Assembly (NCBI GenBank): GCA_034440575.1
Contig: JAOTOL010001459.1
Span: 434,001 to 498,000 of the forward strand
Reading direction: 5' to 3'
Length of the DNA stretch: 64,000 nt
Source: Imbricaverruca yamaguchii
Taxonomy: Eukaryota; Arthropoda; Thecostraca; Neoverrucidae
Both the position numbers and the translations under genes were made by a program. This document shows positions 1-64,000 of the stretch, one piece after another. Numbering within the stretch: the stretch's first letter is position 1; each line of letters begins with the position of its first letter. The notes beneath the pieces were generated by a model. That model did no database searches and was not told the origin of the DNA. It saw only the letters and a list, made by a program, of their open reading frames with translations.

Positions 1-989
1 GATTCACCAGAGCATGACCGACCAGTCTGCAGGGGCGGTAGGCAGCGCTGGCATGGCGACACATGGAGGAAACTGCAAACCACCAACTCTTTCATTTCCA
101 ACTTCCCTAGTACCGCAACACGTCTGGGAACACTTGGTCTGGCAAATTGGGCAGAAAAAGAACACCAAGCTCTTTGACTATCCAAAGTCCATATGAATTG
201 ATACACGTTGCTTTCCCACGACACATTCCTTTCATATTTCAGTACCTTTATTCTGGTCAAACACGCCCAATGATTTGCTGTGGTTCCGCCCTGAGAGCGT
301 GAAGAAGTCAGAAGATGATTGCTTCGCTCTGGTCAGATGCTCTGGCTTATAAGATGAAAATATAAAAAATAACGTTTTAAAACTAGAATGCCGGCTATGA
401 TTCTGCATGGACCATTTGACTTCCGAAAGGCATCAGTGTACTTCTGAAGCTACTTCGGCACCCTCATCGTGATAGATAACTGACATGCTAAGCATGAGAT
501 CATACGAGCTGCAATTCCAGACTATCCGAAATCTGTCAAAAGTACGCTTTAAATAAACTGTGCCCTTGCTTATATATTTACTTATTTCACGATACATGCA
601 CTCCACGTGCAGTTGCTACTATTGACAGTCTGGGCACAACTCACGGCTATTTACAAACAAAGGATAGATTTGTGGTCAACAAATAGTGGGAGCAGATGCC
701 CAACAAACATTCGTGCACCAACATAATACAATACCCATATCACCATCTGCACTGCACACACCGTGCTTGCAACACGAGCTATAAACGTGTAGCTCATGGA
801 AGTGATAGAAAAGCGATGACCTGAAGGTGAGTTCATAGTGTGCACACATCCACTGTGTACATTTTCGTGTGACTAGTGCTCGTGGAGATAAGCTAGTGCA
901 TGTTTCTTGAAGTTAGACAGCCTCAATGTTTTTGTTTCAGTAGGAAGTTCGTCATAGTGGAAGACAGACGATTAGGGAAATCTTCTGAG

Positions 990-3320
990 GTCAGCCTCTT
1001 TGTGTATGGCTGGCAGGTGGTCGTGTGCACGTGTGCGACGGTTTCGCAGGGTAGTTTGCAGTGCTTTGACCGGCAATGTGCGTTGGCTCACCCATCAGAA
1101 TATTGTGGAGCAAAGTAAGGCTGTGAGGTAGATGCAGATCAGCTGCGGTGAGGGGACCCAACTGGTTACGGGCATCATTAATATGATCAAATTTCCGTAG
1201 ACTTGACACGACTCTGGTGGCGAAGTTAATGATCTTATCTAGTCTGCGGACGATTGCTGCCGACCCGTTCCCGTAAACGGATGTGCAGAAGCGGCTATTG
1301 GATATAACTAGGCTATCGACTATAGTGAAGAGGGTACTAGTCGGCAGAATGTGACACAGATGGCTCAGAGCTAGAAGGAATCCAGTGCACTTGCTGACCA
1401 CAACTGCATGGGAATCCCACACCTGGCGATCAAATGCCACACCAAAGTTCCTTCACAAATGGCTCTTACCTATCATGACGCCCCTAAAGCACACTCGTAT
1501 CGGGGCAATATTACGAAGATTTTGACGCGATCCGAACGTAAGCCGAGTTTTTGTCGGGTTCACCTTCAAACCGTTATGCAGTTAGTAGTGGAGTTGGTTC
1601 AGACATGTCTCCATCCAACTTATCAGATTTTGGAGATCAGATTTGGGACCGGAGATGAGGAACTGAGTGACCTGTGCTACCGGGACGTGCAAACTGAGGT
1701 CGTTCGAAGAGATGCAGTACGGAAGTGGACCTAATGATTCTAAGACACCTATGTTGTTTCGGATAAATGCCTGTTTCCGCGTTGATCTGAGATGCTAACA
1801 GCCTACTTGTGACCCCCAAATATGCCCTAAACCAGTCGGTACCGATTCCATTGAGTTCTAGTTTAGTGAGCAGTTTGGTGTGGTCTATTACGTAGAAGCA
1901 TTTACTGAGGTCCAGAATGCAAACGAGAGCTACTTCCGAACGGTCTATTGCCGATAGTATTTCGTCAGTGACGTGAGACAAGAGCGGTTTCTGTAGAGTG
2001 GCGTGATTGTGATCCTGATTTGTGAATGAGAGTTACTATTGATTGTTTCCAAGTGCAGGTGATATCAGCTGTAGTCAGGCATGCGTTTACGCTGTCGAGC
2101 AGCACTTCGCCGATAAAAAAGAACAAATTGATGCACTTAATAAAGATCCTGGCAGGCCAGCTGTGCTTCTCATGTCTACGATTTTGGCTAGCTGTTCAAG
2201 GGATATGGGTGATACTTTATAGGAGCTGGTAGAGATGCGCGACATCCGGCAACCGGGAGGTGTGTTCAGGCATGTTTCCCTGCGTTTAACATCAGCTGAT
2301 ACTTTTGGTCCGACACCAACAAAATATTGACTTAGCTGCTGAGGTAGGACCTCAGGTTGAACTCTACGAGTTTTTTTTTTGGGTGTCGACAATGGGCTTG
2401 ATAGCACGTCACATGGCTGATGGGCCTTTCTGAGCTATCTTTCCGTTAATGTCTTCCCTAGTCAGCTGTAATAACTGAGCGAACTTGTCGGTCAAGTACT
2501 TTGCATGTATTTATATCTTGCAAGTGCATGACTACATTTCGCCAATGCATGAGCTGTTTGGAAACTTTGCTAACACATGGTGCTGTTGGGTTCAGAATTT
2601 GAATGCTTCTGAGCGGCAGGTGCTCGTCGAGAATATGTGTCAGCAATCTCAGCAGGGTGTCCCATTTGTCAGCCACTGAAACGCGACCAGTGCCCTGGAC
2701 CCAGTCGATCTCACCAATTTCAAACGGTCAGGTATCCACTACTCCGAAAGAACGTGACTTTATCACGGTGATGGCTGAGGCAGGCCTGTTTACTTTAATA
2801 GAACATATGATAAATGTGTGTGGACTGTAGTGACAGAAACCCACTCTGGTCCTTCCGGCAGAGATGGGCGAATTTGTTACGATGACGTCCAATAAAGAGC
2901 CTATGGCGAATTTAGGACGCTTCACTGTCACGTAAGTGAATAGTTGCTGATGAACTCAAGCAAGTGTTTTGCTGGGGCTGTAGGCCGTGTCGAGAACGTT
3001 GCAATTTAGATCACCCGCGAGGTGGAAAGTGCCAGAAAAGTTGTCATCAATTGAAACTGTTTCGAGCTCAGTGAAGTCATACAAGGGAGGTAGTGTTACG
3101 AGGAGGCTGATAAATTGCCGCCAGAATGAAATACTCTCCGCTTTTCCGTGACTTCGGCCCAGGGATTCTAGTTTGTAGAGTTTGGAGGCGTATTTTTTTA
3201 TAAACGGCAATGGTTAGCACCGACTTCGCGATAATCGCTACCCCACCGTAACCACTAGAATCGGGCCGATCCGTGCGTTTCACTTGATAACCAGGGACGT
3301 CAATGAGACGCGATCATTCT
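990..3320 (-). mobile_element. Decayed non-LTR retrotransposon (LINE), 5'-truncated
   Basis: Reading the minus strand from 3320 down to 990 gives fragments of one LINE ORF2 in shifting frames. Around 3080-3290 is an endonuclease piece (DSSGYGGVAIIAKS), then PLYDF and AGDLNCNVLD near 3000-3090. A linker lies near 2460-2930. Reverse transcriptase follows at 1640-1980 (LVCILDLSKCF, VIDHTKLLTKLELNGIG). A C-terminal part lies at 990-1440 (FCTSVYGNGSAAIVRRLDKI, RKFDHINDARNQLG). The order matches an APE-endonuclease LINE such as jockey/CR1-type elements. Many stops and frameshifts show it is dead. No 5' ORF1 was recognised above 3320. The clade is uncertain. Confidence 0.75.
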
Positions 3321-4387
3321 CTGTAAAAGGATACAAATATATAAATAATGTCTCGAGATACCTAATGCTGAAATATTTTTAGGTATCTAGAATGTCCACT
3401 GCTCGTTAAAGTCGGAATGGCTAATCATCTCACTTTTTGTTCACTAGTATCTACGCCTCTGCAACACTTGTTCGGCTAAGCACGAACCATTTGGCGGTAT
3501 ACGGAGAAGTATGATGCTTCCTTTCTCTCGCAATGGCACCGCTTACCGATCAGCGGCAATAAACTTACATATCACGTGTCCACCCAGAACTACTGAATAT
3601 TGAACTAATCTTAACCAACGAAACTTAACATCATTGTACGACTCAGCTGGTTAACGTTGACCGGCGCGTGCGAGCTCGACTCTGCATGAGGACGGCAGCT
3701 CTTCAGCTGTCTGACCAGGTCACGGTGGCCGAACACATCAGGCCGCCCATGCCGGCACTGTAGCGAGCCGGGGCAGCCGAATGACTGGTAGCAGGGCAGC
3801 CAGGCGGAAGCATCATAGTTCACCAAATTCCGCACGGAAATTTTACACCAGTCCTTCGATGTAACTGAATTGAAGGCACACGAGTACGAACAATGTGCCC
3901 AGCCCTGGTGAAGCATCAACGAGTGAATACAAAAATCACGAGAAAATGGATAACCCGAAGAACGCCAATAGCTATGAAGATAACAAGAACCGATTAGTCG
4001 GTAGGCATGGCCTCGCCAACCATCACGCATCTTTCGGAGCTAGTGCATACTTTGCTAATCAAAAACAACAGGTATGCAGATAGTTGATGCGTTCTGCGTT
4101 TGGTGTTCTTCATGACTACTGAGTAATCATACTTGAACTGGCATGCCGATCACTACTCCCATGCCGCACCGATTCGCCAGCCGCCGGCAATTGCGGGCAA
4201 ATAAACAGTCGGTTTGCTCTCAATTCCTTCACATGCCGCAACCCTGCACCAGCCTCCAGTTACCCTGTTGCTCCGCCATGTGTGAATTGATCGATCATTC
4301 AGTGCCTCAAACTGTGAAACGATGCGAATAGCCACACAAACAGCGTATGTCCGTGACAGGATCTATATTTGTAGTCATATGTGCGGC
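3321..4387. other. Intergenic stretch downstream of RpL8, no gene recognised
   Basis: This is the 3' side of RpL8. Short open frames exist on both strands (for example 3611-4030 minus), but none resembles a known protein or carries convincing splice sites. I saw no canonical AATAAA on the minus strand close to the RpL8 stop, so the polyadenylation site is not placed. Confidence 0.4.
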
Positions 4388-4459
4388 TTAGTCGGCGTCC
4401 TTGATGAGCTTTTTGCCTCCGCGGATACGTCCCGTCCTGCGGGCGGCGATCAGGCCGAC
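4388..4459 (-). CDS. RpL8: RpL8 coding exon 5 with stop
   Basis: It begins after cccctcag, encodes [17 protein letters not shown] and LIKDAD, and ends in TAA at 4390-4388. The acidic last residues differ from vertebrate RPL8, but the C-terminal end is variable in this family. Confidence 0.96.
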   Translation of the reverse strand, partial: VGLIAARRTGRIRGGKKLIKDAD

Positions 4460-7400
4460 CTGAGGGGAATAGGTCAGGTTACAGGCAGCCCGGTGGCGAG
4501 GGGCACACGTCACGCCACACGGTAGTCCAGTGGAGGGACTCCACGTCAGGCCCATAGCAGTCCATAGATGTCGCAACAAAGCTGACACTCGCCACCCGTC
4601 TCCAGTTGAAAATGGGTACGCTCTTCGGTGTGAATCCCAGGATCTGAAATTCAGGCTCAGGAGGAAATGCTGCTCTTTGTTTGTTTTTAGCAATGCAATG
4701 TTGTGGATGCATCACACCCTAAACACTTTAATTCTGCGTTCGTGATACAGGGCACGTCGCTGAATCAACACCTAAGGCAATGTGCCGATGAGTGCGAATG
4801 ATGTACGGATATTCGACTTTGCCTCAGTCTTTGAAACTTGCTCTCGCTCGTCCAATGCCTTGTACTGGCTTCGGAAGGTAAAAAAAAACACGACACTGGC
4901 TTATAACGCTTATCGCAAGAACTCGACTTGGCAACAGCCAACATGCTTAACATTTCAACATCTACACGCATTCACTAGTTTGAGCCTACCCTACTTAAAG
5001 AAAACGAACCTCGGAAACCCGACCAAAGCTAGGGCATCGCACCAGCAATCGACGACCCACCGCAATCGATCCAAAATATCCCAGAACCACATTATCTAGT
5101 GTCATCGCTACGGTAGGACGGCCACGGATAATTTCATAGTGTCGGCACAAGGTCACCATTCGTATCGAAGGAACAATGGGTACGCTCTGTCACCCTCAGT
5201 CCTTAGATTCCGTGATGCTCGACACCGTGACATCCACCGTCCATTCCTCACCAAATCCAAACAAAGCTGTCGTAGATTCCACGAGAAACTAGTGGACTGC
5301 GACAAGCTGTATTTGTACTGTACTGTGTGGTTCCGGGCTAACTGGCGGCGCTCACGGGTTGGTTGGTTATTTGGGCCTAGGGGCGCATCGACTGCTTCGG
5401 TCATACAGTCGGCGCTCACGGGACCAGGCGACCGGGTCAAGGCAGATGTGGGGAAATTTCGTGAGTAATTCCGCGAAGAGAACATGCTTGGAGTGAGCGC
5501 TACAAAATGTACCCATGGGTGCCAACGCAACTGACAGTGCGATGTTTACAAGTTACACTCGAACGTTTACAAATAACTCGCCTAATGCATTTGGCGCGAA
5601 ACTGTCCAGAACAATCCGCTGCTAAAACCCACGAAAAAGGCAACACAGCGGAACCCGGGTAGGATTTGCGACGAACACAGCGCATCCACCGGCTCATTGG
5701 CCACGACGCTACTCCTACCCAAACACCTTCCACCATTCTCCTCACCTTCTTTCCAGGCGACTTGCCACGCGCGATCGTCGAGGCCTTGCCAATATGCTGG
5801 TGGTTTCCTCCTCCGTGGGGATGCTCGACGGGGTTCATGCATACACCACGCACGATAGGCCACGCGTTCCGCTTGGCCTTGTACTTGTGGAAGGCGCGGC
5901 CGGCCTTCATGATGGGTTTGTCTGTGCGGCCGCCACCGGCGATGATGCCTGCCAACACGGCGCCGACGTGAGCGGAGACACCGTCGTGCGGCGGCCGACC
6001 ACAGCGGCCGGCACGCGTCAGAAACAGCCTCATGGTCGATACGTGGAGAGGTTTCAGCACAGGCTTCAGTCGACAAAATCATCACTCGACACGGGGCGCA
6101 GGCACGTCGGCGGCCGCCGCACGGCCCGGCCCGGCCAGCCTACGTACCGACCATGGCGCGGTTGGTGGATGGGATGACCTTCTTGGAGCCGGAGGGCAGC
6201 TTGATGCGCGTCTTCTTGGTGTCGGGGTTGTGCGACACCACCGTGGCGTAGTTGCCTGCGGTCAAGAGACGCGCCGGTCACACGGGGGCATACTACCGCC
6301 ACCAGGCGGTCGGACAGCCGCCGATCAGAAACAGCCTCTTGGTCGATAAAGTGAGTGGTATCTGCATTATCCTCAGAGTGATTATGATCATCATGGTCAC
6401 CAACATGGGTGTGCACGGCACCGTTCTACCCGGCGGCCACGTACCGGATGTGCGCGCCAGGCGGCCGCGGTCGCCAGACTTCTCCTCCAGGTTGCAGATG
6501 GTGGTGCCCTCGGGCATGCGGCCCACCGGCAGCACGTTGCCGATCTGCAGGGTGGCCTTCTGGCCACAGTAGATGAACATGCCCGTGTACATGCCCTCCA
6601 CGGCCAGCAGCAGCTCCTTGCGTGTCTTGTAGCGGTACGGGTCGCGGAAGTGCACCACCGCCAGCGGGGCGCCGCGGCCCGGGTCGTGAATCAGCTCCTG
6701 GGCGCGCGCACAGGACACGTCAGGCGACCACATCCACGAGACAGGCGGTGTGGTCTTTGATTGATTATTTGGGTTTAAAGGCGCGCCGACTACAGCGTCA
6801 TTTAGCGCCCATGACCTTGACCCTGTTCCCATCGGCACCCCTAATCGCTCTTGATCGCGATCAAGGCACTAATCGCGATCAGGCCGGTCATGGGAACACC
6901 CGTAATCCAGTTAGTAATCCCGTTACTAATCCACCATACGTTCGAGCTGAGCGGGCTTGATCGCGATCAGGACTGACAAAATATGTTTTCGCCTTTTTTA
7001 AAGTTGCGATTGCTAACTATTTAGCAAATTATTTTCATATATTTCTATGTTCTAGTGCGTATTTTGGCACAAAATACATTTGACGTATATTAGTTCATTG
7101 CAAGTATATACCTATATATTTGTGTTCCACCGACCGTATATATTCCACCGTATATATTTGTGTTCATGTTGTTAGGTGCTGATGTGTCGGAAGAAGAGGC
7201 TACCTTTTCTCTGAAGGTGAGTGGAAAGAAACACAATGCTGGGAGGACAGTCTTGCTCGTTTTATATTTATATGGCAGATACAGGTTGACAATTGCCGAG
7301 TCTAGACTCCTGACTTGCTTTCTTCGATGTGGAGCAAACTGAATTGTACGTTGATTGTTGACCATGGTGAAGCTTAGTTCGCAGTGAAAGCAATTATGAC

Positions 7401-10400
7401 ACTGGATAGTTATAAGTAGATGTAAAAATTGGCATTTTAACCTGAAGTAGTTAATTAGGTAGGTATGTAGGTGTATAGGCACCTACCTAGTGGGACTATT
7501 AAAATTATTTCATTATCAGATTGAAGCTTGCGTTCTGAGCTCCAAGACAAATGCTGGATGTATGCGAAATTTCTTATTCACGGAAAGATGTGCATATTTA
7601 TTCCTATCCAGAATCATTCAAGATTCCATTTCAATTTGATGACATCACATTTGTGAACCTGACTTTCCATACCTAGGCAGGTGATGAATCATACATTTTT
7701 TCATTAAGGTGTTTGTGTATTCTTGGATTTGTTTCCAGTGCCACATTTCTAAACATGGTTTTGATGATGTAACCATTCATTTCCTCCGAAAGTGCTTACT
7801 TTTCAGTTGGAAATCAACGTAACACCAAATGCAGTCCTAGGATTTAGGTAGAGTATAGAATGTATATAATCAGTGTATACTATATAAAATAAGCTACAAA
7901 TATACTGTATAAATATGTGTATGATATCAATGTTTGAAAAATGAATATATGTAATGTAATTCTCCTTAGTGCTCCATTCTTCGGATGCAGTCTGGGGGTC
8001 TTTTGTGCCAATCATTTGTACCAAGAAAAGGAGAGGCATTGATCAAGGAATAGTACCTGTAGCTATTCTCATCTTCTGCACTCTGCCTATGTATATACAT
8101 AGTACACTCCTTGAGGGCCTCAATCATTTTGCTTCATAATGGTATCTTCAGCTGCTGTCTACCTATTCAATTTTATTTAATGTCTGTCCAGCATCCTTTC
8201 TATAATCCAACAGTACTTCTCATTTATGGAAAAACTGTTCTAGATTTTCATGACCCTTCTCATATAGTGGACAGCTACCAGTACCAGTTACATTCCTCCA
8301 AACTATTGCTCTTGTCAACCATTATTTTTTAATAAGCAGTTTTATTTTGGTGGCTGTAGCTTGCCTCACCACAGCACTAGATCTGCTAGCAAGTCAGAAT
8401 TCTGCTGTCAGTTCACCAGCTACAAGCTCTGGATCATGCTTCCTCAGCCACCTTAATCTGGGAGATTAGTTAACCTGTCTGTTATCTGGCTGTGAATATT
8501 TGTGTTCATAAAATATCAAAGCATTTCATTACCTGACCACATTCATATACTCCCCATTTACACCTCCTTTGCTTGGGTAGAGGTGACAGCATTACACCAA
8601 GAACAAGGTAGTGGGGATTCACCTTTATATACAAAAATGGTTCAACAAGTGTGGTGCATAGAACATGGTGATTTTCCCCTTGTATTGAAGGTAGTGTTCC
8701 ACAGTTCAAGACAAATGCATACCATCATGGAACTTCATGCTCACATAAGTGTGCATTTCATGCCTCTGAATACATTCAATATTTGACTTTACATAATAAT
8801 CTGCTGGTGGTTCAAGAACTATGGGCTCTGACAAAGACATAAAGACGTCAAATAGTCATAAAAAACCAGTGCAATTATGAGCCACAAGTGCCCTTCCTGG
8901 TTGCACTCTGGACACTCAACCAGTTGCCCACCAAATCCGTTGATCAGCCCTCACTGGAATACTGAAAAGCAAGCTCTTATAGTGATTGTCTGCTGTTTTT
9001 CAAGATGTTCAATGTGCTGCTACTGACAATGGTTTCTGGCAGCTGGTTCCAGTGTTCTACTACCCTGTTGATGAAGAAAGTCTGCCTTAACCTTGTTCTG
9101 CTGTGGTTAACTTTAATTTTGAATCTATGACCTCTAATTGCATCATTTCTGTTCAATTCAAACATTTCCCCCAAGATATCCCCTCTCCAGACCATGGACA
9201 AATTTAAAGACCTCGATGAGATCTCCTCTCAGCCTCCTATATCTAAGTGAAAACATAATCAATTTCTTCAATCTTTCCTCATATGCCAGGTTGCTTATGC
9301 CATTAACAATTTCTGTAGCCATCTTTTGTACTCTCTCTCAAAGCCAACAATCTTTTTCATAACTAAGAGACCAAGCTTGGACACAGTATTGTGCATCTTG
9401 ATTAAGCTTCCTAAGCCACCTTAAGTTGCGAGATTGGTTCACCACTTGTCTCGGTTCTTTGGCTGCAATGTGATGTCTCTGAATACATTATTTGATAAAG
9501 CTTCAAAGCATTTCATAACCTGATTTTGCATACCTAGGTTGAAGTGGCAACACCATGCAAAGTGCAAAATTATGTAAATTCACCTTTTTATATAAAAATG
9601 GTTAGCAGGCTTGGTTTGTTGAGCATATCAGAACAGTGAATAGGTGTTAGCAAATTTGCACCATTAGCTTTTTGAGGTGAAATGCACCTAGGTGGACTTT
9701 TCCTCAATATTTACCGGTCGTATTGAAGCCAATGTTTCAAGCTCCAAGACAAATGATACATCATTGTGAAACTTCCTGTTTACATATAAATGTGCCTGTC
9801 CAGATTCATTCAATACTTGGCTTATAAAATATGAAAATGTTGTATAACCCGACTCATTTCATAACTAGTCACATTTGCAAGCAATTAATTGTGACAAACT
9901 ATGATGGTGCCAGGTACATGGTTTCTTTTGAAGTCGGAGAAGCATATGCACCCTGGACTTTGCCTCAGCCTCAGTCAGCCTCTGTCTCAACTTTGCACAG
10001 AAAGATGGCCAATTCTGAAGATAAATTGAGGGTTGTCCTGTGTGTATGGAATATGGAAATGCACTTATATTAATTTACTGCTTCCTAAGTTACCACTGAT
10101 TTGGTTGATCTACATTGGTGCATGTCATCGGCTGCAAAAGCAGCACCTGCAGCATGTGTCATCATGTACATTTAACTATATAGAGCATGAAACAATGTGA
10201 TGCCCTAAAGTGCAACATGTTTAATTAGCTTACGCCCATTTGCCCATGTCAATTTATCGCATGTGTAATTAGTGCCAGCTGATTATAACCATGATCAAAC
10301 CAAAATATCTATACATGCTGCCAGTGAATTCATTTTCCCAATTCTGACCACAGTTGCACCAAAACTCCTCAGAACCTAATATGGATGTAGCAAAATATAA

Positions 10401-13400
10401 CATATGTTTACCCCTCCAATCTTGTCTTGTGTCTAGCATGTCCTCTATTTCTTGGTTGTCTCACAATGCAATCCTATTTTCAGGACCAGTGTTAATCAAA
10501 CGTTCAGCTAACTGGTCAGAGGAGGAGGTGCACACCCTGCTGGGAGTAGCAATTGAAATGCATCTGTACCAAATGTTGGATGGCAAGAGGCACTACCACA
10601 CAGATGTAAGAATGGACAACATATGGATGTTTTATTTGAGTTCCTTGCACCTACACATTTGTTTCAAAGTGAATATCTAGTTTCATTAATCATTGAACAA
10701 CATGTTAAATTGGGTGGATAAATAAGTGTTATTGATCATGACAATACAACTGCTGGTTCGTTGGTTAGCTATGTGAGTTTTTGGGCGTAGGGGTTTGTTT
10801 TCAGGTTTGGTCATTTAGCGCCCACTCACAATACAACTGCATTTCGGTTGCATACCGTCAATATATTTCGATTTAGCTCATCATGATTTATTTCCTCCTT
10901 GGGCACCATCTATGGTTAGAAGTTGGAGACATAGATTAATGGCTCACATATTTGGTTCAGTAAGCCCCATGTTGTCATCAGCTGGTTGTTGTGTGGAGCA
11001 TTTGTTGTTTTCATATTCACGGATTTGAATGATTCAATAGATGCTTGAAGTAAAATTTTCATGGCCAGACCAAGCCTAGATCCTAGACAAATGAGCCAAT
11101 TTTGGTGAACTGGCACAAATTATTACACCCTATTTAAATTTATACCCCTTCAGTGACGCATACACAGTTAAACTTGGATATTTAACTAGCTCCAATACCA
11201 TCAACCCTGTACTGGTACTCAGAGGTAGCACACCAACCCCGTACAAGCCCGCCCCAAGAAGCTGAAGAAGACTTATCTGTTCAGTGTGCTTCATTGACCT
11301 ATCCCAGGAGTGTGGCTGTGTCATTTCATTCGACTGATATGTCCATGGAAGGAGACTATCTGACATGTCATCTGACCATCTTGTCCGAGCAGTTGAACCC
11401 ATGAAAGCAACCAGTTGTTTCTGAAGAACTTCAGTTGAAAGTATGCACCACTAATAAATAGGCTTCAGCTAATATGTGCAGTTAATAATAATAGGCTTGT
11501 CTGGTGTATTTTGTTCTAAGAATTGTAAATGTTGCCCATTTCGGTGCATATGTTGGACAACTGTTGCCACTGTATAAGCATAGATTGTGCAAGGCTTGTT
11601 TGAATGGCGCCATGCCGGATACTGTTCTACAACAGGCATCTATGTTCATTTTCCTATGGTACAAAGCTCGTGCAGCCATTTTCATTAATCCTTTGCAGGT
11701 GGACAGTGACCTGTCTACGCGACTGAAAGCCAGACGCATGGAAAGGACTGCCGACAAATACAAGGTGAAACTAAAAAAACTAGCCAACAAGCACGAGTCC
11801 GAAGACAACCAGCGATGTGGTTGTGACGTTCCGTGACGGCAGCCAGCCGTTGTCGGCCGCTGGCGATGACATTTCAACGTTGTGCGAAGTGACCAACATC
11901 GAGAACCTGCTCCAGTGTACACATCCGCGTCGGGACCAGCTCCACACCCTAGCCCATCGCGAGTTGCCAGCACGGACAGCCACAGCTGTGATCGCAAGAA
12001 CAGGGGTTGGTCCAACCCATCCACGATCAGCTATGGCGTTTTGGCAGCAGCGGGTGCAAGCTCGCTCTGCGATGGCAACCATGACGGCCTCTCCACCACC
12101 AGTGCTGGTGTCTGGACGCCAGCGGCCGGCAGCACGCCCCGTGACCGGCGGTCAACAGCCATTGGGGCGGAGGGCAGTGATCGTGCTAGTGATGGCCTCA
12201 GCGCCACCCCACTTGTGCACAGGCGCCAGCAGCACCAAGGCAGCAACGGCTCCCAGTGGGAATCATTGATATCCCTCTGGGTGGAGACTGCTGGTGGGGG
12301 GAGGAGGCGGCTGCTCAGCAACGGGACGATGAGCGAGATAAGGCCGCGCTCGAGATCAGTCGGCGTCTTCTGGCGGCCATCGAGCGGTCGGCTGGTCAAG
12401 CGCGTGGTAGACAGCATTGGGAATTTCGCGTCGGCTTTCAGGCACCGACGGTCCCATGATCCGCAACGCTACCCACCACTATGTGCTGCATCGCTGCGTG
12501 ACGGCTGTGCGACAGCTCTGCATCGCTGTCTGCTGCCAGCAGCAGCAACAGCAGCACCGCATTGTTAAATACATATGTTCTCGCGACACGATTTCTGTGG
12601 CGTCGTAATGCTGGGGACGAGTGGCCTAGGGGTAAGTTGCTCGTCTCACAATCGAAAGGTTGTGGGTTCGAGTCTCACCTGTCGCTACTTCGCCCACGAC
12701 CAACCGGCGTGAGAGATTGGCGACGCTACATGACTTAACGGTCGATGTGTCGTAAACCAATAACCAACCGGCATCGTAATGCAGACGTGCATCGGCAGGA
12801 AGTAGGTGACGCCGCCGAGCGTAATGGTGGCCGGAATATCGTCTGAACATTGGCCGTGGTGGATGCCATCGGAAGCAACCATTCGTTGATGATTACGTTC
12901 ATCATCGAGTTTGGAAGAGAATTTGGCTGGTGACCAGAGTCCAGCCGCTGGAACAGCGTTCCGTCTCAGCACTGCTGCCCTCGTGGGGACGCGCCGTCTC
13001 GGTGCGCATCTGGGGAACTTTTTAGTCCTGAACGAGTGAAGGGAAATGGTGCGAACATCAACTGGGGGTTCTTAGACCACGCCTTCCGTGTCATACTAGC
13101 TCTGATACCAAACTTGTGGAACTAATTGAGGGCCCTACCCTACCCGCAGTAGCATCAAACACTCCATGTACTATTCCAAACACAATGAGCATCCGCGGGA
13201 CGAAATGAAGCATTCAGGATTTTTCAACAAATACCCTTCTGAAACCAACGGTTATATATTTACGAAAATGTACCTTCGACATTGAAGACTTGATGTTGGA
13301 GCGCGTTGCACACCAAACAGCTCGGTGACTGCGGTGGGAGGTGGGGTCGTCTCAGGTTGCAACACAGCGGGAGGGGTGCGCGTGGCAGCACAACACAGCC

Positions 13401-16400
13401 CAAGATGTGTGCTCGGTGGTTAGGGGGCGCCATATAGCAGCGCAGCCAACATCGAGAGCGCACAGCACAAGAAATACTGAAACCCGCACCATGGCCAGCG
13501 GCAGAGCTGCAAAACTGACAGCGGTAGTCTGCGGGCATAGTAGTGGCAGTACAAGTGACATAGAAACAGCATTCGATGGTAAAGCGCACGGAACAAAGCA
13601 TAGTGCATCCGACGGAGAGCCTATCCTGAGAGATGGGCCTTTCCAAAAATTATTGTGGGGACCTATAGCAATTAGTTTCGAGTTGCTAGATGCAGCTTCG
13701 AGATATAATTGTCGTGTCAGGCATATATCAGGGGTGCAGGACTCAGATATCTGTCATCACAAACAGCCTGAAAGATGATGGACGGCCATCCCTTTTGGTT
13801 CCAATAATCTCTGTATCCAGCAAGGGGAGAAGTGACGGGGACGTGGGCTCCATCAATAGCATCGTATGCTTGTGGAAAGCAAAACCGCTCCTGCCATCTT
13901 CGAGCTATTCCTTTTGCTTAGACTTTTCCAGGGATGCAAATGTAGTCTGACATGCCATCCGTGACGGCATTGACCAAGACTTTCATGTTCCAGTACATCT
14001 AAACAAACATTGCACACATTATCCTTGTACTACTTGCACCCAAAGGCTAGGATGGTTTCATGCAGTTTTTATAAATGGCAATACCCAATAGTTACTCGGT
14101 ACCTAGAACTGTCATAGCAGTGTGTAAGAATTAGTGGCCAGTTCGGTGTTAGATGTTACTACAGATATCCTCACCCTGACACCAAAGAGAAACTAATACT
14201 GGAAAATGCATGGGGGTTTTTGCACAGCATTATACAATACATTTAATGTCTTTGTAATGGCAAGGTCTACACAAATATGCCACTGGAACGATTATGGCAT
14301 CTGCAAGTCACATTTTATGAACCTTCAGGATGTACTGGTTATGAACCTATGGAGATGCAAAAAAAAAATATGCAAAGGCATGACTTTAGATGCGCATACT
14401 TTTCCTGCTGCATGCTATTTTCCACCAATATTTTGGAATTTTAACACTGCAGGTATGGAGGTCCATTGTGATAAACTTTGCAGGTATGGAGGTCAATAAG
14501 GAATGCTATCCGTGAGTCAATTAAATATTAGTAGGCTATCAATAAATGCCATGTCATGACCTGCATTTGCTTTTTGTTATGTGAGGATATTAGGAGCACA
14601 TATGTGAAAATTTAACATGAAATACAAGACAAGCAAGATGAGTGAGAAGCTATCAATTGCCAGTGGTAGCTTCAACAACTGGAGCTGGAACAGCCTTGTC
14701 CTGGATATTTAAATTCAAAGCATTAGCCTTCCCAGAAAATTACTGACTATGTATTGCCCGAAAGCTTGGCAGTGCTACTTGACAATGAAATGATTTAAAC
14801 TTTACACTGTCTGATAAAACCACTAGTCTGTTCATTTACATTCCTGGTTCTTTTTGGCACACCTCTGCATCTTTTGGCGAAAATTCTTTTGTAAGCCTGG
14901 CATCGATACTGCAATGCCTGGAAGTACATTAGTATGTTCAAAGGCCAAAGAAGTACAAAAATTGTATTTGAGGGCTAAACATTTTAACCTCCAAATCCAG
15001 AATTGCATAAAACAATGCCAAACTTGTCACCAACTGGAGTTTGTTGGTAGATGAAATGTTTTTGAAGTCATGGTGGCGTTAATTGCTTTTCTTCACTCAA
15101 TACAAAAGTTGCATGAAGGCAATGAATTCCCCCAGTCAAACGGTTATATATGGTAGATATTATTGTAACGTGGCATGCATATTGGCATTGATTGGCAACC
15201 CCAATATTTTCCTTTAACGTATTCACAAGACAAGATTTACAAGCATTTAACCTTCATGAAACAAGCAAATTGGTTAGGTTTTGTTCGGTTGGGTTAGGTT
15301 TCTTTTAGGAAAACATTTCAATTTATTATTCCACATTTTTTCACTCTTTTTTTTAGACACGGGCTAGGCTAGGTTAGCATTAGCTTTTGAACTTCAACAA
15401 TTTTTAGAAGAAAAATTCTTCCTTTTGTATTTTGTAAAACAATGCTTTACAGTGTTCGGCATGGTGCAAAGGAAAGCATTAGTGGTCAGGTCAGGTTATG
15501 TTAGATCAGTGTCCTAAAGTTACTTCACCATTAACTGTGTGGATGAAGTAAGAAGTCGCTTAGGAATAGTGAAAGATTGGAAGAAAACAAAGGATTGCCA
15601 CTTAAGGATTAAAAAGCGGAATGCCTTTCGCTTCAGTCAAATGAATTTTACGTTATTTAGCAGTTATGTGCATGACTGCGCATTAGGGTGTGACAAGAAG
15701 GACCTTTTTTGGAAATTGCACTTTGCTTAGTGAAATTATCGTGCAGATCACCTAAAAAAACTTGTGGTCGAAACCAAATCGAAATAAAACAATAAACAAA
15801 ATACGCGACAGGCTGATGAAGAAACAAATTTGCCGGGCGCCCGGCGTTGAAGTCTCCAGTGATGGCGCTCCGTTGCGATTGGCATCTAACACCACGCGTC
15901 CGGTCACCGTCGGAGCGCCGCCGCGGCGCTGTGACGAAAAAGGCGGCAGTCGGTGCTGTGGATGACTGATGAATGGATTCTGGTGATGAAGCTCATTAAT
16001 AAAACTCAATGAAAGTGTTTAGTGGGGTAAAAGGCTTCTGATAAACACCAGTCGCTTAATAAGTTACCTGGATATCTGACGCATGAAAGAAAGGTTCACT
16101 TTACGTCGCTTGCTCGTTCCATTTTCAATCAGTAGATCTATCGGCGTATAATGCTAATATTTTCACTTTTTCAAGCTTGAACATCTTCAAAATTCCTCGT
16201 CTGTTTACATCGAAGACCAATTAAATCATTCTGAGACACTTGATATCTTATTGTTATGACCAATAGACCAGGCGAAATCGGCATCATGCTCCGTTCCACT
16301 ACAACCGAAGGAGACGGGCATACAGCGACGTCACCTTTTGTACGAGCGGCCACATTTTTTTGTACGAACTATCATTTTATAACTGTACTACTTGTCTACA

Positions 16401-18454
16401 TGCTCGACAGAAAACCCGACATGAAATCCTTTTTGCTGCTGAGCACTGGGCATTGCTGACCTGTTTCAACTTCGCCACAATGTAACCGTGGCGGGCCTCT
16501 TCACCAATTACCTTCAAAGACGCCTCGGTCACCACTTTCACCATTCGTTCCACCGTCTGAATGTGCACGGGGTATGGCGGTACTTCGAGAGGACTCGCGA
16601 TGATGTCTAGTAAGTCATCATCGGACAGTTGTTGCGTCAAGGGCGCCTCGGTTATCGCCTCATTACACTAATCAATCAGCTCCATGATGCTGTTTGCCCC
16701 CATATTCACTTTTGGAAGCTTGAACTTCCGCACTTCGTCAGTATCACTATCGACTTGAGTTCTGCGACACTGCTGGATTTGAGTGACCGCCCTTTCCCGT
16801 GTGGCTTGATCTTGGCCCGCTGCCATTGCTAGCAGTACTGCCTCAGGGTGACACCAGTAGCTGTTGCGCTGTATTACCGGCTGCACCACGGCCGCTATCT
16901 CAGGTCAAAAACTTTTGAGAAGTTGCACGCTGTGCAGCGCATTGCCAGGACCGTCAGAACATTTCCAGTTCTTCTTGATGCAGAACCACGTGGGAGTATA
17001 GTGGCACACGATGAACTCCGCTAGCATTCTCAGACTGTCTGATGGCTGTTCGGTTGATATGTAGAGCCGGAGAATTCGCGCCGCCAGTCAGCCACCTGGA
17101 GTGGTTTAGTGGACCGATCTTCATTTTCGCAGTTCTATCCGAGATACTACGGACACTACGCGCCAGACTGTACAGAATAGCCCGATCTGAACTTAGGTCA
17201 CTGAGAATCTCCTGCGTCATTTCTGAAACATTTCCGCCATCGATTGGCTCAAAATCGACCACTGGCAAGGTTTCTACAGCGCCTGCAGCAGCCCGGCCAA
17301 TCAGCCCACTAAACGACTTAGGTCCTGTTGTGACTCCATCTAACTGGCTAAATACTGCACGAAGATTAAGTTCATTTGCATGAAGTTGGCACACAAACCA
17401 GTGGACGGGGCGTTTTTGTCCGAGCTCAAACAAACTGATAACACCACCTTTTTGGCCAGTATTAACTCTCGTGCCGTCACAGCCAAGCACAGAAACATCC
17501 GCACCAAACTCATATGCCACGGCGTTCAGGTCCTGAAAAATGTCCTCCGCTTTCCCAGTATGTGGGGTAAAATGTCCTAAATATGCACTGTCTGGCTCGG
17601 ATACAACCACAATGTTCTCTTCCGTCTTCTTTGAAACCACTCATCACCGGACGGACGTACACCTGGTGATGCCGACTTCTTTCCAGGAGTTTTCATGTAT
17701 CGCAAGTAGCGATCGCGGCATTCTCGAACCATATGTGCGACTCGGGCCCTCCCAACAATTGGTATTCCTTCGCAGCACCACATTTTCATCACACTTTCCG
17801 CGACGAACTTTATATGGGGTGCTAGCCTCTCTATTCACTTTACTCAAGTAATTCAGAACGTCAATTATCGTGGGGAGTCGGTTTGTTTTTAGTTCAGAAG
17901 GAACCAAAAGCCCTTCGGTGGAAGCGCGGGTCTTCATGTTCGAACTCTTACCGCCCGTGACACTGACTAGATGGGAGGATTGCGGCCAGCATATTTCGCA
18001 TCAAGACCATGGGATGTCAAACGGTCTTGGGTTGGCGTCACATACAATGTAACTTAAATTCTGGAATTCTGGCACATTGTGTGGAAGATATTGTTCACAA
18101 ACAGGTCCACAGCATTCTGGAACAGATCTACACATACAAATGGCTCTAATAAACAACTTCAGCATAATGGTAGTCTACTATGGATTTACCATAAGCATGT
18201 AAGCACAGCATTCTACCACAATGAACACAATTATCCACGTTTTGGTGGGAAACCATTACCACGCGTGCATCCATCACATCGTTGCCATCCCAATCGGGTG
18301 ATGTTATGTGGCTTACCTTGACCACACCCTTGATGTATCCATGACGTTCAGCATAATCAACACTTCTGAGCTTGGGAGCACCTTTCCGATGCTTGGTGTG
18401 TGCAGTAAACACAGACCCCCTTCCCTTACGCTGGGCGCGGATAACGCGACCCAT
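4388..18454 (-). CDS. RpL8: Ribosomal protein L8 (uL2), complete coding sequence in five exons
   Basis: Large-subunit protein uL2 sits near the peptidyl-transferase centre of the cytosolic 60S ribosome. Coding exons on the minus strand are 18454-18317, 6697-6445, 6255-6148, 5948-5746 and 4459-4388 (138+253+108+203+72 = 774 nt, 257 residues plus stop), the same length as animal RPL8. All four introns have GT-AG ends and the phases match exactly. Diagnostic segments are [11 protein letters not shown] at the start, [68 protein letters not shown] and [17 protein letters not shown] at the end. An acceptor (ttttgcag) lies five bases before the ATG, so at least one untranslated 5' exon lies upstream; I could not locate it. 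The 11.6 kb first coding intron is full of repeats. The coding sequence shows no damage. Confidence 0.97.
5359..5409 (-). mobile_element. 51-bp LINE-tail micro-insertion with 13-bp target duplication
   Basis: Direct repeats CGGCGCTCACGGG at 5346-5358 and 5410-5422 flank 51 bp. On the minus strand the insert ends in the hairpin/tail motif (GATGCGCCCC, then TAGGCCCAAATAACCAACC). It lies in the RpL8 intron between coding exons 4 and 5. Confidence 0.75.
5746..5948 (-). CDS. RpL8: RpL8 coding exon 4
   Basis: It begins after ttggcag, encodes the conserved [17 protein letters not shown] and [13 protein letters not shown] segments, and ends ...SPGKK at a gtgagg donor, phase 0. Confidence 0.96.
6148..6255 (-). 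CDS. RpL8: RpL8 coding exon 3
   Basis: It begins after accgcag, encodes [19 protein letters not shown] and [15 protein letters not shown], and ends with one base before gtacgt. The split glycine codon joins exon 4. Confidence 0.96.
6445..6697 (-). CDS. RpL8: RpL8 coding exon 2 (residues 47-131 in part)
   Basis: It begins after cgcccag with [11 protein letters not shown] and ends ...RLARTS plus one base before a gtacgt donor, phase 1. The glycine codon is split with exon 3. Confidence 0.96.
6757..6813 (-). mobile_element. LINE-tail micro-insertion, no clear target duplication
   Basis: The minus strand reads TGGGCGCTAAATGACG, then GTCGGCGCGCC, then TTTAAACCCAAATAATCAA. This is the same hairpin and tail as the other short insertions. 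It sits about 60 bp upstream of RpL8 coding exon 2, inside the intron. I could not find flanking repeats. Confidence 0.6.
6851..6970. repeat. Cluster of GATCGCGATC palindromes in RpL8 intron
   Basis: TTGATCGCGATCAA (a perfect 14-base palindrome) is at 6851-6864, a shorter AATCGCGATCAG at 6871-6882 and TTGATCGCGATCAG at 6957-6970. Short TAATCC repeats lie between them. No function can be assigned. Confidence 0.6.
7520..9835. repeat. Three diverged copies of a dispersed repeat
   Basis: Segments near 7525-7690, 8440-8800 and 9410-9835 share order and wording: an aaagcatttcat block, cacctttatataaaaatgg, caagctccaagacaaatg, and a cattcaatacttg-type end. No coding capacity is visible. A CR1-like relic sits between the second and third copies. 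Confidence 0.55.
8960..9400 (-). pseudogene. CR1-like LINE relic, C-terminal end of ORF2
   Basis: The minus strand encodes, with frame breaks, [52 protein letters not shown] and [13 protein letters not shown]. The order parallels the C-terminus of the LINE at 32900-34920 on the plus strand (VQAWSPYLEKD, YRRLRGDTIEMYKIVRG, VVDQWNRLPADAV), so it is a second, older member of that group. Confidence 0.75.
10484..12460 (+). pseudogene. Myb/SANT-like DNA-binding protein gene, probably transposon-derived and broken
   Basis: Exon 10484-10605 follows ttttcag and ends at a gtaaga donor. It encodes [20 protein letters not shown] and [10 protein letters not shown], the first part of a Myb/SANT-like domain. 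Exon 11699 onward follows ctttgcag in matching phase 0 and encodes [20 protein letters not shown] and LKKLANKH, the last helix. After about 11810 the likely reading moves to another frame ([18 protein letters not shown]) and then again ([20 protein letters not shown] near 12330), so two frameshifts or unseen splices are needed. Proteins of this type often accompany PIF/Harbinger transposases, and a DDE fragment of that family lies 1.3 kb away on the opposite strand. A host Myb-like gene is the alternative. Confidence 0.6.
10754..10827 (-). mobile_element. 74-bp LINE-tail micro-insertion with 13-bp target duplication
   Basis: ACAATACAACTGC occurs at 10741-10753 and 10828-10840. The insert carries both hairpin arms on the minus strand (GGGCGCTAAATGACC ... 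CGCCC-like) and an AACCAACGAACCA tail. It is the longest of the series. Confidence 0.75.
12612..12773 (+). mobile_element. tRNA-derived SINE with 9-bp target duplication
   Basis: The head resembles a tRNA: GGGGACGAGTGGCCTAGGGG with an A-box, and GGTTCGAGTC at 12665-12674 as B-box. The body contains GAGAGATTGGCGACGCTAC and the tail is accaataaccaacc. TCGTAATGC at 12603-12611 and 12774-12782 is the likely target duplication. Related body sequence is found at 44160-44215 and a head fragment at 48302-48336. Confidence 0.75.
13720..13950 (-). pseudogene. PIF/Harbinger-type DDE transposase fragment
   Basis: The minus strand reads [20 protein letters not shown], then [17 protein letters not shown] and [15 protein letters not shown]. 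This matches the AIDG...(first catalytic D) and QAVCD (second catalytic D) portion of DDE_Tnp_4/HARBI1-like nucleases. A stop precedes it and the expected downstream glycine-rich block is not intact, so it is a relic. It may pair with the Myb/SANT gene at 10484-12460, the usual second protein of Harbinger elements. Confidence 0.7.
14001..15250. other. Intronic AT-rich stretch, nothing recognised
   Basis: Within RpL8 intron 1. Only short open frames without recognisable motifs are present. Confidence 0.4.
15235..15310 (+). repeat. TTAGG-rich dispersed repeat, copy 1
   Basis: It contains ttcatgaaacaagcaaa followed by GGTTAGGTTTTGTTCGGTTG and GGTTAGG. The same block recurs at 60345-60425 and 61935-62035. 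Confidence 0.6.
15495..15690 (+). repeat. Dispersed repeat, partner of 52510-52690
   Basis: agtgtcctaaagttacttc, then caccattaactgtgtggatg and a following aagattggaagaaaa block, match the reverse complement of 52510-52690. Both copies have protein-like wording (LTVWMK, KIGRK) but no intact frame. Confidence 0.6.
16378..17937 (-). pseudogene. Transposase-like gene of an unnamed arthropod-expanded family, inactivated
   Basis: The longest open part (17640-16954, 228 aa) reads [70 protein letters not shown] and [17 protein letters not shown]. The stretch 17937-17644 is an upstream part in the same frame, separated by TGA. Downstream, 16889-16668 ([20 protein letters not shown]) and 16640-16378 ([20 protein letters not shown]) continue in another frame and are separated from each other by one in-frame TAG. 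From memory, proteins with this order of motifs occur in many copies in arthropod genomes, which suggests a DDE-type mobile element; I cannot name the superfamily. It lies within RpL8 intron 1, on the same strand. One frameshift and at least two stops make it a pseudogene. Confidence 0.65.
18317..18454 (-). CDS. RpL8: RpL8 coding exon 1 (residues 1-46)
   Basis: It starts at ATG 18454-18452 with sequence [11 protein letters not shown] and ends after GYIKGVVK at a gtaagc donor, phase 0. The acceptor upstream (ttttgcag then gcaccATG) marks a 5'-UTR intron. The start is fixed by the conserved uL2 N-terminus. Confidence 0.96.
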
Positions 18455-18706
18455 GGTGCCTGCAAAATTACAAAGAGCTATCATTCCAAATGGTTATGAA
18501 TATAATTGAAATTCCAAACACAACAGCACAAAACAAAATCGTCAAAGGCCGCCCATGTTCAGTACAAAACATGTGCTTACTGTCATGAATTATACATAAA
18601 AACTGCAATGACCATAAGCAACCATACAAGAACCACCTATAGTCATTAACAACTTTCTTCCAGGTGCACATCAACACCTTGTTTTAGCACACCAGTAATT
18701 CCTATA

Positions 18707-18763
18707 GTTTTGCTATTTGGGCTTAGGGGCGCTTCGACTGCTTCGGTCATACAGCATCCACAA
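18707..18763 (-). mobile_element. 57-bp LINE-tail micro-insertion with 11-bp target duplication
   Basis: TAATTCCTATA at 18696-18706 and 18764-18774 flanks an insert whose minus strand ends GAAGCGCCCCTAAGCCCAAA and a short A-rich tail. It lies about 0.25 kb upstream of the first RpL8 coding exon, in the 5'-UTR intron or leader region. Confidence 0.75.
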
Positions 18764-19527
18764 TAATTCCTATAAAACATGATCCACAACTGGCAGAAGT
18801 TCACACGACAGCAAACTGCTTTCCTTGTAGTAATGAAATCTTGAACTACATAACAGAATACAACCCTGCTCCACTTAACACTTATAGCTTCATGAAAAGA
18901 AAGCATAAAAGTAGTTATCAGGCCCCAGGTACCCATCTGGGTTTTGACTATAGGGGTAGGGGCACTATAAAAGAAAAACAGACTGAAACCTGCTGTATCA
19001 ACATTATGTACCAAGTTTTCCAGGAACTGCATCCCCCATTGTTTCCATACAAATATCTTTAGCATGACATGCCCAAATACCTTTCTAAACCCACTGCCAG
19101 GTGCATGATTACTCAGAGCATTCCAATTGATAAGCACACTAATATTCTTTTGGGGGGCTCAGGGGTGCAGGAATTGCTATAAGTTACAAGTGCCACATGC
19201 TCATGTATTGTACTTGATGCATGGTCAATGTCAATGTCAGGTGCACCAAAATTTCACAGTAGGATAAAATGCATCATTGTCCATAAAATGTGAAACAGCT
19301 TTACGAAGCTTCACACGGAATAATTATAGCATAAAATGAAACAAACAATCCCTTTGTTTAGAAGGATAGCAAGTTATTTGTGTACTCTCATCGCGTATTC
19401 TGCCATGGATCTCCGTGAAGCAGAAGTGGAACATTGCATTATACTGTGTAATAAGCAAGACTGTTAATGCACATCTACCATAATGTAGAACATATCCTCA
19501 CTAACACAATCGTGCCTTTAGCCTGGT

Positions 19528-19561
19528 GGTGGCGGCGGATTGGAATTTAGGGGCGCGTCGA
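19528..19561 (-). mobile_element. 34-bp LINE-tail micro-insertion with 12-bp target duplication
   Basis: CTTTAGCCTGGT at 19516-19527 and 19562-19573 flanks 34 bp. On the minus strand the insert starts TCGACGCGCCCCTAAATTCC, so only one hairpin arm plus tail remains. It is the shortest of the series. Confidence 0.7.
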
Positions 19562-19689
19562 CTTTAGCCTGGTATTCCAGTGTGAATACACCTATGGCAG
19601 AGGTAATACCAAGTGTGACTGAGGTTAACCTACATTGGTTATTGCTATATTAGGCAGGTTATATTGATCAGAAATGAAAGGCCAAAGCA

Positions 19690-20290
19690 TTCCTGTGAAC
19701 ACATTAACCCGCGCCGTCTTTCCTGTCAGATCCTTACACCATGTTTCGGGGAGGAGGAGGGAGGGGAGGCTAGTAACCCCCTCTAAAATCAAAACTAAGT
19801 ATCGCACGAAAACGAAAGACGTGTTATTGGAAAGCGCTCGACGAGTAAGGCAGACCGAGAAACGTTGTTGGAAGTCAACTTGCCCTAATAAAGAATGCTT
19901 ACTTTAGCCAGAATCCTCTACTTGAACTGCAATTTGGCAAATATGCAAAATTTATATGTAGTGAAAAACAACCAAAAAAAATGATAAAAATTCCACTCAT
20001 ACGTTTTGTTGCATCCCTAAAGATAACCAAACGCTGAAAGTTTCATTAAAATATCTATATCCGTTAAAGCGTGACGACTTGTTGAACTTTTTTGGAGGTG
20101 ACCTCACTTGACCTTGACTAACTCGTTGACCCTAGATGACCTGACTTCAAAAAATTGGAAAAGGCATGCTAAATTGATGTGGGAAAAGGCATGCCAAATT
20201 TTGGCGCGCTGCCACGCGCCGTTCGTCCACTATCCGTGAAAAACCTGGGAGAGGGGCGGTTGAAGACCCCGAGACAGTGCGGGTTAACAT
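19690..20290 (+). repeat. Dispersed repeat, copy 1 (partner at 60420-61220)
   Basis: Shared blocks with 60420-61220 are gtcagatccttacacc, gaaagcgctcgacgagta, cttactttagccagaat, ccgttaaagcgtgacgac, and ctcgttgaccctagatgacc. The second copy has extra sequence inside. No coding potential. Confidence 0.65.
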
Positions 20291-20300
20291 CCTGACAGCT

Positions 20301-20773
20301 CAGGGTTAAAACATTGATTTTTCGTTAGGTGTGAGATGTCGAAACGAGCATATATTGACATGAAAATAGCAGGATGTCGAAATTTGACATGAAATTAGTG
20401 TAATTTAAAATGCTTTTGATGTTTTTCAGACAAAAATTTGAGTTGATGGCGTCGATAATTGTGACTGGGCCATTATCATTTTCTTTGAGATCCATAATTT
20501 AAGAAGAGCTATATTCGGGATAGGAGAATTATAACTAAAGCTGGTATTGTATACCATACCACATTATAGGTCATCACTCTACCTGAAATTGCAATGCAAA
20601 TTGTTCTATTCCTTATCGAGGGCATGCACATGGTATTTATAAACGACACTGTTAGAAAGGACGACACAAATACTTCATATCAAGGAGCAGGATGCTGGTA
20701 CTTATTGGAGAAGGATGTTGAGTGTTCAGAAAGTGGCACATTCCACCCTACTTCACGAACAATTTATCACTGA
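20301..20773 (+). mobile_element. hAT-like MITE, 3'-truncated copy
   Basis: It begins CAGGGTTAAAACATTG and follows the 30452-31272 copy block by block (gcaggatgtcgaaatttgac, gagggcatgcacatggtatt, ggagaaggatgttgagtg) up to atttatcactga, where similarity ends abruptly. No transposase. Confidence 0.7.
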
Positions 20774-21149
20774 CAGTTGCCACTTGGAAATTAGCATATT
20801 TGTCATGCTGCATTGCCTACAGCCTGCTGATGTTGAAGCAGCTGAGCAAGCACATCATTTTTTTTTCTGAACAAGGCAAAATATTTCATGACACACCCAC
20901 TGATGGCACCTCTAAACTCCCATGACTCTAAAATCAACAGCATCATCATCCTCTTTCATATTTTGCACAAATCAATTCAATCATGACACTCCATCCCCAC
21001 GCCCAATAAAACTCCCCTATATTGGTTATTCCAGAAAGACACATGATTTTGTCATGTTAGGTTCTTTTTCATTCCATATTTTACTTCTTAACTAATGAAT
21101 TTAAATCAAGTTGTTGGGATGGCTTAAGGAACCAGGGTTATATTGCTAA

Positions 21150-21415
21150 GCAGAGCTTGTTGCATGAACCCTGGCCCCACCACCCGATCCATGAACTCCA
21201 GTTCAACGGCGGAATTTAGACCGAAAGTTTAACGTGCTGCCAATGCACCGACACGGCCGCTCGGTAGTCCATCCCCGGCCTTATCGGGCCAGCTGCCAAC
21301 TGACACTCCCAGCCGGGGGCTAAATGCGAGCGCGCGAAGCGCCTCGAACCCTTTGTTGCCAGTACAGGGGGGACCAGTGCATCTCAACGCTCCAACCAAC
21401 TGAGCTACTGGGGCG
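21150..21415 (-). mobile_element. tRNA-derived SINE
   Basis: On the minus strand the head reads GTAGCTCAGTTGGTTGGAG (A-box) and GGGTTCGAGGCGC (B-box), followed by a 180-bp GC-rich body. A true tRNA is ruled out by missing acceptor-stem pairing and the long tail. Ends are approximate. Confidence 0.65.
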
Positions 21416-21692
21416 GCAACTTGTGTCCTTGTTCTGAAATTAATATATTGACATGAAAATCAGACCTTTTAGGGATCAGTGTTGGAATGCAAAACGCATG
21501 TCATGTGCCACAGTTGTGACTTATTACATCACTGAAACATTGATCTATCTTTTTGGAAGAACGCCAAAAATGGCAATTTTTATACACCGCTTTGCTACTA
21601 CCATTGAATATATTTGCCTGAGTGTGGGAGTGTGGCATACCTTGTGGGTACCAAACATCCCCGCCATGCAAGCCATGTTTGCCCATTGTCTG

Positions 21693-21863
21693 TTTATTGT
21701 TTATTGGGTGGTTCACGACGCACTTTATGCACATTCACGGCTGATGGCGCCGCCCACTGTTGGGATTGGGATTGGGAAATGTCCTGAGCGGCACTGGTGT
21801 CGAACTCGGGGCCTTTGGTACTCATAGCCCGTCACCTTAACAACTCTGTCATCCCCGCCCCTG
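21693..21863 (-). mobile_element. tRNA-derived SINE with 14-bp target duplication
   Basis: TTGCCCATTGTCTG occurs at 21679-21692 and 21864-21877. The minus strand has a tRNA-like head (GGGGCGGGGATGACAGAGTT, B-box GAGTTCGACACC) and ends with an aataaacaataaaca tail. Confidence 0.8.
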
Positions 21864-22467
21864 TTGCCCATTGTCTGGGTTGCTATCCCAAGTGAGAGCT
21901 GATTAAGTGATGATGGCACTAATGACCCACAACCAGGAACATCTCAAGGTATGTGAAATACTTCCTCCTCCAACTATGCAAACCCTTAAATCAACAGCTT
22001 ACCTGGCTTTGACAGGCAACGACGATGGTTTGCTAGCAAATGAAGGGCTTACCATTAAAACACAAAATATAACAGGGTTTATACAATTTATGGTGATCGT
22101 GTACCATCAAATTTACCCCACCCCATTATGGTACAAACATAAATAGGCTGTTTGCAATAGCCATTACAAATTCAGAGTATGGTCACTGCATGCACAGTGT
22201 ATGGACAGTATGCTTCCAACACATCCATTCTCCAACACTGTGACATTAAGAAATTTGCTGATTGGTCCACTCTGTATGTCATTCACAATTTGTTTGAATT
22301 ATATTCTTACATTACAGGGATGGACACATTGAGGACATTTCTACACTTCTAACAACAACTTTTCATTTCTAACACTCCCAAGAGGGAAAAGGCGCCACTC
22401 CTACAGATAGGCCAATTGTACTCCAACCACTTCCGATTTTTCCACCAGAGGTATCTCACAGGTGGTA

Positions 22468-22511
22468 CTTGGGCTTAAGGGCGCGCCGACTGAGAGGTCA
22501 TTTAGCGCCCA
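22468..22511 (-). mobile_element. LINE-tail micro-insertion, no clear target duplication
   Basis: The minus strand reads GGGCGCTAAATGACCTCTC, then GTCGGCGCGCCCTTAAGCCC, both arms of the hairpin. Flanking duplications were not found. Confidence 0.55.
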
Positions 22512-22919
22512 TGGATCGATGAATTTAGTAGCGATGCTAATTGAGCATTGATGCCACATGTCCCTTGATTACAACTGGGAATTCCATGTCACGTGGTTTG
22601 TTTGGCAACCCAGAAGCCATATTTTTTTTTTTGCACGAGAACGAGAAAGGGCTCAGCCACCAATTGCATAGAAGAATATTGGGACAATTTAACGTGACTA
22701 TGTATTGGAAAAGGAAAAGACGCGGCACAAGAACGAGGTGCCTTCCAGTGTCTGCCTCTTTGGGCGCTTGTGCAGGCAACAGTTTTTCGACGCAGTTTTA
22801 ATAGTTATTGTAGTTCAAAATGAATGTCAAGGAACAGCATCCAGTCAGAAGCATGACATTGCTCTTCAGGTGCACTACCTGCCCATGCATGGCTTACCAC
22901 TCTTCTCCGCATATGCCAG

Positions 22920-23330
22920 CACTTCCTAGCCATCGGTGTCGCGTGCGGTGCAGTTCTGGGGACGCTCTACACTGAGCCCGCCCGCTAACCTCTTCTTTGG
23001 CACCAGCCCACAGCCGGGCTCAGTAGGACGCTCAGTCCGGCTTATCTGCCCCAGTCGTATTTCACCAGCTGCCAGTCAGGGAATGTGTCGGCCCTTAATC
23101 TTGATCCACAGATCGCGGCATGGACCGTTCAGGCAGCCACGCATCCGGGTAAAGGCGGATGGACTGAGTGCAATAGGGCTGGGTTCGCGTCGATCGATTC
23201 TAAGTCGGGCCCGACACCCTCGGCTCGCCTGGACGCCGGGCTCCCGCTTCGTTCCAGGTCGCAGGTGGCCAGAGGAACCTGTCCGGCTGCTTCGAAGCCG
23301 TCCACTTTCTGAATGTTGCACTGTACGAGT
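22920..23330. other. GC-rich intergenic block, unassigned
   Basis: The base composition rises sharply here compared with its neighbours and CpG is frequent. It could be a promoter-like or repeat-derived segment between the divergent RpL8 and DDX3 genes. No reading frame in it is convincing. Confidence 0.3.
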
Positions 23331-23397
23331 GCGCGCGCGCGCGTGTGTGTGTGTGTGTGTGTGGCGTGTGTGCGTGCGTGCGTGCGTGCGTGTGGTC
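23328..23397 (+). repeat. Microsatellite (CG)n(TG)n(CGTG)n
   Basis: Alternating purine-pyrimidine run of gcgcgcgc, then tgtgtgtg, then gcgtgcgtgcgtgcg units over about 70 bp. Such runs can adopt Z-DNA. Confidence 0.9.
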
Positions 23398-23872
23398 TCA
23401 CTCACCAAACAATGCAAATTAAGATATAACCCAGCATCCATATGTCGGCTCTGAACATCATATGTGCATTCATTGCATGGTTAGGCTTTACTTTAGTATT
23501 TCTCATCCTTACTTTCATAAATACAAATAGTTGGGCATCAGGCAACATGTATGGTATTGAAAAATAATCTAGAGTACACGATGAACCAACAGCCCTGAAC
23601 TTCAACAACTGTCACCAAGCTAAAAACAAATGTATGCTGGGATTGAAACCCACCACCAATGGCATAGAAGACGAATGCCACACCCAAACATGCCGAACGT
23701 CCAGATGACACTTATGCGAATGTGATGTGGAGCATGCCAACTGAAGATCTCAGAATCACAACACTCCATCCTTATCCCCTTGTCAATCTTTGACAAGAGC
23801 CTTGGGTTCTTGTACAACGAATTCAACCGCTAGGTCATATAGCTTCGCCAATCGCTCACACTGATTGGCAGT

Positions 23873-25372
23873 GTAGGATTTCCTTCTTTTTTTCTTGGTA
23901 GTGGAGTACAAAATTTTCAGATGGAGTACGATTCTTTTAGCTGGACTCTAAACAATAGTCATGCACTTGCTAACAATTAACCTTGTTTTAGAGGTACTGA
24001 AAACCAATGTTAGCATTTTTGTATGCATAAACATCTTGGCAAACTAAGCCAAGTCAAAAACTTTGCTGCACTAAAAACTGAGTTGTCCATAACCAGGTAG
24101 TATTGCTTTAATGGAATTAAAAATAAATGTTAGCACTTCATGCTGTATGTACCATACAAACATATATGTACATATAGCTAACTGCTAAGCCAGCAATATG
24201 TCAGCAAGCTAAGTCATGAATAGGTGCAATTGTGACAAGCAATGCAATCTAGTGGGAAATGCCCTCAGTAGCCAAAGTACTAAAAAAAAAAATATACCCA
24301 TGATATTTGCAAAGTGGATAGATATTGCCTCAATGTAGGTGGGTGATGTATTCCAAAAGTTCACAAACAAATATTTATGATAAATAGGCATGTGATGTGA
24401 ATACATCAATTACATTTCTCCTGGCCGAGCTCAGGATGAATCGCACTCACTCATCTTTGGCGGACCACAACACACCGGGGCCATATTCCAACAAACACTT
24501 TTCCGAAGGACTAGTCCCACAATTAATGAGCTGAGTTCACCTGCTATTAATTTGAATTATTGCTAACTTCCGTTGTCCAAAATCTCAAGCACCCCAAAAT
24601 GCATTTCATGGCCCAGTCAACCTTTGAGCCATGCCGAGTTTCTGCGTACGATTCGCCACCGACGCATAATACACAGCTCTGCCTCAGACCCCAAAATTGG
24701 CTGTGGTTAAATTATTAGCGAAGGATGAGGTTATAAGCCAACTTCATGAGCAATGGTAGATAAAATGGTAACAAAAGTATACTTAATGGATGTCAACGAA
24801 GTTCACAAACGCACACCCGACACCACGAACGAGCACTTGACGCACACCTGGCACAGCAAATACCACGTGACTATTGGATATGGATGAACTATTGTTTTGG
24901 AATAAATGATGGTTTAATGAAATTATACTAAAACGATCCGTCTAAAATAGTTGTATTCTCACCACCAAGAAACAGTTATTTTGCATGAAAAGCTGAAAAA
25001 AAAATATTGAAAACGATTCTTATGAATCTTAAGTTCCTTTATGCACTTGTTTAGTTCATGTCTAGAATGTTTAGTTGAAGCAAGGATCGAGCTAGGAGTA
25101 TCTAAAGCTGCTAGACGGGAGTACAAATTGCCCCTGTAAAACCGCTCACAGGCGGTTGCATTTTTCCTCTTAGATAGAGGTGGTCGGATTCGCTACCCCA
25201 GCCCTAGAAGTACAACTGATCATGGGGCAGGGGAACAGGGAATGAGTCGGAGTAAATTTCGGAACATGTATTACAGACCCTTCACTGACACTGATGAACC
25301 CAAAATGCAGCTAAATTTCAAGGCGCATGTTTATTTGTGCACACATTTACAAAAACAGTGACAGTCATGCAG
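23873..25372 (+). repeat. 1.5 kb repeat unit M1, diverged direct copy
   Basis: It starts tgtaggatttccttc and ends gtcatgcag, immediately followed by a second direct copy starting tgtaggatttacaaa. No protein-coding content was recognised in either. Confidence 0.8.
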
Positions 25373-27788
25373 TGTAGGATTTACAAATTTTTTTCTTGGT
25401 AGTGGAGTACAATTTTTTTAGCTGGAGTACGAATTTTTTAGTTGGATTCCAAAAAATAGCTATGCACTTGGTGACAATTAGCCTTGTTTTAGTGGGAACG
25501 AAAACCAATGTTAGCATTTTTGCATGCACAAACATCTTGGAAAACTAAGCAATGTCAAAAACTTTGCTGAAAGAAAAAAATGAGTTGTCAATAACCAGAT
25601 AGTATTGCTTTAATGGAATTCAAAATAAATGTTAGCATTTCATGCTGCATGTACCATACAAATATATATGTACATATAGGTAACTGCTAAGTCAGCAATA
25701 TGTTAGCAAGCTAAGTCATGGATAGGTGCAATTGTGCCAAGGAATGCAACCTAGTGGGAAATGCCCTCAGTAGACAAAGTACTAAAAAAATATACCAATG
25801 ATATCTGCAAAGTGTATAGATATTGCTGTAATGTAGGTGGGTGATGTATTCCCAAAGTTCACAAACAAATATTTATTATACATAGGCATGATGTAATGTG
25901 AATACACCAATAACATTTCTCCCGGCAGAGCTCAGGATGAATCACACTCTCATCTTGGGCGGACCACACCACAGGGATCATCCTTCAAGAAACACTTTTC
26001 CAAAGGCCTAGTCCCACAATTAATGAGCCGAGTTCACCTGCGATTAATTTGAATTATTGCTAACTTCCGTTGTTGTCCAAAATCTCAAGCACCCCAAAAT
26101 GCATTTCATGACCCGGTCAACCTTTGAGCTATTCCGAGTTTGTGCGTATGATTTGCCACCAACACATAATACACAGCTCTGCCTCAGACCCCAAAATTGG
26201 CTGTGGTTAAATTATTAGTGAAGGACGAGGTTATAAGCCAACTTCATGAGCAATGGTAGAGAAAATGGTACCAAAAGTATACTTAATTCGATGCGAAGTT
26301 CACAAACTCACACCGGACAACCAAGACCGGCTCACAATGCACACCATTGTGAGCCGGCCTTGTGCACACCTGGCATAGCAAAAACCACGTGATGTGGATA
26401 TGGATGGACTATTGTTTTGGAATACATGATGGTAACCATCATGCATTAAATTAGCGAAGGATGAGGTTATAAACAAACTTCAGGCGCAATGGTAGAGAAA
26501 ATAATAACAAAAGCATACTTAATCCATGTTGACCAAGTCAATAAATATGGGTTTCGGAATATAGAATGGTTTAATGAAAATTATACTAAAAACAGTCCGG
26601 CTAAAATAGTTTTATTCTCATCACCAAGAAGGATATTTTGCATGAAAAAGCTGAGGGAAGGAATTCAAACCCATTCTTATTCTCATTATAAGTTCCTTCA
26701 TGTACTTGTTTAGTTCATGTCTGGAATGTTTAGTTGAAGCAAGGATCGAGTTAGGAGTATCTAGAGCTGCCAGACGGGAGTATTTTTAAAACCTCCCACG
26801 GTCGGTTTTATTTTTCTTCTTAGATAGAGCTGGTCGGATTCGCTAACTCAGCCCAAGAAGTACAACTCCTCATGGGGCGGGGAACAGGGAATGGGCCGGA
26901 GTAAATTTCGGAACATGTACTACGGACCCTTCACTGACAACGATGAACCCAAAATGTGGTTATATTTCAAGGCGCATGTTTGTCTTCGCACACATTTACA
27001 AAAAAAATATGCGACAGTCATGCAAAAGTGCACAACTGACATTGGTTTCTTGGTGTTTTCGTCTCGGAGAACTTGCTTGCTCCGGGGCGGATTTTAGGAA
27101 ATTTGAAGTGATTTTCTTGCATTGAACGGGCTCATTGTGTCTAAAAAAGTTGTCCCTTTAACAAAACTACATTCGATTACGCATTTAAAGCATTTACTGG
27201 CGAAACCAGGCTTCAACTTTATACTCCGATTACACCAAGTACCCCTGGTTTTGCCAACTAGAGATTTCTGGTGCTTCTTGGCGAGTACTCCAGCGCAAGG
27301 CTATGGAACACCTCTAGGCTCCAGCGCAAGTTTCCCAAGAGTATTATGGAATAGATATTCATTAATCTAAGTATGTTATATATCAAATAAAGTATTGATA
27401 AATATTGAACCAATATTGAATAAATATTGAAATAATTATTGACTTTATTGACACTAATATAGCGTTTTTCACATATAAAGCGCCGAAGTTGTGCGTAGCC
27501 GGTTTTAGTAAGGTTCTTTACGAATTTTAGCGCAACACCGACGGCTCATGCTCCGTCGTATGTTTTATACTGCCTTTCAAGGATGTGTAGTGACGTTGGA
27601 TGGTCGGGGCGCTGGGGTCGCGGAAACTGCTAGTTGTTGTCAGGTATGGACTTTTAGTGGTAGCACTCTACCAAGCAATGTTGTTCTTCGTTTTCCCTTC
27701 TGGAGTACAAAATATTTCATTTAGTCTAGTCACAATCCTGGAGTACAAAATGTATTGGTATGCATGACACCAACAAACTCCAGTTTTT
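25373..27788 (+). repeat. Left arm of large palindrome (modules M1-M2-M3)
   Basis: M1 25373-27018, M2 27019-27303 (ends gcaaggctat), M3 27304-27788 (starts ggaacacctctaggc, ends gtttttccaacactg). The same three modules follow in reverse order and orientation to the right. Confidence 0.8.
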
Positions 27789-27893
27789 CCAACACTGCAG
27801 TCATGCAAAAGTGGTTTCTTGGTGTAATCACCTCAGAGAACTTGCTTGCTCTGGCGCGGATTTTTAGGAAATTTGAAGTGATTTTCTTGCATT

Positions 27894-30264
27894 GAACGCC
27901 ACTGTGTTGGAAAAACTGACGTTTGTTGGTGTTATGCATACCAATACATTATGTACTCTAGGATGGTGACAAGACTAAATATAAGTATTAGAGTACTTTG
28001 ACTAAGACTAAATATTTTGTACTCCAGAAGGGAAAACGAAGAACAACATTGTTTGGTCGAGTGCTACCACTCAAAGTCCATACCTGAAAACAACTAGCAG
28101 TTTCAGCGATCTAAGCGAGCTGACCAGTCAACATCACTACACATCCTTGAAAGGCAGTACAAAGCGTACCGAACATGCCTGTTGGTGTTGTGCTAAAATC
28201 ATAAAGGGCCTTGCTAAAACCATCTATGCACAACTTGTTGCACTTCACATGTGAAAAGACGCTATATTTGAGTCAATAAAGTTGATAGTAAATTCGATAT
28301 TTATTTAATATTAATTCATTATTTATCAATATTTAATCTTATATATGATATATTTAGATTAATGAATATCTATTTAATATTAATTTTTAGATACTTGCAC
28401 TGGAGTGATCTCCAAGAAGTACCAGAAATCCCTAGTTGGAAAATCTGGGGGTACTTGGTATATTGACAGAGTAAATACTTGAAGCCTGGTTTGACCAATA
28501 TGTTCTTTGAATGCACAATCGAAGGTCGTTTTGTTAAAGGGACAACTTTTTTTTAGACACAATGAGCCCATTCAATGCAAGAAAATCACTTCAAATTTCC
28601 TAAAATCTGCATCTGGAGCAAGCAAGTTCTCTGAGGAGCTTACACCAAGAAACAAATGCCATTTGTGCACTTATGCAATTTTGTTTAATGTGTGCAAAGA
28701 TCCACCTTTAAATACAATCACATTTGGGGTTCGTTCCCAGAGGTTCCATAATACTTCTTCCGAAATTTACTCTGACCCATCCCCTGTTTGCCCACCCCAT
28801 GATCAGTTGTGCTTCTAGTGATGGGGAGGGAAATCCGACCAACTCTATTTATTAATTTATTATTTGAACTTAAGGGCGCATCAACTACCAACTCTATTTA
28901 AGAGAAAAAAATAAAATCACCTACAAGTGATTTTACAGGGGAAATTTGTTCTCCTGTCTAGCAGCTCTGGATCCTTCCAAGTCGATCCTTGCTTCAACTC
29001 AACATTCCAGACATGAACTAAACAAGTACATAAAGGAACTTTTAATATTCATAAGAATCATTCTAATGAACTTTTTTCAGCTTTTTCATGCAAAATAACT
29101 TTCTTGGTGGTGAGAATAAAACTATTTGAGACAGATTGTTTAAAACTATTTTAGATGGATTGTTGTAGTATACTTTTCATTAAACCATCATATATTCGAA
29201 AACAATAGCCCATCCATATCCAATAGTCAAGTGGGGTTTGCTGTGCCAGGTGTGTGTTGAGCTGGTTCCTGGTGTCAGGTGCAGATTTGTAAACTTTGTT
29301 GACATCAATTAAGTATACTTTTGTTACCATTGTCTCTGCCATCGCTCATGAAGTTGGCTTATAACCTCATCCTTCGCTAATAATTTAACCACAGCCAATT
29401 TTTGGGGTCTGAGGCAGAGCTGTGCATTATGCGCCGGTAGCGAATGTTGCGCACAAACTCAGAATGGTGCAAACGTTGACCTGGCCATAAAATGCATTTT
29501 GGGGTGCTTCAGATTTTGGACAACAGCGTTCGAAATCCTGGCCACCAATCAGTCTAAAGACAACTGAAGTTAGCAATAATTCAAATGAATTGTGTGCGAA
29601 CTCGGTTCATTAGTTGTGGGGCTAGTTCTTCATAGAAGTGTTTGTTGAAGGATGATCCTGGTTGTGTAGTCCACCCAAGATGAGTGAGTGCGATTCATCC
29701 TGAGCTCTGCCAGGATAAATGTTATTGGTGTATTCACATCACATCATGCCTATTTAGCATAAATATTTGTTTGTGAACTTTGGGAATACATCACCAACCT
29801 ACACTCAGGCAAAATCTATCCAATTTGCATATATCATGGGTATATTTCTGGGAGTACTTTGGCTACTGAGGGCATTTCCCACTAGATTGCATTCCTTGGC
29901 ACAATTGCACCTATTCATGACTTAGCTTGCTGACATATTGCTGACTTAGTAGTTAACTATATGTACATATGTTTGTATGGTACATACAGCATGAAATGCT
30001 AACATTTATTTTTAATTCCATTGAAGCAATACTACCTGGTTATGGACAACTCATTTTTTTTTATGCAGCAAAGTTTTTGACATGGCTTAGTTTGCCAAGA
30101 TGTTCATGCATACAAAAATGCTAACATTGGTTTTCAGTCTCACTAAAACAAGGTTAATTGTCAGCAAGTGCATAGCTATTTTTTTGGAATCCAGCTAAAA
30201 AATTCATACTCCAGCTAAAAATGTTGTACACCACTACCAAGAAAAAATATGGAAATCCTACACT
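27894..30264 (-). repeat. Right arm of large palindrome (M3'-M2'-M1')
   Basis: It starts gtgttggaaaaactgacg and ends atcctacactg, the reverse complement in block order of 25373-27788, with small indels. Arms are about 2.4 kb and the spacer about 105 bp; the spacer carries a piece of M2 (27796-27890). Confidence 0.8.
28852..28886 (-). mobile_element. 35-bp LINE-tail micro-insertion with 14-bp target duplication, empty site known
   Basis: ACCAACTCTATTTA at 28838-28851 and 28887-28900 flanks 35 bp. On the minus strand it reads AGTTGATGCGCCCTTAAGTT then an AAATAATAAATTAA tail. The matching position in the left palindrome arm (reverse complement near 26818-26850) has one copy of the target and no insert. 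Confidence 0.85.
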
Positions 30265-31741
30265 GTTGAACGGGCTCATTGTGTCTTAAAAAAGTTGTCG
30301 CTTTAACAAAACGACCTTCAATTGCACATTCAAAGCACTTACTGGCGAAACCAGGCTTCAAATATATACTCTGGCGACACCAAGTACCCCCAGATTTGCC
30401 AAATAGGGATTTCTGTTGCTTCTTGGCGAGTACTCCAGTGCAAGGCTATAGCAGGGTTAAAATATTGTTTTTTTTTCATTAGGGGTGAGATGTTGAAATG
30501 AACATAGCAGGATGTCAAAATTTGACATGTAATTAGTGTAATTTAAAATGTTTTTGATGTCTTTCAGTCTAAAATTTGAGTTGATGGTGTAAGTGATTAT
30601 GACTGGACCTTTATCATTTGTTTTAAGATTCATAATTTAAGAAGAAAAAAAAAATCTGGATAAGGAGAATAATAACTATGATGAACTGGTAGTGTATCCC
30701 ATATCACATAGGTCATCCCTTTACCCGAAATTGCATTGCAAAATGTTCGTGCAACACCATTCCATATTGAGGGCATGCACATGCTATTTATAAACAAGAT
30801 ACTGTTACAAAGGAGACATAAATACTTCATATCAATGAATATCAATGAGCAGGATGCTGATACTTCTTGGAGAAGGATGTCAATTGAGTGTTAAGAAAGT
30901 GGGAAAATTTATCACTGAGCAAGTTTGATGAGCCTGCATATTGTATTAAATGCAGGGCTTCATTGCTTGCTGAATAAGGACTTAAGGAGTGCTGGATGAT
31001 ACCAGGTTTCAGGATACTGGGTAGACTATCTGAAACGGAAGAGGCTCTGTGATACGGTTTCAGGAGATTTCATGATCAGAGGTCATTGGTGCACCCCAAC
31101 TATGGCATAGTTGAATTGTTGAAGGGCATCAGGATGTCTTCAGTTGAGTTCATGTTGGCTTCATAATCAGGAGCTAGTAAGGAAGGATGTCATCAAAGCC
31201 ATAGACAGGGAGGTCGATTGAACTTTCATTAGGTGGTATTTTCCACCCATTTTCCTGAAAAATTTCACACTGGGCTATAGAACACCTCTAGGCTCCAGCA
31301 CAAGTTTCCAAAGAGTATTATGAAATAGATATTCATTAATCTAAATATGTCATATATCAGATTAAATATTGAACCTATATTGAATAAATATTGAATTAAT
31401 TATTGACTTTGACACAAATATAGCATCTTTTCACATGTGAAGCAACACAAGTTGTGCATAGCCAGTTTTAGCAAGGCTGATTACGGATTTTAGAGCAACA
31501 CTGACGAGCATGCTCCGTATGCTTTGTACTGCCTTTCAAGGACGTGTAGTGACATTGACTGGTCAGCACACTGGGGTCACGGAAACTGCTAGTTGTTGTC
31601 GGGTATGGACTTGTTCTTGTTCAACAATGTTCTTCGTTTTCCCTTCTGAAGTACAAAATGTTTCATTTAGACTAGTCACAATCCTGGAGTACAAAATGTA
31701 TTGGTATGCATGACACCAACAAACTCCAGTTTTTCCAACAT
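30265..31741 (+). repeat. Extra direct copy of M2-M3, split by a MITE
   Basis: 30265-30451 matches 27123-27305 and 31273-31741 matches 27302-27788 in direct orientation. The 821-bp MITE lies exactly between them. Confidence 0.8.
30452..31272 (+). mobile_element. hAT-like MITE, 821 bp, with 8-bp target duplication
   Basis: GGCTATAG at 30444-30451 and 31273-31280 flanks an element that begins CAGGGTTAAAATATTG and ends AAAATTTCACACTG, giving imperfect inverted ends starting CAG. The unoccupied site is visible at 27300-27307. The 8-bp duplication and CAG ends are typical of hAT elements. It has no coding capacity. Confidence 0.8.
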
Positions 31742-32665
31742 TGTGTCATAACCATTAGCAACTTTGAACACATGTTTAACAGTGCCATACTGCAAACGCA
31801 AGACCTTGACTGATCCTTTGCCTTCAGACTGTCACATGCAAGATGTTGGTGTCTTGTCTGTACAGAGCAATTCGCCCAAGTATGTGGGTAGGTGTGCATT
31901 CTGAGCTGAGGGTGAAGCGTGAATTATTTGTTTGTTTTCATTTGGCTAGCCTTGCATGCATGAAAATGTACTCTGGAAGAAATCTGTTTGCACTCTGACT
32001 CCAAACCCAGAAAGCAAGTTTCCCACCCTGCCCACACTACCTCACACGCAGTTGGAATCGACGGCGGTGCGCAAAGTATCAGTCAAGGTCTTGTGTTTGC
32101 AGCATGACACTGTCAAGTGTTCAAAACATGTGTTCAAAGTTGCTGATGGTTATGACGTCATTTAAAAAGTACCTTGCATTGATTGGTTAAAGGACAGTTT
32201 TCGTAACAGAAAATGCTAATGCAGCAAATTCTGATTGGCGGCCTCCGCTGCACTCCAGAAGTGACTCTTAAAACGGTCAGTTTTTCCCACTATAGGGTCT
32301 CGAAAGCAGGATTCTGGAGACGCACCGGCCAAATTTATAGCGACCGGAGGCCATTATATTCAGTGTGCATGCACAAAGTTTGGCACTTTGTTAGCATTTC
32401 CGCTGGTTGTGGTTTCATGTGGTGTGTGTTGGGTTGCTGTCTGTGTGCTTGATGGTATGAAAAGTGTAGTTATTTGGTAACCATAAGTAGAATAACATGT
32501 TTGGTTGACATTTTCTTCAATCCTGTATTCATTTTTTAGTAGTATTTTTGTTCCTTCTGTAGGTTTGTGTCGGAGTACATGTGGAGCCCATTCTATCCAG
32601 TATGAACCCAGAGTGCAAAAATGTTTTAAGAGATGAAATCTCTTAAGAAGTGCCTTAATTCCCAC
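31740..32665 (+). repeat. Repeat with internal inverted segments, copy 1
   Basis: A segment at 31740-31925 (ttagcaactttgaacacatg, ccttgactgatcctttgcc) is repeated inverted at 32060-32160. A third segment at 32560-32665 reappears inverted at 36060-36180, and the first reappears at 36640-36860. It may be a non-autonomous element with long inverted ends. Confidence 0.55.
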
Positions 32666-32899
32666 CCTGGTGTACAGAGTGCAACCAAGAAGGGACCTTG
32701 TGGCTGATAGTTGTACTAATATTTTGTCTTTCTATTTATTTACAGTGAAGATTATTATCATGTATTTGTTTACCAACCAGAAAGTAATCATTTGCAGAGG
32801 AAACAGGTGGCCACATAATTTTTACTTTAAAATAAACTGCATTCCAAATTGTTTTCTCCCCAAAAATCACATTTTCCTAGGTCTATATTGCTCGAGAAT

Positions 32900-34920
32900 G
32901 TTCAGCAGGTAATGCTAAGAGATTCTTTAGCTTCTATAAATTTAAGGCTAAAAAGTGTAGTGTAGGACCACTGGAGGTAGATGGGGAAATAGTGGTTGAT
33001 GATTGCGACATTGTGGAATCCCTAAGCAAGCAATTCTCATCAGTCTTCACTAAAGATAATTCTGGTACAATAGGAACATCTGTAGGCCATGCCATGGCAG
33101 GTGATATGCTGGAGGATCTTACAATAACTACAGAAGCCGTAGAGAAGCAGTTGCAGAATATAAAACCTAATAAAGCTTCCGGACCAGATGAAATATATGC
33201 TAGGATCTTAGTAGAGTGTGCTAAAGCTTTAGCAACTCCCCTAGGTATCATTTTCAGGCGATCTATGGAGTATTCAGAAGTACCTGAAGATTGGAGAAAT
33301 GCAAGTGTAGTACCAATTTTCAAAAAGGGAAATAGGAAGAGTGTAGGAAACTACAGGCCAGTCAGTTTGACCTCATTAGTTTGCAAAGTACTAGAAAAGC
33401 TGGTTAAACAGAATGTTCAGATTCATCTTGATAGGCACAACCTTTTAAGGGATACTCAACATGGATTTCGATCTCAAAGGTCTTGTTTAACTAACCTATT
33501 GGAGTTCATTGAGTATGTTACCAAAGAAGTAGACAATGAAAGCAGGATGGATGTTGTGTACTTGGACTTTAGCAAAGCTTTTGATAAAGTTCCACATGGA
33601 AGGTTAATTCATCAATTACAACAACATGGGATTGTAGGAAAAGTTCTACATTGGATTGAAGCATGGTTGCAGGGAAGGAAACAAAGGGTAGTATTGAATG
33701 GATGTAAATCTGGTTGGAAAGATGTTCTGAGTGGAGTGCCACAGGGCTCTGTTCTAGGGCCCCTCCTCTTTATCATCTTTGTGAACAACATTGAAGTAGG
33801 GCTGAGGAATAGAGTGTTCAAATTTGCTGATGACATCAAGCTGGTAGGAGTGGCTAACAGCAGAGATCAATCTAGTAATATTCAACTAGATTTGGACGAC
33901 CTAAAAGAGTGGGCTGATCAATGGCAGATGACTTTCAACTATGATAAGTGTAAGGTTATGCATATAGGGTCTGCAGGCGAGACATTCAGTTATAAAATGG
34001 GAGGGAGGGAACTGGATGTTATTGAAGAGGAAAGGGACTTAGGTGTGTTGGTCTAAAAAAACCTTAAAGCAGAAAAACAATGTATCTCAGCTAGAAATAG
34101 GGCACTCAGAATGCTGGGACTCATTAATAGAAGTGTGAAATATAAGAGCAGGGAAGTCATGAAAAAGCTGTACTTAGCATATAGCACTTGGAGTACTCTG
34201 TACAAGCATGGAGCCCCTACCTAGAAAAGGATATAGATATGTTAGAAAGAGTCCAGCACAAAGCCACTAGACTTGTCAGTGGATTAAGTAACTTAGAATA
34301 TGCAGAAAGGCTTAATGCATTAGATATGTACTCACTCAAGTATAGGAGATTAAGGGGAGACACGATTGAAATGTACAAAATTGTTAGAGGGCTAGATCAG
34401 GTCAATTTGAATGATGCTCTGCAGTTTAGAGTATCCCATAGGGGTCATCAATTCAGGTTAGACAAAATGAGGTGCAGGACAGTTAAACGACAACAGGTCT
34501 TCAGTCAAAGGGTTGTTGACCAATGGAATAGGCTGCCTGCTGATGCAGTGGGGAGTCCCTCATTGAATGTCTTTAAAAGTAGGGTGGATAATTTTTTTAG
34601 ACAGGAAAATGTTGTTTTTGAATTCTAACTTGTGATGCATGGGATATTGAGTTTTTTCACTAGCTATGTAGGGTATAACATTATGCTAGTATTGTTGTAC
34701 TATATGGGGTGTACCTAGCAGTGGATTTGGCAACTTCCTTTGCGATGTCATACTGATGAGATTGGCTGTGGTGGCACAGGTGGAGGGATTGCATGGGTTT
34801 GGAATTGATAGGTGTGAACATGTACTTTCTAATATCATCTAGACAGGCTTGACCCAGATGGGCCCTTGTGGCCCTTATTAAGCCTTAACACTTTGACTTT
34901 ATGACTTTATGACTTTATAT
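32900..34920 (+). mobile_element. CR1-group LINE, 5'-truncated
   Basis: It contains the end of ORF2 followed by a 3' UTR and a tail of repeated actttatg units near 34893-34920. The endonuclease is missing. It lies in intergenic DNA 0.7 kb upstream of DDX3. Target duplications were not identified. Confidence 0.8.
32905..34628 (+). pseudogene. CR1-group reverse transcriptase, broken
   Basis: The frame is open from about 32905 without a proper start (truncated insertion). RT motifs in order: NKASGPDEIYARIL, SVVPIFKKGNRKSVGNYRPV, QHGFRSQRSCLTNL, VVYLDFSKAFDKVPHGRL, LSGVPQGSVLGPLLF and the catalytic FADD near 33823-33834. A TAA at 34054-34056 interrupts the frame, and a short deletion before 34188 shifts it. 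The C-terminus then continues to 34628 (EYSVQAWSPYLEKD, VVDQWNRLPADAVGSPSLN). The thumb region is therefore separated from the palm, and the protein cannot be functional. Confidence 0.88.
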
Positions 34921-35661
34921 AAATTCCAAAGTATATATATAACAGTTACAGTGTGCTAGTCATGCAGCACCCAGTAGGCTACGGTTCATATTTATTATAC
35001 TTTTCAAACATTATTTTTTTGTCAGGTTAAATGTCTCACTTTCTGTTCAGGAACTGAGAAGCAATTGGACAGAAAATGAGTGGATCCATCATATCAACAA
35101 ATATTGTACTGGAGGGATAAATTAAAGAATTAACAAAATACACAAAGCACAAATTCACATATCAGTATTGTTTCGGGTGTAACATCAGAAATGTACATAA
35201 AACCGAAGGGGAAATCAAATGGACGATGAAAAATAGGCACGAACACCAAACCGTATCTCCGCGGCCTTCATCGATGGCAAAAAAGTAAATACCAAATTAG
35301 CACACATACCTCGCTTCGGCACCAGTCCCAGTTCTTGCGGAAAAGGCAGAGCCTCGCCACATCGCCATTACTAAAAATAAAATAATATTTTGTATTATAC
35401 ATAAAAAGGATTAAGGTGCTCAGAAACATCATGGAGCAGTTTTTATTTACGATAATATATCGCTTTGATCATTCAGCTGATCATTAGTAACCAACTCAGA
35501 ACTTCGCTAAAACTTTTCATAACAGCGCTGGTGTTACGGGGAAACAAGCCGGGGCACCGTTACAATTCTTTGTGTCTGACTGGAAGACTTTTTACCGCAG
35601 GCATAGGGTGAAAGAAGATACTTACATACATTACAAAAAAACTATTTCAACACTTAGTGCT
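34921..35661. other. Region upstream of DDX3, putative promoter and leader
   Basis: No repeat family was recognised. A possible acceptor (tttcaacacttag) lies just before the DDX3 ATG and another (ttttaccgcag) near 35600, so a 5'-UTR intron is possible. No TATA box stands out. Confidence 0.35.
35310..35370 (-). other. Candidate small exon, unidentified gene
   Basis: On the minus strand a 61-nt stretch lies between tttttag and gtatgtg. In one phase it reads NGDVARLCLFRKNWDWCRSE without stops. The splice sites and the composition look exon-like, but one exon of 20 residues cannot identify a gene, and no partner exons were found. Confidence 0.25.
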
Positions 35662-35706
35662 ATGAGTAATGTTCCAATCCAAAATGGGACGGGGCTGGAG
35701 CAGCAG
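35662..35706 (+). CDS. bel: DDX3/belle coding exon 1
   Basis: ATG at 35662, 15 codons (MSNVPIQNGTGLEQQ), donor gtacgt, phase 0. Start chosen by match to the family N-terminus. Confidence 0.93.
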
Positions 35707-38700
35707 GTACGTGTTCTATAGTGCGCTACATTTGCCAGCGATATTGTGTCTTGCATTTTCCCTGTGCTACGATGTTCTTGCAGCCTACTGTAGATGTTCA
35801 GAGAAAGGATCTGCGAAGTATGACCAACATGCTTGGAAGTTTTTATGTATTGCCCTAAATACGTCACCGTACATGCTCTCTTTTTTCAGTTTGCCGGAAT
35901 GGACATGCGTGGGAGTGCTCCCCCACCACAGAATGTGAGCAGATATATTCCCCCCAACCGTCGCATGGATGGAGTGGATGGAGGTGCAAGCTTTGGACAA
36001 TACAGAAGTAAGTTTTTGAACCGTCAGAAGTAAAAAAATGGTGTTTTGTTAATCCATTGCTAAGCAGTGTTAAGCAGGGTGGGAGTTAAGGCACTTCTTC
36101 AGAGATTTTATCTCTGAAAACATTTTTACTCTGGGCTCATGCTGGATATGATTGGGATGGGCTTTACATCTACTCTAACACAAATGTGGGAACAAAGATG
36201 TCAATGAAAACAAACAGAACCACACCCACAAAAATGCTTACACTACTTACTATTACTACTCAAAATAACCACTTTTTGTGGCATGGGTGCAATATAGTCC
36301 ACATGGATTTACACACCCTAAAACCCAATAATCATCACTTTTTGTAGCAGTTGGCAGCATAACCACAGATTACCACATTTCTCAATTTCAGCCGCCATAA
36401 TTATAAGTCACCAAGTGCCAACAGCATGTGCAAAACAGTGCATGCACACTGAGTGCAGTGTTTTCTGACTAGAGCCATGCCTCTGATGACCTGCATTCTT
36501 GCCACCCATATAATGGATAAATATTTGACAGTGTGAAGAGACATCCTCCAGAGTCCCTGATGCTGCTTCTCATTATTTGCTTAGTTTGCATTTTCTGTCC
36601 TGAAATCTGTCTGTCAACCAATCAATGCAGGATGTTATGACCTCAACTATTAGCAACTTTGAACACATGTTTAATAGTGTCATACTGCAGGCACAAGGTC
36701 TTGACTGATCCTTTGCTTTACAAATCTTATCACATCTGACTGGCATGTGGTAGCAGAGTTTGGTAGGTATTGCATAGCAAATTGGTTATGTAGGTATGCA
36801 TGTGCTCTGAGCTGAGGGTAAAGTATTTATGCTTGTTTTTCATATGGCTAACCTTGTGCTGAGACAAACAGTGAAAGGAAAGGATATTGCTCCTGTGGGT
36901 TGTGAGAGACAAAGTTGTGCTGATTATCATGAGTCTGCTTTGCTGTACCATGCATTGTTCACTTTTTGTTCCTATGTATTGACATCTGACTTCACCAAAA
37001 ATGACAATGTATATTACTTATGGACAGAACCAACATTTTACTCAAATTGTGTTCTGATATGTTTATTAGCAAGATCCTAGATGTGTTATGGTGAACATGA
37101 GAATTAAATTCAACAGGATATGAAGGAATTAGAAACAAGGAATGAAGACTGTGGGCATACACCAAGAAACATGATGTCGATGCTTGTTTGGGAAGGATGC
37201 TAATTTGGTTGCGAGTCAGTGGTATATTCTACCCTATTTCCCAAATAATTTACCACTGTCGCAAAGGGCATAGGTAACTCCGTGGCTAAGCTAAGCATCT
37301 GTCATGCCAGAGGTCAAGGTATGGGTTTCAATATCCCATGATGCCTGCCCTTCCTGCCAGGGTGAGAGGCGGGCAATGCCATATCACCTCAACTGCTTAA
37401 GTGTATTGTAAAACCACAATCAATAATCCATATATTTGCATCCCTATTGCAAAGGATATTCAGGCAAGTTTTAAGTAGCAATTTGCTCCTTGTCAGGCTG
37501 TTGAAGTTTCTTCAAAATGTAATTAGTGTTTTTGGTTTCAACTAAAGTATTTATATGAACTAAAGAGATATGTTATACAGCATTGAATACATAGAAGTAA
37601 TTAGATGTTATTTTCCTTATTGTATTTTTTCTTCATTTTTATATCAACTCATTTCATCTGCAAATTTCTTTCTGTTCAATTGGCAAGTAAAATTGCACCA
37701 AAAAGGGGCTTTTGGGTTTGGTAATACAACATCAAAGTATTGTTTGTGTCACAATATGTAAAGGAGATACAAATATAAAGGCAATATATCATAGTTTAAT
37801 CTACCATTTACCATTTTAGGTTTGACAATTTTTTAAATCCACTTTCTTCAAATTTTGTGAATGAAAAAACCTAAGCCGGCCTGACTTTAGGTAAGTTGAT
37901 CTACTTGTGAAGAAATGTCAGGTTTTGTAGTAAAATCATCTGCCCCCAAAAGTTGTTCCCAATTTTCCAGCTTAAAAAACCTTATCCAACCTAATTATAG
38001 CTGGGGAAAAAATATATGTTATAGAGCATTGAATACATAGAAGTAATTAGAAGTCGTATTTTCCTGATTGTATTTTTTCTTCATTTTTATATCAACTCAT
38101 GGCATCTGCAAATCTTTTGCTGTTCAATTGGCAAGTAAAATTGCACCAAAAAGGGGCTTTTGGGTTTGGTATTGTAACATCAAAGTAATCTTTGTGTCAT
38201 ATAATAGGTAAAGGAAATTGAATATAAAGGCAATACATCATAGTTTAACTTACCATTTAGCATTTTAGGTTTGACTATTTTAAATCCACTTTTTCTCCAA
38301 ATTTTGTGAGTGAAAAAACCTAAGCTAGCCTGACCTTAGGTAAGCTGATCTACTTGTGAAGAAATATGTCAGGTTTTGTAGTGAAATCATCTAAAAATCA
38401 ACCACCAAAAGTTGTCAAAATTTTCCAACTAAAAAAACCATATCCGACCTAATTATAGCTGGGGCAGGTACAGCCAGGTAGTCAAGGTGTTCAGCTCTGG
38501 GTTCCAAAGGTCCTGGGTTCAATACTCATCACTCTATAAATTTCCCAATGTTGTGGCCCACCAGCCAAACAGTTGGTGGTGGCATTAGCTTTGATCATGC
38601 ATACTGTGAGTATCATCCAATAAAAAACAAACCAACCAAAGCTAGTTTCTTTCCTTACTTTGTGGAGGTAAAATGTGTGAAACTTGTCTCATGAAGAACT

Positions 38701-41700
38701 TGGCATGCACAATGGAGGGCCTCTGAAAATTATGTCCACTGGAGGGGGGGCGGATTCTGTCCAATAAGATCTCTGCTCATATTAAGGCTAGGGCGACGAA
38801 AGTCGCAGGGTGGATGGGCATGATAGTGAACTTTATTGTGTGCAAAGTTCATGACCTTAGGTCAATATCTTCAAGGTCAAATGAGGTCAAAATATGGCAA
38901 TTTTCTGGTTTTGCGTCGCTTGGCTTGTCATTGGAATGGATTGCTGTGATTGTGTTTAAATGCTCCAAAATTGGCATTAATGATGTTTTGGACATTACTA
39001 ATGATGTAATACAGATGCCAGATCTTCCATTTGACCTCAGGTCACCTATATAAGAAACTTTATGAGATCATTACCTGCTCCAGTTACCGCAACCGGTCTG
39101 CCCACCCGATTTCCCCGTTGAGCGTCTCGGCACAATCGGCTTCACAAAGAAAGGAGTGAAATACATGAATAAAGTATGGAAACACTTGGGCACACAATGC
39201 CAGCAGTATATTTCTGGATGTGTATGGAGTAACATGCAAAGTGACATCAATCACATGACAGTCATTTCCATTTCTGACAACATTCCAGTTGACCAAGTTT
39301 GCTTCCATTAGCCTGTCATGAACTTGACCTGACTTGACCTTGGCAGCCTAACATGACTTTTAAATTATATAGCATAACAATTTGCATCAAACAAGCTGCT
39401 AGTGTTGTTAAGAACACTTCCATTTTGCCAATATAGGGGAAGCGCATCAGCACCGATTTTTGCGGTCTGGCGCTGCGAATTGTTTTAACTTTAATGGCCC
39501 ATAACTTTAAGCATTCTTGGCCAATTTTCATTTTGCTTGCTTTAAACAATGTGCCTGCCATTTGTAAGCAGGTACGGAAAAATGGCGTATATCTGCTGGT
39601 ACAATATGAAGTTATTTACGAATATTCGGAGGGGTGGGCGGATTTCGCCCTTCCCCTCCAGGGAGTGTGTTAACCTGTTATGAACTTGGCCTGACTTGAA
39701 CTCGGTGACCTGACATAACTTCGAAACAATGTAACAGAACAAAGTACATCAGGCAAGTTCCTAATAACACTTCCTTTTTGCTAATATACGGGAAGCGCAT
39801 CAGCGCCGATATTTGTGGTCTGGCGTTAATAAATGTTTTAATCTTAATGTTTTAATGACCTGTAACTCGAAAATTTTCGGGTCCATTTTCGTTTTTCTTA
39901 CTTTAAATAACGTGAGGGTCATATCTAAGCAGGTACACAAACAATGGCGTATATCGGCCGGTAAAATCTGGGGTTATCTACCAAAAACCGGATGGGTGGG
40001 CGGATTTCGCCCCCCCCCATCCAGGGAGCGTATTAAAGCACAATAATTCCATTTTGATATGGATAATATATTGTGAAGAAGAATTTAACATTACATCACA
40101 TCCATGATTTCAATGCTTGGCGGCATGATTTTAAATAGTGAATACCTCATGTGTGTGATTCCAAAGAAATGGTAGTGGAAGAAGTTTTTAGGCAAGCTTC
40201 ACCAGGCCTTCCTCATACTTTTGTTTTCCTATTTGGATTCAGGTGCTTCTATGTAAATACCAAATTATTTCAAAAGCAATTATTTTTAATATTAGGTATT
40301 GGTATTAAGTAGGTAAGGGAGACTGTGGCACGTTCTGTCACTGACTAAATTTGGCCTGGGTGGGCATGCTTTCAACAGTTGGTGATTGATGCTTTCCCAG
40401 TTTGTTGCACACAGCAATAGCTTCGAATAATGTTGAGGTAGTCCAGTGGTATCTCGATTTGTTTCGACACCAGTATCGACAATGTGTCAATGACTCATTC
40501 GACAGAACTTGCCCCATATATGGGGCAGGTTCTGTCACTGGCGGGACACTTCCTGTTATCACCGAACGGTCATCCGGAGCATCCCTGAGGGAGATAAAGA
40601 TGGGTTCATTCATCATCATCATGAATAGTGTAGAAAATGACGGCCAGATGCAATTTTTATTCTTCGTTATGCATGCACATGTAATACAAACCGCACATTG
40701 TCGTGTTCATCAACATCGATGATTTTCTCAGCCTCTGCAAACATGAACACTTGAGGTGAACACTGAGCACTGAGAGACAGCGAGAACCCTGAGAAAACTT
40801 TTGGCTCGCTGCCAACAACCACATGCTGACTCCGATGCTCACTCACACCTTCACAGCCACTGCTCCCACGAAACACATGTGGAAGTTGCGCGCGGTGGGG
40901 CAGATTACAGACTAGGACTCCTGCAGCCGGCAGATGAGGTCCTCGAACTTGGCGTGAAACTTGTCGCCGTCCTTCTCGACGAAGCAGGTTTTCGCGGCTT
41001 CCACGCTTCGATATCCTTGGACTAGCGTCTCACCGTCGTCGTCGTCGATGTCCCGCAGGGCGCAAGGGAGCGGGTGGATCGATTCCACAAACGACGTCTG
41101 TCCTCAGACATCTCAGATGCAGCAAAGGCGTGTTCTGGGAATATCTCCGAGTTAACGGGGTAGATGCCGGTGGCGCGGAACTCCGAGATGATGTTGGCCG
41201 GCGATATCCCGAGCTCGAAGGGGCGCCGGAAGATCGCGGCAGGTCATATATCGTGGGCTGGGGTCCGTGGTTGCTGAGCATGTACTCCTGCATGGAGGTC
41301 TTGTAGTGCCGCTTAATGGGGCCGTAGACGGCAACATCGAGTGGTTGAAGGCGATGGAAGCAATGGGGCGGGAAGGTCAGGATGACCACGCCTGCCTCCC
41401 GCGCCCTTTGGACCACCGCCAGCGACATGTGCGACTCGTGATTATCCAAGAGGAGCAGCACCGGCTCCTGCGTCGGCTTCGTGTACGAGATCAAGTGCTC
41501 CAGCGTGAGCAGGAACATCTCCGCGGCCATCCAGCCTTTGGGAGTTGCGCCCCCGACGGATGCCGTCGGCGCGCCGCAGATGAACCGGTCGTTGTACCGC
41601 GTTCGCGGGAACGCGAAGAAGGGCGGGATCGCCATCCCCACGGCGCTGATAGCACACGCCACCGTGACCAGCGTCCCCCGTTCCGCCGCCGCGATGGTTC

Positions 41701-44700
41701 CCACCTGTTTCACGCCTTTGCTCGCTGTCACCTACGGCACGCCGCAGACGGTGGTGATACCGCTCTCGTCGAGGTTGAAGATCCGGCCTGGTGGGAAGTT
41801 GTGCTTATCCATGACCTTCTTCAGGTTGGCGAAGAAGTTGTTGTTCTTCCGGGAGAAGCTGATCGTCCGGTGCATGGAGGTTGGCTCCGACGTACGCAGG
41901 GAGAGCCCGTTCCGCTCGACGAACGCCTCCAGCCAGTCGACGCCGGCCAACTTGTTGGCGTTTCACCACTCCGGGAAATTCTTCTCCTTTCCATTGGCGA
42001 AGTCGTACGCCAGCTTCCTGGCCCCCTTGCTGGACAAGCCGTGCAGCATCGACGCGCACGTCTTGAGATGGTCGGCCAGCTCCTCCTCATCATCCAGCAC
42101 GCGACGAGTTGCGTACGTTACCACATGCTTGCCCTTCTTGAGGCACGCCCTTAGCGTCTCCCGGTTTACGCCCAGCAACTTGGCGGCAGATCGGGCTGTT
42201 TCGCCATCGGCACAGAGGGCGCGCGCCCGCTCCAGGATATCCGAAGATGTAACCGCCCGATTCGTTTTGCGCTTGTAATGGCATACCATGTCTTTGGATG
42301 TCTGCGAATAACAGGCGGTTATTAGTATGGTTGTTTCTAAGCAATACGACTAGTAATCATGAACAGATTCAGTGACAGAACCTGCCCCAGATTCAGTGAC
42401 AGAACCTGCCCCCTGGAGGAAGTTCACAATTTTTCGTTTTTGACCGAAAACTGGGGAGAACTTGGAAAAATAACGATCAGCACTACACTCTAGACATTCG
42501 TGACTCCCCATAACATTATTCAGAGACACTATACAATTATCTCAATGGCCACAAACCAAAATTTTGCTCAAACCAAAAAGTTTGGATTCCTATTGCAAAA
42601 ATAAAGTTTTCCAATTTTAATAAACCTGGTAGTAGGTACGTTTTTGTTTTGATAGTGGGGGTCATTCCAGGCAAAAACGAACATTTTATGAAACAACAAT
42701 ATATCTGCACCGGCTAGTTTACGAGAAAAGCCCACTGACATAATGTGCCCAATGACAGAACCTCCAGAACCCAGAACCAGAACCAGAACCCAAACCCGTT
42801 CTCCCCTATTTAGTATTAAGCTCTCATGTTTTCACACCTGCACTTTATATGCTGCAATCAAACAAGCAGCTGGTGTGCAAGTACCTACTCATGAGTTGTG
42901 GTGCAAATGTTTGTTATTTATGCTGTGTGATCATTTGGGAGTATCATTATAAACGTGTAAACTTGATTTGCATCTAAGAAGTGTGATTATTTATTTTACA
43001 GTTTACCCAGAGAAGCTTTGACCATGTCACTCCCTAACTTAACAATAGCTCTGATGTTACCTGGAAACTGCATGCGGAGTTTGTATAGCTAAGTGCACTC
43101 TCCATGTGAACCTGTAAACATATTGGTATTTGCTGATATTTGTAAGCCTAATTCTTATTTCAGTTGATTCGCATGGTGTATGGTAAAAACAAAACTATGT
43201 TAATGAAACCTTTGAGAATTACAATTTCTCATAGCTTATGATTTATGCTATATGAAAAATGCAGTTGATGTGCCCCTGAACTACAATATCTTATAATTTA
43301 TGCTTATCATTATATTAGGTCTTCTTGCTTTATCTCGAGGGTATGTGACCAGTGAATAGTTGCTGTAAGTATGGCTTATTTTGGGATATTTCACTAAATC
43401 TGTGTCCTCAAATTGACTGATAGGTTGTGTTTTGGTTGAAGCACCCTTGAACTAAAATAACTAACTGATAGGTTGGATGTGAAATCCTGTATGTGGAGGT
43501 AGTGCTTTGGAACATTACAACCTGGAGTGGATACTGCAGTCTCTGCTTCTACCATCACACACTCTTTTCTTTATCAAACTGTAGTAAGTTTGCAGTCATT
43601 TTGAAACAGCTCATCAAGGCATCCTGTAAGGCTTGAGAATACTCGATGGAGTGAGCCACAATGTGCTATCAGTGGTGAGCCTATAAACTGGAAATATGGT
43701 AGATATATACATGCCCCTTGGTCGGCTTTTGATCAAAGAGATGTCAGAAATCTGTTTTTCTGGTGTCTTCTGATGTGATTTGAATATATTTTAGGCTGAT
43801 TTTTTTTGGGGGAAATGGAACTCTTTTTTTTTGTAAATGGACAATTCAAGTAGAAGTACTTATAGCTCAAGAGGCAGTCAATTAATTATAAATAGTAAAT
43901 CATTGAAACAACAAGAAATACGTTTGACATTGCACACACATGTTCAAGCACATACTTGTTCAAGCAATGAAAAACTCCATCCCATATCATCCTATTGGTC
44001 AACTGCTTTTTATGCAGTTTCCAAGTCTAGGACAAGGGGGTTGGGGTAGCTCAGTTGGTAGCACAAACTGAGCTACCCCGACACTACCAACTTGGTGGAG
44101 GGTCTGATCTCTTGATCTTGATCACAATATTTTTGGTTTGGCATTTACTAAGTCCACTCACAACCAATCGGCTTAAGAGGTTGGCGACGCTATATGACAT
44201 AGTGGTTGAATGAGTTTTAAAGTGCTTCTCTTCATTGACATCCAGTTCATTACCTCCCATTGTATTTGGCTGGTCAGATGGTGCTTTCTGCAATTTGAAT
44301 GACTTGGTGATTTGAACCTGGTGAATGGGATGAAATCAGTGTTGCAATATTGCTGATGTATTGAACATTAGATGAGTTTACAGCAGTAATATGCTCCTTG
44401 CTAGGTTGCTAAGGTTCCTTACTGGTGTGAACGCCATTATCCTCGGTTTGAACTGATACATTCCAAATATAAACTAAGAATGTGCATTATTTAGTACTCA
44501 GTTTTTAGTATACTTCATAATTCAGTATGTGTTAGGAAGCAATTAGATTCATTCTGCTAATTCAGTTTCCATGTTAGTAATAAGATACACATGTTTGCCT
44601 GTGGTGACTGACCCCGTGACCTGCTGACGATCCTCTGTGGTGACTGAGCTCGTGACCTGCTGACGACCCTCTTTTTATGACTGACCCGAAGACCTGCTGA

Positions 44701-47700
44701 TGACCCTGTGGTGACTGACCCTCTGCCCTATTAACCCATTAGTTCCCGAGCATGGATTCCATTTGATTTTTTCAATGAAATATGGAACAAATAGTGTATC
44801 GGGTCAGGATGACGAATCGAAAAGAAACTTCAAAATTATTATCGGAAGTGGGTGAAACCGGTGCGTCCTTTAAAGTACGTGTGGGCACTGTCCCTGTGGA
44901 TGCGTGTAAATTGGGAAATATTGCAATAGACGTTGAAAAATGGTATAAAACTGAAGAAATTCTCATTTGAAGTCAATTTTAAGCAATCTGTACAACTTAC
45001 ATTGAACTTCGTTTACCTATATCCAGGAAGACACCTAATCTAGGGTAATGTAAACTTCGACACTTTTTACTGTTCCGATCATTTGTCTTGTACATACCAT
45101 CGATCTTCAGATATTTTCCGTTGCGAATTGCCCAATTGCATGGAAACATGTGAAAGGTTACTAGAAATGAAACACAAACATTCTTAGTTTAGTGTTTATT
45201 TTCATCTTTTTGATACAGTATCACAAAAAGTAGAGGATACTTTATTTACAAAAAAAAATCAAGTGACTGTGGCAACTGGAATGAACTCGAATTTACTGGT
45301 GAGTTGGTGGACAACACCGGTGGTGGGTCTCAAAACAGTCGGGATGGAGACCCACGTTGCACCTGCGGCACCTGTACAGGGTCCTCTTCTTGCAGTGGTT
45401 ACAGACGTTCTTCCTGTCCGGCGTCTTCATGACCAGGTGGTTGCCGTTGTCCCTCCTGACGTCGGCCAGGGTGCTGGTGGAGAGGACAGGAAGAGTGTGG
45501 ATACGGCTGGTCTTGGTCTCCCCATGAAGCATCACCGTCATCTCCACACATGACCGGATGAAGTCCAGGAGAGGCATCTTCTCCTGCTTCTTGACGTCCA
45601 TCACCACTCGCACCTTGCGGTACAGACGCCAGGCCTGGACAAGAGACACGTTCAGGAACCAGTTGTGCAGCGCCCAGTACCACTTTCGGTTGCGGGTGGT
45701 GATGGCGTAGCACATCACCATGTTGTCCAGCAGGTCCACGCCGCCCATGTGGGTGTTGTAGACCCTGACGGTGTTGGGCTGGTCCACTTCCACCTTCCTC
45801 TTCTCCACCGATGAATACCTGTTGCACTTTCCCATAGGGTTGACGTCCGCGAAGTTGGAGGCCACGTACACCGGTGCAGAGTCCTTCCACGCCACCACGA
45901 CCTGGTCCTCGTCCACGTAAACTTCCTCCTTCTGACCCCTCCTCATCTTCTTGCCCTGCTGCTTGGACGGGAGGGACAGTTTGCAGAGCCTGTTCTGCCG
46001 CATCGTCCCCACCACTCCTACCCCCTTCTTCGACATGTTATCCAGCAGGTCCAGGCTGGTGAATAGGTTGTCACACGCCACCTTCGTGCCAGTCACCAAC
46101 TTGGCATCCTCCACCAGGCCGTAGACGACGTCAGGTCCTTGACTGAGGCCGTAGTTGAACAGTTTTTCCCTGGAACCACCATATGGTTCACACCGGATGA
46201 GTTCACCAGCTGAGGTCGCCAAGACCCACACTTTGAAGCCAAAGCGAGTCGGTTTTCCCCTGAGGAACTGCTTGAGCGGCTGGGGACCGAAATACTTGAC
46301 CATCGACCGGTCCACGGAGACGTACTCGGTCTTCTCGACGTATTTGTGGGCTGCACTGTTCATGGCATCAAACAGGGGCCTCACCTTCCAGAAGCAGTCG
46401 TCCGCCTTTGGCTTGTGGCTGTTGGTGAAGTGGCTGTAGCGCATGACGTCGTCGAAGGTGTTCCTTGGCATCGCCTTCCTCACTAGAGGATTTCCAGTGT
46501 CCTTCTCCCAGTACATCCTCCTCTGGGCCGGTGTGAGGTAGCCGCTCATCATCATTATGGCGTGGCTGGCTCTGATGAGGTACCTGTCCACTTTGGTCTG
46601 GAAGGCGGCACAGTTCTGCTGGGCCGCGTACCTCTTGGTCTCCTTGACTATCTTGTCCACCAGCTGGTCCGTGATGAAGAGCTTCATGTAGTCGTAGGGA
46701 GTCTTCACCTCGCTGACATCAAGAGGCAGGTTGTCCTAGCTGAAGAGGTCAGCTCTTGGGAAAGCCGGGATGCATTTCCCCACGTTGCCACTGTTGCACT
46801 GGAACCTGTCCGCGTTCCTGACGCGGACCAGCTTCTGCTTGGGCTCCATGGGCTCCTCCTCGCTGGACGTGCTGTTCACTTCCAGTGGCCGTTTCCGAGG
46901 ACGTCCGCGCTCTGCTTCTGTTGTTGTTATGGTGGTAGGTGGTGTTGGACATGTACTGCGGAGACCATGTGATGTCCCTTCCCCAGAATCTTCCGATTCC
47001 TCCGCTGCGTGTCGGCGGGTTCGTGAAATGGACTGTTCCACAGCCCGTCTTTTCGGGTTCTGCCGAGTGGGGTTTCATGAGGATGACCCAGGAATCGCCA
47101 GGGTGTCGTCGAGGACAGCATCGTCCTGTGCCACCCTCCTCCTTCTCATAGGATCTTTCTCCTCCAGCCAGGCATCTATTTCGTCGTCTGAGTTGACGGC
47201 GTGGTGTGTCTCCAGTTCCGCCTGCTGGTTCATCAGCCGGATCCCCACGTGATTGGGGTCTTTTGGTCCACCATCCTCGTCATCGCTGTCCTCGTCGCTG
47301 ACAGCGTCATCATGAGGCGGAAGAATGACGATGTCGGTGGGTTGAGCGGATGGTTCTTCTTCTAACACTGAGGGAATGTGCTCCACCGTCAGTTCAACAG
47401 ACCTGCAAAACATATTTTTTTAAATACTATTTTACATTTTACGATTATCTTTTTTTATTCACTTTTATGGTTATATGTACATTTTTTGGTATACGAATTT
47501 CTTTTATTATTTCGTGTTCCCTTGGGCATAAAGAACATCCGTTTCCCCTATTTTATATGAAATTATGCAAAAAAAAGTGATTGCAGATGGCGCTCATGAT
47601 GACCGATCAATGAGATTGTATCGTATCGTAACATTATGAAAGAGCTGTAACATGAACAATTTTTCACCAATGGAACACAAAAACAAAGAAAAACGATAAA

Positions 47701-50700
47701 TATCAAAATGATATACAAACACGCAATTCTTTTGTACATTTCACCTTTTACACCTGTCAGTAGGGGCAATGCCCACACGTACTTTAAAGTACTTCCAGAA
47801 TTCAACTCTCATATTTCTCAAGAAAATGCAAATATTTTTGAAATTTCTTCTTTCACATACAGAGGTACACCTTTCAAGTTATTTTTATACGGAAAACAAT
47901 GCGGCTTAGTAAGTATATTTACCTCTTTTTGTAGACCAGGTTCTTGCGACCCGCGCCTCCTTCCATGTTCGCTGAATGTCTTCAATTTAGTGGCCTGTGG
48001 CGAAAGTTGAAATTACTTTAGGCTTTCTCAACTGCACTTGTTGGGACGTACTATGAATCATTTGTCTGTGCACAAAAAAAACTAATTGTCTACCTCCCTG
48101 CAAAACAGATATATAGGCGTAAAAGGAGGAACCGGTTCCGCGTCCTTTAAAGTACTCGTGGGCACTAATGGGTTAACGACCCTCTGTAGTGACTGATCCT
48201 GTGGCCTGCTGACGACTCTCTGTAATGACTGACCCCGTGACCTGCTGACGACCCTATGTGGTGATTGACCCTGCGACCTGCTGACGACACTGTAGTGACG
48301 GGGAACGAGTGGTCCAGGAGTAAGTTGCTCGTCTCTTGTGACTAACCCCGTGACCTGCTGACGACCCTCTATAGGGATTGACCCAGTGACCTGCGTGACT
48401 GATCCCGTGACCTGCTGACGACCCTCTGTGGTGACTGATCCTGTGACCTGCGTGACTGATCCAGTGACCTGCTGACGACCCTCTGTGGTGACTGATCCTA
48501 TGACATGCTGACGACCCTCTGTGGTGACTGATGCCCGTGTCTGGTTAACAGGCGGCGGTGGCGGCAGCGGAGGTGGAGGTGGCGGCGGCGGCGGCGGCGG
48601 CGGTGGCGGCCTCAGCCGCGGCGGCCGGCCCGGCGGCGGGTATGATCCGCGCGGCCCGCCACCTCCCATGCCGCAGAGCTTCGACCGCGGGTACGGTGGC
48701 GGCGGCGGATACGGAGAGCGCGACAGAGGCTACGGCTACGGCGACCGCCAGTACAACGGGTCCGCGCCGGCGGGCGGGGCATCAATTTCGCCGGGCCGCG
48801 CGGCCACCGGCGGCAGAGCTGCGCCCTCCCCGTCCCACTGGTGCCGCACTTGGCACGGCCGTGCCGGACCGTGTCGGCGGCCGGCCAGCCAGCTGGGGAG
48901 CGGCGCGTCTCGCCCCGGAGGCCGCCCGGCCCGCACCACTGCAGTGAAGGTTGAGCAGGAGCCGTCCTTATCAGGGCTTCCAGTCACCTCTGTGGGCCGT
49001 GAACGAAATTCGTGCTCCGGTCCTGCGGAGGGAGCGCCGGTAGCGCCGGCGCGCTGTCTCTGTTGTGCAGCATGCGCGGTCGTCTTCATGTTCGCTCTCG
49101 TTCGCATTGTCTCCTCGTGCTATATTTTTATCTTCTTGTTCTCAGTCTCGGCACTCGCCGCACACTCAGTTTGTTTCAATCGTCTGCTGTGCCGCTGCTA
49201 TTTCAGCCTTAGCATGTTGCATACATGGCCCAGTGTAGGTAGTATAGACGTATGCAGATCTACTGATTGTGGGTGTGTGCATCCCCGGAGTTACGTTTCG
49301 TCTTAGCAGCGTGTGAATATCGATGGGCCTCTTCTCAGTTCTTTCTTACTAGATCATTGTTAAGGGTGCGGAGACGGGGGAAGGGAGCAGAGAGTGGAGC
49401 GACCTCCACTATGCGCGCAGACACACTGCACGAGTTAGTATTAACTAGGGGTGTTGCATGGAATGGGTCGACTTCAAAACGTCTCTTTTCCCTCACCCGA
49501 ATCTTGAAACCGTTCCCAAATCACGACCATGGTGTGTCACCACACTGCTGGGTGCGTATGCAGCACTGCTCATTCCTGAAGCTGCTGAAATGGTGGCTGG
49601 CTATCAGGGTTGGTGACATGGCCTTTCCCTGGATGTTTGTCATGTAGGACGTTATCATTTCTTGGAAGTTGTCCATCATTTTTGCCGAAAGATGATGGGC
49701 GCGAAATGACATGACATCATTTTTTAAATGAAATATGATGGGCTTAAGAGCGCGCCCTTAAACCCAAATAATCAATCAACCGAAATATGAATGAGGTTGT
49801 GCCAAATTGACTTCAAGTTCTGCTGTTTGATAATGCCACACGCTGACTCCAAAGTATGAAGCAAGGTTACTGATTTTAGCAACAGAGCAAGGGTTATCCT
49901 GTCAGACTTGAAATTTCCGATTTGTTATGTCCAAGCCCAGTTCAGGATTCCAAAACATAAATACAACCTTGCTGACCACAGAGTTTCAGCACATCCTAGT
50001 CATTCAGTGCATCAGTGCTGATTGACTAGTATTACCACCTGCTATATGACTTACGCAGTCGATATGGCTCTAAGCTACAACTATGGCCAGGATTACCTTG
50101 GACTTGACTTGCTGTGGACAAGTTAGAAGTGATTGTCGCCTGGGATCTATCTAGCTCCACGAACTAGCTGAGGGTGCGATTGTCACGCGCAAAGACGAAC
50201 GATTCACGTCCCGTCAGCTTTGTGTTATCAGTCTATGGTGTTTACAGCCTTTGCCACCAATGAGCTATCCTTGCAAATCCGATGATAAACGTTGACGTTT
50301 GACCATCGTCAGCCGATGGAAGCATTCAATTACCCCTCCCCTACGCTCCTGCAGGTCCGAGTGGGAACGGTGCCTTTCAGGTAGCTAACGGTTTTGGTAC
50401 CCAAGGCACACATACGAGTATGCTCCAGTCATCCCACTCCCCAGTGTCAGACTTGCGCTGTGTCCATCAAAGCGCCTTGCTGTGTTGTTCATCATGAGCC
50501 TGGCCGTTGTTCGGTTGTCGGTTTCAGCTCATCTGGCTGTACGATAGTAAATGATTCCAATAGTAAATTCAATTATTGTGGCCACTTTTTGTCCATGTGA
50601 CTGATGCAGTGACCAGGGGATGGGCAGAGGAACCTGTTGCTCCAGCTCATGATCCAGTTGACATGAGAGAAATAGTCTGCCTTTAATCTAACTAAACTTT

Positions 50701-53130
50701 AACGTAAATAGGCCATGCTGGAGTTTCATGAAGCACAAAGGAACTATTTGGTCGATTCTTTACGAGCCAGGAAGTAATGGTTAAGATCCATAATACCTTG
50801 ACAGATATTATTACACATATTCTTTGGCTAGGATGTTCCGAGAAACGAAGAATCACTCGTTGCTCATAGCCTGAGCTACAGGCTATCAGTGCACATTCAT
50901 GAATAATGTTCATATTTATGACGTATTTGCTTACCATTGCATGCGTATTAAGCTTTACAGTTTCTGGCTCCTGCTATTTAGATATGAATGCCCAACGCCA
51001 GGTATGTAGGGATCATTGTCCGGCTCCTGGTAGAACTCCAGTTGAGCATGTAGCAATGTCCATCTCCTAATAGGCTGGTATTTATGTCCGGCTCCTGTTA
51101 GAACACCAGATGGGCATGTAGCAATGTCCGGCTCCTGGTAGAGCTCCAGATGGGCATGCATCTATGTCCAGCTTCTGGTAGAGTTCCAGATTGGCATATA
51201 GCAATGTCCGGCTCCTGGTATAACTCCAGGTGGGCATGTAGTAATGTCCGGTTCCGGATAGAACTCCAGATGGGCATGTAGCAATGTCCGGATCCTAGTG
51301 AAACTCCAGGTGGGCATGTGACAATGTCCGGTTCCAGGTATGGGCGCGAATGATCAACCCTGGTCGATGCGCCCTAAAGCCCAAATAACTAAACTAAACC
51401 GGTTCCAGGTAGACATCTGCTGTTGGCTTCACAGACAGGTTGGAAGCCAGGCTGGGCGTTTTGGCACTTATTATCCTGCATAGGTATAGGTGTGGTGGGG
51501 AACAATATATGCAGGTTATTCAGCTCGACTGCCAAGCTATTTGTGACTCCAGTTATGCCGGGCGGGCGGCCCTGCCGGCCGGCAGTGATCGTTTTTGTGG
51601 TAGGTCGGTCGGTCGGCCGCGGCGGGGTCGGCGGCCGACGCGAGGCTGTCCCACTGACCGGTGGCCGTGTACCGTCAGGTTCGGCGGCGGCCGGTACGAC
51701 CGCGGCGACCGTGACCGCGGCTTCGGCGACCGCCGCGGCGGATCCAACTGGAACAACAATCGGTGAGTCATGCACCGCAGTCGGCGTGCAGCGCTGTCGA
51801 CGGCGCGGCACCGCTGAGTCACGCACGGTCGCGCCGCTGTCGACGGCGCCGCGCCCACTGTACCGTCAGACGGACCTACCGGAGTGGTCCGCCGGCATGT
51901 GCTGGAGCAGGCCGCTGCTGTTGTGCTGCGCTCCGCCGCCGCCCGGTGAACACCGGTCGGGTGTGGCGCGTGACTGATGTCGGCCAGGCTGCGAAGGGGG
52001 CCCTGTGGGCTCACCACATCTGATGGCCCGAGCCGTGCCAGTACGGTCCAGGTTGATCTGCATAGTCACGAGAGTCATACCGCCACACTAGACGAGACTC
52101 GTGCATCTCCACGTCTCGTGGTCGTAGTTATGTTGACTTCAGTAATTCAAGTAGCTTACGACGGTTTAGTTTAGAACTGTTGTGAGGCGGCAAGTCTCCC
52201 CCTCCAGTAATCCTCTGGGATAAAAATTCGATGGCCGATTTGAAACGTTCAAAGATAACAAAGTGTCGCATATCAGTGTGCAAAGAAAGTACAAAAACTA
52301 CTTCGGGTTACCTCGGTTTAGATTGCGAGGTAAGGTACATACCAAAACTTTATTTTTGCTTCCATACTCAATTTCCATTAGTCATGGCTGCACAGTGTAA
52401 GATAATTGACAATGTAGCCTGGAAATTCACAATTAATGGAATTGTGCTATTTCATCCTTGTCTTAGGTTTTTACCATTTAACCACATGATGTGTTGCCAG
52501 TCACTATACACACGACAGCTAAATAATGTAAAATGCATGTGACTGAAGTGAAATATGTGTATTACAACAACATTCTGTTTTTTATCCTTAGCTGACGATC
52601 CTTTATTTTCTTCCAATCTTCCACTTTTCCCAAGCAACTTCTTTCTTCATCCACACAGTTAATGGTGAAGTAATTTTAGGACACTGTGGCTGCATTGATG
52701 CTAGTGTGATTCTACGGCTTCTGTTAGACCTATTTGTCTAAGTGCTGCCACATAGTAGTCTTACGCTATATTTGACTTGATGAAGTGCTTCGTATGGAGC
52801 TCTGCTGGAAAATTCCGTGCATTCATTTCGATGATTAGTTCTTGTCGCTTTTCGCGAGCCCAGTCGGCTTCTCAGGCCATCATGTGGTTTCATGGCCCCG
52901 GTATGCTTGGGGCGAGGAGGTGACCGCTGGTCTGTGTAACGAATGATGAATGCTGGTCTGTGACGGGTGATGACTGCTGGTCGTGTGGCAGGGGAGGTGA
53001 CCGCTGGGGCGAACGGGATGGCGGTGACCTGCAGCGTAATGATCGCTGGAAGGAGCCGGCCGTCGCCGATGCCGACTGGACCACTCCGCTGCCGCGCGAT
53101 TCTCGCACCGAGGAGGAACTCTTCCAGCAG
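35662..53130 (+). CDS. bel: ATP-dependent RNA helicase DDX3/belle, N-terminal part (five coding exons; rest beyond window)
   Basis: DDX3/belle is a DEAD-box helicase in translation initiation and RNA-granule biology. Exons are 35662-35706, 35890-36007, 48552-48750, 51679-51762 and 52992-53130; phases fit at every junction. The start MSNVPIQNGTGLEQQ matches the conserved belle N-terminus. FAGMDM and NVSRYIPPNRR follow. The third exon is glycine-rich with a run of 14 glycines, then RGG-like and YGYGDR repeats; exon 4 adds YDRGDRDRGFGDRRGG. Exon 5 ends with DADWTTPLPRDSRTEEELFQ, corresponding to the DDX3 DW.KPLP...E.ELF segment just before the helicase core. No Q-motif or DEAD-box exon occurs up to 64000, so intron 5 is longer than 10.8 kb. 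The donor of exon 3 is ambiguous (48750 or 48759; both keep the phase). No damage is seen in the coding part. Confidence 0.93.
35890..36007 (+). CDS. bel: DDX3/belle coding exon 2
   Basis: It follows ttttttcag, encodes FAGMDMRGSAPPPQNVSRYI and PPNRRMDGVDGGASFGQYR, and ends one base into a codon at donor gtaagt. RYIPP is the eIF4E-interaction-like motif region conserved in DDX3 proteins. Confidence 0.93.
36060..36860 (+). repeat. Repeat related to 31740-32665, copy 2
   Basis: 36060-36180 (agggtgggagttaaggcact, acatttttactctgggctca) matches the reverse complement of 32560-32665. 36640-36860 matches 31740-31930 directly. It lies just inside DDX3 intron 2, while copy 1 lies upstream of the gene. 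Confidence 0.6.
37268..37446 (+). mobile_element. Probable tRNA-derived SINE
   Basis: Head GGCATAGGTAACTCCGTGG with A-box-like GTGGCTAAGC, and B-box-like GGGTTTCAATATCCC. The end is A-rich (aaaaccacaatcaataatcc). A short gcaaagg repeat flanks it. Ends are approximate. Confidence 0.5.
37569..38463 (+). repeat. Tandem duplication of a ~446-bp unit
   Basis: 37569-38014 and 38015-38463 share tatgttat, agcattgaatacatagaag, caccaaaaaggggcttttgg, and gcttaaaaaacctta-like ends ending cctaattatagctgggg. Lies in DDX3 intron 2. Confidence 0.85.
38463..38640 (+). mobile_element. tRNA-derived SINE
   Basis: Directly after the tandem duplication. Head GGGGCAGGTACAGCCAGGTA, B-box GGGTTCAATACTC, tail aaaaaacaaaccaaccaaa. 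Ends approximate. Confidence 0.6.
39311..40031 (+). repeat. Tandem duplication of a ~360-bp unit
   Basis: 39311-39670 and 39671-40031 share gaacttgacctgacttga-type starts, gggaagcgcatcagc, aatggcgtatatc, and gggtgggcggatttcgccc ends (a perfect GGGCGGATTTCGCCC hairpin). Confidence 0.8.
40318..42775 (-). mobile_element. pogo-type DNA transposon (approximate ends)
   Basis: The transposase ORF at 41030-42289 is bracketed by inverted copies of GTTCTGTCAYTG: cgttctgtcactgac near 40333 on the plus strand and aatgacagaacc near 42750. Further copies (GACAGAACCTGCCCC) form a palindrome near 40498-40543 and a direct pair near 42370-42417. Exact ends and the expected TA duplication were not fixed. Confidence 0.65.
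41030..42289 (-). pseudogene. pogo-like DDE transposase with two in-frame stops
   Basis: ATG at 42289 begins MVCHYKRKTNRAVTSSDILE. An HTH region follows (GETARSAAKLLGVNRETLR). The frame reaches TGA at 41965-41963, then continues (GVDWLEAFVERNGLSLR; FNLDESGITTVCGVP) to TAG at 41734-41732. It continues again with VTVACAISAVGMAIPPFFAF, VLLLLDNHESHMSLAV and FHRLQPLDVAVYGPIKRHY. The three catalytic aspartates (NLDES, LLDNH, PLDVA) are all present, as expected for the DDE_1/pogo family. The C-terminus changes frame near 41215. It sits antisense in DDX3 intron 2. Only stop substitutions interrupt the core, so inactivation looks fairly recent. Confidence 0.88.
42776..44037. other. Intronic AT-rich stretch, nothing recognised
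   Basis: Part of DDX3 intron 2. Short frames only. Confidence 0.4.
44038..44230 (+). mobile_element. Rearranged tRNA-derived SINE
   Basis: Begins GGGGTAGCTCAGTTGG (tRNA A-box head) but is followed at once by an inverted copy of that head (see hairpin 44043-44079). From 44160 the body matches the SINE at 12612 (caatcggcttaagaggttgg, cgacgctatatgacat). Confidence 0.55.
44043..44079 (+). repeat. Perfect 14-bp inverted repeat of a tRNA head
   Basis: GGGGTAGCTCAGTT at 44043-44056 and AACTGAGCTACCCC at 44066-44079, loop of 9 bases. Confidence 0.85.
44599..44730 (+). repeat. Minisatellite, left part, ~36-bp unit
   Basis: Units of the form ctgtggtgactgaccccgtg plus acctgctgacgaccct. The array is interrupted by the piggyBac element and resumes at 48177. 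Confidence 0.85.
44735..48172 (-). mobile_element. piggyBac-type DNA transposon, 3438 bp, TTAA-flanked
   Basis: TTAA at 44731-44734 and 48173-48176. Terminal inverted repeats start CCCATTAGTTCCCGAG (left) and CCCATTAGTGCCCACGAG (right, reverse strand). Subterminal copies of gtcctttaaagtacgtgtgg occur at about 44866 and, inverted, near 47770 and 48140. The transposase gene reads right to left. The flanks are both the same minisatellite, so the insertion is clean. Confidence 0.92.
45293..47966 (-). pseudogene. piggyBac transposase, two exons, two in-frame stops
   Basis: Exon 1 (47966-47923) encodes MEGGAGRKNLVYKK and ends at a gtaaat donor. Exon 2 starts at 47402 after ttttgcag in matching phase (RSVELTVEHIPSVLEEE). 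An acidic N-terminal region is cut by TGA at 47077-47075 and TAG at 46738-46736, all in one frame. The remaining 471 residues to 45293 hold the DDE_Tnp_1_7 core. Catalytic aspartates are in YVSVDRSMVKYF, KVACDNLFTSLDLL and THMGGVDLLDNM. A C-terminal cysteine-rich domain follows (NVCNHCKKRTLYRCRRCNVG, HPDCFETHHRCC). Full length would be about 717 codons. The core is intact; only the N-terminal part is interrupted. Located antisense in DDX3 intron 2. Confidence 0.93.
48177..48540 (+). repeat. Minisatellite, right part, running up to DDX3 exon 3
   Basis: About ten irregular units of gtgacctgctgacgaccctc plus tgtggtgactgatc, with shortened units near 48390-48460. It ends about 10 bases before the exon 3 acceptor, so it supplies the intron end. 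Confidence 0.9.
48302..48336 (+). mobile_element. SINE head fragment inside minisatellite
   Basis: GGGAACGAGTGGTCCAGGAG then taagttgctcgtctc matches the first 35 bases of the SINE at 12612. It interrupts one minisatellite unit. Confidence 0.7.
48552..48750 (+). CDS. bel: DDX3/belle coding exon 3, glycine-rich
   Basis: It follows ggttaacag directly at the end of a minisatellite. The GGC/GGT/GGA-rich start codes for GGGGSG and then a run of 14 glycines, then GYDPRGPPPPMP, FDRGYGGGGGYGERDRGYG. The end is placed at a gtacaa donor; gtccgc at 48760 is the alternative and would add three residues. Confidence 0.85.
48760..49738. other. DDX3 intron 3, first part
   Basis: GC-rich for about 450 bp after exon 3, then ordinary sequence. 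The frame of exon 3 stays open past the donor by chance of composition, but the following residues do not resemble DDX3. Confidence 0.4.
49739..49781 (+). mobile_element. 43-bp LINE-tail micro-insertion with 9-bp target duplication
   Basis: GAAATATGA at 49730-49738 and 49782-49790. The insert reads ...GCGCGCCCTTAAACCCAAAT then AATCAATCAACC, plus orientation. Confidence 0.7.
49791..51014. other. DDX3 intron 3, middle part, nothing recognised
   Basis: No repeat or gene was recognised. Confidence 0.35.
51015..51425 (+). repeat. Minisatellite, ~40-bp unit, in DDX3 intron 3
   Basis: Units built from caatgtccggctcctggtag and aactccagatgggcatgtag, around eight copies, with one micro-insertion inside. 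It ends about 250 bp before exon 4. Confidence 0.85.
51341..51398 (+). mobile_element. 58-bp LINE-tail micro-insertion inside a minisatellite, 13-bp target duplication
   Basis: CCGGTTCCAGGTA at 51328-51340 and 51399-51411. The insert starts TGGGCGCGAATGATC, has the second arm GATGCGCCC and a tail AAAGCCCAAATAACTAAAC. Confidence 0.85.
51679..51762 (+). CDS. bel: DDX3/belle coding exon 4, RGD/RGG-rich
   Basis: It follows accgtcag, encodes FGGGRYDRGDRDRGFGDRRG then GSNWNNN, and ends two bases into a codon at donor gtgagt. Confidence 0.88.
52510..52690 (-). repeat. Dispersed repeat, partner of 15495-15690
   Basis: The reverse complement matches 15495-15690 (acttcaccattaactgtgtg, gaagattggaagaaaa). 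Located in DDX3 intron 4. Confidence 0.6.
52916..53007 (+). repeat. 15-bp direct duplication spanning the start of DDX3 exon 5
   Basis: GGAGGTGACCGCTGG occurs at 52916-52930 and again at 52993-53007, the first codons of exon 5. Both are preceded by AG (gcgag; gtggcag). Confidence 0.85.
52992..53130 (+). CDS. bel: DDX3/belle coding exon 5
   Basis: It follows tgtggcag, completes an arginine codon, and encodes GGDRWGERDGGDLQRNDRWK and DADWTTPLPRDSRTEEELFQ. It ends at donor gtcagt in phase 0. Confidence 0.92.
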
Positions 53131-53605
53131 GTCAGTACGTGATAGGCCCTGCTTCCAACGTAGGGTCACGACGAGTAGCACCGCCGAACCTGAGGGTGAA
53201 TAGAGTGGCCGGTCATAAGGTCATCACCATGGTCACGAGGCCCAAAAGACACGTTTTCAAGTACGTGACTTGTTTTCAAGGTAGTGGAGAAGCGCCCAGT
53301 GCATCATCACTTCGGCTTCTTTTGGGAATGCATCCTCGCCAGTCACTGACGGATCCAAGGGGTCATTCCGGCCATGCCCCCCGAAGCTTTTCAAATGGGG
53401 GGAATCATGTATTTTGCCCCCCCCCCGAAACCAAAGGAAGTAAAGTAAATAAAATACGGTAACTTTGACAGAGGTTAAAAAATAGCTCTCTGGGTGAAAG
53501 AATCTTCAATTTTACAGGTATTTTAATAATTATTTGGAAGCTCATTATCGTAGCACATTATATTCTGACGCACATCGAGGGTGCTATGCTGTTGAAGTTC
53601 CACTT

Positions 53606-53618
53606 ACTGCAAGAGCTG
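53606..53618 (+). repeat. LINE target-site duplication, left
   Basis: ACTGCAAGAGCTG, identical to 59954-59966. Confidence 0.93.
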
Positions 53619-54288
53619 CCCCCCCCCGATGAGGCATCACCTTTCCGTGGTGGGGGGGATTGCGTGCCTCAAGGATCCGGCGGCCAGACCACCAGGCGGC
53701 CGGGGAGAGGTCAGACTAAGAGTGCCTCACTCGTCCTTCCATCCATGCGTTCCCAGTCCAATCCAAATCTCATCCCCGCATCCATGTCCTTCATCTGGCC
53801 CTGCAACACCAACTGTCCCTACCATGAGCAGGCAGAACAACTTCCCCGGTCCTGCCCACCAGCTCCGTTTTTATCGGGGTAGCCGCGCCCCCTCGGCCGT
53901 CCCCAGGGGTTGACGGAGTCCTGGAGGTTGAGGTCCCCCGTCGCACGGTGCTAGTTGTGACGGGGGACCAACACACCTCTTTGGTCCTGATATCCCGGAG
54001 GGGCGGGCGGGCCCGTGGGGCCTCACGCGGGCCAAGTGGCTGGTCGCCTCGGGCTGGGGGCCTGGGTTTCCCAGTGCCTGCCGGCCCGGCCGGCCGGGGT
54101 CAAGGGGTGGGTGGCGCTGGATCCTGGTCGGGGTGGTGAGCTTCTCTCTCCCGACCGGGTGATGGTGTCGCCTGCCCCGTATAGTTTCTCGTTCACCTGG
54201 CGTCCTCCCGTTCGCGGGATCAAGGCGTCCTCCCAGTTGAGCCCCCAGGGGGTGGGGTGTCACGAGAAGCCGAATAGAATCATACTAC

Positions 54289-55988
54289 ATGGCAAATCCT
54301 AATCTAAACTCAAATCCTGGGACTTCTCGAGGACCAGACTGGCCAAATCCGCGAGGGGCATGGGCGCGTGACCAATTGTAGTGTGCAAACCCATAGCTTT
54401 CGCACACTTGTTTTCAAAGCAGTGGAGGGATCAAGACCGCTAGCGACCTTATCACCCTTCCAGCGTCGTGATGGTTGTGACAGACTTGGAACTATCCTGA
54501 GGTGTGAACGACTGAGAGACGGTGGACTTGAAGTAGAGTTCGGAAACAGTAAGGACGCAGAAAAGGCAATGACAGCTACTGAGTTTAAGTTTGCGATTCG
54601 TAGCCACAAGGGGAGTCACGATGTTGCTATCCCAATGCTGGTCTCTATGCATAAAACGAAAAACTCTGTGAAAGGTATCATCAATTGTTATGACCTTCTA
54701 GGTGTAAGCGACGAAGATATCGTTGATGGCCTGAACGAGTTTGGAGTGGTGGAGGCCAGACGCATTCGTATTCGTAAGGGTAATACTATGGTACCAACCA
54801 ATAACATCATTTTAACTTTCAGCCGACCTGACTTGCCACCCGATATTCGCGTAGGCTATGCCAAGGTGAAGATTCGTCGTTTTATCCCAAACCCGATGAG
54901 ATGCCACGGATGCCAGAGGTTTGGACATACCAAACAAAACTGTAGGAATCGCCAGCTCTGCGGCAGGTGCTCATCACCGGAGCATGATGACTCACAGTGC
55001 AGCGCAGATAAACCGTGGTGCTCCAACTGTGGAAGCGACCAGATACCACACTCTGCGTATGACAGGTCGTGTCCGACATATCTCAAGGAAAGAGAGATCA
55101 TGTCTATCAAGGTCACCAGAAACTTATCATTTAGAGAGGCAAGGCAGGCTTACGACGCTGCCCACCCGAGGGTATCTTACGCCGCAATCGCCAAAGCCAA
55201 CAGAACCACACTAGCTGTACCAGAAATTCAGAGAGGGAGTGCCGCGGACCTTCTCTCGCAATTCGGCGAACTCCTTCGCTCTTTCGGCATGACGTGCGTA
55301 CCACTGACTGAAAGAAGTACGTTGCCACCGAAAGAGAGGGCAACCCGTAGCGGTACCTCGACTGATACCCCACCTACGCATGAAAGGACCCGTGACGTCT
55401 CTGTACCTCGCGCACATGCAATAAGTTTTGTGCAAAGTGGGTTGCCCGCTGAAATCTCCGCCACTGCCTCCTTGGAGCCAGAGGTGGGAGAGTGGCGTGA
55501 GGTGCAGCGGAGGAAGCTTCCCAACAAACCCTCAGCTTCCACATTGGCACCTACGTCAGCAATCCTTCCATCCACCAATACCAAACCGGCCCCAAGTCCC
55601 CCCCTCCCTCTCGTCTCCCAACTCCACTTCCACACCCTCACCAGCACCATCCTATGAACCCAAACCCTTGTCACCTACTTCCAGTCAGCCCACCTCCATC
55701 ACCCGGGGACGTACAACCCGACGAGAGTCGGTCACCTCGAGCCCGGAGCCCGGGAGCCAACGCCATATCGTGACCCCTCCGCCTTCGTCACCAATCCGGA
55801 ACGTGATGGGACCCCCGGAAGTCCCCCCGCGTCGAGCCGGACACACACCGATTTCTCCCCCGACCTCGAGCCGCGTTGCAAAGCGGACCCTACCTGGGGC
55901 GGTGTCACCAACAGAATTGGGTATTTCACGCACGCGCCCACGACATCAAACATCCCCGGTTGCAAAACCTGCAACTGAGCAGCACTAG
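54289..55988 (+). pseudogene. LINE ORF1, gag-like RNA-binding protein, needs two frame changes
   Basis: ATG 54289-54291 starts MANPNLNSNPGTSRGPDWPN, but this frame stops at 54379-54381. The main frame is open from 54308 to 55657 (no ATG near its start) and carries the conserved core (AVEGSRPLATLSPF; RFIPNPMRCHGCQRFGH). Three knuckles follow: CHGCQRFGHTKQNC, CGRCSSPEHDDSQC and CSNCGSDQIPHSAYDRSC. A third frame then continues with a proline/serine-rich tail to 55988 (RRAGHTPISPPTSSR). ORF1 binds element RNA and forms particles with ORF2 in related elements. The frame changes could be mutation, sequencing error in C-rich runs, or frameshifting. Confidence 0.8.
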
Positions 55989-56047
55989 TTTGGATCTGAA
56001 ATCTTAGTCGTCTTACCAACATTTCACTTCTTCAAATTTTAATTTGA

Positions 56048-59000
56048 ATGCCTGGAATTTTACAATGGAACTGCAGAGGGCTGAAAACTAGTTTATTGGA
56101 TCTCCAAGCTGTGACCAGCAAGTACCTCCCAGCTGTCATCTGTCTCCAAGAGACGAAGCTGGCATCGGATGCCCGTTGCATTATTAAGGGATATTCCGTA
56201 TTTCGAAAGGATATTCAGACTGACACCGTTGCGCACGGCGGCGTGCTTTTAGCCGTACACCACACCATACCTGTACATGAATTAGTTTTGCAAACCTGTC
56301 TACAAGCTGTTGCTGCTCGCATCAACTTGAACCAACGTGCACTGACAATTTGTTCTGTGTACTTGCCGCCAGGACTCTCTCTTCCTGCTGCAGATCTCCA
56401 TCTCCTAATGCTGGAACTCCCTCCCCCAGTTTTACTGTTGGGAGACTTTAACGCACACCATACCGTATGGGGATGTTTCGCCACAAACTTACGTGGCCGC
56501 CTCTTAGAATCCTTCATTCACGACGAAGCCCTCTGCCTTTTAAACACAGGATCCCAGACACATATTGCCCTCCCATCCGGAAATAAGTCTGTTTTAGATC
56601 TAAGTCTGTGCAGCCCTCAGCTGTTTCAATCTTTCACTTGGTCGGTGGCCGACGACCCATTGGGCAGCGACCACTTTCCGGTATGGTTGGCTTACCAAGA
56701 TGAATTAGTCCTTAGGCCGAGACCAAGGCGATGGAATTTAAAAAAGGCCAAATGGACCGACTTCGAGAATAGACTTGAAGCAAATTTTTCTGCCAATTCT
56801 CTCTGTTTGCCAAAATACATAGAAGAATTTACCTTAGTACTCATCAACTGTGCTATTGTTTGCATCCCAAGAACTACTGGTGCCCCCCGACGTTCCGCAG
56901 TCCCATGGTGGACGGACGAGTGCGGAAGCGCCATTCGTGCACGCAAACGGGCATTCAGAGCATTAAACCACAACTGTACCGACGAAAATCGCATAGCGTT
57001 TCTTCGTGCCAGAGCCTGTTCTCGTCGAACTTGCCTGGAAGCCAAACGGGTATACTTCCGCTCCTTTTTAAACACTCTCACCCACCGAACACCAGTCGCC
57101 CAAATATGGACGCGTATTAACAGGATCGCGGGAAAGTTCTCGTCCACACCACTGCCTGTACTGCAGGTAGGAAGTCGGGTCATCTCTGATCCTTCCGTCG
57201 TGGCTAATGAAATTGCACGTGCGCTATCGGAACGCAGCCGAGAGGGAAGCTTTGAGCCACAAATCGCACGCCCCCAAACCCGCCACGAACGACCTCCAAT
57301 AGACTTTTCAACCACCGAGATACTTTCATACAACGCACCATTCACCGCGACTGAGCTGCTTTCCGCCGTGAATGCCCTACGGAGTGTATCTGAGGGCCCT
57401 GATGAAGTGCACAACGACATGCTAAAACATCTTCCTCCCAATGCGCTCCACGTGCTTTTAGGACTTTTCAACGGACTATGGGAAAGAGGAGGCTTTCCAC
57501 CCTCATGGCGAAAAGCAACAATAATTCCGATTCTGAAGCCTGGCAAGAGTGGATCTGATCCAATACATTACCGACCCATCGCCCTCACCTCATCATTATG
57601 CAAACTCATGGAGAGAATGGTGAACGTACGTTTGATGTGGTTTTTGGAGCACTCCAAATTTTTTGCAAACGCGCAGTGTGGTTTTAGAAAGAACCGCTGT
57701 ACAGTTGACCATATTTTATCACTAGACACAGTGATACGAACAGAGTTTCAGCGCAAACGACACATTGGCGCTGTCTTCTTCGACATTGAGGGCGCGTATG
57801 ATACGACTTGGCGACGTGGCATTCTTCTAAAAGTTTTTAGGCACGGTATACGCGGACATATGGGGAAATTTTTGCAAAACTTCCTAGCCGACCGATCCTT
57901 CTGTGTCCGAGTGGGGAATCGGTACTCTGATAGCTACCCACAACCTAATGGTGTTCCACAGGGCAGCATTTTGAGCGTTCCCCTGTTCGGAATTATGATT
58001 AATGACATCGGCGACAACCTCCCATCTACCATCGGGCGATCGTTGTTTGTGGACGACTTCGCCATTTGGTGTCCTGGTTCGAAGGTCTCCTCCATGGAAA
58101 GGCAGCTCCAGTCTGCCGTAACACGACTACAGCGATGGAGTTCGGCCAACGGGTTCCACTTTTCAACTTCTAAAGCTGTCTGTATTCATTTCTGCCGGCG
58201 GCGACAGTGTTCCCGGGATCTGTCGCTTAGCCTCTATAGAGAGACCATCCCTTGCAAATCGGTGGTTCGTTTCCTTGGAATTCACTTTGATACGCGACTT
58301 TCGTACAAGGAACATTTTAAGGTCATACGTGAGCAATGTTTTAGATCTATGAACATCTTAAAATGCATATCTCGTACTACATATGGGGCGGACAGGAGAA
58401 CCCTGCTTGTCTTGTATAGATCCTTAATTCGCTCAAGACTGGACTACGCTAGTTTTGTGTATGACTCTGCAAGCGATTCCACCAAGCGTACTTTAAATAC
58501 GATACACCACTCTTCACTGCGCATCGCTACTGGAGCATTCCGCACCTCGCCAACAGCGAGTCTCCTTGTTGAAGCAAACGAACCATCGCTCGCCATGCGC
58601 CGTCAGATGCTGGGCATGCGGTATGCTATCAAGCTGGCACAGTTTCCCGACCACCCCACATATCAAGCGGTCTTTTCATCTCGTAACTTCCGTCTGTTTC
58701 AACACAGACGGCCTTCATATATGAATCCGTTCTGTGTAAGAATTCGAGAACTATTCCAGGAGAGTGGGATCAGGCTGCGTGGTGTCCTCCGGACAACACA
58801 AATCAGAACTCCCCCATGGGAATTGACCTCCCCAAGTATTGATCTCTCTGTAGCCGAAACATGTAAACAAAGTACCACATGCATAGAATTGCAGGCACGA
58901 GCCCTCGAAACCATCTGGTCGTACGAGGGGTATACAGCCACATACACCGATGGCTCTAAAACTGATACAGGCGTCGGAAGCGCTTTTGTATGTGGTAATA

Positions 59001-59655
59001 CTACTCGGGGTTTTACACTGCCACAGCATGCATCCGTTTTCACAGCAGAACTGGTGGCTATTGCCAAGGCTCTTTCTTTTATCCAGGTAGGCGACGGAGA
59101 TCTACACCTGATCTTGTCTGATTCTCTCAGTAGTCTTATGGCCCTGAAACGATTTAGCCCCCTAACCCCATGATACAAGACATACTGTTGCTCATTTCTT
59201 CCCTAGCTCGGGAGGGGAAAAGTGTGGTACTGTGTTGGATACCAAGCCACGTCGGAATTATTGGAAACGAGCTCGCGGACGCTGCAGCTAAACGCTCAGC
59301 GAATGCACACTGCACGCGTCGGTTGCCACTCCCTGCAAGGGACTTCTACCGAAGTATATCTGTTTACCTACAAACCAAGTGGCAGTCTTCTTGGGATGCT
59401 GTCCTGGGCAACAAACTGAAGGTGTTAAAACCCCATCTGGGGGCATGGCAGTCCTGCTCGCGACGATCGAGGCGTGAGGAAGTGATTCTGTGCCGCCTTC
59501 GGTTAGGACACACGTATTTTACACATCGCTACCTTCTATGCTCGGAAGAACGGCCAGTCTGTCCACGTTGCGGGGACAACCTGTCTGTGGCCCATATTTT
59601 CAGCACATGTTGTCATCTTCGAGCGGAACGTCGTCGCTTCTTTGGAACCCCATAG
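56048..59655 (+). pseudogene. LINE ORF2: APE endonuclease, reverse transcriptase, RNase H; one frameshift
   Basis: Starts MPGILQWNCRGLKTSLLDL. Endonuclease motifs: LQWNCRG, ICLQETK, LLGDFNAHH, GSDHFPVW. RT motifs: PILKPGKSGSDPIHYRPIAL, CGFRKNRCTVDHIL, VFFDIEGAYDTTW, NGVPQGSILSVPLFG, and catalytic FVDD at 58046-58057. RNase H: YTDGSKTDTGVGSAF, FTAELVAIAKAL and LSDSLSSL. A one-base shift near 59160-59170 in a C-rich stretch ends the first frame at 59173. The remainder of RNase H (CWIPSHVGIIGNELADAAAK) and a cysteine-histidine end (CPRCGDNLSVAHIFSTC) continue in the next frame to 59655. All catalytic residues are present. It starts 60 bases after ORF1. Confidence 0.92.
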
Positions 59656-59892
59656 CCCACCCTGGTGGAACTACTGGGCGACGGGTCACACTATGTCGCT
59701 GAACTGTTCCCATTCCTTTCTGCGATTGGAATTGACGTCGTGTACTCACGCCAACAAAGGTAGGATATAAGCGCCAAACATTTTTATCTTCTCTTAACAC
59801 GCCATCAGGAAGTGCACTAGCGAATTGTAACCCCAGTCCTCCAATTTACTCCACGTCGACACGTCCACAACTGGTTTGACTGACGAAGTTAT

Positions 59893-59925
59893 GGGCGCTA
59901 TATAACCTTTGCAGTTGATGCGCCC
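59893..59925 (+). other. 3'-terminal hairpin of the full-length LINE
   Basis: GGGCGC at 59893-59898 pairs with GCGCCC at 59920-59925 around a 21-base loop containing GCAGTTGAT. The same arms and loop words recur in the short insertions across the window. By analogy with other LINEs it may be the 3' end recognised by the reverse transcriptase. Confidence 0.75.
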
Positions 59926-59953
59926 CAAAACACCAATAACAACAACAACAACA

Positions 59954-59966
59954 ACTGCAAGAGCTG
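59954..59966 (+). repeat. LINE target-site duplication, right
   Basis: ACTGCAAGAGCTG, identical to 53606-53618, directly after the AAC repeats. Confidence 0.93.
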
Positions 59967-60344
59967 ACAAAATCAGCAGTCTCATTATTCCTTCGTCAGA
60001 TAGCTTCATGAATTTACTTCAGCCAGTAACGGGGAAGCAAACCCAGTGAGTCGGATTTCGAAAGCGAAATTAAAACAGGATGTTTTTTGCGTTTGTCCAG
60101 TTGAGCCCAGTTGAGCAGCATGTTTCGCATGTTGGTGTCGTGGGTCGCTAAGATGAAGGGACAGGCTACATTAGCTGATTTTGTTGATTTGTTTTGAAGA
60201 AGGATAGCAAAAGAAGGTATGTACGCATTTAGATTCTGAATAAGAGATAACTGGTAGGTTCGCAAGTAAGGGAGTTTCAGGTGGTAGATATGAGGTACGA
60301 AACTGGTAGGTTCGCAAGTAATGGTGTTTCAGGTGGCAGATATG

Positions 60345-60425
60345 AGGTACGAGACAAGTTTTACACACATACCCTCATGAAGCAAACAAAGGTTAGGTTT
60401 GATTCGGTTGGGTTAGGCTAGACTT
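60345..60425 (+). repeat. TTAGG-rich dispersed repeat, copy 2
   Basis: gacaagttttacacacatac, cctcatgaagcaaacaaa, then GGTTAGGTTTGATTCGGTTG and GGTTAGG. Confidence 0.65.
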
Positions 60426-61220
60426 CTGTTTTGACCCGCCCCGTCTCTCGTTAGATCCTCACACCCCGTCCCGGGGGGGGGGGGTCGTTAGGGGCCCCCT
60501 CTAATCTACAAACGAAATATTGCACGAAACGAAATACGTGTAATCGGAAAGCGCTCGACGAGTAGGGCCAGACACCACCCCGAAATATTTTCCACAAGAG
60601 TGGCGTCACTAGGTGGCCTAGATTTTCATGACTTACATCATGTTTGTGGCTCTGGGGAGTTAATTTTGAGTGAAATTTTAAGAAAAAATATTTGGAATCA
60701 AGAAGTGAAAGCGGAATCGTCCAGGACCGTACAATTTTTGGCCATCCAAAAATCAATTTTTGTTACTAAAAAATTTCGAGTTTTCAAGTTTTCTTCCATT
60801 TTCCTTTTCTAATGAGTAGAGTGGACAGACTTAGTTACTTGAACTTAGTTAAGTGTTCAAGTCAATCTGCTCCACTAAAAAAGCTTACTTTAGCCAGAAT
60901 ATTCCATTGTAACTAATGGGCAAATATACAAAATGAATAAGCAATCAAAAACGGACACATGAAAAAGTCCTAGTGCGCATTCTTCCATCCCTAAAGCTGA
61001 GCAAACTCTGTGTTTCATTAAGATATCTATCCGTTAAAGTGTGACGACTGGTTGAACTTTTGTGTAGGTGACCTCACTTAACTGACTAATTCGTTGACCC
61101 TAGATGACCTGACTTCAAAATTTTGACGGCGTGCCAAGTTGATAGGGAAAATATATGCCAAATTTTGGCTTGCTGCCACGCGCCGTTCATTCACTATCTG
61201 CGGAAAACCTTAGGGGGTCA
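60420..61220 (+). repeat. Dispersed repeat, copy 2 (partner at 19690-20290)
   Basis: Same block order as 19690-20290 (gttagatcctcacacc, ggaaagcgctcgacgagtag, cttactttagccagaat, ccgttaaagtgtgacgac, ttcgttgaccctagatgacc). About 290 bp at 60600-60890 is extra. Confidence 0.65.
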
Positions 61221-63360
61221 TCAACTACCTCCCCGGGGCGGCGTGGGGTTCGAAAAAATTATTTAAAACATTGTTGTGTGATGCTCCCCATCCCCCCCCC
61301 AAAAAAAAAAAAAAAGTTGGTTGGGCTAAGTTAAGTTTTTCTAAGTTGGATCTTTCTATGCAAAAGGTGTTTTGAAAATTCCCTTTTTTCCAAAGCAATT
61401 TGTTTTCTTGCATGTAAGGCTAGGCTAAGTTAGATTAAGTTAAGCAATTTTTTTGTTGCTTTGTACATCACTTTTAATGCTTTCTTTCCCAACTCGAAGC
61501 CCATTTTTTGGTGTTGCTTTGCCTCCAAACTGGAAAAGTATGCACTCGCAGAGGCAATGCGTGGTTGCATCATGTTGACAACATTTATAAGTATTGCATC
61601 AGTGAAATAAATTCCATGAACTCAAAAAATTACCTTACACTGTAAGTATGCCACTATGGTGATACCACTGCACACTTGGATGGTGATTTGGATGGCCATG
61701 CTCAATAAGGATATACTTTGATAATAGGTTAGTCTTTTCATTGAAGTCTGTTGGATGACAATTGTATTGACCTTCGGTAAGTTTCATCGCCTTTTGTTCC
61801 GTAAAGTTTCAAATATGACAACACCAGACAAGCTTTGCTTATTACTTAGTACCTACCTACGTAGATACATATGTACCTTCCTGGAATCCTTTGATTATTG
61901 GCTTATGTTTTGAGCATTATTACATGTTGATGTATCCAGAAAACACGTTTTACCCATTTTACCTCCATGAAGCAAGGATATAGGGTTAGGTTTGGTTCAG
62001 ATTTGTTAGATTAGGTTAGGTTAGGGCTTTTTAGTTGAAAAACGAGTTAAAAAATGTAAAATAGATTTTCCCAATAAATTTGTTTTTGGAAGAACAAATT
62101 AGGATAGGCTAGGTTTTGGTGAATTTTGTATGTGCATTTTTGGTTTAAACAAGAAAAATTTTCAACAAATTCTGATACTGAAGGTTAGGTAGTAAATTCA
62201 TGCTTGAAGGCGTTTTATGAATTCTTGGAATATACCTTTCTAATGCAATTTTTATGAATGTGACTAACACCATTTAGGACCACTCGTTTTCTGTGTAATT
62301 GTTTACTTTTCAGTTTGTGGCCAAAATGACATAAAAAGAGGCTTTCAGTACGAAGAAAGCAATGTTTAAACAATAAAATATAAGCGCAGCAGAACCAAGC
62401 CTAGCCTAACCTCCCATTGGAGGTATAATCATGGATTGATAATCAAATTGGGTATTTTGATACATGCAAAACTTTGTTGTTCTTCTTGTGGCAAAATAAT
62501 TGTCTAAACTAAGATGTCTGGGAATACAATGTGGACTCAAAGGTGCATATTGAAGTATATGGTTGTTATTTTCTGTCTGGATTCTCCATGCTCAACCTTC
62601 TCCTGAAGGGGTAGCTCCTGCCTCCAACCTCTCCTGTCTTCATCTTATGCCGCCTGCACCAGAAAGTCAGCCCCAGCCCAGCTTCTGCCTGTTGGGATCC
62701 AGCATTTTTATTTAGCTAAAAATAATGGCGGGATGGGCACTCTCCAAATCCTTCCGATCCCTCTCACGCAAACCCTAGGCACGCCATTGGGGGGGGGGTG
62801 CTGACGCCAAAATCCGAAAGTTGCCTCCCCAAAACCAGTGGGCTAGAACCGCCAGTGACAGTCTAGCACAGCTATAACCCATGCAGAAAATCGTTCCTGT
62901 AAATGTTCGTTTTTATGCTGTTATTTATTTATATACTCTTTCTATTTTTTGTTAACGGAACATTTGCATTGTGTTGTTATTGTGCCTGCTGATTGTGCAG
63001 TAGTTTGTTGCTGTGGAATGGAGCTTTGTGTGAATGCAAAACATGTGAATGTTTCGCTGGTTGGCCGAATTATAGTAGTGCGTCACGTTCTAGTAGTATG
63101 TTACGTTGTTTTGCAAACCGCAACAGGTGCGCCCATTGACAGCCAACGGTGCGCCTAACACGTGCACCTAATACCACCTGTGGCGTCGTGGGCGGCCGGC
63201 GGTCTTGATAAAATGTCACCTTACCCAAAGTGGCGTGGATGTGATGATGGGTGAAAAGTCATGTCGTTCGTAAATTCTTCGTCATTTGTCATATCATTTA
63301 TGTCTGTAATAGTTTAGACTTGGGCGAACATTGCTCTATTAACTGTTGAGTGCATCGTAA
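61221..63360. other. DDX3 intron 5, AT-rich, only a TTAGG-rich repeat recognised
   Basis: 61935-62035 is the third TTAGG-rich copy (ttacctccatgaagcaagg, then GGGTTAGGTTTGG and TTAGGTTAGGTTAGG). Homopolymer runs occur at 61293-61315 and 62790. No gene found. Confidence 0.45.
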
Positions 63361-63364
63361 AGTC

Positions 63365-63450
63365 ACAGCCAACAAACCAACAAGCCAACAAACCAACCAA
63401 TCAACCAGCCAACAAACCAACCAACGAACCAATAAACCAACAAACCTACC
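63365..63450 (+). repeat. Low-complexity CCAA/AACA repeat
   Basis: About 85 bp of aaccaacaagccaacaaacc-type units, directly abutting the MITE at 63455. Confidence 0.8.
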
Positions 63451-63454
63451 TACT

Positions 63455-64000
63455 CAGTGTGAAATTTTTCAAGAAAGTGGGTGGAAAATACCACCTAATG
63501 AAAGTTCAATCGACCTCCCTGTCTATGGCTTTTGTGACATCCTTGCTTACTAGGTGCTAATTATGAAACCAACATGAACTCAACTGAAGACATCCTGATG
63601 CCCTTCAACAATCCAAATATGCCATAGTTGGGATGTACCAATGACCTCTGATCAGGAAATTTCCTGAAAACATATCAGAGCCTCTTCTGTTTCAAATAGT
63701 CTACCAAGTATCCTGAAACCCGGTATCATCCAGCACTGCTTAAGTCCTTATTCAGGAAGCAATGAAGCCCTGCATTGAATACAATATGCAGGCTAAGCAA
63801 AGTTGCTCAGTGATAAATTATTCGTGAAATATGGTGGATAAACCACTTTCTGAACACTCAATCGACATCCTTTTTCAAGAAGTATCAGCATCCTGCTCAT
63901 TGATATGAATTATTTATGTCTCCTTTGTAAAAGCATCTTTTTTTATAAATAGCATGTGCATGCCCTCATTATGGAATGGTGTTACACGAACATTTTGCAA
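63455..64000 (-). mobile_element. hAT-like MITE, reverse orientation, runs off the window
   Basis: Starts CAGTGTGAAATTTTTC and matches the reverse complement of 31272-30735 block by block. It retains sequence near 63800-63850 that is deleted in the 30452 copy. The other end lies past 64000. Confidence 0.75.

Follow-up and report, generated by a model that had tools for sequence, protein, structure and literature searches.

Very short insertions carrying the 3′ hairpin and tail of LINEs in the genome of Imbricaverruca yamaguchii

LINEs of the stringent type, among them UnaL2, ZfL2, SART1 and R2, carry a stem-loop in the 3′ UTR (extracts of PMC5135761). Going by the same extracts, the elements described below resemble them in having a bulged 3′ stem-loop with a small loop common to LINE and SINE, repeats at the 3′ tail, an EN/RT protein and target-primed insertion (PMC5135761). 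LINE-tailed tRNA SINEs are described from molluscs and other animals, as the Meta, Deu, V and Nin groups (portions of PMC10294476 and PMC11121367). A comparable element occurs in the window, by which we mean the whole stretch of 64,000 nucleotides analysed here (contig JAOTOL010001459.1). This tRNA-derived SINE (12612..12769, + strand), whose A/B-box-like head and body were recognised by eye, lies between copies of GGC[G/A]TCGTAATGC (12599-12611 and 12770-12782). Like the SINEs covered in those portions, it combines a tRNA head with a hairpin end, here of the same architecture as in the insertions considered below but of different stem sequence.

The window also contains a structurally full-length LINE of 6335 bp, LINE W (53619..59953, + strand), flanked by an exact 13-bp duplication, ACTGCAAGAGCTG (53606-53618 and 59954-59966). 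Its ORF1 (54368-55657, +) shows CCHC motifs by eye and had no Pfam match at 1e-3. ORF2 (56048-59173, +), the last part of which carries on in another frame, encodes EN and RT; close homologues of this ORF2 have an RNase H domain as well. We take LINE W to belong to the I superfamily. The element ends in a hairpin (GGGCGC...GCGCCC; 59893..59925, +), with a CCAATAA(CAA)n-like tail after it. An initial annotation had claimed that this LINE shares its 3′ hairpin with a set of much shorter insertions, and the comparison bears this out, the 13-bp duplication confirming that the LINE is itself an insertion.

These micro-copies span 34-84 bp in the window and their tails are short repeats of TCAA, CCAA, CTAA or CAA. 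Seven had been listed as flanked by direct repeats, which proved exact and 11-14 bp long in six. Five lie on the - strand: a 51-bp insert with a family C loop, starting inside the left arm of the hairpin (5359..5409; 13-bp duplication at 5346-5358 / 5410-5422); a 74-bp insert with a whole left arm and a diverged right arm (10754..10827, 8.5 bits; 13 bp, 10741-10753 / 10828-10840); a 57-bp insert with a family C loop and a degenerate left arm (18707..18763; 11 bp, 18696-18706 / 18764-18774); a 34-bp insert starting at the right arm (19528..19561; 12 bp, 19516-19527 / 19562-19573); and a 35-bp insert starting exactly at the right arm, AGTTGATGCGCCC (28852..28886; 14 bp, 28838-28851 / 28887-28900). 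The sixth, on the + strand, is 58 bp long and begins TGGGCGC (51341..51398; 13 bp, 51328-51340 / 51399-51411). For the remaining segment, at 49739, the 9-bp repeat exists (49730-49738 / 49782-49790), but the boundary is ambiguous, since a longer near-repeat, CCGAAA[G/T]ATGA (49685-49695 / 49780-49790), gives an insert of 84 bp (49696..49779, +) that begins TGGGCGCG and holds a whole hairpin with an expanded loop. Two hairpin copies with whole left arms on the - strand, at 6757..6812 (ATGGGCGC...) and 22468..22512, had been said to lack visible repeats; their best duplications are indeed no better than chance, being matched by 481/500 and 480/500 shuffles. Two additional micro-copies with duplications, absent from the initial annotation, were found on the + strand. 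One is 40 bp long and starts in the left arm (43250..43289), between copies of CTTAT[G/A]ATTTATGCT (43235-43249 / 43290-43304); the other, of 36 bp and 9.6 bits, starts in the loop (43428..43463) and has an exact 12-bp duplication, ACTGATAGGTTG (43416-43427 / 43464-43475). A probable micro-copy starting in the left arm (50041..50080, +; 11.8 bits) has a weak duplication, as good in 65/500 shuffles.

A hairpin profile built from nine sequences, with a 10-bit cut for tallies, matched the window 12 times. In a 200-kb sample of this genome, made up of 20 stretches chosen at random within the first 480 kb of each of the contigs C1040-C1430 that was drawn on, it matched 23 times, and Markov-resampled and reversed sequence gave no match. 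Because the profile needs the right arm or tail, it misses copies consisting of the tail alone. Extrapolation from 23 per 200 kb suggests some 88,000 hairpins genome-wide, a figure that may include some SINE tails. The right arm plus tail, with up to 3 mismatches, occurs at at least 17,402 places in the 767-Mb host genome and nowhere in the reversed control; pattern counts such as this one are lower bounds, with 3 mismatches allowed over 40-42 bp (27 bp in one count). The motif that the insertions were said to share thus stands far above controls when taken jointly, but its short sub-motifs do not exceed chance in the window when taken singly (15 against 9.75 expected, with 7/100 shuffles giving as many; 8 against 8.9), so the case for the micro-copies rests on the joint motif together with the duplications. 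A scan of viral contigs with the exact tail gave no match.

Longer repeats ending in such hairpins were found elsewhere in the genome. In one of them, LINE A, the hairpin comes after a LINE ORF2 and 3′ UTR: in loci L003, L014 and L027 the A hairpin lies 0.7-0.8 kb downstream of ORF2 coding sequence, whose amino acid identity to LINE W is 57-60% in L003 and L027 and about 40% in L014. In another, B, the hairpin is preceded by a different body common to L052, L053, L055 and L056; B is presumed to be a LINE, no coding part having been seen in this body. The loop types of hairpin-only copies match those of the longer repeats A and B, and the hairpin-only B copies L006, L023 and L051, with B-type loops, start at -2/-1 relative to the hairpin.

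Duplications were scored around 85 profile matches: 30 selected ones (exact pattern, first places listed), 12 in the window, 23 from the random stretches and 20 in the flanks of selected places. Duplications scoring at least 9 were found for 44/85 matches, against 13/335 flank-swapped pairs, and a usable duplication was missing in the other 41/85. This frequency, together with the absence of profile matches in control sequence, led us to reject coincidence, and the target duplications postulated for a retroposition origin are present. They measure 10-17 bp, with a median of 13 (n=40, scoring at least 10), low-complexity repeats being excluded (L012 looks like one such case). On average the tail pattern extends 1.15 nt into the duplication, against 0.33 by chance. 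An empty site is available too: L027 differs from L003 and L014 by one 63-bp block, made up of a 16-bp duplication and a 47-bp insert. The insertions thus have the marks of LINE products, namely duplications of variable length, a LINE-homologous 3′ end and a 3′ tail of short repeats. Given the variable duplications, the microsatellite tails, the empty site and the hairpin-ended longer repeats, it is well supported that they arise by target-primed reverse transcription of LINE 3′ ends. A MITE or other DNA transposon was rejected because the inverted repeat reaches the 5′ end of the insertion but stops short of the 3′ end, leaving the tail outside, and duplication length varies; a satellite was rejected because, in the sequence sampled, the copies are interspersed with their own duplications and not tandem.

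The initial annotation proposed measuring the 5′ break points against the hairpin; most proved to fall at its 5′ foot and fewer inside it. In the selected set all 21 usable copies, 19 of them family A, start at the foot (-5..+1). Among unselected copies outside the window the foot accounts for 10/15, the left arm for 1 and the loop or right arm for 4, and the clustering at the foot has p 1.9e-7 under a model of starts spread uniformly over the 70 positions searched. Window copies (n=7) divide into 2 at the foot, 2 in the left arm and 3 in the loop or right arm, the segment at 49739 being tallied in the last class with its originally annotated boundary. The unselected total is therefore 12/22 at the foot and 10/22 inside the hairpin; 7 of the 22 are window copies, mostly those annotated initially. 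The 22 derive from 23/55 unselected matches with duplications, after exclusion of the tRNA SINE (12724); 10754 and 43428, under 10 bits, stand outside the tally. The foot class includes three copies with degenerate left arms (18707, L031 and L047), and L016 and L029, in similar flanks, may be one event. Starts at the foot recur across loop families, in A, B, C (L054) and the 51341 type.

If LINEs were simply truncated at random from the 5′ side, and decay had shortened old copies, the start points would not be expected to cluster at one spot. Partly truncated copies do exist (L019 matches LINE A as far as some 66 bp above the hairpin), but there are copies with little or no difference from family A in which an exact duplication adjoins the hairpin directly, and we regard this account as very improbable. 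For copies of the GGGCGC type a search for exact repeats of 11 bp or more revealed no clear far duplication, 50/85 matches having none at any distance. We give about even chances to an explanation in which the template is the 3′ end of stringent-type LINEs and the hairpin sets many of the 5′ ends during target-primed reverse transcription.

The uniformity of the selected starts is equally well explained by a discrete short RNA, at least in family A. This would be a SINE reduced to its tail, an RNA of about 50 nt comprising hairpin and tail, with a fixed 5′ end and a non-autonomous lineage of its own, mobilised by LINE enzymes that recognise the hairpin. The start is fixed in every usable selected copy, and the share of hairpin-only copies depends on the family, A having only 49 extended matches per 894 hairpins. 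Such an RNA is too short to hold a pol III promoter, and reading revealed none; window inserts consist, by reading, of hairpin and tail alone, with no SINE head. At gathering level Rfam reported no tRNA in the window, a result weak on its own since the SINE head at 12612 escaped the scan too. The recurrence of foot starts in several loop families and the 10/22 unselected copies that start inside the hairpin also speak against a SINE of this kind, which we consider unlikely, though a serious contender.

The sharpness of the starts (11/21 at -1, 20/21 within -2..+1) is also what run-off copying would give if a host nuclease, RNase P-like or other, recognised the stem-bulge-stem and cut the LINE transcript at the 5′ foot, the 3′ fragment then being copied to its end. 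In the predicted fold an internal loop separates two stems, and the hairpin may resemble minimal RNase P substrates. Starts at +4..+7 or +14..+22 would, however, need extra stops by the reverse transcriptase. A ribozyme at the foot was rejected, Rfam giving no match at gathering level in the window, L003, L019 or L027. Cleavage seems a rather improbable account.

The hairpin has the conserved, bulged form expected near the 3′ end of a stringent-type LINE; pair counts support it, with 24 double-changed cells against 7.7 when shuffled (most of the paired changes go back to two groups that share them by descent, one of 7-8 SINE rows and one of 7 A-U rows), while the A and W folds are weak. For A alone, 16/200 shuffles fold as well, and single-fold z is -1.6 (A) and -1.9 (W). 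When longer 3′ UTRs are folded, the gain over shuffles is small (z -0.7 to -1.6); the hairpin is part of the predicted optimum for B (L056) and LINE W but not for L003 (A). Predicted stability is -13.3 kcal/mol for A against -16.4 for B as RNA, and -7.4 against -9.2 as DNA. For A there are 49 extended matches per 894 hairpins and for B 184 per 443; these are lower-bound pattern counts, the two patterns are not strictly matched and an extended match is not necessarily among the counted hairpins. Since the hairpin-only share is larger in A, yet the B hairpin is predicted to be stronger, hairpin strength alone, as modelled, does not explain the skew. The proposal that reverse transcription aborts within or just past the hairpin fits the start points, but the skew goes against its simplest version. 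Given the skew and the L003 fold, the template may, at least for A, have been an RNA with a processed end or have come from a SINE-like lineage of tails alone, and some SINE-like route likely amplified family A additionally.

LINE W, LINE A and B (presumed a LINE) all end in one shared 3′ hairpin with a TCAA/CCAA/CTAA/CAA tail, and under the preferred explanation, 5′ ends set by the hairpin, RNA of such 3′ ends was the template. Copying would stop about 1-2 nt beyond the 5′ foot or, more rarely, inside the left arm or at the border of loop and right arm. As to the cause, we favour a model in which the nascent DNA end would come off the RNA as soon as the copied inverted repeat is able to fold on itself, with RNase H aiding its release; the nearest alternative is that the RNA is cleaved at the foot of the hairpin. 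More tentatively, at somewhat less than even chances, the LINE 3′ hairpin of about 35 nt may be a minimal promoterless retroposition module, uniting a signal for entry of the reverse transcriptase with one that ends copying, by fold-back or cleavage at the foot. Each LINE family would then seed insertions of about 50 bp with defined ends, and these insertions would total tens of thousands. If so, one RNA hairpin sets both start and stop of LINE reverse transcription. The genome would then hold a natural data set on where target-primed reverse transcription stops, and SINE tails could have arisen from LINE tails in this way. The insertions, abundant, ~35-85 bp long and flanked by duplications of 10-17 bp, would supply many short presence/absence markers. 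They would tend to escape head-based SINE finders and high-score masking, since SINE_Scan uses tRNA heads and RepeatMasker a minimum score of 400 (as described in PMC10294476). Our searches of the open-licence literature brought up no account of such micro-copies that we recognised.

Several known elements are nonetheless related. 5′-truncated LINE copies in general, such as those of L1 and CR1, are 3′-anchored and bear duplications, as the micro-copies do, but micro-copy starts cluster within the final ~50 bp and coincide with structural landmarks. RIME is a short LINE derivative, and both RIME and SIDER/TSIDER measure several hundred bases and include 5′ LINE sequence, whereas the micro-copies in the window measure 34-84 bp. 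With SIDER/TSIDER they share the status of short non-autonomous LINE relatives (extracts of PMC3820030). From the LINE-tailed tRNA SINEs, as the portions cited above present them, they differ in having neither head nor body, only the tail. From stringent-type LINEs with a 3′ UTR stem-loop the difference is that here a large class of insertions consists mostly of the hairpin, which seems to determine where their 5′ ends fall.

Seven micro-copies, that is, short insertions made only of a LINE 3′ hairpin and its tail, had been proposed in the initial annotation to lie between target duplications in the window (C1226:434001-498000). Six of the seven stood exactly, the seventh having an alternative, longer boundary, and two further duplicated copies were identified. 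Taken singly, the short sub-motifs occur in the window no more often than chance predicts. A joint motif profile (nine sequences, threshold ≥10 bits) does exceed chance, with 12 matches in the window, 23 in 200 kb of random stretches and none in two controls. Across the 767-Mb genome, one 27-base pattern covering the right arm and tail (≤3 mismatches) occurs at no fewer than 17,402 places, and its reversed version at none. Target duplications flank 44 of 85 profile matches, as against 13 of 335 flank-swapped pairs, in agreement with the proposed retroposition.

The duplications measure 10-17 bp (median 13, n = 40), and the tail repeat runs on into the duplication more often than expected by chance. 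At locus L027 (1960-2109), a 47-bp micro-copy with a 16-bp duplication lies within LINE A, the source of loop family A; the paralogous sites at L003 and L014 are empty, exactly. The empty site, the variable duplications and the tail continuation together constitute marks of target-primed reverse transcription.

The LINE at 53619-59953 (LINE W) ends in the same hairpin, as previously claimed. It has a 13-bp duplication and endonuclease (EN) and reverse transcriptase (RT) domains. It is structurally full length, yet its ORF2 is broken near 59173, beyond which the rest of the coding sequence, a zinc-finger-like C-terminal part, continues in another frame. An RNase H domain (PF00075) is precomputed for 29 of the best 30 ORF2 homologues listed (56-60% identity). 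The window also contains an open 471-aa frame for a piggyBac-type transposase (DDE_Tnp_1_7; 45293-46708, minus strand), an RVT_1 reverse-transcriptase frame of another LINE type (32992-34056) and many related repeats in direct and inverted orientation (23868-31743 and 63455-63819) that form one large family, about 83-226 bp long, 80-97% alike and with some arms 32 kb apart among the matches listed. The segment 5700-6700 (minus strand) may represent ribosomal protein L8 exons, which it resembles by reading. Tandem repeats with 36-bp and 40-bp units lie at 44568-44683, 48153-48567 and 51025-51344, and the micro-copy at 51341 lies at the end of the 40-bp array. Hairpins with expanded loops occur at 49696-49779 and at L023:1378-1560, the latter with a tandem GTATGACCAAC-like array separating arm-like pieces.

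ORF2 coding sequence lies 0.7-0.8 kb upstream of the family A hairpin in L003, L014 and L027, with amino-acid identity to LINE W of 57-60% for L003 and L027 and about 40% for L014. The family A 3′ UTR ends in GAGTTAT (L003) or a variant, followed by the hairpin, whose left arm has been lost in L014; L019 resembles LINE A as far as about 66 bp above the hairpin. Four family B loci (L052, L053, L055, L056) share a different body ending in AAGAGTTAT or a close variant. This body presumably belongs to a LINE; the roughly 75 bp of it covered showed no coding sequence. Hairpin-only copies include L006, L023 and L051 with B-type loops, and, in family C, window copies 5359 and 18707 and L054, which begins at -1. 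The L037 hairpin, also beginning at -1, is 90% identical to that of LINE W over 50 bp; its duplication scores 8, under the cut-off of 9 used below. A more distant LINE (L047:3790-7900) has a hairpin at 7880 in its 3′ region, with a degenerate left arm, which may be a micro-copy or may form the true terminus of this LINE.

Start points were tallied relative to the first G of GGGCGC (the 5′ foot) for duplications scoring ≥9. Among 30 copies selected by an exact right-arm pattern, all 21 usable ones begin between -5 and +1 (eleven at -1, three each at -2, 0 and +1, one at -5); the nine unused were the longer LINE A copies L003, L014, L019 and L027, plus L012, L013, L017, L018 and L021. Of 55 unselected matches, 23 were usable, and leaving out one tRNA SINE gave 22: 12 start at the foot, three in the left arm and the remaining seven in the loop or right arm. 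The 15 copies lying outside the window divide as 10, 1 and 4 (p = 1.9e-7 for 10 of 15 starts falling within 7 of the 70 positions), the 10 of them from random stretches as 7, 0 and 3, and the seven window copies as 2, 2 and 3. When exact repeats of ≥11 were sought as far as -1500, the best repeat was near in 30 cases, far in five and absent in 50. The far cases are SINE loci L005 and L018, L048 nested beside a SINE, L009 with a tail-like repeat, and an 11-mer at L002, a locus where a 15-bp duplication with a single mismatch lies closer by. The tRNA-derived SINE itself (window 12612-12769, near-exact 13-bp duplication) has a tail hairpin of the same architecture with a compensated stem of different sequence, CGACGC/GCGTCG; by eye, the family recurs in L005, L009, L018, L026, L027, L029, L039 and L041.

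RNA folding of five hairpins predicts a lower stem, GGGCGC/GCGCCC, of 6-7 bp, followed by an internal loop, an upper stem (4 bp in A, B and W, 5 bp in the SINE type, 6 bp in the 51341 type) and a terminal loop of 7-8 nt in A, B and W and 4 nt in the other two. Shuffles folded equally well in 16 (A), 9 (W), 0 (B), 0 (51341 type) and 6 (SINE type) of 200 cases each, making the A fold weak on its own. Across 32 hairpins, standard pairs fill 92.2% of pair cells (32-43% in slid controls), and 24 cells are doubly changed against 7.7 in shuffles, most being supplied by two inherited groups. When longer stretches of 3′ UTR are folded, the predicted optimum retains the hairpin for B and W and lacks it for L003 (family A). 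Family B subtypes among the hairpins listed genome-wide are GTCGATG, GTCCATG, GTCGACG and GTCCACG, the GTCC forms disrupting an upper-stem G-U pair. The tail is CCC-AAATAA-like, then TCAA, CCAA, CTAA or CAA repeats.

Recurrence of one start across several loop families, with A and B joined to different upstream bodies, suggests that the hairpin sets the 5′ end; starts within the hairpin fit RT stops. The cause we prefer is a fold-back stop: with its copy of the left arm complete, the growing DNA strand could pair with itself and halt synthesis, and an RNase H could release it from the RNA. The predicted DNA hairpin is -7.4 kcal/mol for A, -3.5 for A with its left arm incomplete, and -9.2 for B. 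Longer copies are distributed the opposite way: in pattern counts that are lower bounds, family A has 894 full hairpins, and patterns built on two upstream variants match 27 and 47 extended copies (union of two complete lists 49, or 5.5 per 100), compared with 184 extended matches and 443 hairpins for B (about 42 per 100). In a small sample of eight places, B accounts for four long copies and A for one long variant (L058); L051 and L054 are micro-copies with duplications, and L057 is ambiguous. As this skew opposes hairpin strength, some family A copies may additionally stem from a discrete short RNA, either cleaved or SINE-like, alongside the arrest by fold-back that we favor.

Searches of the open-licence literature listed no recognised description of hairpin-only swarms. 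A LINE donor is identified for only three of eight bivalve SINE families (PMC10294476), and recognition of 3′ stem-loops by LINE RTs is established (PMC5135761).
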